Shown in pieces: positions 1 to 64,000 of a DNA stretch of 64,000 nucleotides. The notes under the pieces were generated by a model. The model made no database searches. It was not told the origin of the DNA and worked only from the letters and a program-made list of their open reading frames with translations. Each line of letters begins with the position of its first letter. Within the stretch, counting starts at the first letter, position 1. Source of the stretch: Isoetes taiwanensis (lineage: Eukaryota; Streptophyta; Lycopodiopsida; Isoetales; Isoetaceae). The stretch spans positions 24,446,700 to 24,510,699 of the forward strand of contig JAJEKV010000010.1 of assembly GCA_021234155.1 (NCBI GenBank), written 5' to 3'. Made by a program: the position numbers and the translations under genes.

Positions 1-49
1 AGCCGTCCGATTTAAGGCGTGGTCCATTACATAACATTATAATATAGGA
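1..49 (-). mobile_element. Helitron 5' terminus, left-truncated by the window (H1)
   Basis: Read on the minus strand this begins TCCTATATTATAATG and continues into ATGGACC...CGGACGG, the same terminus seen complete at 28227. The base after it (50) is T, as expected for an A^T target. The flank that follows (52-58, CTAATGT) equals the flank of the Helitrons ending at 16484 and 28227, so this is the end of the last Helitron of a preceding repeat unit lying left of the window. Confidence 0.8.
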
Positions 50-339
50 TTCTAATGTTACGACGGATGTATTCTAATTCTGTGAACGCCAAAGAGATGT
101 ATTCGAGTGCTCATTCAAAAATCCCAAGATCAAGTTGTCACTATATCTCAATCTTTATGAATATTTAAAAAGAAAATAATGTAAAAGCAATTGAATATTC
201 ATAGAAGACAAATTGCTCACGTAAAATAGTTTAATTATCAGCCTAATTGTGAGCTTAAGTAAAAATGTGTACAAGTAAATTGTGGGCAATTTTCACCAAC
301 AAGTGCCAACCTGAGATTGTAGATTCATAGTACGTTTTA
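50..339. repeat. Leader spacer of tRNA-Pro repeat unit 1
   Basis: AT-rich, non-coding, about 290 bp. It recurs almost unchanged at 1065-1372, 16485-16774, 28228-28517 and 29281-29591, each time just upstream of a UGG tRNA-Pro gene. The versions at 1065 and 29281 carry an extra stretch (about 1106-1138 in the first). No ORF or known RNA was recognised. Confidence 0.8.
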
Positions 340-411
340 GGGTATTTGGTCTAGTGGTATGATTCTTGCTTTGGGTGCAAGAGGTCCCGAGTTCAATTCT
401 CGGAATACCCC
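340..411 (+). tRNA. tRNA-Pro(UGG), array member t1
   Basis: The 72-nt cloverleaf closes fully: acceptor GGGTATT with AATACCC plus discriminator C, anticodon stem CTTGC/GCAAG with loop TTTGGGT (anticodon TGG), T stem CCGAG/CTCGG with loop TTCAATT. Internal A box (TGGTCTAGTGG) and B box (AGTTCAATTCT) are present. The 3' CCA is not encoded, as in nuclear genes. No run of four T occurs in the next 25 bp, so a standard pol III stop is missing. Confidence 0.88.
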
Positions 412-531
412 ATGAACTATGCCCTTTCTCTTGTTTGATATAAGCATTTAATATCCACTAATGTCAGGATTTTAAAGGGATGCAAAGCCAATAAAAATTT
501 ATATTTCATAATAGCCTTAGAAAACGTCTTA

Positions 532-603
532 CTGTATTTGGTCTAGTGGTATGATTCTTGCTTAGGGTGCAAGAGGTCTCGAGTTCAATTCTCGCAATAC
601 CCC
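532..603 (+). tRNA. tRNA-Pro(AGG)-like, t2, degenerate
   Basis: Anticodon loop TTAGGGT gives AGG. The first acceptor bases read CTG instead of GGG and no longer pair with ...CCC. The T stem (TCGAG/CTCGC) has a mismatched outer pair. The anticodon stem and A box are intact. Probably a tRNA pseudogene or a weak gene. Confidence 0.65.
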
Positions 604-723
604 ATGAACTATGGTGTTTCATTTATTTGATATAAGCATTTAACATCTCACTCATGTCAGAGGTCAAAGGGATGCAAAGCCGATACAACTTTATTTCTCG
701 TAATAGACTCATAATATATGTTA

Positions 724-795
724 GGGTATTTGGTCTAGTGGTATGATTCTTGCTTAGGGTGCAAGAGGTCCCGAGTTCAATTCTCGGAATACCCC
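724..795 (+). tRNA. tRNA-Pro(AGG), t3
   Basis: All four stems pair, with CCGAG/CTCGG in the T arm. It is identical to t1 apart from the anticodon loop (TTAGGGT, anticodon AGG), the expected wobble-inosine isoacceptor. It lies 192 bp after t2. The downstream spacer beginning TGAACTATGGTG contains TTT but no TTTT. Confidence 0.88.
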
Positions 796-916
796 ATGAA
801 CTATGGTGTTTCATTTATTTGATATAAGCATTTAATATCTCGCTCACATCAGAAGGTCAAAGGGATGCAAAGCCAATACAACTTTATTTCTCGTAATAGA
901 CTCATAATATATGTTA

Positions 917-988
917 GGGTATTTGGTCTAGTGGTATGATTCTTGCTTTGGGTGCAAGAAGTCCCGAGTTCAATTCTTGGAATACCCC
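917..988 (+). tRNA. tRNA-Pro(UGG), t4
   Basis: Complete cloverleaf with anticodon TGG. The T stem is CCGAG/CTTGG with one G.T wobble, and the variable region reads AAGTC. It is the last gene of repeat unit 1. A T5 run lies about 10 bp downstream (TGCTTTTTGTG), the clearest pol III stop in the cluster. Confidence 0.85.
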
Positions 989-1372
989 ATTATGCTTTTT
1001 GTGAGGATATCACTTCGTGCAACATTCAATGACATGATTGAATTAAACACTCTAGGTTGCCTAATGTTACAACGGATGTATTCTAATTCTGTGACTCTAG
1101 CAATACGCCAAAGAGATGTATTCTAGTTATATCATTTGAGTGCTCATTCAAAAATCCCAAGATCAAGTTGTCACTATATCTCAATCTTTATGAATATTTA
1201 AAAAGAAAATAATGTAAAAGCAATTGAATATTCATAGAAGACAAATTGCTCACGTAAAATAGTTTAATTATCAGCCTAATCGTGAGCTTAAGTAAAAATG
1301 TGTACAAGTAAATTGTGGGCAATTTTCACCAACAAGTGCCAACCTGAGATTGTAGATTCATAGTACGTTTTA

Positions 1373-1444
1373 GGGTATTTGGTCTAGTGGTATGATTCTT
1401 GCTTTGGGTGCAAGAGGTCCCGAGTTCAATTCTCGGAATACCCC
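1373..1444 (+). tRNA. tRNA-Pro(UGG), t5
   Basis: Identical in structure to t1, with all stems paired and anticodon TGG. It follows the second copy of the leader spacer. Confidence 0.88.
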
Positions 1445-1564
1445 ATGAACTATGTCCTTTCTCTTGTTTGATATAAGCATTTAATATCCACTAATGTCAG
1501 GATTTTAAAGGGATGCAAAGCCAATAAAAATTTATATTTCATAATAGCCTCAGAAAATGTCTTA

Positions 1565-1636
1565 GGGTATTTGATCTAGTGGTATGATTCTTGCTTAGGG
1601 TGCAAGAGGTCTCGAGTTCAATTCTCGCAATACCCC
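1565..1636 (+). tRNA. tRNA-Pro(AGG)-like, t6
   Basis: Acceptor GGGTATT/AATACCC is intact here, unlike t2. The D arm has a G-to-A change (TTGATCTAG) in the A box and the outer T-stem pair (TCGAG/CTCGC) is mismatched. Anticodon AGG. Function doubtful. Confidence 0.65.
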
Positions 1637-1757
1637 ATGAACTATGGTGTTTCATTTATTTGATATAAGCATTTAACATCTCACTCATGTCAGAAGGTCA
1701 AAGGGATGCAAAGCCGATACAACTTTATTTCTCGTAATAGACTCATAATATATGTTA

Positions 1758-1829
1758 GGGTATTTGGTCTAGTGGTATGATTCTTGCTTAGGGTGCAAGA
1801 GGCCCCGAGTTCAATTCTCGGAATACCCC
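1758..1829 (+). tRNA. tRNA-Pro(AGG), t7
   Basis: All stems pair; anticodon AGG; variable region AGGCC. A Helitron starts 19 bp after its 3' end. The first TTTT downstream lies inside that Helitron, near 1863. Confidence 0.85.
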
Positions 1830-1959
1830 ATGAACTATGGTGTTTCATCTTATATTATAAAGTTTTAGCGTATGTCATGAATCAAACCCTAATTTGTATG
1901 GTTGAGATCATCTAATTGCATTCGAAGGATGAAAAGAGCACAGAAAAACAGAGTTATAG

Positions 1960-3409
1960 TCGGGAATCCTTTCGGCTGCATTGCATGTTGCATTTAGGTG
2001 TAACAAACACAGATATTTCATTGCAAAACGCTACTAACTTAGCAGTGGACTTACTCCACTGCGATCTTCCTAGGTTTTAAAACTGCTCTGCTACCAGCAT
2101 CAACTTCGAGGCCTCCATGCCATCAGTAAATCAAGTATTCTTTATAATCTGGCCATGCTATCAGTAAATCAACTCCCCATTCATATGATTTTAGAAGCAA
2201 TCTTCCTATGTTTATCGTGTCGCTACCAAAGATCGTAGATGCAGGCCTCCATGCCTTCTATCATCTTTTGCTTTGAGTATTCTTTATAATCGCCATGCCA
2301 TCAAGAAATCAACAACCGACATTTTGCATCAAAACTACATTCGAGCAATTCTTTCAGTCTCCACGATTCTTTGGCTATTTCACCGCAAAATGATAATTTC
2401 TATTTTAAACAATGCATATTAGACTTGAAACTTGCTATAGATTGATTTGTTTACCAAGTTCAAGGAGATTGATCTCGAATTGGGGTATTATCTAGAGAAA
2501 GTGAAGCAGCTTTTAGGTAGTGCATCATATAGAGTTGTACCCTTGGCGCTTGCCCTTATCCGAAAATCAACGAACACAATAGCAAAAATCTTTAAGTTGC
2601 TCTTTGTTCCGTAATGATAATTTCAATTTCGTTTAGACCCCATTCTTGGTAAGTGAAACAATCACTGCATGATGATATTTTTCTCGCAACAAAAAACGTA
2701 AAGCCATAAGGGCTGAATTATCAATACCGACAAATGGTCCAAAGCAACTCGAATGCGGCCGTTTCATGCCAGAGTCTGCTGTTAGAGTCTCACATATATC
2801 TATGTCTCGATCCGACTTTGTATCCATAGGGATATATATTTTCTTGACATGCTTTATATAAAAGTAAGCCGAGTCCCTATTAAACCACCTATTGCTATAG
2901 TGATTTATTAGCCACCAATGCCGCCCGCATACATTTGATCAGAGGCAATGATGGCTGATATCGGCAACTCCTTGCTTCCTTTTTCCGCAGGACTTGGATA
3001 TCCTCTATTATAATGTTATGCAAGGTGTCCATTAGGCATCTTGCCCTAGATCGGGCAGTCTAGAATTTGTTTCAGATATCGACTACCGTAACAAAATCTT
3101 ATTTTTTCTAACCCTTTCTCCATTTTCTCTCGTGGTCGTAGAGCTCCGCTTGGAATTGCCGCATAGCGTAAAAGCAAATTGAAAGCCTTTCACAAAAATC
3201 CGGGCGTAGCATTTTGTTATCTCTTTTTTGCACTCGATTCCGCATTCGCTTGTTTCCAGCCATGCACCTTGCCTTTGATTCGGCCTGTCAGCAGCTGCCA
3301 GATTTGGTCTAAACCCCTTTGGTTACTTCAGTTGTGGCCTTCTGTTGCTTCAAGATTCCAGACTTAGCTCTCTAAGGTGCACAAAACTAGCTCTAAGGTG
3401 CACAAAATG
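1960..3409. other. Non-coding body of Helitron H2, left part
   Basis: No convincing gene. It contains three related short stretches around 2100-2330 (each with GCCATCA..AAATCAA) and a block starting about 3055 with the phrase TCTAGAATT.GTTTCAG that recurs at 5994. The equivalent of 1960-3409 is 17340-18827 in copy B. Differences between the two sit mostly at CAG/CTG triplets. Confidence 0.6.
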
Positions 3410-5839
3410 CTCTCCAGAGAGGATTTAGCGGAGGCATGTATGTGCATGGCCAAGGATAAATGTCCTGGGCTGGATGGCATCCCCTCGTGGGAGTTCTTTT
3501 CGCACTTATTGGGAGTGGGCTGGTGAGTCTGTGTACCAGGTGTATCTTGAGTTGCTGCAGTCTTCTCACATGGATAGGATCTTGAATACCGCATGCATTT
3601 CCTTGATTCCTAAGGTTAAGCAGCCTTCTACTATTAATGATTGGAGGCCTATATCCTTGTTGTCCTCTGTGTACAAGATTATTGCGAAAAGCCCCGGCCG
3701 AGAAGTTGAAGCCGTGTTGACTTCTTCCATTAGTAAGGTGCACCGGTTTGGTTTGTTCGGGAGGAACATTTTGACTAATGTTGCCGCGCAGCTTATGAGG
3801 GCCTTTATTGGGCCGGAGAACAGTCAAGGCATTGCCTATCTTAAGCTTGACTTTGCCAAAGCTTATGATAGTGTCCGTTGGGGAGTTCTTGTTCGCCATG
3901 ATGTTAGCGTTGGGCTGTGGTCCACGCTTTACGAGAGAGCCATGAAGTCTGCATAGGTCAAAGCACGGGCTACTCTGGTGGTGTGCCGGGGAACCCTCCG
4001 CCTTTTCTCCTTAGGCGTAGGGTAAGGCCGTGGGTGCCCTTTGGCACCATTTTTGTTTACGATTGGGCGGAGGCACCGCCTCGCTTGTTTTGGGCAAGTA
4101 GTGGAGGAGGGGTGGTGGATGGGCTTCGGATGCAAGATGGTAGTCAGCCAGATTATTAACCGGTTCGCCCGATGACACTTTTCTCTTCTTGGTGGCGTAA
4201 GAGAGGAATTTGCGGAATGTGAAGGGTTTGCTGGATACTTTCTCCTTGGCCTCGTGCATTCTTCCTCGAATTGGGGTAAATGTCCGCATTATGGGCCCAG
4301 CTTGACTCCGCCCCCCCTTGTTTGGCTCTATTCCCTTGGAAGGTGCTTCCGTAATGTGTGTACTAAGTCATTGGGTATTCCCTTTGGAGGGGATGTTTCC
4401 ATGGGGAGGGTGTGGGATGAGATTTTGCGGGGTTGCGTAAACACCTCAATTGGTGGAAGGGTAGCAAGTTGTCCATGGCGTAGGATCACTATTGCCAAGT
4501 CAAGACTTTGTAGCACTCATGTGTATACAAAGATCTCTGCGATGTTAGCTCCGAGGGTAAGATACAAGCTTTGGATAAGATTGTTCAAACTTTGTGTGGG
4601 GCGGGATGATGAAGGGGCGGTTGTTAAAGTGGCTTGGTGGGAAGTGTCTCCTACCGAGGATGGGGGCTTGGCCATTCCGGATTTGGCACCGCATAGTAAG
4701 GTGTTGGTCTCTAAGTTTATTTGGAGCATTCCCCGGATGGAGCATCTTCTCCTGGTGCGGCACTATTGTGGCAATCTCTTCGCCATTGTGTGGCATTTGG
4801 AAAGTCGCCCTGCGTTGCATGTAAAGTTGCCCCGGGCACTGTTGTATGGTCTCCGGCCTTTCCCACATGCATCCCCTTTCTCCGCGGGGGTGTTGGGGCT
4901 TGGGATCACGCGGCGTGTGCTCTTCCAGCTAGATTATGCCTCGCTTTATCACCACTCTTCTCCTTTCTTGTGGGTTCCTCTACCCCCTGCATTACTTGCC
5001 CTTGGTCGCCATCGCATGCATGCTCGGACGCAAGTTCGCTGGAGGCGGTATTTGTGCTCACCTTGGAGGATTGGTATTGGGATGGTCAGCTAGCTTCGGG
5101 GAGTTCTTTTCGAGCTTCGCTTTAGCACCAAGGACGCTGGACCGGGCTATCTCGGGAACAAGTGGCGGGGTATTCCGCTACACATACCTATAGTCCCTCG
5201 GGTGATGTGGTGGTGCAGATTTGGAAGGTTCATCCAGATGTTGTATCTTCTTGTTTTTGTGCGGTCTTGTTACCGGGTGTTGGCTATTCATGACACTCGC
5301 CCCTTCGTGCAAGTGGTCTCGCAGCTTCCGGTTCTCGATGGCGCCGGTTTGACGTGGACATGGAGCTCACTTCCCCACCGAAGGTTCGGGTGCTTCGTGG
5401 CGGGTGGTGCAATCACATCGTGGTGAATGTCCTTGTGAGTCGGTTTAGGCGGGGTGTGAGCCCTCTTTGCCCTTGTTGTGGCCTTCATCGTGAGACTGTG
5501 GAGCATTGTCTCGGTTTTATGCCCTCACTTGCAGTTGCCCGGGATTGGGTCGTGGCTCGCTTTCAGGTGAGATTGAATAGCCAACAATTGCTGCTTCATG
5601 TATATCCCGGGTGCTTGGTCACAGACGGGCAAAGAAGCCTTGCATCAGTCGCGTGGCTTGGTTGGTGGGTTGATTTGGAAGCGGCGGCAGTTGTGGATCT
5701 TTCAGGGGATTCAGCAGCCTGCAGCCTCTCTGATTCCTCGACTCAGGTACAAGCTATTTCAAAGCTTTTTGGTGTTCCCGGGATTAGTAGAGCGGAAGTT
5801 TTTTATTTGGCGGGACTTCTTGGGTGTGGTAGATGGTGA
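3410..5839 (+). pseudogene. LINE ORF2 fragment (reverse transcriptase and 3' part), frame-broken
   Basis: Successive frames give LINE RT motifs. The first is KCPGLDGIPSWEFF near 3457-3500, followed by a frameshift. Next come LIPKVKQPSTINDWRPISLL (about 3603-3662) and YLKLDFAKAYDSVRWG (about 3837-3884). The rest moves between frames; a C-terminal stretch (5354-5839) contains CPCCGLHRETVEHCL, like the cysteine/histidine-rich zinc-binding end of plant L1-type ORF2. The endonuclease and most of the upstream protein are missing by 5' truncation. No YADD-like box survives in a readable frame. Dead element. Confidence 0.85.
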
Positions 5840-5987
5840 TGGTCAGTTTGTACAGCAGTAGAGTTGCAGTTGTTGTGGAGTGTCGAGGTATCACTGTCTC
5901 TTTGGGGCAGTTCTCCTTCCTCCTCACTTGCTTTGTAACATTACCATTCTTTTAATATATTGCTGACACAGTTCTTCAAAAAAAAAA
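3410..5987 (+). mobile_element. 5'-truncated LINE with poly(A) tail
   Basis: The left flank ends CACAAAATG. The right flank is poly(A) (5978-5991) then TGGTCTAG. Copy B has the uninterrupted site CACAAAATGGTCTAG at 18820-18834, so the insertion is precise. The target duplication is AAAATG, possibly longer but masked by the A tail. The insert begins directly in reverse transcriptase coding sequence, typical of incomplete target-primed reverse transcription. It is absent from copy B and therefore inserted after the A/B duplication. Confidence 0.9.
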
Positions 5988-5993
5988 AAAATG

Positions 5994-7405
5994 GTCTAGA
6001 ATTCGTTTCAGGAGATCGACGGTCAGGACAAAATCTTATTTTTTCCTAACCCTCTCTCCTCAGTGGTCGTAGAGCGCCGTTGGAATTGCTGCATAGCAGA
6101 AGAGCAGCTGGGAAAGCCTTTCACAAAAATCTGGGCAGAGCATTTTTTTATCCCTCTTTTGCACTCCGGCATTCCAGATTCGTTTGTTTCCAGTTTCGTT
6201 TGTTGGCTATATTACTTAAGGTTATTCTCAAGATCCAGCATTTTGTATGAAAGAAGTAGATATTGGAATTACAACACAAGTTGAAGGTTTGGATGTGAAA
6301 GATTTAATACTGGAAAAAAGACTTGAAATACGTGCTTTTTAGATCATAGAGTCAACGTATTGCAATATGTATTCGGCTAAATGTATATTTTCAAACCTTG
6401 AAATGTTTTCTACTGCATTTGCATTTGAATTTTGCAGAGAGATAGGACTGTCATGGTAAATGATGCAATACAATTTGTCACTGATATGCAGAAGACCTAT
6501 TATCTAGAAGGAACTATAATTGCATTATTGTGTTATAAGAGTAATTATGCAGGTGCCAACTGACCATAGCTGACAAAAACATATGCTCAATTTATTGAGC
6601 TTGCGAACCATAGCTGACAAAAATACCTATTCCATTTGCTGAGCTTGCTCTAAGGTATATGTAACAAACATGGCCGATCCAAAAATGATGTGCCATATAA
6701 GTGATTGAAGCTGATTTGAAAAGGGCGAGCCCCATGAATTGATTATTTGAGATAGCTGATTATGTTTCAGTGTTCTGATGGGACAATGCAACTTCAATAC
6801 AATATATATTCGTCTTATAATGCATCGATGCTATGGAGGTCAAGCACAATCAACATTACTATGGAGGCATGATTTCAAAATAGAAAGTTACAGCAACCAA
6901 TCATTTTTGTACCTAAGAGACCATACGTGTAAATCAACACAAAACAATTTTGTCCTACAAACCATATGTGTAAATCAACAAAACAATGTCATTTATGCCA
7001 TTTGTTTGTGGCCTTGGAGATGGCATGAATAATTGAGGTTGTACATGCATTGAAAAGCTAGAAAATTGCATCACAAAAAGTCAGGCAATTTCATATGGCC
7101 ATATCACGAAACACAAATGTAAATGCATGGCATAGACTTCCGATCTAAAATCAACATTAAGGGTTGGCGAAGATCACTTACAATACATTGCAATAGAACA
7201 AGACGAAATCAAACACTACGTATGTAGAAGCATGAGTTCACAAAATTTTCTATATCAAGTATCCTATCTAAAATCAACATTAAGAGTTGGAAAAATCAAG
7301 TACAATATAGTAGAATAAGAGGAAATCAAACATTACATATGGAGAAGCATGAGTTCATAATATTTCTCTACATTAGAAAGGGGAAAGTATAATATTCTAT
7401 ATCAA
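5994..7405. other. Non-coding body of Helitron H2, middle part
   Basis: AT-rich sequence with no supported gene. It matches copy B (18828-20279), so it is original Helitron content. Around 7150-7400 a phrase with AAAATCAACATTAAG occurs twice, suggesting a local duplication. Confidence 0.6.
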
Positions 7406-7586
7406 CTAGTTATGGTGCCCGGCGTTCTTTGGCATAATTTGAACCCGTAAATGTTGGGGTGCCTATAATATTAAGTGATATTGCTTCTTGGTGGTATTAG
7501 ACATGTTATTGTTGATTCTTCTATATACTCATTTGCAATTGGTTTTGATCTTTTCAATTTCTCTTCCTCAATAGTCTAAAGAGTTT

Positions 7587-7675
7587 GGAGGAGGAGGAGG
7601 AGGAGGAGGAGGAGGAGGAGGAGGAGGAGGAGGAGGAGGAGGAGGAGGAGGAGGAGGAGGAGGAGGAGGAGGAGG
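7587..7675 (+). repeat. (GGA)n microsatellite, about 29 units
   Basis: Uninterrupted GAG/GGA triplets inside Helitron H3. Purine-only on the plus strand, which is the antisense strand of this Helitron, unlike the long purine tracts of H5, H9, H11 and H12. Confidence 0.97.
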
Positions 7676-8302
7676 CTTTTTTTGTTTTGTATTATTTCCT
7701 TTGATCAAATGTCTTAATATTTTCTACGCATAGGTTGAATGTTTAGAAACATGTAGAAATTAGAAATACATTTAGCATATAGATAAACCAATTTTGATAT
7801 TGTTGTAACGTCCATAAAAGAGTTATTATCTCTTTTCAACTTACAATCTGCAGTGGATTGCCATTTTTCGTTAAGTGCCAAACTCGCCCAAACCCCGTGA
7901 TTAGTCGGATGATGAATCAAGCCTACATTAGCGATTGCTCAGGAGCACTATTTTGGAGCAAAGAAAATGAACCTTTTATTAGAGTTACAGAATATTGGCA
8001 AAGTGCACACATACTATATAGCGAACTCTTCAGTTTTGTGCCAAGACTCCAACCGCAGAATGCTAAAATATAATTATATAAGTTGATTAATGATGGCAAG
8101 AACATCATGGACATTGTGCTTGATTACCTCTATCTGCACCATATCTATTAATGTAGAGTGGTATGGTATTTCTTAATGTAGAGTGGTATTTTTGAATGAA
8201 GTTTGAACCATCTGAATGTCTTAATACTTGAAGATGTAGAGAGATGCATGGTCATATTGAGGCATGACACAAAGAATGATTATGGTGTGATGATGTTAGG
8301 TA

Positions 8303-8740
8303 CTAACAAATGTTTACCACACATATCCTTGTAAACAATATGCTTGCTTCCACATCGCGTGAAAGCACCTGGGTCCTTTTTTCTTTGTAGCAAAGTGTTG
8401 AGATTTTCCTTGAACCCACCCTAGTGTCTTTTCCAGTATACTCTTTCTTACCTCTTTTCGGAGGAATGAAGAGCAAGAGCCAAGCCAGACCCAATAAATA
8501 CAGCACATAAGCCCTCGATCCAGGTGCCTTCCTAGCCATGGCCCTGTGAAAAACTGCTGCAACATAATAATGTAGCACAATGCTCCACTGCATCAAAGCT
8601 CCCACTTTAGCTCGAATTTTATTCCCTGAACAAACTGTGATCAATTTGAAACTGTATAGCAGCAAACATACAAAATAATTTCCCTGAAGCAGCTGCAGGA
8701 ATATGAAAATCGAAGGCGCACTCTTTTGCACTAATGCCAT
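8303..8740 (-). pseudogene. Captured gene fragment in Helitron H3, probable membrane protein
   Basis: The minus-strand ORF of 145 codons starts at an ATG (8740) with MALVQKSAPSIFIFLQLL. It contains two hydrophobic stretches, the clearest around AYVLYLLGLAWLLLFI. A candidate exon (complement 8452-8625) is flanked by TTCAG and GTAAGA, so part of the ORF may be intron read-through. Fragments lie in the sense orientation of the Helitron, as is usual for captured exons. The family was not recognised and no complete protein can be built. Confidence 0.45.
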
Positions 8741-9500
8741 GATAACTTGCCTGCATGGATAGGTTTATTATCAGAGGTCTGTATTATTTGGGCTATAAAA
8801 TGTGACATGCATACCCAAGTGTTAGAAGAGACTTGTTGATGTTGGCTGCCTCTTTAAGAGGATCACCTTCTGCACCGGATGACCTTTGCCTGTTCCAACA
8901 GAAAATGACAAAGAGGCCACTTCATTAGCATGCATTATCTGTACAATAAAAGAAACGAAAGATTAGGCATTATGAGACCTCTCAACCCACAACAAAACAA
9001 ACAGAAAAAACAAACAGAGAGCTAGATAAGGCTAGACTTGCTGCAGCTATGGCGTTTGCAAGTCCAATTCTGCTGCCATATATTTAGGTTGGTCCAGTCT
9101 AGCTCCATGTAAGTATGACATGCTTAAGCAGAGATATACTTCGGCCAAGATGGATTAAGGTTATAAATCATGGCCCTGATACTATGCACACAGAATGCTA
9201 GCAAGTGGATGCCCATCTGAATGCCAAATGCTATTCAGAAGCAACCAACAAAGCTCAGAATTGTTTATATTTGGAGCAAGAAGAAAAGCTTCCTTATACA
9301 AAACATAGCCAACAACCCAACTCTTCTAGCAAAGCCATGAAGAGCCAAAGAGAATTTAACTTTTGTATTCATCTTTTATACAAACGAAAGTAGCAGTATG
9401 GTGTATACCTCCACTGCAGTATGCATGGTCGGCAATGAAGTTTCCGTAGATAGGAAAAAATCATCTCACTTCAAGAGATACTAAATGAGACCATCGATCT

Positions 9501-9703
9501 TGCCGGAATCGAAAACCTAGAGAAGAGAAGCCCGAACATGAGCTTGTGATCCTGATGTGGGCTCAATGTGGAGAAGGGTGTCTATCCCATACATGGTAAT
9601 GGTGCCGGAATCGAAAACCTAGAGAAGAGAAGCCCGAACATGAGCTTGTGATCCTGATGCGGGCTCAATGTGGAGAAGGGTGTCTATCCCATACATGGTA
9701 ATG
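9501..9703. repeat. Tandem duplication, 102-bp period, two copies
   Basis: The phrase TGCCGGAATCGAAAACC starts at 9501 and again at 9603. The two copies are almost identical through TACATGGTAATG. Internal to Helitron H3. Confidence 0.93.
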
Positions 9704-9918
9704 CAGGCACACACCATTACGATTGTAAATGTATAGGCATCTCATTCTGTTGGGCGCCGGAGGAGCCATGCCAAATCCCCGCGCTTCTCTCCGTTTTTGC
9801 AAGCCCTAAAAATCGCCCTAAAAATCCTGACCATCGAAATTACTAAGATGGATCTCAGCCAACCAATCTAGGGCTGGATCCAAATCCAGGAATTACAACA
9901 AAACATTATAATATAAGA

Positions 9919-10406
9919 TTGTACCACATAAACACAAGCCCCATAAACATGAACCACATATACCCCAAACCATATAAACACAAGCCCCATAAAAACGGAC
10001 CACATATAGACCAACAACATTGGGGGCTTGGTTTTCTATTTCTCAATGATTATATTCTCCTGTTCGGGTGTTCATTAAAGGAAGGTACATATACATTTCG
10101 AGCCAATATCTTAAAGCGAGCGTATAAATGCAAAAAGAAGAGACAAACTTTCAAATCCTTTGTATTAAGACCCGCTCCTCCAATATACACAAAAAATGCA
10201 AAATTAGCGACTATTATGTAACGACGTGTCTCCAAAATTTTTCCACGAGTTTCCAAATTAGAATGAAGAAGCTCTAAGGTTTATAATATATTCCAAGTGA
10301 AGCTTATCTCAAGATTACATAATTAGTTTATCTCTCGCTCTTTTCTTCTCTCTTATCACCTACATTTACCCAACTTATGCCCAGCAACGCTGGGCACCAT
10401 TACTAG
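9919..10406 (+). other. 3' part of Helitron H2 with conserved subterminal region
   Basis: Identical over most of its length to 20280-20767. It ends in the 7-bp stem hairpin (GCCCAGC/GCTGGGC) and CTAG. A 100-codon plus-strand ORF (9919-10221) is the same in both copies, begins with a non-ATG codon, and is rich in H, K and N from short repeats of CCACATA and AAACACAAGCCCCAT; I do not regard it as a gene. Confidence 0.7.
10390..10406 (+). terminator. Helitron 3' end: hairpin stem end plus CTAG
   Basis: The GC-rich palindrome GCCCAGCAACGCTGGGC (10380-10396) sits about 6 nt upstream of the final CTAG (10403-10406). This is the replication-terminator arrangement known for Helitrons. It lies only 10 bp upstream of the NIF-like gene ATG, so the gene now has Helitron sequence as its immediate 5' leader. 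Confidence 0.85.
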
Positions 10407-10416
10407 TAGTAAAATA

Positions 10417-11392
10417 ATGTCAGTTGTGAAGGACGCAGCGGAACTAATAGAAAATAACAATTCTAACAGTCAGAAGAAGACGAAGATTAAGGGTGGCGAA
10501 GGGGAGAATGACGCTGACGACGGCAGCGAAACTGAAGATGATAGGTATGGCCTTGCCCACGAAATCGCGCCACGCGTAATTTAATTTGTATTATCTTTGA
10601 ATTAAATCGCGCCAGGCATGCTTTGATTATTTTTCGTCGTCAAACTAAATCACGCCGAGCGCGATTTGGTTAAGACTATCTCAAATCACGCTTGGCGCGG
10701 TTGTATTGTTTGTGTTATCGTATCTTGTTGACCGGATACTTGTTTGATGTTTCAGCTTGCATTGCGTTTCTAAGAAGGTTGTGGTGTTCGACCTAAACGG
10801 AGTCCTTTGCAAGACTTTTCCGAAAAATAAAGTGGCTAGAGATCAGTTTCATCAGACACCAGTAGAATCAAACACCAAGTGGATCTATCCGCGGCCGCAC
10901 TTGAAGGAGATGCTAGATGAGGCATTCAGGTTATTTCGAGTTGGTATTTGGTCATCCATGGAACTAAGGAACATCAAGGATACTTTGGAGGCACTGGGGG
11001 AAATGCGTAGACATTGGTTGACCTTTTGGGATCAGAACAAATGTGTGAAGTTCACTAATCCCAAGGATCCAACAGGCAAGCCTATCTTCATCAAACACTT
11101 GAGTAACATGATGGACGAACTTGGTATCGAGAATAAGGATGATATAATCATAGTGGATGATGATGCTCTCAAATGCTTCTACAATCAAACGCAGGCCCTG
11201 AATCCACCATCTTACGATCCAAAAAACTTTGCGACAGATGATTTTCTGGTGAAATTTGTGTCTATTATGCATAATTTGGCTATGGGGATGACGGTGGGTG
11301 AAGTGTTAGATTCATACCCAGAACTGGATAGAACGGCTGACATGGAACCACACCTTGTTAAATACGTGGAAAAACATGGATTGATCCCTTAA
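10417..11392 (+). CDS. NIF/FCP1-like HAD-family protein, two exons (copy A)
   Basis: Model join(10417..10544, 10756..11392): intron 10545-10755 starts GTATGG and ends TTTCAG, phase 2, giving 254 codons. Residues 1-43 are acidic and polar (GGEGENDADDGSETEDD), probably disordered. The rest is an NLI-interacting-factor/CTD-phosphatase-like HAD domain: motif I FDLNGVL at about 54-60, motif II WSSM about 108-111, conserved Lys in IKHL about 156, and IIIVDDD about 173-179. The second catalytic Asp of DxDx(T/V) is Asn57, as in a plant subgroup with DLNG, so phosphatase activity may be weak or lost. The start is the first in-frame ATG after the Helitron end. Copies at 20778-24721 and complement 59452-60421 are broken. 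Expression is uncertain because the native promoter is replaced by Helitron sequence. Confidence 0.75.
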
Positions 11393-11717
11393 TGTTTTAT
11401 TGGAATATATGATATTTTTGTATGATATTTGTGCCATGTATCGATAATTTCGAGTTTGGAATTGCCTCGCAAATAATGCAATCTGTTATTATCAAACCTA
11501 ATATTATCATCTAAATGCTCTTCAATTTTGGTCTCATCTATGTTAGCAACTTGCTCTTCATTTTTGCATATTTCAATTCGCATACGAAACGTCACACGTG
11601 AATCGCAGCCTTATGTTATTTTTGAAGTCCAAAAAAAAAGATTAAAAAAAAACAAAAACCCCCTAGAAGACAACAGCAGGTTGGCGTGATTTTGGAGTTG
11701 ACATAATCCCAATTTAA
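11393..11717. other. 3' flank of the NIF-like gene
   Basis: AT-rich; includes two A-rich runs (11629-11656). It is conserved in copy B (24722-25045) and in the minus-strand copy (59124-59451), so it belongs to the duplicated gene segment, probably its 3' UTR and downstream sequence. Confidence 0.6.
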
Positions 11718-11994
11718 TTGGATGATGGTTATGAATTCTGGGACGCTTATGCACAAGGGAAGCTGCCAGATACTATGGGTAGGGTGCCTCCTGTTGATGT
11801 AAGCATCTTTGACTTGAATGTGACAGAGATGAGAAAGACTCAGGGGCTAGATGACGCTGAGACCATTTGGGTTTTAGACCAGTGCTTAAAGAAGGAAGTC
11901 TTATACAAGAAGAGTGCTTTCACTAAGGATAGGATGTCCTTCGTTGAGTGCTGCAGCCATGTGAAGGATGTACGTACAATGAAGTCAGCTGTTA
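11718..11994 (+). pseudogene. Unidentified gene fragment fused to a tRNA-Pro gene
   Basis: An open frame of about 92 codons, with DDGYEFWDAYAQGKLPD and FDLNVTEMRKTQGLDDAE, looks protein-like (mixed composition, no low complexity). It starts with a non-ATG codon and runs straight into tRNA t8 at 11995, so it is a fragment. I do not recognise the family. Copy B (25046-25318) has the same sequence broken at several CAG/CTG positions. The minus-strand NIF copy shares only the first few bases (up to about 59124), so the fragment joined the NIF segment in the array. Confidence 0.5.
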
Positions 11995-12066
11995 GGGTAT
12001 TTGGTCTAGTGATATGATTCTTGTTTAGGGTGCAAGAGGTCCCGAGTTCAATTCTCGGAATACCCC
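11995..12066 (+). tRNA. tRNA-Pro(AGG), t8
   Basis: Cloverleaf with anticodon AGG. The anticodon stem CTTGT/GCAAG has a T.G wobble, and GTGGTA in the D loop is changed to GTGATA. The T and acceptor stems are perfect. It follows directly on the fragment at 11718. Confidence 0.78.
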
Positions 12067-12187
12067 ATGAACTATGGTGTTTCATTTATTTGATATAAGC
12101 ATTTAACATCTCGCTCACATCAGAAGGTCAAAGGGATGCAAAGCCAATACAACTTTATTTCTCGTAATAGACTCATAATATATGTTA

Positions 12188-12259
12188 GGGTATTTGGTCT
12201 AGTGGTATGATTCTTGCTTTGGGTGCAAGAGGTCCCGAGTTCAATTCTCGGAATACCCC
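12188..12259 (+). tRNA. tRNA-Pro(UGG), t9
   Basis: Complete structure with anticodon TGG, 193 bp after t8. Its downstream flank corresponds to that of t4 but has TTTC where t4 has TTTTT, so the likely pol III stop is lost. Confidence 0.87.
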
Positions 12260-12338
12260 ATTATGCTTTCTGTGAGGATATCACTTCGTGCAACATTCAA
12301 TGACATGATTGAATTAAACACTCTAGGTTGCCTAATGT

Positions 12339-12494
12339 CAGCAGTCTTATTGCTGCCACGGTTTTTCCCTCGAAAACCCTTCGGGGCGGGGGTTTTTTCA
12401 TCCGGGCAGTAATGTGACTGCTGCGCTTTTTGTATTGGGTCCCATAGGCCGGTTGGTCTCCATGGACGATAAAAACAATTTCTATTCTATTCTA
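12339..12494 (+). mobile_element. LINE 3' tail with (TTCTA)n end, severely 5'-truncated
   Basis: The target duplication CTAATGT is at 12332-12338 and, beyond Helitron H4, at 16487-16493. The unoccupied site is in the first tRNA unit at about 1058-1064. The insert ends in TTCTATTCTATTCTA rather than poly(A). Its GGGTTTTTTCATCCGGG and CCATAGGCC...GACGATAAAA phrases match the end of the LINE at 38330-38490, so both are one family. Helitron H4 landed in the tail. Confidence 0.8.
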
Positions 12495-14904
12495 CTAGTC
12501 ATGGTGCCCAGCGTTGCTGGGCATGATTTGGAATCTACAAATGTTGGGGCGCCTTCAAAATATTGCATTTGACGACATTGCATTGTTGGAACTTTGCACT
12601 TCCCTTCAGCTACATCCCTTATAAAACATCCCTTATAAATTGTCTATATTAATCTCACCATTGAATTGATATGCGAAATCACAAACCCAAGATAACTACA
12701 TGCTTCTAATATGAAATTTGGAAAAGGTAATAAACATCATTTAGCAAAGGCCTAAAGCATTAGAAAAGGGAATGCGAAACTCTAAAACCAACTTTAAAAG
12801 CAAATTGTCAAGACATATGTCTTAATTATATCTCATCTTAATTAATTATGTCTTAATTATATCTTAATTATGTTGCTGTGACTTATTAATTAAACACTTA
12901 GACAGAAAAGAAATCATAATGAACCTATCTACGAATCATTACAATTAACTTAAGCAAAAAAAGCATAATTTTTTGATATAATGTGCAGCCAACGAAGACA
13001 TTTTTTTTACCAAAGTTTAGAATCATGAGTAATGGGTACATGCTCTATGGGAGCTGCATTTACATATGCATAGACCTTTTAAATAAAACTGCAATAAATA
13101 CTGCATTATTAGACATTGCTTTATAGCACAAAGCCAGAAATATGGAACAATGTTTTTTGACAGGAAAAAGGTTCTTTTAGACTGATCAAATTGCATCCTT
13201 TTAAACGTCCTCAATCGTTCTTGCATGTAATGCTTGTCTTCATCAATGATACACCAAAATATAAAAGCACGGAGATCAAAACAAAGTATTTAAGAAGATT
13301 ACCAGGACATAATATCATGCTATAAGAACTCATCACAAATAGGAAGTTTAGGGCCAGTCTGCAGGATCACCTTTGCAAGCTAAATCACCAACGGGACATG
13401 ATCCATACTGATACTAAAAGTTGAAGAGCATATATACATCTTTGAAAGTTGCCATTGGATCCAATATCTGTATCAAATTGGTTTCAGAAGACCTAAACTA
13501 CATTTCAAAATAGTGATTCTTGATGGTAAAATGGTTGAGCAGAATATGTAAATCAAAAAATAGATTAATACCCCATTGCAAAACATTCTATTGTCGTAGC
13601 TTGCCGAATTAGAGCTTGCCTGAATGATTTGCTGCGAATCAAACAGACAGAAAATTAGTTAAAGTCTTATGGGTTAATGAAACAACAATTCTCTGATGAA
13701 TCTTACTCTGTTGTGTGACGAATTAAGCCCAGCTACCATGAAGCATCGCCGAATCTGCTCCAAGAATCTACTTGGTGGGAGCTTGGTCACCATAAGTCTT
13801 GAGAAAAAATGGAGCTAGGCCGCCAAAGCATTCATGTTTTAGAAGATTATGGTAAAGCTGGCAGGTCTGGAAGGATCATCAGCAGTTGCTTTATAATGAT
13901 TCTCAATATTACGCTTTTGCAAAGAAGAACTTTTTGCTTCATAACATTAGAAGGCTGATCTTCTCCGCCTTTTCCCTTCCTTCTTTGGTATGCCCTTTGA
14001 AACTGCCATTTTTAACCTTCGTGTTTTTAGACTTATCTGACTTCTTGATAAACCTGTTGAAACCAACCTTCGCTTTTCTCCATCACAAGACTAATAAGCT
14101 GAGGTGTTATGAGATCTCCTTGTTAAATCACGGTCCATAAGTATAAGATTATCTTCAGCTTGACATGTTCCAAATGCTAGAACCCAAGTATTGTATTCAT
14201 ATGTTCCAAGTATAATGTCCTAGTAAAAGCCCCGCAAGCAATAACTTTGCATAAAGATCATAGAGATCAATCTTGTATAATTTGCAGAATATTGTCTTTG
14301 CTAAATCTAGATTTGAGCTTATAGGCTTTGAAGAAAATGATAATCAAAACAAAGGATGCTAGGTAACGCATCCGGAAGTTTAAGGCTTGACACATCCCAA
14401 ATCCATTCCAAAAGAACTATAAATCTGAGAAACAAAAACTTCAGAGCTAAAAATAACTAAATCCTACTATCTGACTTATTGAAAACTATAAAAATCCAAC
14501 AACACCAGAGAGGGACATACGTTTTCTATAGATCCTTGCAAGTCCTTGTACTGCCATATCCGATCCCATATATAATAGAGTAAAATGGGTAAAGAGGGCT
14601 CTACCCTAGCCACCAAAGCCCATCGGATCCGTCTCTGGAACAGGCAGCAGGGCATCACTCCGTCTCCGTCTTCATCTAAGGTTATTGGCTTCGTCTAGGG
14701 TTCTGACTTAGCTTCCGCCATAGCCACGTCCAAGCCATAAGCAGCAGCTGATCCACCTCCACGGCTAGAGAAGGGATCAGAACAGGCGGCCCACGCTGCT
14801 CTTGAAGAAAAAACCTAAAGCAAGTTAAAACGTAACATCTAAGCCGTCTGATTTGATTGAATGATCTCAGCCGTCCGATTTAGGGCGTGGTCCATTACAT
14901 AACA
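12495..14904 (-). mobile_element. Helitron H4, main part (rest at 16472-16484)
   Basis: The minus-strand 3' end CTAG and hairpin are at 12495-12524 (CTAGTCATGGTGCCCAGCG). The 5' end TCCTATATTATAA is displaced to 16472-16484 because Helitron H5 is inserted between A14904 and T16472. The intact counterpart is H8 (25815-28227). Content is AT-rich with a captured first-exon candidate near 14476-14700. No transposition gene. Confidence 0.87.
14476..14720 (-). pseudogene. Possible captured 5' exon in Helitron H4
   Basis: On the minus strand a 60-codon ORF starts MMPCCLFQRRIRWALV and is followed by a GTATGTCCC donor-like site after GAAAAC, suggesting the first exon of a host gene picked up with part of its intron. 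Base composition is more GC-rich than the rest of the Helitron. The frame and family are not established; copy B (about 27790-28030) has several indels here. Confidence 0.35.
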
Positions 14905-16471
14905 TCTTATATTATAATGTTATACCGTAATTCTTGGATCAAGCCCTAATTTGAATGTTCGAGATCATCTGAGTGCATCCGAAGGCCGAGATTTATTGAA
15001 CGACTTACCATCACCATGATTGGTTGTACTTTGATCTCTTAAGGGGAAAGGTAAAGGAAAAAGGGGGGAAAGGAAAAGAGAAGAGACAAGAGAGAATGTG
15101 AAGGGCGAAAAGGCACGGGAAAAGGGAGAAAAGCAAAGGGAAAAGGGTGGGGATAAGAGAGGAGAAAAAGGCATGAAAAAATGAAAAGGGAAAGAAGAAA
15201 GAAAATGGAAGGGGGAAAAGGTACCTGGAGAAAGGGCACGAGGGAAAAAGGAAGAGATAAAGTGGTAAAGGGAAGAGGAAAGGGCACGGGAAAAAAAGGA
15301 AGAAGGAAAGATTGAAGAAAGGGGAAAAGGAAGGAGGAAAAAAGCATGGAAAAAGGGAAGAAAAAAAGGGCATGGGAAAAGGGAGAAGAGCATTGAGGAA
15401 GGGAAAAAAGGAAAAAGAAAAGGAAAAGGAGAAGGAGAGAGGGAAATGGAGGGGAAAAAGTGCATCGAGAAAAGGGGAAGAGCAAAAGGTTGGGAAAATG
15501 AAGAAGAGGGAAGGGAAAAGGGAGAACAAGAAAAGGATGGGGAGAAAGAAAAGGATGGGGAGAAGGGAAGAAATAAGGGAAAGTGAGAAGAAAGAAAAAG
15601 GAAAGGGAAAAGGGAGCCTAAAAAAAAGGCATGAGAAAAAGGGAAAAAGGTAAACAAGAAAAGGGAAGGGGGAAAGGGCATGAGATAAAAGGAAAGAGGA
15701 GAACGGCGGAGAAATAGAAAAAAGAAAAGGAAAAAAAAGGGGGGGAAGAGAGAAAGGGTGGGAAAAAGAGGAAAATGAGTATAGGAAAATAAGAAAAGAA
15801 AACAAATGTGGAAAGGCATGGGAAAAGGGAAAAGGAAAGGAAGGAAAAAGGGCACGAGGAAAGGATCGGTAAAGAAGGAAAACAAGAAAAAATTCCATTA
15901 GGAAAGGGAAAAAGGAAGGAAAGCGGGGGAGCGAGGGAAAGGGGAAGAAAACATGGGAAAAGAAAAAGAGAAAAGAAAAAGGAAGGGGAAAAAGAAGAAA
16001 AAATTGCACGGGAAAAAGAGAAGTGGGAAAGGGTGGGAAAAGGAGGAAAAGGAAAGCACAGGAAAAATAGAAAGAAGAAAGGGGTGGAAAAAAAGGGAAG
16101 GGAAAAAGGGCGTAAGAGAAGAGAAATGGAAAAGAAAAAAGGAGGGAAAAGGGAAAAAATGGGAGAGGGTACGGGAAAAAGGAAAAGAGGAAAATAGGAA
16201 AAGGGAAGAGAAAAAGAGAACATAGAAAAATGGAAGGGAGAAAGGGTGAGGAGATAGGAAAAGGGAAGGTAAAAAGGGCATGAAAAATGGGAGGGGGAAA
16301 AAAACTAAAAAGAAAAAGAAAAGTGTATAGAAAATAAGAAAAAGTGAAATACGGGATAGAGCAAAAGGGAAAGGGAAACAGAAAGGGAAAGGTATAGGGC
16401 TTTTCTCACTACAGCCAAAAACATTTATAGGCTCTCAACTTACGCCCAGCAACGCTGGGTACCATTACTAG
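14905..16471 (+). mobile_element. Helitron H5 (1567 bp) with polypurine body, inserted in the 5' end of H4
   Basis: It starts TCTTATATTATAATG after A14904 and ends ACGCCCAGC..GCTGGGT hairpin, ACCATTACTAG, T16472. The intact junction CATAACATTATAATATAGGA at 28208-28227 is the empty site. The internal head (AATTCTTGGATCAAGCCC, GATCATCTGAGTGCATCCG) is followed from about 15040 to 16395 by nearly pure A/G sequence. ORFs over this tract encode only K/G/E/R or S/F/P/L repeats and are composition artefacts. Confidence 0.92.
15040..16395 (+). repeat. Polypurine tract of Helitron H5 (~1.35 kb)
   Basis: Irregular GGGAAAA/AAAAGG motifs with isolated T or C (often in GGCATG or GGCACG). It is not a simple tandem repeat. 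Purines lie on the Helitron sense strand. No gene. Confidence 0.95.
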
Positions 16472-16484
16472 TTATAATATAGGA
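16472..16484 (-). mobile_element. Displaced 5' terminus of Helitron H4
   Basis: The 13 bp TTATAATATAGGA continue the H4 sequence broken at 14904. The T at 16485 and the CTAATGT repeat at 16487-16493 follow. Confidence 0.88.
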
Positions 16485-16774
16485 TTCTAATGTTACGACG
16501 GATGTATTCTAATTCTGTGAACGCCAAAGAGATGTATTCGAGTGCTCATTCAAAAATCCCAAGATCAAGTTGTCACTATATCTCAATCTTTATGAATATT
16601 TAAAAAGAAAATAATGTAAAAGCAATTGAATATTCATAGAAGACAAATTGCTCACGTAAAATAGTTTAATTATCAGCCTAATTGTGAGCTTAAGTAAAAA
16701 TGTGTACAAGTAAATTGTGGGCAATTTTCACCAACAAGTGCCAACCTGAGATTGTAGATTCATAGTACGTTTTA

Positions 16775-16846
16775 GGGTATTTGGTCTAGTGGTATGATTC
16801 TTGCTTTGGGTGCAAGAGGTCCCGAGTTCAATTCTCTGAATACCCC
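16775..16846 (+). tRNA. tRNA-Pro(UGG), t10
   Basis: Anticodon TGG. The T stem is CCGAG/CTCTG with one broken pair near the acceptor; other stems are intact. Confidence 0.75.
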
Positions 16847-16966
16847 ATGAACTATGTCCTTTCTCTTGTTTGATATAAGCATTTAATATCCACTAATGTC
16901 AGGATTTTAAAGGGATGCAAAGCCAATAAAAATTTATATTTCATAATAGCCTCAGAAAATGTCTTA

Positions 16967-17038
16967 GGGTATTTGGTCTAGTGGTATGATTCTTGCTTAG
17001 GGTGCAAGAGGACTCGAGTTCAATTCTCGCAATACCCC
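16967..17038 (+). tRNA. tRNA-Pro(AGG)-like, t11
   Basis: Anticodon AGG, acceptor intact. The T arm is TCGAG/CTCGC with a mismatch as in t2 and t6, and the variable region reads AGGAC. Confidence 0.65.
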
Positions 17039-17159
17039 ATGAACTATGGTGTTTCATTTATTTGATATAAGCATTTAACATCTCACTCATGTCAGTAGGT
17101 CAAAGGGATGCAAAGCCGATACAACTTTATTTCTCGTAATAGACTCATAATATATGTTA

Positions 17160-17231
17160 GGGTATTTGGTCTAGTGGTATGATTCTTGCTTAGGGTGCAA
17201 GAGGCCCCGAGTTCAATTCTCGGAATACCCC
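17160..17231 (+). tRNA. tRNA-Pro(AGG), t12
   Basis: All stems pair; carries the AGGCC variable region, the signature of t7. Helitron H6 follows 19 bp later, so t12 is the positional equivalent of t7. Confidence 0.85.
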
Positions 17232-17249
17232 ATGAACTATGGTGTTTCA

Positions 17250-20200
17250 TCTTATATTATAAAGTTTTAGCGTATGTCATGAATCAAACCCTAATTTGTA
17301 TGGTTGAGATCATCTAATTGCATTCGAAGGATGAAAAGAGCACAAAGAAAACAGAAGTTATAGTCGGAATCCTTTCTACCGCATTGCATGTTGCATTTAG
17401 GTGTAACAAACACGATATTTCATTGCAAAACGCTATTAACTTAGCAAAGGGGACTTACTCCAATCGCGATCTTCCTAGGTTTTAAAACCGCTTCCTCGCT
17501 ACCAAAGATCAACCGAGGCCTCCATGCCATCAAGAAATCAAGTATTCTTTATAATCCGCCATGCTATCAAGAAATCAACTCCCCATTCATATGATTTTAG
17601 AAGCAATCTTCCTATGTTTATCGTCTTTGCTACCAAAGATCGCGATGCGAGGCCTCCATGCCTTCTATCATCTTTGCCGAGTATTCTTTATAATCCGCCA
17701 TGCCATCAAGAAATCAACAACCGACATTTTGCATCAAAAACTACATTCGAGCAATTCTTTCATCTCCACGATTCTTTGGCTATTTCAACAAGAAAATGAT
17801 AATTTCTATTTTAAACAATGCATATTAGACTTGAAACTTGCTATAGATTGATTTGTTTACCAAGTTCGGTGGAGATTGATCTCGAATTGGGGTATTATCT
17901 AGAGAAAGTGAAGCAGCTTTAGGTAGTGCATCATATAGAGTTGTACCCTTGGCGCTTGCCCTTATCCGAAAAATCAACGAACACAAATAGCAAAAATCTT
18001 TAAGTTGCTCTTTGTTCCGCACGATAATTTCAATTTCCGTTTAGACCCCATTCTTGGTAAGTGAAACAATCATCGCATGATGATATTTTTCCGGCAACAA
18101 AAAAGTAAAGCCATAAGGGCTGAATTATCAATATCGACAAATGGTCCAAAGCAACCTCGAATGCGGCCGTTTCATGCCGTGAGCCGCCGTTAGAGTCTCA
18201 CATATATCTATGTCTATGATCCGACTTTTGTATCCATAGGGATATATATTTTCTTGACATGCTTTATATAAAAAGTAAGCCGAGTCCCTAGATTAAACCA
18301 CCTATTGCTATAGTGACGATTAGCCACCCAATGCTGCCCGCGATACATTTGATCAGTAGGCAATGATGGCTCGATATCGGCAACTCCTTTGTTTCCTTTT
18401 TCCCAGAGGACTTGGATATCCTCTATTATAATGTTATGCAGTGTGTCCATTGTGCATCTTGCCCTAGATCGGGCAGTCTAGAATTTGTTTCAGGATATCG
18501 ACGGTCAGAACAAAATCTTATTTTTTCCTAACCCTCTCTCCATTTTCTCTCGGGTCGTGAGTCCCGTTGGAATTGTTGCATAGCGTAAAGCAAATGGGAA
18601 AGCCTTTCACAAAAAATCAAGCAGAGCATTTTGTTATCTCTTTTTGCACTCAAGATTCCGTGATTCGTTTGTTTCCGCTTTGATGCACCTTGCCTTTGAT
18701 TCGCCTGTGAGCACCGCCGATTTGGTCTAAACCCCTTTGGTTACTTCCAGTTGTGGCCTTCGCTGCTTCAAGATTCCAGACTTAGCTCTCTAAGGTGCAC
18801 AAAACTAGCTCTAAGGTGCACAAAATGGTCTAGAATTCGTTTCAGGAGATCGACGGTCAGTACAAAATCTTATTTTTTCCTAACCCTCTCTCCTCAGTGG
18901 TCGAGAGAAGCGTAGGAATTGCCGCATAGCGTAAGAGCAAACCGAAAGCCTTTCACAAAAATCTAGGCAGAGCATTTTTTTATCCCTCTTTTGCACTCCG
19001 GCATTCCAGATTCTTTTGTTTCCAGTTTCGTTTGTTGGCTATATTACTTAAGGTTATTCTCAAGATCCAGCATTTTGTATGAAAGAAGTAGATATTGGAA
19101 TTACAACACAAGTTGAAGGTTTGATGTGAAAGATTTAATAATTGGAAAAAGACTTGAAATAATGTGCTTTTTAGATCATAGAGTCAACGTATTGCAATAT
19201 GTATTCTCGCTAAATGTATATTTTCAAACCTTGAAATGTTTTCTACCGTATTTGCATTTGAATTTTGCGCAGAGATAGGACTCGCCATGGTAAATGATGC
19301 AATACAATTTGTCACCGATATGCGTAAGACCTATTATCTAGAAGGAACTATAATTGCATTATTGTGTTATAAGAGTAATTATGCAAAAGCCAACCGACCA
19401 TAGTCGACAAAAACATATGCTCAATTTATTGAGCTTGAACCATAGTACGACAAAAATACCTATTCCATTTGGTTGAGCTTGCTCTAAGGTATATGTAACA
19501 AACATGGCCGATCCAAAAATGATGTGCCATATAAGTGATTGAAGCTGATTTGAAAAGGGCGAGCCCCATGAATTGATTATTTGAGGTAGCTGATTATGTT
19601 TCAGTGGTAAAAAGTCAATAATTAATTGGAATATATCTTATGGGACAATGCAACTTCAATACAATATATATTCGTCTTATAATGCATCTTATAATGCATC
19701 GATGCTATGGAGGTCAAGCACAATCAACATTACTATGGAGGCATGATTTCAAAATAGAAAGTTACACCAACCAATCATTTTTGTACCTAAGAGACCATAC
19801 GTAAAAATCAACACAAAACAATTTTGTCCTACAAACCATATGTGTAAATCAACAAAACAATGTCATTTATGCCATTTGTTTGTGGCCTTGGAGATGGCAT
19901 GAATAATTGAGGTTGTACATGCATTGAAAAGCTAGAAAATTGCATCACAAAAAGTCAGGCAATTTCATATGGCCATATCACGAAACACAAATGTAAATGC
20001 ATGGCATAGACTTCCGATCTAAAATCAACATTAAGGGTTGGCGAAGATCACTTACAATACATTGCAATAGAACAAGACGAAATCAAACACTACGTATGTA
20101 GAAGCATGAGTTCACAAAATTTTCTATATCAAGTATCCTATCTAAAATCAACATTAAGAGTTGGAAAAATCAAGTACAATATAGTAGAATAAGAGGAAAT

Positions 20201-20767
20201 CAAACATTACATATGTAGAAGCATGAGCTCATAATATTTCTCTACATTAGAAAGGGGAAAGTATAATATTCTATATCAATTGTACCACATAAACACAAGC
20301 CCCATAAACATGAACCACATATACCCCAAACCATATAAACACAAGCCCCATAAAAACGGACCACATATAGACCAACAACATTGGGGGCTTGGTTTTCTAT
20401 TTCTCAATGATTATATTCTCCTGTTCGGGTGTTCATTAAAGGAAGGTACATATACATTTCGAGCCAATATCTTAAAGCGAGCGTATAAATGCAAAAAGAA
20501 GAGACAAACTTTCAAATCCTTTGTATTAAGACCCGCTCCTCCAATATACACAAAAAATGCAAAATTAGCGACTATTATGTAACGACGTGTCTCCAAAATT
20601 TTTCCACGAGTTTCCAAATTAGAATGAAGAAGCTCTAAGGTTTATAATATATTCCAAGTGAAGCTTATCTCAAGATTACATAATTAGTTTATCTCTCGCT
20701 CTTTTCTTCTCTCTTATCACCTACATTTACCCAACTTATGCCCAGCAACGCTGGGCACCATTACTAG
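17250..20767 (+). mobile_element. Helitron H6 (3518 bp), copy-B equivalent of H2
   Basis: A17249 | TCTTATATTATAAAG ... GCCCAGCAACGCTGGGCACCATTACTAG | T20768. It is the uninterrupted form of H2, giving the empty sites for the LINE (18820-18834) and Helitron H3 (20273-20286). The body is non-coding, with the same 350-bp tandem blocks (18478, 18830). No transposition gene. Confidence 0.9.
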
Positions 20768-20777
20768 TAGTAAAATA

Positions 20778-23700
20778 ATGTCAGTTGTGAAGGACGCAGC
20801 GGAACTAATAGAAAATAACAATTCTAACAGTCAGAAGAAGACGAAGATTAAGGGTGGCGAAGAGAATGATCGACGACGGCGCAAATAAACCGAAGATGAT
20901 AGGTATGGCCTTGCTCCATCTAAATCGCTACCACGCCGTAATTTAATTTGTATTATCTTTGAATTAAATCGCCCGCATGCTTTGATTATTTTTCGTCAAA
21001 CTAAAATCAATCCGAAGCGATTTGGTTAAGACTATCTCAAATCACGCTTTGGCGGTTGTATTGTTTGTGTTATCGTGATCTTGTTGACCGGATACTTGTT
21101 TGATGTTTCAAATTTGCATTGCGCGCTTTCTAAGAAGGTTGTGGTGTTCGACCTAAACGGAGTCCTTTGCAAGACTTTTCCTAAAAAATAAAGTGGCTAG
21201 AGATCGTTTTCATCGACACCAGTAGAATCAAACACCAAGTGGATCTATCCGCCGCACTTGCAGGGAAGGAGATGCTAGATGAGGCATCTGTGTTATTTCG
21301 AAGTTGGTATTTGGTCATCCATGGAACTAAGGAACATCAAGGATACTTTGGAGGCACTGGGGGAAATGCGTAGACATTGGTTGACCTTTTGGGATCAGAA
21401 CAAATGTGTGAAGTTCACTAATCCCAAGGATCCAACAGGCAAGCCTATCTTCATCAAACACTTGAGTAACATGATGGACGAACTTGGTATCGAGAATAAG
21501 GATGATATAATCATAGTGGATGATGATGCTCTCAAATGCTTCTACAATCAAACGCAGGCCCTGAATCCACCAGCTTACGATCCAAAAAACTTTGCGACAG
21601 ATGATTTTCTGGTGAAATTTGTGTCTATTATACATAACTAGTAATGGTGCCCAGCGTTGCTGGTATAAGTTGGAAAACCATAATTTATAGCCCAACAATG
21701 CTTCCAACCCTACTTATCTTCTAAGAATTTTTCTTCAACTGTTTTTTTAAAGCTAAACAATTAGTATTTCTCAAAGGATGGAACTAATCAATCTTCATTT
21801 GGCATGGCCATTATAGAAAGATTGGTTTATTCATGTTTGGTTATTTAGTGCCCCCTCAATATGAGACAATTTTAAAGCATAGCACTATTGGTTATTTAGT
21901 GCCCCAAGTGGACAAAGTTTGCTACCCTTAATATGAAACAATTTTAGAGCGTAACACTATAATTTTAAACTTGTGTGTAGATCTTATTAAGGTTTGTGAA
22001 GAGGGAAGCATGATTGAAAAACCGAAGGGGGATTATTCTTAAAATCAAAGATCCCATAAACAAATGAATTATATGTTTTAACCGGTTTAAAGATGTTTTT
22101 TATTCTCTTATTGTCTATTTTCTTATTGTCAAACGCACATCTTTGAAACACCAAGGCAGTTGGTAAGCATATACTTTTTTATTTCATTAGATAATTTTTG
22201 ATGTTATCTCTTTGCCGCTTTAAGCATTATTGATGTTATCTCTTTAAGCATTATTGATGTTATCTCTTTACCGCTATTTTTGATATATTTGCGTAAGATT
22301 CAAGTGCGATGCATTTTTCCAAAGATCTTATTCACGAACATTTGTCCATATCATCCATAGTAAATGCATAACAATTTTAGAGAACCCTCGTGGTCAAAAT
22401 TATAATACCTCCAAATTGGGTAACAAACCACGAACTTAAATGTTGCATTTGTCTGTCATATATCTAAAGATAAACTACATTCGATAATAGTAGATGTGCA
22501 AGAACTCCATCAAAAAGCATTCACCAAAATGAATGCCTTCCTATGAAGCATGTTACAAAGACATTGAGTACAATTGCATAAATCATTTGTTGGATAAAGG
22601 GGTGTATCTTGAGAAATATAATAGTAGATGTCCGTGGCTATTGAAAAACAGAACACTCTAACATGATATGTTATATTCACGAAAATGAATGAATTTTTAT
22701 GATAATGGATATGAACAATACATTGTCATACATCCTTTAAGATTTATGATGGCTATATAAAAACCTCATAGTAACGTAAAAGATTTTCTTCACATAAAGT
22801 CAGTACTGTGAACATCAAATGATTTTGAAAGATCTGCACAAATGAGAAATCTGCACAACCAATCGCCTAAGTTGATGGAGAGGTCTCAAACTTCAATCTG
22901 CAATCTACAATGGCAAGGGATACCACGGGCAATGTAAGATTGGATTATCATCACCATGAACATATGAATCTTCAAACCGCAAATATTTGGAAAGGAATTC
23001 CTTCGACTACTTTTGCAAACTACTTTCTTTTCCTGGTCATCTTCCCCACATCATGAGCAACTCGAAATCTTGAGTGGCGATGGGCTATAACTCCATGGAG
23101 ACTCCTAAGCATAAATAACATCCTAAAGAATTTTGTTCATAATCGCTGAAATTTTCAGCACCATGAGGAAAGATAGAATCAAGCGATGTCCGCTGAAGCA
23201 CGTAAATCATAAGGTACCACTATTTGCGGATGCAACCAAGAGAAATTTCTAGCAGCCTCGGAACTTAATTAAATGAGAAAAAATATTCCACACCTCTTTT
23301 AAAGCTTGAAGAAGACTCCATAACCAACCTAACAGTTCACATCATGTGTTGAGCAAGGCGTAACTTACGGCCAACCGCCGAGGCCATGCCGATCAAGATT
23401 GATGGTATCTTCGAGCTATCGCCTCTAACCGATGCGTGGTCTTTTAACAATATCAAGACTTATCAAGAAGTTCCCATAAAATTTCAAAGATGGGAAACCC
23501 CTGTGGATTTAAATATCTTGCTTCAAAAGATCAAATTCGCGACGCATACATACATGGCTACACCGCCCAAATGGCTGCAGTAATGAACTCAAACATGAAT
23601 CCCTAAGTTTCAAACATGAACCCCAATCTGGCCAAGCAAAGAAATAATATTCTCAGGAAGTCGCAAGAATTGACTTTGCAAAGCCAAAATCTTATAAATT

Positions 23701-24721
23701 TCTATACTGAACTCGATTGAGCCATTTGATCTAGCCAGCCAACCTATTCATTCCTCGCTTTTGCATTTTTCAAAATCGGTTGGTTCACCAGGGATAATGT
23801 ATCCCGCTGTTCTCGATCTCAAGCAGTCCCCTGTAAATGGGCTTTAAAGGTCGCGCTTTAGCATGCAGGACATTAATGCATTGGGTCTTCACCATATCCG
23901 CTGTTTCGATATCCTTGCATACACAAAGATAGTGTTCCTAAATCTGAATGATTCTCGACCTGCTATGGCTTAAGAGAAGAGTGTTGCGATCTTTCTAAGA
24001 TTTCCCCATAGCTCACCATAGGATGCCATAGCCGAAGCTCTATAGATTGTAGCTAATATGCTCGGCCGACAAAGGTAGGTCCGAGAGAAAGTATGGAGGG
24101 AGGCGATATCTTAAAACCTCGCTGTACAGCTATGGCCTCCAAAGCCCGAACAAAACCCAACCGCCCAACATCCTTAAGCTTAGCCTCCAAAATGAGGCAC
24201 GTGAGCGACAACCACCTGCACAGCAGGTAACACAAAAGCTTAAATTACCAAGAAGAGTGCCGATTCCCCCGCTCCTCACTGGTCATTTCGGCCCAATATA
24301 CTAATCACGATATGGAAAAGAACCACCGGTGGAGTTTAGCCACTACCCCTAGGGAAGTAGTAGCACCGCGTTCCCCCAAGAGTCACCATGGTCGCTGATG
24401 CTCGAGAGTATGGCCGAAACCGTGAGGCCGATAAAAAGGAACCCGTACCAACTCCGACGGATAGGGTTTGTAAATGAAGGAGGACTCAACTCCGACGGAT
24501 AGGGTTAGGGTTTTTTCTGGAATGATCACGACCGTCTATTCAAAGAGTTAATGTGGGCCGCCCGATCTAGGGTGCGGTCCATTACACAACATTATAATAT
24601 AAGATTTGGCTATGGGGATGACGGTGGGTGAAGTGTTAGATTCATACCCAGAACTATATAGAACGGCTGACATGGAATCACACCTTGTTAAATACGTGGA
24701 AAAACATGGATTGATCCCTTA
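20778..24721 (+). pseudogene. NIF/FCP1-like gene, copy B, interrupted by Helitron H7
   Basis: Exon 1 (about 20778-20902, ATG retained) has indels where copy A reads GACGCTGACGACGGCAGC. The acceptor reads TTTCAAATTTGC in place of TTTCAGCTTGC. Exon 2 runs about 21112-21637 and resumes at 24605-24721 after the Helitron. The central HAD part (21279-21637) is open and nearly identical to copy A, including the VDDD motif. Several lesions sit at CAG/CTG sites and may be sequencing errors. The Helitron insertion is certain and truncates the protein after the SIIHN stretch. Confidence 0.85.
21638..24604 (-). mobile_element. Helitron H7 (2967 bp) in exon 2 of the NIF-like gene
   Basis: A21637 | CTAGTAATGGTGCCCAGCG ... 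AATATAAGA | T24605; on its own strand TCTTATATTATAATGTTGTG at the 5' end. Copy A holds the empty site CATAATTTGGC at 11270-11280. Its 5' half (about 23760-24250) is related to Helitron H10 (49850-50290), including GGGCTTTAAAGG and GCATGCAGGACATTAATGC, so the two share captured sequence. The 23386-23583 ORF on the plus strand is antisense to the Helitron and not recognised. Confidence 0.93.
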
Positions 24722-25318
24722 ATGTTTTATTGGAATATATGATATTTTTGTATGATATTTGTGCCATGTATCGATAATTTCGAGTTTGGAATTGCCTCGC
24801 AAATAATGCAATCTGTTATTATCAAACCTAATATTATCATCTAAATGCTCTTCAATTTTGGTCTCATCTATGTTAGCAACTTGCTCTTCATTTTTGCATA
24901 TTTCAATTCGCATACGAAACGTCACACGTGAATCGCAGCCTTATGTTATTTTTGAAGTCCAAAAAAAAAGATTAAAAAAAAACAAAAACCCCTAGAAGAC
25001 AAATAAAGAGGTTGGCGTGATTTTGAGTTGACATAATCCCAATTTAATTGATGATGGTTATGAATTCGGGACGCTTTATGCACAAGGGAAGCCGCCGATA
25101 CTATGGGTAGGGTGCCTCCCCGTTGATGTAAGCATCTTTGACTTGAATGTGACAGAGATGAGAAAGACTTGGGGGCTAGATGACGCGGAGACCATTTGGG
25201 TTTTAGACCGCTTAAAGAAGGAAGTCTTATACAAGAAGAGTGCTTTCACTAAGGATAGGATGTCCTTCGTTGAGTGCGCGACCATGTGAAGGATGTACGT
25301 ACAATGAAGTCAGCTGTT
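24722..25318 (+). pseudogene. Copy B 3' flank and broken unidentified gene fragment
   Basis: 24722-25045 equals the NIF-like 3' flank. 25046-25318 is the equivalent of the 11718 fragment, with frame breaks at positions where copy A has GGATG, CTGGG, CTGCCAG, CCAGTG and CTGCAG. Confidence 0.6.
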
Positions 25319-25319
25319 A

Positions 25320-25389
25320 GGGTATTTGGTCTAGTGGTATGATTCTTGTTTAGGGTGCAAGAGGTCCCGAGTTCAATTTCTAATACCCC
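25320..25389 (+). tRNA. tRNA-Pro(AGG)-like, t13, 2-nt shorter
   Basis: Equivalent of t8. The 3' half of the T arm reads TTTCTAAT instead of TTCTCGGAAT, destroying the T stem. The same CTCGG to CT(C)T change recurs in t15 and t19, so a base-calling artefact is possible. Confidence 0.5.
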
Positions 25390-25508
25390 ATGAACTATGG
25401 TGTTTCATTTATTTGATATAAGCATTTAACATCTCGCCACATCGAAGGTCAAAGGGATGCAAAGCCAATACAACTTTATTTCTCGTAATAGACTCATAAT
25501 ATATGTTA

Positions 25509-25581
25509 GGGTATTTGGTCTAGTGGTATGATTCTTGCTTTGGGTGCAAGAGGTCCCGAAGTTCAATTCTAATAATACCCC
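25509..25581 (+). tRNA. tRNA-Pro(UGG)-like, t14
   Basis: Equivalent of t9; anticodon TGG. The T arm has CGAAGTTC (one extra A) and TTCTAATAATACC where t9 has TTCTCGGAATACC. As read it cannot form the T stem. Confidence 0.5.
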
Positions 25582-25664
25582 ATTATGCTTCCCCGTGAGG
25601 ATATCACTTCGCGTGCAACATTCAATGACATGATTGAATTAAACACTCTAGGTTGCCCTAATGT

Positions 25665-25814
25665 CGCTAGCCTTATTGTTTCCCCCGGTTTTTCCTCGAA
25701 AACCCTTCGGGCTGGGTTTTTCATCCGGGCATGTGGATCAAGGCTTTTTTTGTATTGGGTCCCATAGGCCGGTTGGTCTCCATGGACGATAAAAACAATT
25801 TCTATTCTATTCTA
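25665..25814 (+). mobile_element. LINE 3' tail, copy B
   Basis: Same insertion as 12339-12494: left repeat CTAATGT at 25658-25664, right repeat at 28230-28236 beyond Helitron H8, tail TTCTATTCTATTCTA. Several CAG/CTG-associated differences from copy A. Confidence 0.78.
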
Positions 25815-28227
25815 CTAGTCATGGTGCCCGGCGCATTTAAGCATGATTTGGAATCTACAAATGTTGGGGCCTTTCAAAACATTGCATTTGACGACATTGC
25901 ATTGTTGGAACTTTGCACTTCCCTTCAGCTACATCCCTTATAAAACATCCCTTATAAATTGTCTATATTAATCTCACCATTGAATTGATATGCGAAATCA
26001 CAAACCCAAGATAACTACATGCTTCTAATATGAAATTTGGAAAAGGTAATAAACATCATTTAGCAAAGGCCTAAAGCATTAGAAAAGGGAATGCGAAACT
26101 CTAAAACCAACTTTAAAAGCAAATTGTCAAGACATATGTCTTAATTATATCTCATCTTAATTAATTATGTCTTAATTATATCTTAATTATGTTGCTGTGA
26201 CTTATTAATTAAACACTTAGACAGAAAAGAAATCATAATGAACCTATCTACGAATCATTACAATTAACTTAAGCAAAAAAAGCATAATTTTTTGATATAA
26301 TGTGCAGCCAACGAAGACATTTTTTGACCAAAGTTTAGAATCATGAGTAAGGGGTACATGCTCTATGGGAGCTGCATTTACATATGCATAGACCTTTTAA
26401 ATAAAACTGCAATAAATACTGCATTATTAGACATTGCTTTATAGCACAAAGCCGTAAATATGGAACAATGTTTTTGACAGAAAAAGGTTCTTTTAGACTC
26501 GATCAAATTGCATCCTTTTAAACGTCCTCAATCGTTCTTGCATGTAATGCTTGTCTTCATCAATGATACACCAAAATGTAAAAGCACGGAGATCAAAACA
26601 AAGTATTTAAGAAGATTACCAGGACATAATATCATGCTATAAGAACTCATCACAAATAGGAAGTTTAGGGCCAGTCTGCAGGATCACCTTTGCAAGCTAA
26701 ATCACCAACGGACATGATCCATACCGATACTAAAAGTTGAAGAGCATATATACATCTTTGAAAGTTGCCATTGATCCAATATCTCAGATCAAATTGGTTT
26801 CGTAAGACCTAAACTACATTTCAAAATAGTGATTCTTGATGGTAAAATGGTTGAGCAGAATATGTAAATCAAAAAATAGATTAATACCCCATTGCAAAAC
26901 ATTCTATTGTCGTAGCTTGCCGAATTAGAGCTTGCCTGAATGATTTGCTGCGAATCAAACAGACAGAAAATTAGTTAAAGTCTTATGGGTTAATGAAACA
27001 ACAATTCTCCATGAATCTTACTCGTTGTGTGACTAATTAAGCCCAAATACCATGAAGCATCGCCGACCTACTCCAAGAATCTACTTGGTGGGAGCTTGGT
27101 CACCATAAATCTTGAGAAAAAATGGAGCTAGGCCGCCAAAGCATTCATGTTTTAGAAGATTATGGTAAAGCTGGCAGGTCCGAAGCATCATCGCCAGCTG
27201 CTTTATAATGATTCTCAATATTCTGCTTTTGCAAAGAAGAACTTTTTGCTTCATAACATTAGAAGGCTGATCTTCTCCAGCTTTTCCCTCGCTTCCTTGC
27301 CGGTATGCCCTTTGAAACCGCCATTTTTAACCTTCGTGTTTTTTAGACTTATCCGACTTTTGATAAACCCGTTGAAACCAACCTTCGCTTTCCATCACAA
27401 GACTAATAAGTCGAGGTGTTATGAGATCTCCTTGTTAAATCACGGTCCATAAGTATAAGATTATCTTCAGCTTGACATGTTCCAAATGCTAGAACCCAAG
27501 TATTGTATTCATATGTTCCAAGTATAATGTCCTAGTAAAAGCCTGCCTAAGCAATAACTTTGCATAAAGATCATAGAGATCAATCTTGTATAATTTGCAG
27601 AATATTGTCTTTGCTAAATCTAGATTTGAGCTTATAGGCTTTGAAGAAAATGATAATCAAAACAAAGGATGCTAGGTAACGCATCCGGAAGTTTAAGGCT
27701 TGACACATCCCAAATCCATTCCAAAAGAACTATAAATCTGAGAAACAAAAACTTCAGAGCTAAAAATAACTAAATCCTACTATCTGACTTATTGAAAACT
27801 ATAAAAATCCAACAACACCAGAGAGGGACATACGTTTTCTATAGATCCTTGCAAGTCCTTGTACTGCCATATCCGATCCCATATATAATAGAGTAAAATG
27901 GGTAAAGAGGGCTCTACCCTAGCCACCAAAGCCCATCGGATCCGCCTCGAAACAGGCAAAGGGCATCACCCGCCTCCGCCTTCGCCTAAGGTTATTGGCT
28001 TCGCTCTAAGGTTCTGACTTAGCTTCCGCCATAGCCACGCCCAAGCCATAAGCAAGCAAATGATCCACCTCCACGCTAGAGAAGGGATCGAACAAAGCGC
28101 CCACGCCGCTTTTGAAGAAAAAACCTAAAGCAAGTTAAAACGTAACATCTAAGCCGTCTGATTTGATTGAATGATCTCAGCCGTCCGATTTAGGGCGTGG
28201 TCCATTACATAACATTATAATATAGGA
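25815..28227 (-). mobile_element. Helitron H8 (2413 bp), copy-B equivalent of H4
   Basis: A25814 | CTAGTCATGGTGCCCGGCG ... AATATAGGA | T28228. The hairpin reads CCCGGCGCATTTAAGC where H4 has CCCAGCGTTGCTGGGC; loss of the palindrome coincides with CAG and CTG and may be an assembly error. The body matches H4 closely, including the captured exon-like segment. Confidence 0.88.
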
Positions 28228-28517
28228 TTCTAATGTTACGACGGATGTATTCTAATTCTGTGAACGCCAAAGAGATGTATTCGAGTGCTCATTCAAAAAT
28301 CCCAAGATCAAGTTGTCACTATATCTCAATCTTTATGAATATTTAAAAAGAAAATAATGTAAAAGCAATTGAATATTCATAGAAGACAAATTGCTCACGT
28401 AAAATAGTTTAATTATCAGCCTAATTGTGAGCTTAAGTAAAAATGTGTACAAGTAAATTGTGGGCAATTTTCACCAACAAGTGCCAACCTGAGATTGTAG
28501 ATTCATAGTACGTTTTA

Positions 28518-28589
28518 GGGTATTTGGTCTAGTGGTATGATTCTTGCTTTGGGTGCAAGAGGTCCCGAAGTTCAATTCTCTAATACCCC
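28518..28589 (+). tRNA. tRNA-Pro(UGG)-like, t15
   Basis: Anticodon TGG. The T arm reads CGAAGTTC...TTCTCTAATACC; the extra A and changed CGG spoil the T stem relative to t1. Confidence 0.55.
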
Positions 28590-28708
28590 ATGAACTATGT
28601 CCTTTCTCTTGTTTGATATAAGCATTTAATATCCACTAATGTCGGGATTTTAAAGGGATGCAAAGCCAATAAAAATTTATATTTCATAATAGCCTTAGAA
28701 AACGCCTT

Positions 28709-28781
28709 TATCATTTGGTCTAGTGGTATGATTCTTGCTTAGGGTGCAAGAGGTCTCGAAGTTTAATTCTCGCAATACCCC
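28709..28781 (+). tRNA. tRNA-Pro(AGG)-like, t16, degenerate
   Basis: The acceptor 5' strand reads TTATCATT and no longer pairs with AATACCC. Equivalent of t2, which also has a damaged acceptor. Likely pseudogene. Confidence 0.5.
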
Positions 28782-28901
28782 ATGAACTATGGTGTTTCAT
28801 TTATTTGATATAAGCATTTAACATCTCACTCATGTCGTGAGGTCAAAGGATGCAAAGCCGATACAACTTTATTTCTCGTAATAGACTCATAATATATGTT
28901 A

Positions 28902-28974
28902 GGGTATTTGGTCTAGTGGTATGATTCTTGCTTAGGGTGCAAGAGGTCCCGAAGTTCAATTCTCGTAATACCCC
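28902..28974 (+). tRNA. tRNA-Pro(AGG)-like, t17
   Basis: Equivalent of t3 with an extra A in the T arm (CCGAAGTTC) and CTCGTAAT for CTCGGAAT. Confidence 0.55.
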
Positions 28975-29091
28975 ATGAACTATGGTGTTTCATTTATTTG
29001 ATATAAGCATTTAATATCTCGCCACATCGGTCAAAGGGATGCAAAGCCAATACAACTTTATTTCTCGTAATAGACCTCATAATATATGTTA

Positions 29092-29163
29092 GGGTATTTG
29101 GTCTAGTGGTATGATTCTTGCTTTGGGTGCAAGAAGTCCCGAGTTCAATTCTTGGAATACCCC
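29092..29163 (+). tRNA. tRNA-Pro(UGG), t18
   Basis: Identical in structure to t4 (AAGTC variable region, CTTGG T strand, T5 run shortly downstream). Its 3' end is followed by a 43-bp direct duplication of the sequence between the tRNA end and CGTGCAA (29155-29238). Confidence 0.83.
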
Positions 29164-29591
29164 ATTATGCTTTTTGTGAGGATATCACTTCGTGCAATAC
29201 CCCATTATGCTTTTTGTGAGGATATCACTTCGTGCAACATTCAATGACATGATTGAATCAAACACTCTAGGTTGCCTAATGTTACAACGGATGTATTCTA
29301 ATTCTGTGACTCTAGCAATACGCCAAAGAGATGTATTCTAGTTATATCATTTGAGTGCTCATTCAAAAATCCCAAGATCAAGTTGTCACTATATCTCAAT
29401 CTTTATGAATATTTAAAAAGAAAATAATGTAAAAGCAATTGAATATTCATAGAAGACAAATTGCTCAATGTCGAAAATAGTTTAATTATCAGCCTAATCG
29501 TGAGCTTAAGTAAAAATGTGTACAAGTAAATTGTGGGCAATTTTCACCAACAAGTGCCAACCCCGAGATTGTAGATTCATAGTACGCTTTA

Positions 29592-29663
29592 GGGTATTTG
29601 GTCTAGTGGTATGATTCTTGCTTTGGGTGCAAGAGGTCCCGAAGTTCAATTCTCTAATACCCC
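29592..29663 (+). tRNA. tRNA-Pro(UGG)-like, t19
   Basis: Equivalent of t5; same T-arm changes as t15. Confidence 0.55.
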
Positions 29664-29781
29664 ATGAACTATGTCCTTTCTCTTGTTTGATATAAGCATT
29701 TAATATCCACTAATGTCGATTTTAAAGGGATGCAAAGCCAATAAAAATTTATATTTCATAATAGCCTCAGAAAATGTCTTA

Positions 29782-29853
29782 GGGTATTTGGTCTAGTGGT
29801 ATGATTCTTGCTTAGGGTGCAAGAGGACACGAGTTCAATTCTCGCAATACCCC
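29782..29853 (+). tRNA. tRNA-Pro(AGG)-like, t20
   Basis: Equivalent of t6. Acceptor and anticodon arms intact; the T stem CGAG/CTCG keeps only its inner four pairs, with AGGACA in the variable region. Confidence 0.6.
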
Positions 29854-29977
29854 ATGAAATATGGTGTTTCATTTATTTGATATAAGCATTTAACATCTCA
29901 CCTTCATGTCGAAGGTCAAAAAATGATGCAAAGCCGATACAACTTTATTTCTCGTAATAGACTCATAATATATGTTA

Positions 29978-30049
29978 GGGTATTTGGTCTAGTGGTATGA
30001 TTCTTGCTTAGGGTGCAAGAGGCCCCGAGTTCAATTCTCGGAATACCCC
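29978..30049 (+). tRNA. tRNA-Pro(AGG), t21
   Basis: All stems pair, variable region AGGCC as in t7 and t12. Helitron H9 begins 18 bp downstream at the same spot where H2 and H6 begin in copies A and B. Confidence 0.86.
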
Positions 30050-30067
30050 ATGAACTATGGTGTTTCT

Positions 30068-33000
30068 TCTTATATTATAAAGTTTTAGCGTATGTCATGA
30101 GATCATCTAATTGCATTCGAAGGATGAAAAGAGCACAGAAAAAAAGGAAAGGAAAAGAAAGGGAGAAAAGGAAGGAAAAAGGGCAGTACGAAAAGGAAGT
30201 TTTAGCATATGTCATGAATCAAACCCTAATTTGTATGGTTGAGATCATCTAATTGCATTCGAAGGATGAGATTTATCGCACGACTTCCTACCGCCGTGAT
30301 TGGCCATGCTTTGAAAAGGGAAAGGGAAAAGGAAAAGAGAGGAGAAAAGGGCAAAGTGAAAGGCAAAAAGACACAGGTAAAAAGGAAAGAAGGAAAAGGG
30401 AAAATAAAAGGAAAAGAGCACGAGAAAAAAAAAAGGAAAGGAAAAGAAAGGGAGAAAAGGAAGGAAAAAGGGCAGTTCGAAAAGGAGAAGAGGGAAAAGG
30501 TGAGGACAAGAGTAAAAAGGTACGGGAAAAAAAAAAGAAGAGGGAAAGGGTAGAGAGAAGGGAAAAGGAGGAGGAGGGGGGAGTGAAAAGGCACACCGGG
30601 GAGAGAGAAGAGGGAAAAATGTGGGGAAGAAGAAAAAGAAGAAAAAAAGGACACAAGAAAAGGGGAAGAGAAAAAGGAGGGAGAAGAGAAAGGAAAAGGG
30701 AAAAGAAAAAAGAGAGGGGGAAAGGGGAAGGGAAGGAAAAAATGCATAGAGAAAAACGGAAGAAGGAAGGGGAAAAAGTGAAGGGAAAAAAAAAAAAAGA
30801 AAGGTGAGGACAAGAATAAAAGGTAAACGGAAAAAGGGGAAGAGGAAAATGGTAGAGAGAAGAGAAAAGGGGAGGAGGAGGGAGGAAAAAGGGACACTGG
30901 GGAGGGAGAAGAGGAAAACATGGGGAAAGGAGAAAAAGAAGGAAAAAAGGACACAAGAAAAGGGAAAGAGAAAAAAAGGAGGGGAGAAGAGAAAGGAAAG
31001 GGGAAAAGAAAAAAAAGGGGGAAGCGGGGAAGGGAAGGAAAAAGGGCATAGAGAAAACCGGAAGAAGGAAGGAGGAAAAGTGAAGGGAAAAAAAGAAAGA
31101 GGAAAAGTGTGAGGAAAGAGAAAAAGGAAGGTATGGAAAAAAGGAACGGGAAAAGAAATGGACCATATATAGATAAAGTTATAGCGTAAGTATGTCATGA
31201 AGCAAACCATAATTTGTATGTTTAGATCATTTGATTGCATCCATAGGCCGTGATTTATTGCACAACTTCCCACCACCGCGATTGGCCATTCTTTGATCTC
31301 TTAAGAGGAAAGGGTAAAGGAAAAGGGAGGAGGAAAGAGGAAAAGTGAAGGGCAAAAAGGCATGGACAAAAGGGAAAGAGGGAAAGGAGAAAAGGGCAGG
31401 GAAAAGGGAAAGAGAAAGAAAAAAAAAGAAAGGGAGAAAGGGAAGGGAAAAAGGACACCGAGATAAGGGAAAGAGGGAAAGGGAAGGGAAAAGTGAAAAA
31501 AGGAAAAGGGTAGGGGTGAAAAAGAGCATGGGAAAAGAAAAAGGAAAAGGGGGGGGGGGTGGGAAGGAAGAAAAGGACATTGGGAAAGGAAAGGGTAAGG
31601 GGAAAGGGGAAAAGGGAAGGAAAAGGACAAGAGGAGAAGGAAAAGAGAAAAAAGGGAAGGAAAAGGACAAGAGGAGAAGGAAAAGAGAAAAAGGGAAGGA
31701 CGAAGGGAAGGGAGCGAAAAAAGAAAAAGGGAGAGGGAAAAGGGGAAGAGGAAAAGAAGAAGGAAAAAAAGAAGGAAGAGGGAAAGGGTACGGAAAGGGG
31801 AAAAAGAAAAGCATGGGAAAAGAGAAAGGAAAGTAACATATGAGGAAGAAAAGGGCAAGGGAAGAGGGAAAAAAAAGGGAAGAGGAAAAAAAGGTGAGGA
31901 AAGGGAAAACGAGCACGAAAAAAAGGGGAAGAGGAAAATGATGGGGAAATGGGAAAGTAAAAAGGAAATGGGAATGGGATAAAGGAAAGAGAAAGGGAAA
32001 AGAAAAGAGAGGAAAGGGGAAAAGGGCACGTGGAAAAGGAAAGGAGAAAAGAAAAAGGAGGAATGGGAAAAAGGGCACGCGGAAAAGGAAAGGGGAAAAG
32101 GGCACGGGAAAAAGAGAAATAGGGAAAGGGTGAAGAAAGGGAAAGCGGAATCGAAAAGGAAATGAGAGGATAAAAGGAAAGAGAAAAAGGGACACGGGAA
32201 GAGGAAAAGGAGGAAAAGGGAAGGAAAATGGGTACCGGAAAAATGGGAAGTAGAAAAGGGTGGGGAAAAAGAAAGGCATGGGAAAAGGAAAAAGGGGGAA
32301 AAGGAAAAAAGAGAAGGAAAGGGAGAATGTGAAGGGCAAATAGGCACGAGGAAAAGGAAAAAAAAATAGAGAATGCAAAAAAGGGAAGGAAAAAAGGCAT
32401 ATGGAAAAAGGGAAAAGGGAAAAGGAAAAAAAAAGGAAGGAATAAATGGCTTGGGAAAGGGAGTAGAAAACGAATGGGAAAAATGAAGGGAAAAAGGGCA
32501 CCATCAAAAGAGGAAGAGGGAAAGGGTGGGAAAAAGAGGAAAAGGGAAGGGAAAAAGGGGAACTGGAAATGGAAAAGGGAAATGAAAAAATAAAAAGGGA
32601 GGGGGAAAGTGGAAAAAAGAACCCGGGAAAAAAAGCAAGAGGAAAAGGGGAAGAGGGATAGGGAAGGGGAAGAGGAAAGGGTGAACAAAGGGTAAAAGGG
32701 AAGTGAAAAGAGCATGCAAATGGAAGGGAAACAAGGCATGGGGAAAAGGGGACGAGGGAAAGAAAGAGCAAGAAAATTAGAAAAGAGAAGGAAAGAATGT
32801 CATGGGAAAAGGGAAAGGAAAAAGGAAAAATAGAGAGGGGAAAAGGGGAAGGAAAGGGTGGGGAACGGAGGAAAATGGAAGGGAAAAAAGGGAACGAAAA
32901 AAAGGTGGGGAAAAGAGGAATAGCGAAATGGGAAAAGAGAAGGGGAAAAAGGCACAGAAAAAGGGCGAAAGAAAGGGGAAAAAAGAAGCCAAGAAGAGCA

Positions 33001-33379
33001 TGGAAAAAGGGAAAAAGAAAAGAAAAAGAGGGAAAGGGTGGGGAAAAGAGGAAAAAAAAGGAAAGAATCAACCAGGAAAAGGTTTGGGAAGAAGGGAAAG
33101 GGAAGGGCAACATAGGGGGAAACAAGGATGTGAAAAAAAAGAAGAAAAAAAAAGAAAGAAACAAAGGAAGCATGCAAGGAAAATGAAAAAAAAGAGGAAA
33201 AGGAAAAAGGGAAGTGTGAAAACGAGGAAAAGGAAAAAGAAAAGAGTAAAAGTAGCGTAAAGAATGGTATCGAATATGTTAACAATGGAGTACTTTCGGG
33301 TTATTCTCTCATTGCTATTGTGTATCATTTACAGGGTCTCAGTCAACTTATGCCCAGCAACGCTGGGCACCGTTCCTAG
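30068..33379 (+). mobile_element. Helitron H9 (3312 bp) with polypurine body and three internal heads
   Basis: It starts TCTTATATTATAAAG and ends GCCCAGCAACGCTGGGC, ACCGTTCCTAG, T33380. The right flank (TTAATTGATATAAGC) continues the tRNA spacer cut at the left, so the site is a tRNA spacer. The head phrase GTATGTCATGA..CAAACC occurs near 30090, 30205 and 31190. About 30315-31145 and 31300-33250 are almost pure purine. No gene. Confidence 0.9.
30315..33250 (+). repeat. Polypurine tracts of Helitron H9 (~2.8 kb in two blocks)
   Basis: A/G-only except scattered T and C, interrupted at about 31150-31310 by a head copy. Purines lie on the Helitron sense strand. Long opposite-strand ORFs (S/F/P/L only) are artefacts. 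Confidence 0.95.
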
Positions 33380-33495
33380 TTTAATTGATATAAGCATTTA
33401 ACATCTCGCTCACATCAGAAGGTCAAAGGGATGCAAAGCCAATACAACTTTATTTCTCGTAATAGACTCATAATATATGTTAGGGTATTTGGTCT
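33380..33495 (+). pseudogene. tRNA spacer and tRNA-Pro cut at nucleotide 13
   Basis: The spacer leads to GGGTATTTGGTCT (33483-33495), the first 13 nt of tRNA-Pro, and then changes abruptly to unrelated sequence that leads into a LINE. The break is in the D arm. Confidence 0.85.
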
Positions 33496-33774
33496 GTTGT
33501 AGCTTTCTTTTCTTGTAATTCTCTCACCATTGAAATATTTATATTTTAATGTCTAATTATAGAGCATTCTAGAATCTACTTCTCTGAGGCGCTCATGCTG
33601 GCGCTTAGGGTTTCAGCCCTGCTCGTTTGCTCATAACTCGGGATTCCGGTATCAGATTCACGTGTTCTTGGGCTCGTTGGAAAGCTTATCGAACGAGCTT
33701 TCCGTCGGTGTATGATTTGTATGGCGTTTCCTCTGTTTTAGTCGCCGGAATCCACCTGACGGTCCCGGCCCTCT

Positions 33775-34500
33775 ATGGCGACCCCTGACAGCATGCATGC
33801 GTTGAAGAAAAGAGCCCGCAATTTGGATACCTCGTCCCCATCAGAGCAGGTATCACAGGCTGAGGCAATCAGGGTTGTACAGGAACAGGCCGGTTCCTTC
33901 CAGGCTAAGCTGGCAAGCTTGGAGGCATCACGGGACCATCTGCCAGGGGCTGCGCTCAAGAAGCAGCTTCTCCAACAGAAATAGCGAATTTCCCTTGTGG
34001 AAGTACGGCTCGGGGATTATGATTGCAGGGGAGCCCAAAAGTCTAATGACCAGATAAGAGGGGAGATACAAGCAACAACGCAGCTAGTCACGGAGATGGG
34101 GCACCGCTTGATAAGGTCCACCAAATAGTGGATGGAAGACATGGCGCAAGCACGGGCTGACATGACGGGTTGCCGCAGCAGATTGTACAAGTCACAAGCA
34201 TGGCTGGTCGGATAGATGCTAAGGAAAAGGATGTGGAAGCAAAGGGGGGGCAGGCTCCAATTCCTTTGATGAAGCAAAGGCGCATGTGCAGGAGATGTCG
34301 AAGATGCTCACATATAGAGAACCATATGGCCAACTTACAAAGAAGAGATGCAGGGACCTCCGAATGGAGGTGCAACGAAGTCCGGAGTGCACCACGCCGT
34401 CTGCACCAGCACCCCCATACCGTAGGCCGAGGTGGCTTAGGGAATCAGCGGGTACTTCGTGAGGAGCAAGACATCCGTGCACGCCAACCTTATTAAAGCG
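33775..34500 (+). pseudogene. LINE ORF1-like region
   Basis: The ATG frame at 33775 gives 69 codons rich in A, S, Q and K (SEQVSQAEAIRVVQEQAGSF), consistent with a coiled-coil ORF1 or gag-like protein. A stop at about 33982 is followed by open stretches in the same and other frames. Position and composition, not a recognised domain, support the call. Confidence 0.45.
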
Positions 34501-35059
34501 GGGATTGCCGGAGGAGCAAGGCGAGGATTTGCCGGTAAGCTTACCACCCCGTAATTGCAAAGCTCCAATTACATGATTTGGTTATCAAGAGTCCAATCAG
34601 GATCGGAGGACCGAGCATGAGACCTCTGCTAGTTAAGTTTGCGCCTTGGATTGGGAGGCAAAATCTTTGTTGTTGCACCGCACTCGCCGCTTTGAAAGGT
34701 ACATCCATATACCGATCCGATCTCACACCACCGCAACAATGGGAAAGAAGCCAAGAGTTGGTCAAGATAAGAGAGATTCGGCAAGCCGGAGGGGCTGCTG
34801 GTTTGGTTAATGGCAAGATGAAGGTATATGTGCCTCCTCGCCGACAGCTTGGCGAGGCAACACTCCCCCTAACAGCCGGCCACACAGGCGAGCGGTCCAG
34901 GGGCATCAGCCGCAGGCCGGGAGAGGGCGGATTGAGGCCTTCCACAACCGCAAAGACATCCATCGTGGTCCCGCCGCCAGGCTGCCCGAAGTTATGCCAA
35001 CCACAAAGCAAAGATCCTCGCACTCGATGGGTCCACAACCGCAATTCAAAGATAGGGAA

Positions 35060-35800
35060 AGTGTCTTCGCATTGTTTCCCCGGAATTGTAGGGGCTTCCC
35101 GTGGCGTATGGGCAGTGGCTTTGAATGGGATCGCGACAGACATGGACATCGCCTTCCCCGCAGGAGACATGGGAGTATGAAGGGCATCGATTGCCGCATA
35201 TCCGAGGATATCAAAGCATTTCTCACTTGCTAATGAGCCATGGCGACGCTGGCACGGCGGGAGTGGCTTGCTACTTTAGGGACGCTTTAGCATGCAAGAT
35301 CACACTTCGAAGTCCGATGCATTTAACCGCTACATGTGGGTAATGGTATTAGAGCCCCGGTCATGTCCCATTGTTTTTGCTAGCTGCTACATTCCCCATG
35401 CAGCTCTAAGTTCTACCAGTACATGATGCGCATAATGCATGTCCGTGATGTCAGATAGGGAATCAGATGATGACATAGACCGCCATAGACATCGTGACGT
35501 ATTTTTGCTAGGAGATTTCAATGCTCGTGACGGGCAGCAAATGTAGTCGGTGACCTTCCAAGGTGACGCTTAATGCTGATCCGCTTTGGCTTGAGACACC
35601 GCTATTCAAAGATACACGGCACTCCCGTGATATGGTGGTTAGACCATTTGACAGACAAATGGTCCAAATTTCCTCGCCGTGTTTTTGACATGGTAATTTG
35701 TAATGGTATGCGCCATGGCCACACTCAGAGTGATAGGCGTGATGGGGAGCTAGTGTGTTGATTACCTTCTCGCCCCCAGCAAAGACTTGACATGGTTACA
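35060..35800 (+). pseudogene. LINE ORF2: APE-type endonuclease region
   Basis: LFPRNCRGFPWRM near 35073 may be the start of the endonuclease. Further on come SHGDAGTAGVACYFRDA (about 35234-35287) and, in another frame, FLLGDFNARDGQQ (about 35503-35541). GDFNAR is the characteristic motif of apurinic endonuclease-like LINE nucleases. Frameshifts separate the motifs. Confidence 0.75.
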
Positions 35801-36639
35801 CACTTCCCATTGGCACAAGCAATGGGGATGAGGAGGCTTTGTCGCATCACTACCCGCTTTATGTCACGCCGAATTGGGAGCACTCAATAGTGGAGACACC
35901 GCAAAGGGGGCGGAGGGTTACCATATATCCCACGCCATCGGCTGTGGACAAGATGAATCTGTTGGTTTGATAGCTTTACACAATCGCAAAGACAAAGTGC
36001 ATGGTCGGTGAGGGCGCCGCTTGCGTACCGCCGGGCTTCCTTTGCAGTGAAGGGCCCTCCAAGGAGGGACACCGCCAAGATTTTCCCCGAGAACCCGTGG
36101 TTTGATGCTGATTGCAAGGCTCTAAAGAGCCACCGCGCTTGGTCATAGATCCACGCTTGCGCCCACAGCCCCGCAGTTTCCTATAAGCTCTTTCTAAAAA
36201 GCCAAGAAAGGGAGATACATGGCGTAAAACCCGTGAGCTCGCTTGACATGCTCATGGCAGAGCCAAAAGCTTTTTGGCGTAAGGTGTTATACCGTACCGC
36301 CCGTGTGGCTGGTAATGTAAGTGTGGAGCAATGGATGCACCGCTATGTGAGTTATATGAACCCCGTGAGCTAATACCGTGGTCCCGGATCGGTAGGAAAG
36401 GTACCGCAGCTCACGCCGGAGGATGTCCAGCAGGTCTCGTGCATCCGCGAATGGCAAGGCAAAGGATTTTACAGGGCTGCAGTCGAAGCCGCTGAAATGG
36501 GGTGGCCCATCCGCGGTAGGGACCCCGACGGTGATCATTAACCGTGCCTCGAGCAGGGGCCCCCCGTGAGGGATGGTTAGTAAGGTTGTTCCCGCGGCAT
36601 AAAGCCGGTAATACGGATGAGCCGGGCGAATTACCGGAT

Positions 36640-38310
36640 GATTATGGTAAGCTCGCCGCTTGCAAAGCTCCCCGGCAGGGTGGTGGAGAAGAAACTCACT
36701 AAGTGGGCCGAGGAAGCTGTGGGTGCGTAATTGGCCAGCAAAGCTGCCACCCACCACCCACCTAATCGACCATATCTTCACTTTGAGAGTGTTGATGGAG
36801 GCAAAGTTTTATGCGCCGACAGACTTGTATTGCTGCTTTGTAGATTTTAAGACCGCATATGATACCGCCCCCGCAGACATGCCGCTGCGAGGTTGCAAGA
36901 CTTGGCGAAGTTCCACATGAGTTGCGCAATGGGGTGCACCAGCTTTATAATGGGATTTATGCCGCACTTCCTTATGAAGATCGACGGCAGCTAGCACTAT
37001 GGAGTTAAGCAGAGCTGCTGTTGTCTCCAACGCTTTTGGGTTGTACATTGATAGCTTGGAGACGGGATGCAAAGCACCATGGGGAGCCGGGGTGCAATTA
37101 TCCGAGGCGACCTCTCCTCGGAGCCGCTTACTATATGCGGATGATGTAGCTTTGCTAGCACGGCCAGCAAAGATGCAAGAAGATTTGATGCCCTCGGGTT
37201 CTCGTGGGGCAACGGAATGACAGTGAACTTGCACAAAACTAAGCTTCTCGCGATCCCGTCCTCGCAACACCCTATCCCTGAAGTTATATTACAGGGGGAG
37301 AAGTGGAGATGGTGCGAGCTTCAAGTATCCGGGAATTGATTTCACTACTAACATACCGTGGGATGAGTGTGTAGAGAGGAGAGCCGCAGCAGGTTGGAAG
37401 GCTTTATATGCAAAGGCAAAACGCTGTGTTGCCTGGACAGATCTCTGCGGATCGGGCGAGGAGAGCACACCCGCTTAGGGCTTTGGTCGAGCCTGCTACT
37501 ATATGGGGTGGAGGTTTGGGGCCCAAAGCAGCTAGCAAAACACACGGGATAGGTTGGAAAGGGTGCGTAAAGCTTTCTTGACATATAGTTTGGGAGTGAA
37601 GGACACCGCATCGTGATCAGATTTTGTTGTATGAGACGGGGTTCGCCTTTACAAAGATTCGCTGGCGCGCAGCATCTTACTTGCTTCCATAAGGTGGATG
37701 GGATGGATGAGCATCGCTGCCCCCACACAGCCGCGTTGTTAACGCAGGGCCCCCAAATGCCGGGTCAAGAGGGTATGGCACGAAAGCAATCGTAAGGGAT
37801 GGTTTAGAGGTGGTCTATGGATTACCAACATGGTCGCGACTCGCAGATTCGATGCGCAATGGGCAATTGATGCGGGCTATGCTGCCACCCCCGTGGATGC
37901 CTCTACTCTTGCAAAGCCCAAGACAGAGCACTATCACACGCAGATTAATCCCGCCTTGAGCATGGACCCCATCGGTACTTGAAAGCACACATCTCTCGCG
38001 GAAGAAACGGAGAGCTATTGCTGCCATAAGGACAGTTCCCATTACCTCGTAATTGAAACAGTCGGGGTGAATGGCGGCACGGATCCCCTGTGGAGGAGAG
38101 GATATGTCGTTGTTGTGAGATGCACGGATAGAGGATGAGCACCATGCCCTCCAAATGGCAGCCCAAAGATATGCCCATGTCCGAGCAAAAGGCACACCGA
38201 TCTTAGATGCTCGGACACACCGCTACATCGCTTACTCGCATCACCTATGGTAGCTGACCGAGCTTACATCCCGCAGATTTCGCCGCCGACTTGCTCTTCT
38301 GGGGCATGGT
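36640..38310 (+). pseudogene. LINE ORF2: reverse transcriptase and C-terminal region
   Basis: DHIFTLRVLMEAKF...LYCCFVDFKTAYDT (about 36768-36860) is RT block 1-3. FGLYIDSLETG and LLYADDVALLA (about 37030-37155) contain the catalytic YADD box. FKYPGIDF follows near 37318, as in LINE RT thumb regions. Many frameshifts occur; the catalytic box itself is intact. Confidence 0.85.
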
Positions 38311-38387
38311 ATTTGAGAGCCTACTGTTAGGGTTTTTCCTCCCAAGTGGGGGTTTTTTCATCCCGGTAGTAGGGTTCTACTGTACAG

Positions 38388-38609
38388 TTACATTGTTTGT
38401 TTTTTGGTGTTGGGGTTTCTGGCTTTTTTGCCTGTTCTCTGCATGTACCGTCTCATAGGCCTCTGGCCTCCGTGGACGTTAAAATAAACTTCCTTCCTTC
38501 CTTCCTTCCTTACCAATCGAGCTTCACGGTCCTGTGATGTCTCTCTAGCATGCTTCTCCCTATAGTAATTTCTCTCGGATGCACGCCTTCTTTTTCGTTC
38601 TTCCGTCAT
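38388..38609 (-). pseudogene. Fragment encoding a basic RERN-type N-terminus, cut by the LINE tail
   Basis: The ATG at 38609 (minus) starts MTEERKRRRASERNYYREKH then ARETSQDREARLV, a charged pattern reminiscent of repeat segments in plant mobile-element and helicase-like proteins. The frame runs into KEGRKEG, encoded by the (CTTC)n LINE tail, so the coding part ends near 38515. A second copy of the first 21 codons lies at complement 38812-38875. Confidence 0.45.
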
Positions 38610-38957
38610 TACGAATTAGGTATGAGGAGGATGTTGAAGATTTGTGAGTCGTTGCTCCTCCATGAATGTATTTAAGCCTTGCCAAAAAAGGTAAAATGTG
38701 TAAAAGGTGTAAAAGGTTCAAAAGGTAAAAGGTGTAAAAGGTAAAAGGTGTTTTGCCTTTCTACGCTTGGGGGAAAAGGTAAAAGGTGTTTTGCCTTTTT
38801 TAAAGTTTAATTAGCATGCTTCTCCCTATAGTAATTTCTCTCGGATGCACGCCTTCTTTTTCGTTCTTCCGTCATTACGAATTAGGTGTGAGGAGGATGT
38901 TGATGATTTGTGAGTCGTTGCTCCTCCATGAATGTATTTAAGCCTTGCCAAAAAAAG
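38547..38957. repeat. Direct duplication, ~145-bp copies with 265-bp period
   Basis: The block starting TAGCATGCTTCTCCC (38547) through CCTTGCCAAAAAA is repeated from 38812. Between and after the copies lie GTAAAAGGT-type repeats. Confidence 0.92.
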
Positions 38958-39160
38958 TAAAAGGTGTAAAAGGTAAAAGGGGTAAAAGGTAAAAAGTAAA
39001 ATGTGTAAAAGATAAAAGGTAAAAGGTGTAAAAGGTAAAAGGTGTTTTGCCTTTGTACGCTTGGGGGAAAAGGTAAAAGGTGTTTTGCCTTTTTAAAAGT
39101 TTAATGGTGCCTTTTACATTTGAGGGAAAAGGTAAAAGGTGGTGTTGTCATTTTTTTTGT
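38690..39160 (+). repeat. GTAAAAGGT/GTGTAAAAGGT array, left arm
   Basis: Irregular tandem GGTAAAAGGTGT units, G-rich strand on plus. The complementary C-rich arrays lie at 39880-40075, giving an imperfect inverted pair around the ORF at 39294-39797. Confidence 0.9.
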
Positions 39161-39293
39161 CCAAATAGTGCCTTTTATGTTTGGAAGAGACATTTGGAGA
39201 ATGTGGATATATAACAAAACTGAAAGTTTTCAACTTTTATAATTTTTATAACTTTTTATTACAACAACGATTTTACAAATGTTTTAACAATAT

Positions 39294-39797
39294 TTAAAAG
39301 AAACCTAAATCCTTCATGTTAGATAGTGTTGCATTGGTATCTCTAAGAGCTTTGAGTAGCATAGCACGGTGCCTGTACATAGCAGTTCTGAGTGGGAGCA
39401 TGTTGTTAACTTGAGCAGGTTTTGAGGTAAGCTTATAGTCAAAGTCAATAACTCTTTGTGATGTAGCTAGGAGCATATTGTCACTTGTGTATATAAGGTC
39501 TGCTATCTTGTCAACTTCTTGTTGGTTGATAATCTCAACCACTGATGTGTCCACAACTTCTTCTTGGCTACTGATCTCAGGCTCTTGTTGTTGGTCCTGT
39601 GTCTATTGGTCGTCTCTCTCATGGTTTTGTGCTTGTTGGTTTTCAGTCTCCATGTGTTCGTCTCCTTGAAGTCCGATGTAGATACGTGTTTGCTCATTAT
39701 GTCCCTCTCTATTTTGTGCTTGTTGCTCCTTAGTGTCCCATTCATTGTCTCCTTCAAGTTCAATATAGATAACTCCTTGCTCATTATGTTGCTCCAT
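39294..39797 (-). pseudogene. 168-codon ORF with one in-frame TAG, unknown function
   Basis: The minus-strand frame from ATG 39797 to TAA at 39296-39294 is continuous except for a TAG at 39605-39603. Residues about 3-60 contain two copies of a ~29-residue repeat (HNEQ..IYI.L.GD....T..QQAQN). The C-terminal half is helical-looking (NNMLPLRTAMYRHRAMLLKA). The stop occurs between a Gln codon and TQDQQQEPE, so a CAG-to-TAG change is plausible. No family recognised; it may be related to the gene at 40335, which also has duplicated N-terminal repeats. Confidence 0.5.
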
Positions 39798-39879
39798 GTG
39801 CCTTGGGTCCTCCGCGGTTCTTGAAAGCTAAATCTTCCTATTTTATAATATGGAAAAAAGGTGAAAAGGGTGATAAAGG

Positions 39880-40075
39880 TGTAAAACACCTTTACCTTTT
39901 ACCTTTTACACCTTTTACCTTTTACCTTTTTTACCTTTTACACCCTCCCCCCCCCCCGTTTTTATGTAGGCACTTGTATCATAATTGTGGAAAACACCTT
40001 TACCTTTTACCTTTTACACCTTTTACCTTTTTTTTTAACCTTTTACACCTTTTACCTTTTACACCTTTTACCCCC
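39880..40075 (-). repeat. ACCTTTTAC array, right arm of the inverted pair
   Basis: Tandem CACCTTTTACCTTTT units broken by a 60-bp unique segment (39953-39995). It is the reverse complement of the array at 38690-39160. Confidence 0.9.
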
Positions 40076-40334
40076 GTTTTTTTCGTGTTTTTTTCGATGT
40101 CTTTTTTAAGATGATATAAAACTTTATTTATTTGTAGCAAGAGCCATTGGGAGAAGAAATATAGAATATACAATAGAACTGATGTTCCTAACTTTTATAA
40201 CTTTTTTTTATAGCAAAAATTTGGGTTGTATCATATGGTAGCCCATATGTATATGCAACAGAACAATAGGACATACATTATCCACTAATCAATCATCTGG
40301 ACCTATAGGTTGTTGGTAACTAACTCAAGCTTTG

Positions 40335-40792
40335 CTATGGATTTCGTCGTTCATGTTGTATCTCTTGGATTTTCTCTTTTCGTAATTTTTGTATAAAGGA
40401 TAAAAATGAACGGGTGCCAAGAATATGTTGTTGGATTCGTTCGTTTAGGTGTTGACGAAGTGTAGCTTGAAGTGCATTCAATTGTGGAAGCGTGATGTTG
40501 GGGCGTTCATCCAAGTTCACGTCAAATGACGTCATTGAACCATGTAAATGATTGATTGATTGCTCCAGCTGAGCAATGTGTTGGAGCACATTATCTGTAT
40601 CATTTTCTATGGGTGCCTATAAAACAAAAGCATGATGTTAATTTGACACTTTTTTTTTTGGATGCAATAGAAAACATGTCTTACCGTAGGGTTGATAACG
40701 ATGCCAACGTCTTGGATACCTAAGTTATGTTCATTATTGTCAACGATGCCAACGTCTTGGATACCTAAGTTATGTTCATTATTGTGGTCCAT
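40335..40792 (-). CDS. Small two-exon gene, unknown function (129 aa)
   Basis: Model complement(join(40335..40616, 40685..40792)). The 68-bp intron has a consensus donor (ACG|GTAAGA) and acceptor (TTTTATAG|GCA) and is phase 0. Exon 1 encodes MDHNNEHNLGIQDVGIV followed by an in-frame 45-nt duplication (DNNEHNLGIQDVGIV). Exon 2 encodes a hydrophilic, probably helical or coiled-coil segment (LQHIAQLEQSINHLHGSM). No signal peptide or membrane segment. A degraded relative lies in the Helitron at 61319-61770 and has only one copy of the exon 1 repeat, so the duplication is derived. Could be an accessory protein of an unrecognised transposon rather than a host gene. Confidence 0.6.
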
Positions 40793-41004
40793 CTTTGGTC
40801 TACTATACACCAAGCACTTTACAAATGCAAGGCTTCAAGCTCGTATCTATAGGGAACGAAAGTAAAAGGACTAAAAAAAGGTCATAAGTGAAAAGGTTAA
40901 AAAAGGCAATGGCCTTTTTTCCAAGAAATAACTCCAAGATATTAGAACCAAGTTATTCTTAGATAAGAATGTGACATGTACACAAAGATCTTAGATCCGA
41001 GTTA
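40793..41004. other. Spacer before the Copia element
   Basis: AT-rich, no gene seen. The last five bases (AGTTA, 41000-41004) are the probable left target-site duplicate of the Copia element; the right copy is lost with the 3' LTR end. Confidence 0.5.
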
Positions 41005-43298
41005 TGAAGATATTGTTCATGTAATATTGGGAGAAATCTGTGATGCTCATGATTTTTTTTTGAAGGTAAGATTTTTTTATTTATTAATAATAATTGGTAC
41101 AATGACCTTATTACAAAAGTGGCTCCACAATAGGCCAGATAGAAAGTATTTTATCGCAGAAACTAACGATCTCTTCCAGATCAGATATGGAATTTCATCC
41201 ACTGCTGTGATAACCCAAATGCAGGAACAGAAAATAACATAGCTCCGTAAGGCCATACAAGGCAAAAGATCACGTGAAATATAAGGACAACACCACCGTC
41301 TGACGCTCCTCCCCGAAGATACAAGATAAAAGACAAGTTCAAAGGAGCTTCCTTCCGCGCGTTAACTTGGACCTCACCCCAAATGCATCAAGATACTAAA
41401 AGGAGAGCACTACTACTTTTCCAAAAGAGTACTAGGTGTAGGTGTCCTCACCATCTTCTCCAAACACATTTGTCCTAAGGCCCTCCCAAATAGGTGGTCC
41501 ACATCCTTTGCACCTCGTTTCAGTCTCTTGCTTGAGTGTCATCCTTCTAATCTACCAGCTAATCATAGCAGGCAATAGCAAGGCACTTAGTCCTCCCGTA
41601 CCAAGTGGCTAATAGATCTCCTACATTTTCTGGCCTCCCTTCATTATGATTTCTCTAGGTCCCACACCACCTCCTAGCTGGGATAGGAGAGGGCAACATG
41701 AAAACAACAAATCTCCAACAAAATCCACATATTAGGCTACAGGTCCTTTGAAGAACGCTAGACAAAGATCTTGCAATTCCAGTCACTTAAGGCTTACCAC
41801 TTCTGCAAAATAATGCTTCAAGCTAAGGCCAACTTGCCATTTCCAGTCCACTAAGTGCACCCTTAAACCCTCTCCCGAAACTTTTCACATATAGTGGACT
41901 GCCCAATAACAAGAAAATCACTACAGTCCATTTTCCTGGCCATTTGGTAGAAGCAATAACATGGAAGCACCCAGATGCCGGCTAAATAAATCTAGGGTGC
42001 TCTTTTTGTGACCACAACTACTTAGAGCCAAAGCAAATAGGATGTATCCTGAAACAAGACTAAGTGAAGTAGCTGGTCTTGAATGATTACAATGCAATAC
42101 CACTGCCCTGCTCATCCACATCGAACCTAAGCAATAAGACCTGAACCTTGTGGGGATATTGCTTCTTTCATGTTTAAAAAACCAGGGCAATCTCTGCAGG
42201 CATACATAAGCTTTTCCAATGAAATAAAGAGAGCCAAGGTATAACAAAAAAGCATAAATCTGCAGTGAGTGCAGCATAGCTGCAATGAGTGCAGCAACAA
42301 ATTCCCAGGTTGCAGTGAGTGCAACCATTCCTTACATAACCACAGTGAGTGCAGCCATCTAAGTGTCTAGAATCTGTTTATCTGAAAGCCCCTGACTCCA
42401 TCTATATGCACAAAAGCAAGTGACATACCACAGGGAGTAGCATCCAGACTGAGCTCGTTCATGTTGATAACGTTTTAGCTTCCTCCTAAAGGACCTATTG
42501 CTGCCACCATACATAAAGAACTGCAGTCCCAAGCATGCATCCATGTCGTACCCATCAGACTAAAAGCATATGATCTGCTCAGAAATCCCCTTCAATCCCG
42601 ATAGAAGCAAAGAAACACAACACAGAAGCCCCAAGATATGAAAACTTGAAGCTGAAAGACGAAACTGAGCTGTATCGGGAGCTTTGCTGCTAAGAGATCA
42701 AATCGCATAAGCATGAACTGAAAATACCTTGCCTTACCTAAGTCACAACCATGAATAATCATGATGCTCATGATTATTCAAGATCTATTGTTTGACATAG
42801 ACTTGAAGAACAGAAGAACAAAATAAAGAACAAAAGGACAAGTTCATAGTTTCAAGGGAGTTGATTGAACCCAATGGTCTCAATAGATTATATGGTTGAA
42901 GTTTGCTTAAAATAAAGATCATTATTTTTAGAAGAAGATATTTGAAGTATCGAATGGTGTTAAGCCAAAAAAGGCTCGCTTGAAAAATTAGCTTATTTTT
43001 GAGCGGCAACAGCAGATCGTTCTGGCATGAATGCCGGACTAAGAAAATGAAATGAATTAGTATCTATTATGTTTTTGAGTTAACCGGAAAGTGGCTTGCA
43101 GATCATAATCAAGCCGGCTTGGGCTGTCAAAGAAGTCAGTGTCGAGAAAGTAAATAAACCATTGAAGATATTTTGTTTCATTGAGCATTGGAAATACCAT
43201 ATCCCATGGTTACTAAGTGATTATGCAATTTCCCTTATTGAATTGGGCTAGTTAAATTTGTGAATTTGCTTGAAATATCTAGTTAACTCCAATCTTCA
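41005..43298 (+). repeat. 5' LTR of the Copia element (with a 1.7-kb insertion)
   Basis: Begins TGAAGATATTG and ends ...TCTTCA just before the PBS. The parts 41005-41054 and 42776-43125 match the 3' LTR at 57039-57450 with few substitutions and a short 3'-LTR-specific insertion near 57210-57225. The terminal 173 bp (43126-43298) have no counterpart in the 3' LTR, which is cut. Confidence 0.92.
41055..42761 (-). mobile_element. Probable 5'-truncated LINE or retrocopy in the 5' LTR
   Basis: It is flanked by a 14-bp direct repeat TGATGCTCATGATT (41041-41054 and 42762-42775) and starts with T-rich runs on plus, which is the poly(A) end of a minus-strand retro-insertion. On the minus strand the 3' end reads TTATTAATAAATAAAA. 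A 135-codon minus ORF (41921-42328) is leucine-rich but unrecognised. About 42250-42360 the motif GCAGTGAGTGCA is repeated four times. The source element is not identified. Confidence 0.75.
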
Positions 43299-43299
43299 T

Positions 43300-43312
43300 T
43301 GGTATCAGAGCC
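43300..43312 (+). other. Primer binding site
   Basis: TGGTATCAGAGCC, complementary to the 3' end of initiator tRNA-Met, one base after the LTR end. Standard for plant Copia elements. Confidence 0.93.
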
Positions 43313-43323
43313 AAGTTTAAGAA

Positions 43324-44225
43324 ATGTCTACACGATTTGGTGCCAATTTACTGACTTCTATTGAAGTGTTTAAGGGAGAAGGTGGATTCCAGATCTGGAA
43401 ACAAAGCATCACGCAAGTACTGGAGTTTGAAAATTTATGGTATCTTGTTGATGAAGATGCTGTCAAGGCTTCACCTGGATCAAGTACAGGAGATTCAAAT
43501 GCACAAGAAGGTGAGAGCTCAGAGGTTGGAGGACCAACAACAGGGGGGGGGAAGTAATACCAGTGGTGCTGTTACTTCAAGATTGACTGCAGGAGTTGCA
43601 GGACAAAGTGAAGCCATGAAGGTTATGGAAGCTCAGGCCATAATAACTAGCAAAGTTGGAGCAGCAATCAAACTGAAATTGAGAGGTATGAGTCCTAAGA
43701 AAATGTGGGAATATTTGATCAAACAATATGAAGTAAAGACCTCGTCACAGATAGATGTTTTAGAAAAAAAGCTTAGAAAGCTTAAGCTTTATGAGAAAGA
43801 TAATATGACAGACTATTTTGAAAAGTTTGATTCAATAATAGCTGATCTTGAAGGAGCTGGAATTGTATTGAATGAGGAGTATCAAATATTGTCTTTGGCT
43901 AGAGCTGTGTCTCACAATGTTCAGCTGGCCACCTTGATAAGAAACGTTGCCACTTCAAAAGAGCATGCTATAAGAATGATCAGGACTGAATTTGAGCAAA
44001 GGAGAAGTGGAGTTGAAGACAATGATCAATCTGCCGAAATCTTGTACGCTGCAAAAGCAAAAAGGAAAGGAAGTATCAGTAAAGAAAAACTTGGGCCATG
44101 TTTTAATTGCCATCAATATGGACATTTGAAAATTGACTGTCCCAATGAGACCAAGATAATAAAGTGCTTCAACTTGCGATGGTAAGGGACATATAGCAGC
44201 AAACTGTCCAAGCCCTAAGAGTGCA
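43324..44225 (+). pseudogene. Copia gag (two frameshifts)
   Basis: ATG 43324 opens a frame with FKGEGGFQIWKQSITQVLE, a typical Copia gag start. A run of nine G (43543-43551) shifts the frame; the protein continues through LRGMSPKKMWEYLIKQYE and the UBN2-like core. The first zinc knuckle is CFNCHQYGHLKIDC (about 44098-44139). A single extra T near 44173 breaks the second knuckle (CFN / CDGKGHIAANC). Two knuckles are slightly unusual; one is the norm in plant Copia. Confidence 0.9.
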
Positions 44226-46132
44226 GTTGGCAGGGGGCGTGGTAAGGATAGAAATGCCAATATCAGAGGAGGTTTTGGAAGAGGAAAATTCAGAGGAAAT
44301 CCAGCCATGAATATAGTACAAGAGAAGGAAAACAAGTTTATGATAATAGATTCAGGAGCAGAGAAAACCGTGACATGCAATTTAAAGCTTTTGAAAAATT
44401 GCAAGAAGTTTGGAGTTGGACACGTACAATTAGGAGATGGAGCATTACAAAAAATTGAGGACACTGGAGTTTTGGAGATTTTTGATCTAAAAGGAAAAGC
44501 TGTTGAGCTGAAGGAAGTTTTGTGCGTGCCCAATCTAGTTAGAAATCTAATTTCTGTATGTCAGTTAGTTGACCTTGGTTATAAGGTCGTGTTTGAGAAA
44601 CTCAAATGTAAAATTTTCTTTGGAAATGAATTAAAGTTTGTTGGAAAGAGAGTTGGCAATTTGTTTGGTCTTGATCTTGAGCATCTACCTACCTTGAATG
44701 TGATAGAATGTGCATCCTTAAATACTTGGCATGCTCGATTATGCCACACTAATATGATTAATGTGGAATTGATGGCAAACAAAGGCATGATAGCAGCAAA
44801 GAATGATGACATAAAGAAAACCTTATGTGCAGGCTGTATTTTAGGAAAGTAGACAAGGTTACCTTTTAAAAAGTCAACCAAAAGAGCAAAGGGAATCTTG
44901 GATTTAGTTCATACAAATTTGTGTGGACCTATAAATGTCACTAGCATGACTGGAAATAGATACTTCATGACATTTACAGACGATTTTAGCAGAAAGACTC
45001 AATGCTACTGTTTGAAAACAAAGGATCAGGCATATGATGCACTAAAACTTTTTGTTGCAGAAGTACAAACTCAAACAGGGAGGAAGGTGAAGTGCATAAG
45101 ATTAGACAGAGGAGTTTTGTATTTATCTTACGAATTTAAAAAAATTTGTGCTGACAAAGGAATTAGGAGGCAAATGACTTGCAGATTTTCTCCTCAACAA
45201 AATGGAGTGGCGGAAAGGAAAAATAGAACGATTCTAAATGCTGTTAGATCCATGATAAAATACTCAGGACTTCCAAATTTCGTCTGGGATGAGGCAGTAA
45301 AAGCTGCTGTTCACGTTCAAAATTTGTTACCAAATTCCAGCATAAATGGAGCTGTTCCAGAGATGTTATGGTCTGGAAAAATGCCCTGTTATGATCATTT
45401 AAGGGCATATGGCTGCCTTGCCTTTGCATATGTACCTAAGGAGTTGAGAAAAAAATTAGATAACAGAGCATGTATAACTTATTTGGTTGGATATGACTGG
45501 AACTCCAAAGGATGGAGATTATATGACCCTGAGAAAAGAAGAATTATAATCAGCCGTGATGTCATATTCGATGAGCAGCAATACTACAAAAAAATTCCAC
45601 AAGTTAACATGAAGAATACTGAGAACACAAATCTTATGGTACAGGAGGACAAAGGGGACACAATTATTCCTGAGGAGCATGCAAATAAACAAAGGATGGT
45701 TCACTTTGATGATGACAGTGAAATAGGTTATGAAGTGTCAGGGCAGCATGCTAGTAATGACTCATTGTCAGAAATTATGCAAGAGAATAATCAATTGGGA
45801 TCAGATCTGGACACTAAGTCTGAAGCAGAATTAGAGCAGGGAAATAAGACCACTGAAATTATAGAACAAAAAAGAAGGCCAAAAAGAACAGAAGCACAAA
45901 TTCTTAAGGATGAGAATAGAGAGTTGCTGGAATTGCATGGTAGAAACGAAGGTGGAAGAAGCAAGAGGCTTCAAACTCATGAAGGGGAATTACATAGTAT
46001 ATTTGATATACTTATTTTGGAAAATTCAGAGATACCAAGGAATTATCATGATGCAGTAACTGGAAAGAATGCAAAACAGTGGATAGAAGCAATGAATGAG
46101 GAAATGAATGCATTCAAGAGAACAAATATGTA
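44226..46132 (+). pseudogene. Copia pol: protease and integrase, with a TAG stop
   Basis: Protease motif MIIDSGAEKTVTC near 44339-44377. The GAG-pre-integrase segment has WHARLCH, then CAGCILGK and an in-frame TAG at 44850-44852 where related elements have Gln. Integrase core: HTNLCGP at about 44919-44938 has Asn in place of the first catalytic Asp; then TDDFSRK, RLDRG and NGVAERKNR with the Glu retained. Lacking the first acidic residue, this integrase would be inactive even without the stop. The frame runs into Helitron H10 after codon NMY. Confidence 0.93.
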
Positions 46133-49100
46133 CTAGTAACGGTGCCCAGCGTTGCTGGGCATAAGTTGGAAACTTGTAAATGATAAGGCAACAATAATAC
46201 TGAGTTGTTTCTCCAGCTATTGCAACTCCTCTATTCTTCCCTTTATGTTGGTATTAGCAGATTTTGTGCCATTTTATTCCATCCAAGACTTTAGAGTTTG
46301 CTTTTATCGTTTAGCATAGTGCCCATGACAATTTGGTTAGTTTTGTTCCAAGAATCTATTAGTTGATTGTGTTCAAAGAATGTATTGGTTTTGTATAATG
46401 AAATGCATAATTTATTTACGAAATGACATAAGCTTTACATGCAGCCAAGCATTATTGTAGATATTATTCTATTACATGCTAAGCATAAAAGGTCCTTTGG
46501 ACTTTCAAAAACATTAGTTTTGTATAGAAAACGAAGTTCAGCATTGCTGGGCTAAGTTTGGAACCTATCAATGAACAAAGACTATTCATAATATACATGA
46601 TGATACTATATGCATTTGGCCTAGATAATGTTTTTCTCTTGTGCCCTAGGTTGCTTGTGCATTTAGCCCGTAGTGTTTAATGTATAAGACATTATGTTGG
46701 TTCTTTGTCTTTAAAGAGTTTTTATTGGCTAGTCCCTTACATCATTTCCTTTCATTTAAATTCATTTTGCTTTCTTTCTTTTCCATTTCTTTGAAGTCAT
46801 TTTCTTGGTCATTGCTAATTTAAAAAGCTTTAGTTAACAATTATGATGGCGGCATTGAATTTGTTGAACGCTTTTAGATTATAGTGATTGCTCGTAGAAG
46901 TTTTGACCTTGATGCCAAAACTAAGATAATTATAATTAAGATAATTATTAAGGTTTGTTATATTATTGTATTTAGGTTAATTATAGTTAAGATAATTATT
47001 TAAGTTTGTTATTAGCTTGAAAGAAGTTAAATAACAAACCTAAAATATAAGTTGCCAAGCTTTCCCACTTATTAATCTTCAGAACGCTTAAAGAATAAGA
47101 CATAAGGACATTATTCCAAGTCTAAACTCTAGAAGGTGTGCTATTTTTGCAGAAATGTAGATTGAACAACATTTCTCATGGATGTACAATGTGAACAATA
47201 AAAAGTGCCAATTTGGGATTTGTACATCAAAGTATGAGACAGTTCCAATGCTCGATTTCGTTGCCTTAATGTAAGCATACCGTTCCTATTGTTTCCACCA
47301 TCATTATCCTGTCAAGTTTGAAATGGAATAAGAATGTGTGCTCATGTCATAAAAACACAGAGATGCAAATCTCTATGGGTCTTGCTAGCTACATAAAAGA
47401 GCCCGCAAAGGAATCAGGATGTCCATCTATGATAACAGCAAAAATTTTGACTCAAAACACACATGCCAAACTCAAAAGCTAATCATGACACAACAAATGC
47501 AAGCAGTACATGATCTTAATTTTCGGAAAAAGATATCATCTCAATTGACAGGATTATTGTGCACTTGTGCTGCTAAATGTGGTCCAAATACATACATAGT
47601 AAATGCTCCACTCCACCGATTGTTACAATCCATTCAACACCAAGGTCTGCAAATAAAGGAAATGGGATCAGGCTAGACCCATTGGCTACGACATCTCTTT
47701 TTGAAATGTATGGGCACATCATTTGAATATCTGTATAGCGTGTATACATGTCAACGAATTTGACCAGATTAAATGTTAGGCCAGACATTGACCATAGTTT
47801 AGGCAACCATAGACACTGAAGGCCATAAAAACCGGTCTCAAATTTCCTTATTCCCAATGGCTTCATGCTGCCCCAGCCAAAAAGAATTATGTAATGTAAT
47901 GAAAAGAATTTTATCTAAGGCAACTCTAGGCCTAGGCACATGGTAATATAACAGGTTAATGAAGTGCCAGGCATGCTTTTGATACTCCAACAAATATCCT
48001 GTAATGATATTTCCTGGCATGCTTTTGATACTCCAACAAATACAATTGGAGTGAAGTATGCCCGCATGATAGAAATGATAGAAATAAAATAAGAAATGCA
48101 AAATTCTAAGAAATGCATAATATAACCTTCATTTTGAGAACCTGAAATACACACCAGATATTGATTACATTGCCACTATATACCTCATTGAAATAAAGCT
48201 GCCCATCATGCTTGCTTGGACCTGCCAAATACATGACAACCACAAACGTCTATTGGAGGACCATTAGGAGAGCCACAAACATTAAGAGCTGGGGATAATG
48301 GCTATTACGGAATAATATGCCATTATTGTAAGAACCCAAGTATCATTATCCAGTGCCATTGTCCTGCCAAAGAATGTCGAATCATTTTAAGATTCTACAG
48401 ATGGGCATATGATCACGAAAAAATTATTGAGAGACTTCAAGATTACAAACTGTTCTTACAGGACTTCCAGCAAGGCCATAAGACATAAACTGCTCTTTTC
48501 AGAATGCTATTTTTTTGGTAGTCCAGAGGTATGTAGTGCGTCCTGGTGGCTATGTGTAAGGCATTCTTCTGCAACATCTAGTCAAGCACGTTTTACATAA
48601 GATTTGCAGCCAATTAACCATCTTCCAAGCTATGCAAGTCAAAGAAACCAGATTGCAAAGATCCGCCTTCCGTAGTGTTGGAGTGTTGCAACAGATATGA
48701 GACTTCTACAATAAGCAATTTGCATTTACCCCCGCAGACTCCTCCAAGTAATCTCTTCTTTCATACGTAAATGATGTGTAGCACAAAATAAGATAAAAGC
48801 AATAGAAAGCTTATGCAAGCCAAAGAAAGGGCACATCATAAGCAAGTGTGTACAGAGAACTACAATACAATGTAAATTCAGAAAGCATATAAAGGATTTG
48901 GTATGTTAATACATAGCGTATCAACCATTTGAAACACCATAAACACAAATAATCACTCACTCTCAATCTGTATAAAGGCCAAACTAAGAAATTGATGTTT
49001 AAGTTACGTTTCCTAATACAACTTTGATGTAGTCATGGCACATGACGTAGAATACTAACATATCTAGCAAAAGAAATGACAACATATACCCAAAGATAAA

Positions 49101-50447
49101 GTCTCCTGCAACCTTAGCATAGATCATTTTTTGCTGCTTGGAAAATCCCTGAAAAGCCATTTCCTGCTTAATCACTTCAAAGGGGGCCATTTTGCAACAT
49201 GTTAAATCTGTGTCAGCAGTAGAATACAGAGTATTTCATTCAAACTTATGGAACTTTGTTTAAATTTCTGATATCATAGCATGTACCACATCCGAAGTCC
49301 ATTTTGTAATAGCACCGAAAGTAACCTCGAAAATTAAACCACATCGGAGGAGCCAAGTAAGACTAAAGACCGCCCACAGCGTAGATATGATACCTGATAT
49401 TCTTTATTTAAAACAGACTGAAACTCTTTTGCAATGTCGACCTCTACGAAAAACAAATATGGAACATGAGACGCAAGCTTGGGCGGAATGGTACTATCCA
49501 AAAGAGAGGCGCTTCTAACAAAGATTAAACACCACATTCTCTCGCGGACAGACATTTGCGTAAAACTAAAACCCAATTGCCCCTTGCTCTCCTCTGCATA
49601 ACCCACCATCAAAATCCAAAAAACCGCACTTCTAACTCTAAATCTCAGGCTCTGATCCGCCATTTTGCAGCAGAAAACTCTGCCCACTGTTCTTCTGCCT
49701 TCACAGAATTAATTCTGGAACTTCAACGCATTATCCATTCTGATTTAATCCTGGTAAACTAAACCCTTGTTTTAGGTCCCATTTTATCGTAATCGAAGGC
49801 TTCATGAGGCATTTAACTCTTGGGTTGTCGGTTTTTATGGCCATATTTCAACCATGCTTTGCTCTAGACTTATTTAATGTGAAAGGGTTGATTTTGAACC
49901 CAAACCGTGTCTCGATTCTGCAGTCCTGTGAATGGGCTTTAAAGGCTGCAGTTTAGCATGCAGGACATTAATGCATTGGGTCTTCACCATATCTGCCTGT
50001 TCTGATATCCTTGCATACACAGTATAGTGTTCCTAAATCTGAATGATTCTAACCTGCTATGGCTTAAGAGAAGAGTGTTGCAGATCTTTCTAAGATTTCC
50101 CCATAGCTCACCATAGGATGCCATCGCCGAGCTCTATAGATTGTAGCTAATATGCTCTGCCTCGACAAAGGCAGGTCTGGAGAGAAAGTATGGAGGCGTG
50201 TTGTGCAGCTATGGCCTCCAAAGCTCGAACAAAACTCCAACTGCTCCAACATCCTTAAGCTTAGCCTCCAGCCGAGGCACAGAGCTACAACCACGGCACA
50301 GAGGTAATACAGGCGAAATCCATGGCCGCTATTTCAGGGCCCTAATACTATCGTCTGCAAGGAAATCCAAAATTTTAAGTGAAATCTGGGCCGTGGAAAG
50401 TTTTAGGGTTTTATGCACGACATACACTAAAACTTTATAATAAAGGA
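46133..50447 (-). mobile_element. Helitron H10 (4315 bp) in the Copia pol gene
   Basis: A46132 | CTAGTAACGGTGCCCAGCG ... AATAAAGGA | T50448. On its own strand the 5' end is TCCTTTATTATAAAG. Joining the flanks restores the codons for ...NMYDIVDQ, as expected at the integrase/RT linker, so there is no target duplication. An older copy of the 3' hairpin (TTCAGCATTGCTGGGC) lies inside at about 46529-46555. Gene-like fragments are at complement 49334-49687 and 48999-49190; the rest is AT-rich non-coding. Confidence 0.95.
48999..49687 (-). pseudogene. Captured gene fragments in Helitron H10
   Basis: A minus-strand ORF (49687-49334) includes MADQSLRFRVRSAVFWILMV and FFVEVDIAKEFQSVLNKEYQ followed by a donor-like CAG|GTATCA. 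A second stretch (49190-48999) begins MAPFEVIKQEMAFQGFSK and has a strongly hydrophobic end (FGYMLSFLLLDMLVFYVM). They look like successive exons of a membrane-associated host protein in Helitron sense orientation. Family not recognised. Confidence 0.45.
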
Positions 50448-51066
50448 TGATATTGTTGATCAGCCTGAAAACAAAAAATATTATAGGCAACAAATGGGTG
50501 TTCAGAATTAAGCCAGGAAGCAATGGTAAACCTAACAAATTTAAAGCAAGGTTAGTGGCACAAGGGTTTACTCAGAAACGTGGCTATGATTATGACGAGA
50601 CTTTTTCTCCGTTAGTCAAAATAAATAGTCTGAGAATTCTCTTGTCAATTGCAAACTCGTGTGATCTGGAGATACATCACATGGATGTCAGCACAACTTT
50701 TTTGAATGCAAAATTAGAAGAGGAGATATACTTGAGACAAGCGCCAGGTTTTGAAACAGAAAAAGGGAAAGTGTGGAAGCTAAAAAGAGCAGTATATGGT
50801 TTGAAACAATCCCCGAGGGAATGGTATAAATGCATGAATGGTTACTTGCAGGAGCAAGGATTTGAAAAGCTTAACTATGATGGAAATTTATACAGATTCA
50901 GAAACAGAGATGAATGGTGCATTATTGCTCTTTACGTTGATGATAACATAATGATTGCTAAAGGTACAGAAACTTTGAATTATCGTAAAGGCATTTTGAA
51001 TAAAAGATTCCAAATGACAGATCTTGGCGAATTAAGGAGATTCTTGGGTATTGAAGTATATAGAGA
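50448..51066 (+). pseudogene. Copia reverse transcriptase, first part
   Basis: After a one-base indel near 50475: NKWVFRIK, RLVAQGFTQKRGYDYDETFSP, HHMDVSTTFLNA (first Asp), AVYGLKQSPREWY and ALYVDDNIMI (catalytic YVDD at about 50935-50946). The frame enters Helitron H11 after GIEVYR. Confidence 0.95.
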
Positions 51067-53058
51067 CTAGTAATGGTACCCAGCCTTGCTGGGCATAAAT
51101 TAGGAACCTTTAATTTCTTTCTTTTTTTATTCTCCCTTTTTTTTTTCTAACCCCGTTCTCCCTCCCTTTGCCTTCCCTTTCCCCTTTCCCTTTTTTTCTT
51201 TCTCTTTTTCTTATCAGCTTTTTCCCTTCCTTTTTATCTTTCCCCGCTCTTCCCATTTTTCCACTACTCTCTTTCCCTTTCCTTTTCCCCTTCCTCTTCC
51301 TTTTCCTTTTCCTTTTCTCTTTCCCGTTTCTCATGCATTTTTTTTTCGCTCTTTTGCTTACCTTTTCATGTGCCCTTTTCTTCCTTTTCCCCACCCTCTT
51401 CCTCTTGATCACGTGCCATTTTCCCCATCTCTTTTCCCATTTCTCTCTCCTCTTTTTTTCCTCATGCTCTTTTTTGCTTTTCCCTTCTCCTTTTCCGCTT
51501 CCCTTTTTCCTTTCAACTTTCCATTCCCTTTTCATACTTTCCCCACCCTTTTGCTTTTTGATGTTCCCTTTTTCCCTTTCCTTTCTCTTTCCCCTTCCTT
51601 TACATTTTCCCTTTCACGTTCCCTTTTCGCTTTTCATATGCCTCTTTCCCCATCTTCTTCCCCTTTTCCCCTTTCCACTTTCTCCTTTCTTGTTTCTTTT
51701 TCTTTTCCCTTTCCCATACTCTTTTTTCCTTTCTTTCTTCTATTTCCTCACCCTTTCCCTCTTCCCTTTTTTTTCGTGTGCCCTTTTCTCCTTCCTCTTT
51801 TCCTATTCCTTGCTCCCTACCCTTTGTCTATTCTAATTCCCCCACCTTTTTCCTCATTTTTCCATCCTTTCCCTCTTCCTTTTTTCTCGATGCTCTTTTG
51901 CTTTCCTTTTTCTCTTTCTTCACCCTTTCTCTTTTCCCCTTTTTCACGCCCTTTCATTTTTTCTCTTTTTCTCGCTTCCCTTTTCTCAAGTTCTCTTTTT
52001 CCCTTTTCCCCTCTCTTTTTCCTTTTTACTTTTCTTTTTTTTTCATAGACTTTGCAACCTTTTCTTATTTTCCCTTACCTTTTTCTCCTTTTCTCACCTT
52101 TACTTCTTACCCTTCTCATGGTGCTCTTTTTTTTTTTCGTTCCCTTTCCCCCCTCGCCTATTCTATTCTTTTTTCTATTTTCTTTTATCTTTCCATTTTC
52201 CTTTTCTCCTTCTCTTTCCTTTTTCCTCTTACCTTTCCTTTATTCCTTTTCCTTTTTCCTTTTCCCTTTTCCCTTTTCCTTTTCCCTTTCATCGTTTTTC
52301 CTTTCCCTTCTCCTCTTCCTTTTCCTTTTTCCCTTTTTTCCTTTCATCGTTTTTTCCTTTTCCCTTCCCCTCTTCCTTTTCCCTTTCATCGTTTTTCCTT
52401 TTCCCTTCCCCTCTTCCTTTTCCCTTTTCCTTTTTCCTTTCATCTTTTTTCCTTTTCCTTTTCCCTTTTCCCTTTTCCCTTTTCCCTTTTCCCTTTCATC
52501 GTTTTTCCTTTTCCCTTCCCTTTTCCTTTTCCCTTTTCCCTTTTCCTTTCATCATTTTTCCTTTTCCCTTCCCTTTTCCGTTTCCCTTTTCCCTTTTCCT
52601 TTCATCGTTTTTTTTTCTTTTCCCTTCCCTTTTCCTTTTCCCTTTTCCCTTTTCCCTTTTCCGTTTTCCATTTTCCCTTTTCCGTTTTCCCTTTTCCCTT
52701 TCATCTTTTTCCTTTTCCCTTCCCCTTTTCCTTTTCCCTTTTCCCTTTCATAGTTTTCCCTTTTCCCTTTCATCGTTTTTCCTTTTCCCTTCCCCTTTTC
52801 TGTTTCCCTTTTCCCTTTTCCCTTTCATCGCTTTTTTTTCCTTTCCCTTCCCCTTCCCCTTCCCCTTTTCCCTTTTCCCTTTTCCCTTTTCCCTTTTCCC
52901 TTTTCCTTTTCCTTTTTCCTTTTCCCTTTCATATTGAAGCCATAGTCAAGATGAAATTTTAGTTGAAGACACGCACACATCATCTCCACCATTGGTCAAT
53001 CAAATCCTCGACCGTCCGATTTAGGGTGCGGTCCATTACACAACATTATAATATAAGA
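51067..53058 (-). mobile_element. Helitron H11 (1992 bp), polypurine body, in Copia RT
   Basis: A51066 | CTAGTAATGGTACCCAGCC ... AATATAAGA | T53059; its own 5' end is TCTTATATTATAATGTTGTG. Excision restores the codons for EVYRDRNKQVLGL exactly. The hairpin is TACCCAGCCTTGCTGGGC with a shortened stem. The interior is pyrimidine-rich on plus, hence purine-rich on the Helitron sense strand. Confidence 0.96.
51110..52930 (-). repeat. Polypurine tract of Helitron H11 (~1.8 kb)
   Basis: Plus strand is C/T with rare A/G. From about 52245 to 52930 it becomes a near-regular CCTTTTCC array with spaced TTTCATCGTTTTT blocks, about a dozen, absent from the other tracts. ORFs here are artefacts. Confidence 0.95.
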
Positions 53059-53398
53059 TAGAAACAAGCAAGTGTTAGGACTGAGTCAAAGAATGCATAT
53101 TGAAAACATGCTGGAAAAATTTGGGATGAAGGACTGCAATTGTGCAGATACACCAATAATACCCGGACATAAGATATCAGAGCAGCAGTGTCCCCAGACA
53201 GAAGAAGAGATAAGAAAATGGAAAAAACACCTTATAGGTCTCTTATTGGATGCTTATCCTATGTTGCTAATTGCACCAGGCCCGACATAGCGTTTGTTGT
53301 AAACTTGCTGAGTAGGTACAATCATAATCCGGGAAAAATACATTGGATTGCAGCAAAGCGTATATTGAGGTATCTAAAAGGCACAATGGACTTTGGAA
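53059..53398 (+). pseudogene. Copia reverse transcriptase, second part
   Basis: Contains VLGLSQRMHIENMLEKFGM and, after a frameshift in an A run near 53222-53227, YRSLIGCLSYVANCTRPDIA and RILRYLKGTMDFGI, all standard Copia C-terminal RT. The frame enters Helitron H12. Confidence 0.95.
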
Positions 53399-56300
53399 TC
53401 TTATATTATAAAGTTTTAGCGTATGTCATGAATCAAACCCTAATTTGTATGGTTGAGATCATCTAATTGCATTCGAAGGATGAGATTTATCGCACGACTT
53501 CCTACCGCCGTGATTGGCCATGCTTTGAAAAGGGAAAGGGAAAAGGAAAAGAGAGGAGAAAAGGGCAAAGTGAAAGGCAAAAAGGCACAGGTAAAAAGGA
53601 AAGAAGGAAAAGGGAAAATAAAAGGGAAAAGAGCACAGAAAAAAAGGAAAGGAAAAGAAAGGGAGAAAAGGAAGGAAAAAGGGCAGTACGAAAAGGAGAA
53701 GAGGGAAAAGGTGAGGACAAGAGTAAAAGGTACGGGAAAAAGGGGAAGAGGGAAAGGGTAGAGAGAAGGGAAAGGAGGAGGAGGAGGGAGTGAAAAGGCA
53801 CACTGGGGAGAGAGAAGAGGGAAAAATGTGGGGAAGAAGAAAAGGAGAAAAAGGACACAAGAAAAGGGGAAGAGAAAAAGGGAGGGGAGAAGAGAAAGGA
53901 AAAGGGAAAAGAAAAAGAGAGGGGAAAGCGGGGAAGGGAAGGAAAAATGCATAGAGAAAACTGGAAGAAGGAAGGGGGAAAAGTGAAGGGAAAAAAAAAA
54001 AAGGTGAGGACAAGAATAAAAGGTACGGAAAAAAGGGGAAGAGGAAAAGGGTAGAGAGAAGATAAAGGGGGAGGAGGAGGGAGTGAAAAGGGACACTAGG
54101 GAGGGAGAAGAGGAAAAACGTGGGGAAAGGAGAAAAGGAGGGGAAAAAGGACACAAGAAAAGGGGAAGAGAAAAAAAGGAGGGGAGAAGAGAAAGGAAAA
54201 GGAAAAAGAAAAAGAGAGGGGGAAGCGGGGAAGGGAAGAAAAAAGGGCATAGAGAAAACTGGAAGAAGGAAGGAGGAAAAGTGAAGGGAAAAAAAGAAAG
54301 AGGGAAAGTGTGAGGAAAGAGAAAAAGGGAAGGTATGGAAAAACGGAACGGGAAAAGAAATGGACCATATCTATAGATAAAGTTATAGCGTAAGTATGTC
54401 ATGAAGCAAACCCTAATTTGTATGGCTTAGATCATTTGATTGCATCCATAAGCCGTGATTTATTGCACAACTTCCCACCACCGCGATTGGCCATACTTTG
54501 ATCTCTTAAGAGGAAAGGGTAAAGGAAAAGGGAGGAGGAAAGAGGAAAAGTGAAGGGCAAAAAGGCATGGACAAAAGGGAAAGAGGGAAAGGAGAAAAGG
54601 GCAGGGAAAAGGGAAAGAGAAAGAAAAAAAAAGAAAGGGAGAAAGGGAAGGGAAAAAGGACACCGAGAAAAGGGAAAGAGGGAAAGGGAAGGGAAAAGTG
54701 AAAAAAGGAAAAGGGTAGGGGTGAAAACGAGCATGGGAAAAGGGAAAGGAAAAGGGGGGGAGTGTGTGGGAAGAAAGAGAGGACATTGGGAAAGGGAAAG
54801 GGTAAGGGGGGAAGGGAAAAGGGAAGGGAAAAGGACAAGAGGAGAAGGAAAAGAGAAAAAGGGAAGGACGAAGGGAAGGGAGCGAAAAAGAAAACGGGAG
54901 GGGGGAAAGGGGAAGAGGAAAAGAAGAAGGAAAAAAAGAAGGAGGAGGGAAAGGGTACGGAAAGGGGAAAAAAAAAAGGATGGGAGAAAGGGAAAGTAAC
55001 ATATGAGGAAGAAAAGGGCAAGGGAAGAGGGAAAGAGAAAAAGTGGAAGAGGAAAAAGGTGAGGAAAGGAAAACGAGCACGAAAAAAAAAAGGGAAGAGG
55101 AAAATGATGGGGAAATGGGAAAGTAAAAAGAAATGGGAATGGGATAAAGGAAAGAGAAAGGGAAAAGAAAAGAGAGGAAAGGGGAAAAGGGCACGTGGAA
55201 AAGGAAAATAGAAAAGAAAAAGGAGGAACGGGAAAAAGGGCACGCGGAAAAGGAAAGGGGAAAAGGGCACGGGAAAAAGAGAAAAAGGGAAAGGGTGAGG
55301 AAAGGGAAAGCGGAATCGAAAAGGAAATGAGAGGATAAAAGGAAAGAGAAAAAGGGACACGGGAAGAGGAAAAGGAGGAAAAGGGAAGGAAAATGGGTAC
55401 CGAAAAAATGGGAAGTAGAAAAGGGTGGGGAAAAAGAAAGGCATGGGAAAAGGAAAAAGGGGGGAAAGGAAAAAAGAGAAGGAAAGGGAGAATGTGAAGG
55501 GCAAAAAGGCACGAGGAAAAGGAAAAAAAAATAGAGAATGCAAAAAAGGGAAGGAAAAAAGGCATGGGAAAAAGGGAAAAGGGAAAAGGAAAAGGGGAAG
55601 GAATAAATGGCTTGGGAAAGGGAGTAGAAAACGAATGGGAAAAATGAAGGGAAAAAGGGCACCATCAAAAGGGGAAGGGAAAGGGTGGGAAAAAGAGGAA
55701 AAGGGAAGGAAAAAGGGGAACTGAAATGGAAAAGGAAATGAAAAATAAAAGGGAGGGGGGAAAGGGAAAAAAGAACCCGGGAAAAAAAGCAAGAGGAAAA
55801 GGGGAAGAGGGATAGGGGAAAAGGGAGGGGGGAAAGGGCACGAGAAAAGGGGAAGAGGAAAGGGTGAACAAAGGGTAAAAGGGAAGCGAAAAGAGCATGC
55901 AAATGGAAGGGAAACAAGGCATGGGGAAAAGGGGACGAGGGAAAGAAAGAGCAAGAAAATTAGAAAAGAGAAGGAAAGAATGTCATGGGAAAAGGGAAAG
56001 GAAAAAGGAAAAATAGAGAGGGGAAAAGGGGAAGGAAAGGGTGGGGAAAGGAGGAAAATGGAAGGGAAAAAAGGGAACGAAAAAAAGGTGGGGAAAAGAG
56101 GAATAGCGAAATGGGAAAAGAGAAGGGGAAAAAGGCACAGAAAAAGGGCGAAAGAAAGGGGAAAAAAGAAGCCAAGAAGAGCATGGAAAAAGGGAAAAAG
56201 AAAAGAAAAAGAGGGAAAGGGTGGGGAAAAGAGGAAAAAAAGGAAAGAATCAACCAGGAAAAGGTTTGGGAAGAAGGGAAAGGGAAGGGCAACATAGGGG

Positions 56301-56538
56301 GAAACAAGGATGTGAAAAAAAAGAAGTAAAAAAAGAAAGAAACAAAGGAAGCATGCAAGGAAAATAAAAAAAAAAAAGGAAAAGGAAAAAGGAAAAAGAA
56401 AAGAGTAAAAGCAGCGTATAGAATGGTATCGAATATGTTAACAATGGAGTACTTTCGGGTTATTCTCTCATTGCTATTGTGTATCATTTACAGGTTCTCA
56501 GTCAACTTATGCCCAGCAACGCTGGGCACCGTTCCTAG
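53399..56538 (+). mobile_element. Helitron H12 (3140 bp), polypurine body, in Copia pol
   Basis: A53398 | TCTTATATTATAAAG ... GCCCAGCAACGCTGGGC, ACCGTTCCTAG | T56539. Joining flanks restores the codons for DFGIMYKLSDL. It is very similar to H9 over its whole length, including the second internal head (about 54365-54510) and the non-purine end (56405-56520). H9 and H12 are therefore recent copies of one element. Confidence 0.96.
53525..56400 (+). repeat. Polypurine tracts of Helitron H12
   Basis: Two A/G blocks (about 53525-54360 and 54510-56400) separated by a head copy. Same order of minor motifs as H9. Confidence 0.95.
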
Positions 56539-57036
56539 TCATGTATAAATTGAGTGATTTGAGTTTGCATGCTTATTGTGATGCTGATTGGGGAGGTGAT
56601 TTGGATCAAAGAAAATCAACCTCAGGTTATTTGGTAATGCTAGGTGGAGCTCCCATAGCCTGGAAGTGCAGCATAGCTTTATCAAGTGCAGAGGCTGAAT
56701 ATCATTCAGCTTCTTTGGCAGCTAGAGAAGTTGTTTGGGAAAGAAGGCTGATGAATGAGTTAGGATACAATCAAATGAAAGCTACTATCATGTTTTGTGA
56801 TAATACTAGTTGCATAGCTATGTCTAAGAATCCAGTTCAGCATGAAAGATCTAAGCACATAGAATTGGAGATACATTTCATACGAGACATGGTAAGCAAA
56901 AATCTGATACAGATGCAATATGTTTGCACAGATTAACAAAAGGCAGACATTCTAACTAAAGCCCTGCCAGCACACAGATTTGTAAAACTGAGAGAGTTGA
57001 TGCAATGTTGCAAATCGGATATTACATGAAAGGGGG
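56539..57036 (+). pseudogene. Copia RNase H and C-terminus
   Basis: HAYCDADWGGDLDQRKSTSGY (about 56568-56630), LSSAEAEYHSAS, FCDNTSCIAM and HERSKHIELEIHFIRD are the RNase H motifs with all catalytic acids present. A stop at 56934-56936 precedes the conserved QKADILTKALPAHRF, so the last ~30 codons are cut off by a nonsense change. Confidence 0.94.
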
Positions 57037-57038
57037 AA
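57029..57038 (+). other. Polypurine tract (plus-strand primer) of the Copia element
   Basis: AAAGGGGGAA directly before the 3' LTR TGAAGATATTG. Confidence 0.88.
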
Positions 57039-57450
57039 TGAAGATATTGTTCATGTAATATTGGGAGAAATCTGTGATGCTCATGATTATTCAAGATCTA
57101 TTGTTTGACATAGACTTGAAGAACAGAAGAACAAAATAAAGAACAAAAGGACAAGTTCATAGTTTCAAGGGAGTTGATTGAACCCAATGGTCTCAATAGA
57201 TTATATGGTCGAAAAGGAAAGGGTTGAAGTTTACTTAAAATAAAGATCATTATTTTTAGAAGATATTTGAAGTATCGAATGGTGTTAAGCCAAAAAAGGC
57301 TCGCTTGAAAAATTAGCTTATTTTTGAGCGGCAACAGCAGATCGGTCCGGCATGAATGCCGAACTGAGAAAATGAAATGAATTAGTATCTATTATGTTTT
57401 TGAGTTAACCGGAAAGTGGCTTGCAGATCGTAATCAAGCCGGCTTGGGCT
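57039..57450 (+). repeat. 3' LTR of the Copia element, truncated
   Basis: Matches the 5' LTR up to GGCTTGGGCT, then changes abruptly; 173 bp of LTR end are missing. It contains a short AAAAGGAAAGGG insertion near 57210 relative to the 5' LTR. Confidence 0.9.
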
Positions 57451-57535
57451 GAAAAGCAAAAAAAAAGGGGTTTGGACGTATTGGGAAACCCCAAGGGAAA
57501 ACCTAGGCCCGACTCTTTGGTGTGGTATCAGAGCG
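57451..57535 (+). mobile_element. Scrap of another LTR retrotransposon (LTR end plus PBS)
   Basis: AT/GC-mixed sequence ends in TGGTATCAGAGCGGC at about 57522, a tRNA-Met-type primer site followed by CAGCAGCGGC. It differs from the Copia LTR, so a second LTR element or its leader was fused to the truncated 3' LTR. Confidence 0.5.
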
Positions 57536-59123
57536 GCAGCAGCGGCTTTGGAGCAGGAGCATCGGGTCTGGGTCTGGAGCTCACCATTTGATATGTTATC
57601 CTATCGTTGAGATTTGATGCAGCAGAATTTCGAGTTTAGGGTTATAGCACTTGACGGATTTTCTCTTACAGAAGGCAGGGGTTTTCTGCTTCCTGGCATC
57701 AGCTATTCTTTTTCTTCCCGTTGTTCCGATTCTTGGTGCCGCTGCTTTAGAGAAGCAGCTATAAACTGGAGTGATCCTGTCATTGATCAAGCATGGCCTC
57801 TGGACGTCCTTCCCTCAGTTAGAGAATCAAAACCCTGCATCCAAAATTGTGTCGGCTCCATCGTATGAAAGCTCTGAAGTCTGCAAGTTTTGGTCCGGAT
57901 TTTGATTTTCATCTGTTGAACGCGTGAAACAAATTGTTGATTCCTCCTATTTTGCACAGAAGAAGTGCAAAGCAACGGAATTTTTTTTTGCTGCTGGCAA
58001 CTGGAGTTCTTACAACAAGACGAGCTTTAGGTTTTTCTTTTGAATCATCCCACATGCATCATGTAAATGATTGGACTTTTTTTTCTATATTCTTGCCGCC
58101 TACTTGGGTTTAATCAATTTTCGTTAAAGACAAAGCATTGCCTGTAGATCTCATAGCTTGCATTTTCGGTTATTATAATGGACTCACATTCTAACCTTTG
58201 TAGATGGTCCAAAGGAAAGGGAAATACTGGCTATGGGGACGCTATTTCGATATCGCCTTCCAAAGATGGAGTATTAAGAGGTAAACAAAGATTTCCTAGA
58301 TTGCATAAATGTGCCTAGGTGAGAATAGAATATCTGTTTGTAAAAGATTTGGATTTGATATTTTCTCCGCTTATATACGACGCTACAAAATACATTAGGC
58401 ATGTCCGAAGTGCCGAGAAGCCAGAGTATGGGAGCATCTATCTCTATGAATGCATTGCTTCATGCTTCCCAGATTTTGGTTTTTTTCCAGTTTTTTGCTT
58501 TGCATTTGCAAGGTCTTAGTCCATTTGGCGCTTGACATTTTCTTCCCTAAAAAAAAAAAATAATGGAGAAGGATCTTTAGTCTAGACATAAATTTCTAAA
58601 AAGCTAATTGCATTTTATTGAACTCCGTGGTGCTAAGCATGCAATGCCCACAAGCACTACAGGCTTCAACAACATCGCCATACATTCTAAAGTACAGCCC
58701 CATGGTGAACAATAATTCCAAAGACAAGATATGTTGAACTTACGGTATAAACCAGCAAAGGCCATCAGCGTGAAACTTTATTTTTGAGCCATGTATCCAA
58801 TTTTTCCATCTACTTATTGTTGCATAGGATGATAAGCTATTATCATTCTATATATTAGTAATTCATAATGCATATTATGTTTATTCAAAGAAGGTAGCTT
58901 CGAGGGCACTCGATTTTCATGCCCAACAGCCATTTTTGTTTTATTCTTGCACATAGGTTGCAGAAACGAGATGTGCATTTGTAGCTAAAGTGGAGTCTTT
59001 AACCATGTAAAGCTATCATGCTTGATGTACCCACAAGTTCTTCCTGTTGAAGCAATGAGGCAAGGTGCTCACAAAAGTTAAAGTAAATTCTGGAGGTCTT
59101 GAAGCAAATCCCATGGAAACCAT
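57536..59123. other. Unassigned sequence
   Basis: No gene supported. Short ORFs (57614-57868, 58319-58519) lack recognisable motifs. Poly(A)-like and T-rich runs occur (57984-57992, 58549-58560). The first 300 bp could be the leader of the LTR element whose PBS precedes it. Confidence 0.4.
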
Positions 59124-60440
59124 CATCCAATTAAATTGGGATTATGTCAACTCCAAAATCACGCCAACCTGCTATTGTCTTCTAGGGGGTTTTTGTTTTT
59201 TTTAATCTTTTTTTTTGGACTTCAAAAATAACATAAGGTTACGATTCACGCAGGACGTTTCATATCTTTGAAATATGCAAAAATGAAGAGCAAGTTGCTA
59301 ACATAGATGAGACCAAAATTGCTTGCTCGATAGATGATAATATTAGGTTTGATAATAACAGATTGCATTATTTGCGAGGCAATTCCAGACTCGAAATTAT
59401 CGATACATGGCACAAATATCATACAAAAATATCATATATTCCAATAAAACATTAAGGGATCAATCCATGTTTTTCCACGTATTTAACAAGGTGTGGTTCC
59501 ATGTCACCCATTCTATCCAGCTTCGATACGAATCTAACACTTCACCCAATCATCCCCATAGCCAAATTATGCATAATAGACACAAACTTCACCGAAAATC
59601 ACCGTCGCAAAGTTTTTTGGATCGTAAGATGGTGGATTCGTGGGCCCCGGTTTGATTGTAGAAGTATTTGAGAGCATCATCATCCACTATGATTATATCA
59701 TCCTTATTCTCGATACCAAGTTCGGCCCATCATGTTACTCAAGTGTTTGATGAAGATAGGCTTGCTGTTGGATCCTTGGGATTAGTGAACTTCACACATT
59801 TGTTCCGATCCCAAAAGGTCAACCAATGTCTACGCATTTCCCCGGTGCCTCCAAAGTATCCTTGATATTCCTTAGTTCCATGGATGACCAAATACCAACT
59901 CGAAATAACCCAATGCCTCATCTAGCATCTCCTTTAAGTGCGGCCGCGATAGATCCACTTGGTGTTTGATTCTCACCGGTGTCCGATGAAACCGTTCTCT
60001 AGCCACTTTATTTTTCGGAAAAGTCTTGTAAAGGACTCCGTTTAGGTCGAACACCACAACCTTCTTAGAAACGCAATGGAAGTGAAACATCAAACATGTA
60101 TCCGGGTCGCTAAGAATACGATAACATAAACAATACAAAGCGCCGCCAAGCGTGATTTGAAATAGTCATAACCAAATCGCCACGGCGGTGATTTAGTTTG
60201 ACAACGAAAAATAATCAAAGCACGCGGCGCGATTTAATTCAAAGGTAATACAAATTAAATCACGCGTGGCGATTTAAATGGGCAAGGCCATACCTATCAT
60301 CTTCGGTTTACATTTAGCGTCATCGGCGCCATTCTCCCCTTCGCCACCCTTAATCTTCGTCTTCTTCGATTTGTTAGAATTGTTATTTGCTATTAGTTCC
60401 ACGATTCTTCACAACCGACATTATTTTACTATTGATTTGG
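59124..60440 (-). pseudogene. NIF/FCP1-like gene, third copy, minus strand
   Basis: Exon 1 complement(60294..60421) keeps the ATG and a GGTATGG donor. Exon 2 is complement(59452..60080), with VVVFDLNGVLYKTFPKNKVA and the same stop context as copy A. The acceptor reads TTTCAC instead of TTTCAG, and frameshifts occur where copy A has CAG, CTG or CCG. The leader (GCCAAATCAATAGTAAAATA) is uninterrupted, unlike copies A and B, where a Helitron sits between AA and TAG. This is therefore closest to the ancestral arrangement. Confidence 0.83.
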
Positions 60441-60566
60441 CAAACCTGAATCACTAGAGCCGCCGTTGCCTTCATTTTTCGGTTTCCCTATCAATTAGTT
60501 CATTGTTAACCCGTGAATCTACTCTATTGTTGCTTGCATCACCCGCAATGTGGGCAAAAATATTGC

Positions 60567-60952
60567 CTAAGTTCGCGCCATCACAAGATTTTTTGAGCAG
60601 CCAGGTTTAGCGACTATTTGTTCATTATTGCTTTCCTTATCGTCGCAGATTACTAGTTCCCTCACCAAAAGCAACGCCCACTTTCGAATTGGACAAGTCA
60701 CGAGACTTTTGATTGCTGATGATTTCAGGTTGCCATAAGGGCCTTTAGGAGACTTGGCAAGCACATGCATGAGGAATGGTTCAAGAAAGTCTTTGGCCCG
60801 CTCATCACTCACAAAGCGGTGACATCTTCTTGCACCCATAAGAGCCTCTCTCGGCAATATAACCTCCAACATGAAGCTCCAAGCAGGTTGTATCAATTGG
60901 AGCAAATGCCTCGACGAGGTAAGCAGCCATAGACGGGGGAAATCCATTTTTA
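60567..60952 (-). pseudogene. Upstream coding fragment, unknown
   Basis: Two minus-strand frames overlap. One gives NGFPPSMAAYLVEAFAPIDT and CLELHVGGYIAERGSYG. The other continues VSDERAKDFLEPFLMHVLAK SPKG. A frameshift near 60810 would join them. No family assigned. It lies upstream of the NIF-like copy on the same strand. Confidence 0.4.
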
Positions 60953-60953
60953 T

Positions 60954-61241
60954 TTAAGGGCCCTTCTCCTTAGTTTGTAGCTCGTACTTGATTTCCCCAC
61001 TTAGGAGGGGGTCCCGATCCTCATCCTCTTCTGACTCATCCTGTTCTGACTGATCCTGATCCGTATGAAAGAATATAGTTCTTAAGTCTGGATCATCTAG
61101 AAGAAAACATTCCCATGCACTGCTATTGTCACCCTTGGCCTTAGCAATATCATATTCCTCGTCTGACAGCATGGATATCATAATAAAGATCACATGTGCC
61201 ATCTTCCGTTCTGTTCGCAGCTCATTATCCTTAACATCATA
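60954..61241 (-). pseudogene. Coding fragment cut by Helitron H13
   Basis: The minus-strand frame is open from the Helitron boundary (61241) to a stop at 60954: DVKDNELRTERKMAHVIF..., a short hydrophobic stretch, then an acidic run (QSEQDESEEDEDRD). The ATG at 61202 is probably internal, since the frame is open upstream to the insertion. It may continue into the fragment at 60952 (GPLNKNGFPP) if the intervening stop is an error. Unknown family. Confidence 0.45.
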
Positions 61242-64000
61242 CTAGTAATGGTGCCCAGCGTTGCTGGGCATAATTTGGAAGCCTATGAAAGTTCTAGCTG
61301 CAATGAGAAAATTACGCAGTATCAATTTAATATTTGTACTCTTTTCTCGTAATTTCTGTACAAAGGATAAAAAATGAACGGGTGCCAAGAATATGTTGTT
61401 GGATTCGTTCATTAAAATGTTGGCAAAGTATAGCTTGAAATACCTTCAATTGTAGGAGGGTGATGTCTCATTCATTCAAGTTCACATCGAATAACGTCAT
61501 TGAACCATATAAATCATCGGTTGATTGCTCCAGCTGAGCAATGTGTTCGAAGCACATCGCCCGCATCATTTTTTGTAGGTGCCTCAAAAGCAAAAGCATG
61601 ATGCTAATTGATACATTTTTTCGGATGCCTCAGAAACAAAAGCATGACGTTAATTGATATATTTTTTTTTGAATGCAACGAAAAATATGTCTTATCCTAG
61701 GGTTGATAACAATGCCAAGATCTTTCGATACCTAAGTTGTGTGTTCCTTATTGTCTTCCATCTTCGTTGTAGGGGAGAATTTTAAGAGAAAGTTCTTTAA
61801 AAAGGGCCTTTTATCCACGCCACACGTCATTTTACCATACCCCCTTTCGTTTCGTATAACCCTTGTAGTTGTTGTTAAAAAAGGACATGGCAATACAATC
61901 ATTTAAGTATAAAATTGTAGTTGTTGAAAAATGACATGGCGCATAGTTGTAGAAAAGGACATGGCAATACAGTTATTAAAGTATAAAGTTGTAGTTGTTG
62001 GAAACGAACATGGCATTAGAGTTATGTAAGTATATAAAGGAACAAACACCAAAGTCTTTTCAAAATATAAAATCATTCCTCAAAAAGTGCACAAAGTAAA
62101 CAAAGTCCGGGCATCCCATTAATCTATGACAGCCTTTGTCTCCAAACATCACCGGAGCATTTTACAAATTTACCCAAAGCCTGCCATATAATTGTAATTT
62201 GGTAACTGTAAATGTTGAAAACTTGTTGGCCATATAATTATTTGTGGGAGCGTATTTTATGTTGTCTTTAATTTGTATCCCAACTTCTTTTTTGAGCTAT
62301 TTCAATGGCCATTTTTTTGCCTAGCTTAATTAATTATCTGTTTGCATTTTTTTTTTTTAGCCGATGGGCCCTTTGAGCTTTATTTATTGGGTTTATCAAC
62401 ATTTAAAAATGTTGTATGGTTCTTTGAAATGACTATTGTATATGCAAAGATGATTTTTTGAAACAACTACTGTATATTTTATATATGCAATAATTACATT
62501 TGACATTGTCTTTGCACAATATTCCATGTCATGCTAGCTTTGTTATATGAACTTAGAGTCTTTCTTATAGATCAGCATACTCCATAAGAGGATTATTTGA
62601 AAAAATATAAATTACACTTCTGGCACAGGGCAATGCTGATATATGCTTACAGATTCTTTAGAAAGACCTAATCTGCTTATGGATCTAGACAAATATAGCG
62701 CATCTTTATACATGATACAACAAATTGACACTGCAAGGCACATTTGGGTTAATGTAAATCTTTGTATTATGTTTCTTTATACATGCCCTGTCACATTGGG
62801 CAATCCATTGCAGAATTTGACATGTACCAGGAACATCTAAACATTTGTGTCATGTTGCTATTGTAGAAGGTAAATATTTGTAAGTGTGGCCGAAACTCCT
62901 TATCCGATGAAGCTAAATATGTTAAAATGCTGACAAAGCCTGGTGTGCTTTAATGTTAGAAAATGAACATTTAGTCTACAGACCATCTCAAACTTTGCAT
63001 GCTATCTTACCTGTTTGAATATCAGCTGAGCGGCATCCCTCATATGATTCTTGACATGGACGAAATGGTCTTTTGCAGGTAGCACACATGTAGTCAAATA
63101 GGATTTTATTCTTGTACACCTTGGGTCTCCCCGACTACCATGCAAGAAATAAGACTATGTCTGCCCCAACTATTCTAGCAAAAAAAACATTTCAATCCCT
63201 ATCAAATCCAAAGCAAATAAACATATCCTTTGTTGAAAACAACAGATTCTTTGTTGAATTACAATAAACATTTTCAGATATATCTCGGAGGATTGAGAGA
63301 CATAACCTCATATCTTTAGCTTGATGTGATGGTATTCATCACAAAACATGTCTCACTGCCATGCGCATTCTGATGGAAGGCTGAACATATGGCCGGTTTG
63401 AAGACTCCTGAAATTCACAATCATATACCAAAGAATTCAATCAAAATAGCAACCAATGCAAATGTTCCTAACCAAGTTTTGTCCCACCAAGCTTAAACAA
63501 TTTGGAATAGAGAATTGATTTAAATGGCGATCCCTTTTGTGCATTTGTACATGGCCGTTGGACACGATTCGACCCTAAAAAGCGAAAGACAAAATCTTTA
63601 TATTCTCGCTTAGACGTAATGAAAACACATAATGATCTGCAAACTAACTCGCCATGTCCTATTTCAATCGGACCAATTCTAAGGGCAATATCTAACTATA
63701 AGTCGACGTGAATAGAGACCCAGCTCTAAAAGCACATGTTTGTGGAGTGGATCTCTATATTATAAGCTAGCTAAGATCAAAACAACTACGCTTTAAAGCA
63801 CAATTCATAGTAAAAAATAATTACATGTAGCAATTACCGCCATTAACGTAGAAATCCTCCTCAAGAACTCAACTCGACAAAGCTATGAACCCGGCATTTT
63901 TAGCCATCCTTGGGCAAAGGCTTTGAATCTGGGTAGATAATAGCAAGAGGCAAATCATGTTCGTAAATCAAGCTTTGTGAAATATTCTTTGGAATGAATC
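61242..64000 (-). mobile_element. Helitron H13, minus strand, 5' end beyond the window
   Basis: A61241 | CTAGTAATGGTGCCCAGCG and perfect hairpin GCCCAGCGTTGCTGGGC give the 3' end. No convincing AATATAAGA terminus occurs before 64000, so the element is at least 2.76 kb or is truncated. 61340-61770 is a degraded relative of 40335-40800. The rest is AT-rich; I see no gene. Confidence 0.8.
61319..61770 (-). pseudogene. Degraded relative of the 40.3-kb two-exon gene, inside H13
   Basis: Shared phrases include AATGAACGGGTGCCAAGAAT, ATATGTTGTTGGATTCGTTC and GATTGCTCCAGCTGAGCAAT. The exon 1 repeat (GATACCTAAGTTGTGTG) appears once here and twice at 40690-40790. Frames are broken and part of the intron region is duplicated (two GCATGA.GTTAATTGATA stretches near 61600 and 61645). 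Confidence 0.75.

What the first reader, a model, noticed from the sequence alone, without database searches (positions are those of the whole stretch)
1..64000. One Helitron family accounts for at least thirteen insertions in 64 kb
Termini are constant: 5' TC (mostly TCTTATATTATAA), 3' palindrome GCCCAGC-AAC-GCTGGGC about 6 nt from CTAG, host A before and T after. Placements: ends at 49; 1848-10406; 7406-9918; 12495-16484 (split); 14905-16471; 17250-20767; 21638-24604; 25815-28227; 30068-33379; 46133-50447; 51067-53058; 53399-56538; 61242 onward. Interiors are unrelated, so only the ends define the family, as expected for non-autonomous Helitrons. It may be undescribed; I could not search a repeat library.
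Basis: partly seen in the sequence, partly recalled or inferred. Interest (0 to 1): 0.8.

Follow-up and report, generated by a model that had tools for sequence, protein, structure and literature searches.

The report
Plant Helitron family with polypurine copies
This stretch of a large plant genome is riddled with one family of rolling-circle jumping genes (Helitrons), and about half of the copies sampled elsewhere in that genome carry an unusual interior made almost only of A and G on one fixed strand.

Summary
The ends are real Helitron ends: the exact 3' 28-mer is followed by T at 1788 of 1793 genome sites. Eight of ten distinct insertions have an empty counterpart without target duplication. 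A 7.8-kb copy with both family ends encodes a Rep/PIF1-helicase open frame resembling Helraiser.

Three claims need changing. (1) Thirteen placements are ten insertions; a tRNA-Pro-bearing tandem duplication copied some. (2) 1848-10406 and 17250-20767 are not single insertions; each joins the 5' end of one Helitron to the body of another. (3) Interiors are not all unrelated.

The new point: four of the ten (D, F, H, I) are 84-89% purine on the element strand. Of 60 genome 5' ends sampled by list order, 30 were >=80% purine at +350..549 and none <=20%. These tracts hardly self-fold. Nine searches of an open-access library showed no description; Repbase and Dfam could not be searched. Whether the tract helps transposition or hitchhikes is open: no selection was shown, and shared ancestry may explain the constant strand.

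The parts
1..49 (-). A1: 5' end of Helitron A, tandem copy; body lies left of the window
   Evidence: 5' end and flank identical in flank to 16484 and 28227
1848..1945 (+). 5' end of an F-type Helitron in a tRNA-Pro spacer, fused to B1
   Evidence: same insertion point as F; matches 53399-53483 at 100% over 86 bp; siblings of B lack it
1946..10406 (+). B1: 5'-truncated Helitron B, holding a reverse-transcriptase-bearing insert (about 3414-5987) and Helitron C
   Evidence: 3' flank matches empty site at 60431; complete relatives L032 and L033
7406..9918 (-). C: 2513-bp Helitron inside B1, related to the Rep/helicase copy
   Evidence: exact empty site at 20266; shares 5' 54 bp and about 560 bp interior with the Rep/helicase copy
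12495..16484 (-). A2: Helitron A, split by D
   Evidence: tandem copy of A3; D's empty site lies in it
14905..16471 (+). D: 1567-bp polypurine Helitron (84% purine) inserted 13 bp into the 5' end of A2
   Evidence: exact empty sites at 23 and 28201; purine fraction
17250..17347 (+). 5' end of an F-type Helitron fused to B2
   Evidence: positions 1-98 absent from B's siblings
17348..20767 (+). B2: 5'-truncated Helitron B, tandem copy of B1 without its inserts
21638..24604 (-). E: 2967-bp Helitron within a copy of the NIF-phosphatase-like region
   Evidence: empty sites at 11261 and 59553, one substitution each in 28 bp
25815..28227 (-). A3: 2413-bp complete copy of Helitron A, 3' palindrome degraded
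   Evidence: both ends; no empty site found
30068..33379 (+). F: 3312-bp polypurine Helitron (86% purine) in a tRNA-Pro spacer
   Evidence: nine empty spacers in the window, 2-3 substitutions in 28 bp
46133..50447 (-). G: 4315-bp Helitron in a copia element
   Evidence: flanks adjacent in 6 of 7 sibling copia loci
51067..53058 (-). H: 1992-bp polypurine Helitron (89% purine on its own strand) in the same copia element
   Evidence: flanks adjacent in 6 of 7 siblings
53399..56538 (+). I: 3140-bp polypurine Helitron (86% purine) in the same copia element, 92.8% like F
   Evidence: flanks adjacent in 5 of 7 siblings
61242..64000 (-). J: Helitron, 3' end at 61242, 5' end beyond the window (equivalent 64948; 3707 bp)
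   Evidence: empty site not tested
42762..57451 (+). Host of G, H and I: copia LTR retrotransposon (LTRs 42762-43126 and 57075-57451, 93.7% identical)
21..30067 (.). Tandem duplication units (starts near 21, 16458, 28199) with tRNA-Pro genes, which copied A and B
   Evidence: self-BLAST 94-98%; tRNA genes

Best explanation
A canonical plant Helitron family: Rep (HUH) plus PIF1-type helicase, 5' TC, 3' hairpin then CTAG, insertion between A and T. SHOWN HERE: the ends; precise insertion without target duplication at eight of ten sites; co-occurrence of the ends genome-wide; and a copy with both ends and a 1198-aa Rep/helicase open frame. INFERRED from the Helraiser paper (PMC4778049, passages) and general knowledge: the Rep protein nicks at the 5' TC, the top strand is peeled off as single-stranded DNA, the 3' hairpin/CTAG stops the process, and the strand is joined into an AT target; copies without the open frame are moved in trans. 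The window is dense because of repeated insertion (three in one copia element, one inside another Helitron) plus a tandem duplication carrying tRNA-Pro genes that copied some insertions; a deletion then fused two Helitrons into the 1848-10406 / 17250-20767 chimera (inference). About half of the sampled copies belong to non-autonomous lineages whose 1.3-3 kb interior is roughly 90% purine on the top strand; most likely a copy acquired a GA-rich tract that then amplified with it (inference).
For: 3' end followed by T at 1788 of 1793 exact sites, reversed controls 0. 5' motif preceded by A at 2630 of 3034. Empty sites for C, D, E, F in the window, for G, H, I in copia siblings, for B between L033 and 60431. 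Ends pair in correct order and strand 26 of 59 against 9, 6, 3. The Rep/helicase copy: Helitron_like_N 3.8e-61 and PIF1 1.5e-58, motifs GLPHCH, YIYKY, GPGGTGKT and both ends A|TC...CTAG|T, Helraiser 7lcc 1036 bits over residues 26-1194, and shared sequence with window element C. The two flanks of that copy, read together, spell the family's own 5' end, so it sits precisely inside another copy's 5' end.
Against: A has no empty site and J was not tested. The 5' A is not strict: 404 of 3034 have another base. 33 of 59 3' ends found no partner under exact matching. Only 1 of 12 fetched Rep loci carries the family 3' end in line with its Rep; another (L020) has it on the opposite strand and 10 show none at the tolerance used. 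In the Rep/helicase copy the Pif1 2B domain lies in another frame after the 1198-aa frame, so an intact protein is not shown. Movement itself was not observed.
Confidence: 0.93

Rival explanations
1. The polypurine interior is functional: a purine-only transposed strand cannot fold on itself, so the terminal hairpin is the only strong stop signal; or transcription through it makes a stable R-loop that exposes the top strand to the Rep nuclease. This would explain why such copies are common and always have purines on that strand.
For: 30 of 60 sampled copies polypurine on the element strand, 0 of 60 polypyrimidine; predicted self-folding of seven polypurine interiors -0.001 to -0.011 kcal/mol/nt against -0.087 to -0.101 for seven others; three kinds of 5' head carry the tract in the same orientation; raw purine-to-pyrimidine differences are lower in the tract (4.2%, 4.9%) than in the ends (7.4%, 7.0%).
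Against: The raw substitution contrast counts changes at pyrimidine sites in the ends and not much in the tract, and disappears if the end figure is halved; low-complexity alignment adds doubt. Some interiors look homologous across heads (L054-H 207 against 113 reversed), so orientation may go back to one event; three orientations alike are weak evidence anyway. The bottom strand is equally fold-free.
Confidence: 0.13
2. 1848-10406 and 17250-20767 are genuine single Helitrons of the family, as the first reader placed them.
For: Both outer ends are well formed, in the right order, with A before and T after.
Against: Two near-full-length siblings and the unit left of the window match from position 99 on, none of these from 1; sibling L032 has its own 5' end about 1.24 kb further out; L033 keeps the other 5' host flank; the 5' site is exactly that of F.
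Confidence: 0.04
3. The repeated termini are not Helitron ends but another repeat (for example a satellite or MITE-like element) that happens to contain a palindrome.
For: Tandem duplication and low-complexity interiors are present in the window.
Against: Eight empty sites, no target duplication, T after CTAG at 1788 of 1793, and a Rep/helicase copy with both ends.
Confidence: 0.01

Closest known systems
Maize HelA-type Helitrons (Du et al. 2008, PMC2267711, passages read)
   Same: 5' TC, CTAG 3' end, 16-20 bp hairpin near the 3' end with AA in the middle of CG, host A and T at the borders
   Different: 5' consensus differs (TCTTATATTATAA here); polypurine interiors are not mentioned in the passages read
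Helraiser / Helibat1 of bats (PMC4778049, passages read; PDB 7lcc)
   Same: RepHel protein similar over almost the whole 1198-aa frame; TC/CTAG; 19-bp palindrome 11 nt from the 3' end there, 17-bp palindrome 11 nt from the end here; AT target preference not absolute
   Different: Plant family; activity not shown; the palindrome sequence here was not compared with Helraiser's
tRNA-Cys cluster with annotated Helitrons in Arabidopsis (PMC10701932, passages read)
   Same: tRNA gene arrays associated with Helitrons
   Different: There, three Helitron finders gave no reliable element overlapping the tRNA genes; here F is a precise insertion in a tRNA-Pro spacer with nine empty spacers nearby

Membership tests
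Canonical Helitron | 5' TC and 3' CTRR ends | tested here: met
   12 of 12 5' ends TC and 12 of 12 3' ends CTAG in the window
Canonical Helitron | Hairpin about 10-15 nt from the 3' end | tested here: met
   17-bp palindrome 11 nt from the 3' end, exact in 7 of 12 window ends; predicted 6-8 bp stems in 12 of 14 copies folded, weak or shifted in A3 and C, 5 bp in E
Canonical Helitron | Insertion between A and T without target duplication | tested here: met
   Eight of ten insertions; T after 1788 of 1793 3' ends, A before 2630 of 3034 5' ends
Canonical Helitron | Rep (HUH, two tyrosines) plus PIF1-like helicase in a copy with the same ends | tested here: met
   L019+L034, 7822 bp; helicase C-terminal part in another frame
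Canonical Helitron | Plant-type accessory RPA-like gene (recalled, not obligatory) | tested here: inconclusive
   No RPA-like Pfam match in the seven other forward-strand frames scanned; some frames not scanned
A named Repbase or Dfam family | About 80% identity over the terminal 30 bp (naming rule recalled) | not testable with these tools
   No repeat library on hand; neither terminal string is in a held paper
Target-duplicating DNA transposon (MITE or TIR type) | Terminal inverted repeats with target duplication | tested here: not met
   No target duplication at the empty sites; the two ends are not inverted repeats of each other

The most novel reading that the evidence does not exclude
A lineage of non-autonomous Helitrons has evolved a purine-only transposed strand as a working part: free of hairpins, and possibly prone to R-loops, it lets the rolling-circle machinery run from the 5' end to the terminal hairpin without premature stops, which is why it makes up about half of the sampled family and always in one orientation.
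Probability: 0.13. Interest if true: 0.78.

Novelty: new variant of a known kind. Interest (0 to 1): 0.5.

Why it matters
The family is an ordinary kind of transposon. Its polypurine lineages are not ordinary cargo: one to three kilobases of A and G on the strand expected to be single-stranded during transposition, in about half of the sampled copies. They give a natural test of whether strand composition or folding governs Helitron copy number and termination. Such tracts are likely to be masked as low complexity or filed as satellites in repeat annotation (inference). The window also shows how pairing ends by eye can take a fusion of two Helitrons for one element.

Tried and rejected
Rejected: 1848-10406 and 17250-20767 as single elements; thirteen independent insertions.

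Led nowhere: an empty site for A (the joined-flank query matched one side or a repeat). Species: RuBisCO large chain is plant-like but the clade was not resolved. Of the 12 Rep loci fetched, L020 has the family 3' end on the strand opposite to its Rep and was not counted as support.

Weak controls: dinucleotide shuffles made all 28 interior pairs look related; reversed sequences, a harder control, left some pairs at or near the control (L041-H 121 against 120, L044-F 115 against 104). Selection on the tract could not be shown.

Sampling limits: the 60 5' ends are the first 60 of 100 places listed (contigs C2-C47) out of 2630, all A-preceded; the 59 3' ends are those listed in contigs C1-C88 out of 1788. 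Neither is a random draw. By position, nine of the 15 short pairs fetched are also among the 60, so the two samples overlap. L041 and L042 have the same length on one contig and may be a local duplication. One search's clustering put polypurine copies in 5 of 17 head groups; 'three kinds' is my reading, merging groups 2, 11 and 12 for a shared stretch visible.

Literature limits: of 35 papers holding Helitron and polypurine 15 were listed; two were opened.
Full report
WHAT WAS CHECKED. The window is C908:24446700-24510699 of a 1.66-Gb assembly that holds plant-like RuBisCO large-chain genes. All 12 3' ends are followed by T and 11 of 12 5' ends are preceded by A. The palindrome is exact in 7 of 12 3' ends. 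Genome-wide, the exact 28-base 3' end is followed by T at 1788 sites and by another base at 5. The 5' motif TCTTATATTATAAWGTTNTR is preceded by A at 2630 sites and by another base at 404. Reversed-pattern controls gave 0 in all four searches. The 3' T is almost strict and the 5' A is not; for Helraiser too the AT preference was reported as not absolute (PMC4778049, passages).

INSERTIONS, NOT JUST ENDS. C, D, E and F have empty counterparts inside the window: C at 20266 (exact), D at 23 and 28201 (exact), E at 11261 and 59553 (one substitution), F in nine tRNA-Pro spacers (2-3 substitutions). A, B, G, H and I have none there. G, H and I lie in one copia retrotransposon whose LTRs are 93.7% identical; their flanks are directly adjacent in 6 of 7, 6 of 7 and 5 of 7 sibling copia loci, the rest giving offsets of -11, +4, -14 and -14. 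B is shown by L033, left of the window, where B stands with both host flanks of the empty site at 60431. A has no empty site and J was not tested. None of the eight shows a target duplication.

TEN, NOT THIRTEEN. Self-comparison shows tandem units starting near 21, 16458 and 28199 at about 94-98% identity, each with tRNA-Pro genes (20 in the window by ARAGORN). The 5' ends at 49, 16484 and 28227 are one insertion. The placements 1848-10406 and 17250-20767 are copies of each other and are chimeras: their 5' flank is the tRNA spacer at the site of F, their 3' flank belongs to the empty site at 60431. Two near-full-length siblings, and the unit left of the window, match from base 99 onward; only the two window copies match from base 1 (40 of 1980 candidates scored). 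Sibling L032 is a complete 4638-bp element with its own 5' end about 1.24 kb further out and different host flanks. L033 keeps B's 5' host flank and a degraded 5' end. A deletion joining the first ~98 bp of an F-type copy to the body of B, with duplication of the unit, explains this (inference).

THE REP/HELICASE COPY. PF14214 gave 150 scored matches of 1813 candidates. I fetched 9 kb around 12; 2 of 12 hold the family 3' end, L019 in line with its Rep and L020 on the opposite strand. With the adjoining stretch L034, L019 is a 7822-bp element from A|TCCTATATTATAATG to CTAG|T. Its 1198-aa open frame has Helitron_like_N (3.8e-61) and PIF1 (1.5e-58), GLPHCH, YIYKY and GPGGTGKT, and matches Helraiser 7lcc with 1036 bits. 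The Pif1 2B domain follows in another frame, so an intact protein is not shown. The element shares its 5' 54 bp (92.6%) and about 560 bp of interior (91.6%) with window element C. Its two flanks as printed, read together, spell the family's own 5' end: it sits inside the 5' end of another copy, without duplication, much as D sits in A2.

PAIRING ELSEWHERE. Among the 59 exact 3' ends listed in contigs C1-C88, 26 have a 5' end within 15 kb on the correct strand and side; wrong-side, wrong-strand and both-wrong controls give 9, 6 and 3. Fifteen of the 26 fall at 1.68-2.03 kb.

THE POLYPURINE LINEAGES. Four window elements (D, F, H, I) are 84-89% purine on their own strand whichever way they lie; the other six are 47-50%. 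I fetched 18 of the 26 pairs: the 15 of 1.68-2.03 kb and 3 of about 3.5 kb. All 15 short ones are 81-86% purine (interior 86-91%); the 3 longer ones are 49-50%. To avoid choosing by length I took the first 60 of the 100 5' ends listed and read bases +350 to +549: 30 are >=80% purine on the element strand, 29 between 35% and 65%, one 71%, none <=20%. The 71% copy (L122) is polypurine nearer its 5' end and groups with the polypurine heads. By head motif the 30 are 18 of 23 TGTTATA, 6 of 9 AGTTTTA, 4 of 8 TGTTGTG, 1 of 4 TGTTATG, 1 of 2 TGTTTTG and 0 of 14 TGTTTTA. Applied to the 2630 exact A-preceded 5' ends this suggests about 1300 copies, but the sample is from low-numbered contigs and not random. 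As background, 30 of 540 200-bp pieces of the 12 Rep loci are >=80% or <=20% purine; some may be such Helitrons.

HEADS AND ANCESTRY. I read three kinds of 5' head with the tract: a widespread one (D, I, F with a deletion, and the 15 short copies), one shared by H, L118, L124, L126 and L127, and L123; the clustering itself made five groups of them among 17, none mixed with ordinary copies. Several interiors align better forward than to reversed sequence (L054-H 207 against 113, L043-H 170 against 106) while others do not (L041-H 121 against 120). The constant strand may thus reflect shared ancestry and exchange of ends rather than selection. Raw purine-to-pyrimidine differences are lower in the tract (4.2% and 4.9% in two classes) than in the ends (7.4% and 7.0%), but the end figures also count changes at pyrimidine sites; A-G differences are higher in the tract (11.8%, 12.4% against 4.7%, 4.5%), perhaps from misalignment. 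I do not claim selection.

STRUCTURE. With DNA parameters, the top strands of seven polypurine interiors have energies of -0.001 to -0.011 kcal/mol/nt, against -0.087 to -0.101 for seven other copies including the Rep/helicase one; the bottom strands are alike. The 3' hairpin remains in all seven polypurine copies. G-quadruplex-like motifs number 1-8 per interior on the top strand and 0 on the bottom in the 19 polypurine copies counted. In such a copy the terminal hairpin is essentially the only strong fold of the transposed strand. That this helps the element is a hypothesis.

LITERATURE. In nine searches of the held library I saw no title or abstract start describing polypurine Helitrons. 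Two co-occurrence papers were opened: in PMC7385966 the purine terms concern LTR priming sites and in PMC3630058 'polypurine' is in the abbreviation list. Other listed papers were not opened for this. Neither terminal string is printed in a held paper. Repbase, Dfam and most subscription papers could not be searched, so 'undescribed' is unproven.

VERDICT. A genuine, high-copy canonical Helitron family. The part worth a second look is the polypurine, strand-constant half of the sampled family.

Noticed in passing
340-1829, 11995-12259, 16775-17231, 25320-25581, 28518-30049: Twenty tRNA-Pro genes (anticodons AGG and TGG as called) in arrays of about 193-bp units, carried by the tandem duplication.
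   Followed up: partly
42762-57451: One copia element with LTRs 93.7% identical has taken three Helitrons (G, H, I), which bounds their age by that of the copia insertion.
   Followed up: partly
10748-11389; copies near 20768-21638 and 59118-60431: NLI-interacting-factor-like phosphatase open frame (Pfam NIF 4.6e-15); the second copy is interrupted by Helitron E.
   Followed up: partly
3414-5987: Insert in B1 absent from B2, with a weak reverse-transcriptase match (RVT_1 1.2e-5, below its cut-off) and a run of A at its right edge; LINE-like.
   Followed up: no
3001 and 18419: A second, diverged family 5' end (TCCTCTATTATAATGTT) inside B, also in L032 and L033: a possible relic of an older nested or end-to-end copy.
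   Followed up: no
L034:1312-1665: SCAI-like fragment (Pfam PF12070, 1.4e-6) near the 5' end of the Rep/helicase copy: possible gene-fragment capture.
   Followed up: no
L048 and L049 (C38:15337-18865): Two polypurine Helitrons lie end to end in the same orientation, three bases between the CTAG of one and the TC of the next, by the coordinates.
   Followed up: no
14905-16471; L019 with L034: Two copies (D and the Rep/helicase copy) sit inside the AT-rich 5' end of another family member: possible preference for the family's own ends.
   Followed up: no
genome-wide: Border asymmetry: T after 1788 of 1793 exact 3' ends, but A before only 2630 of 3034 5' ends, the exceptions mostly T and G.
   Followed up: partly
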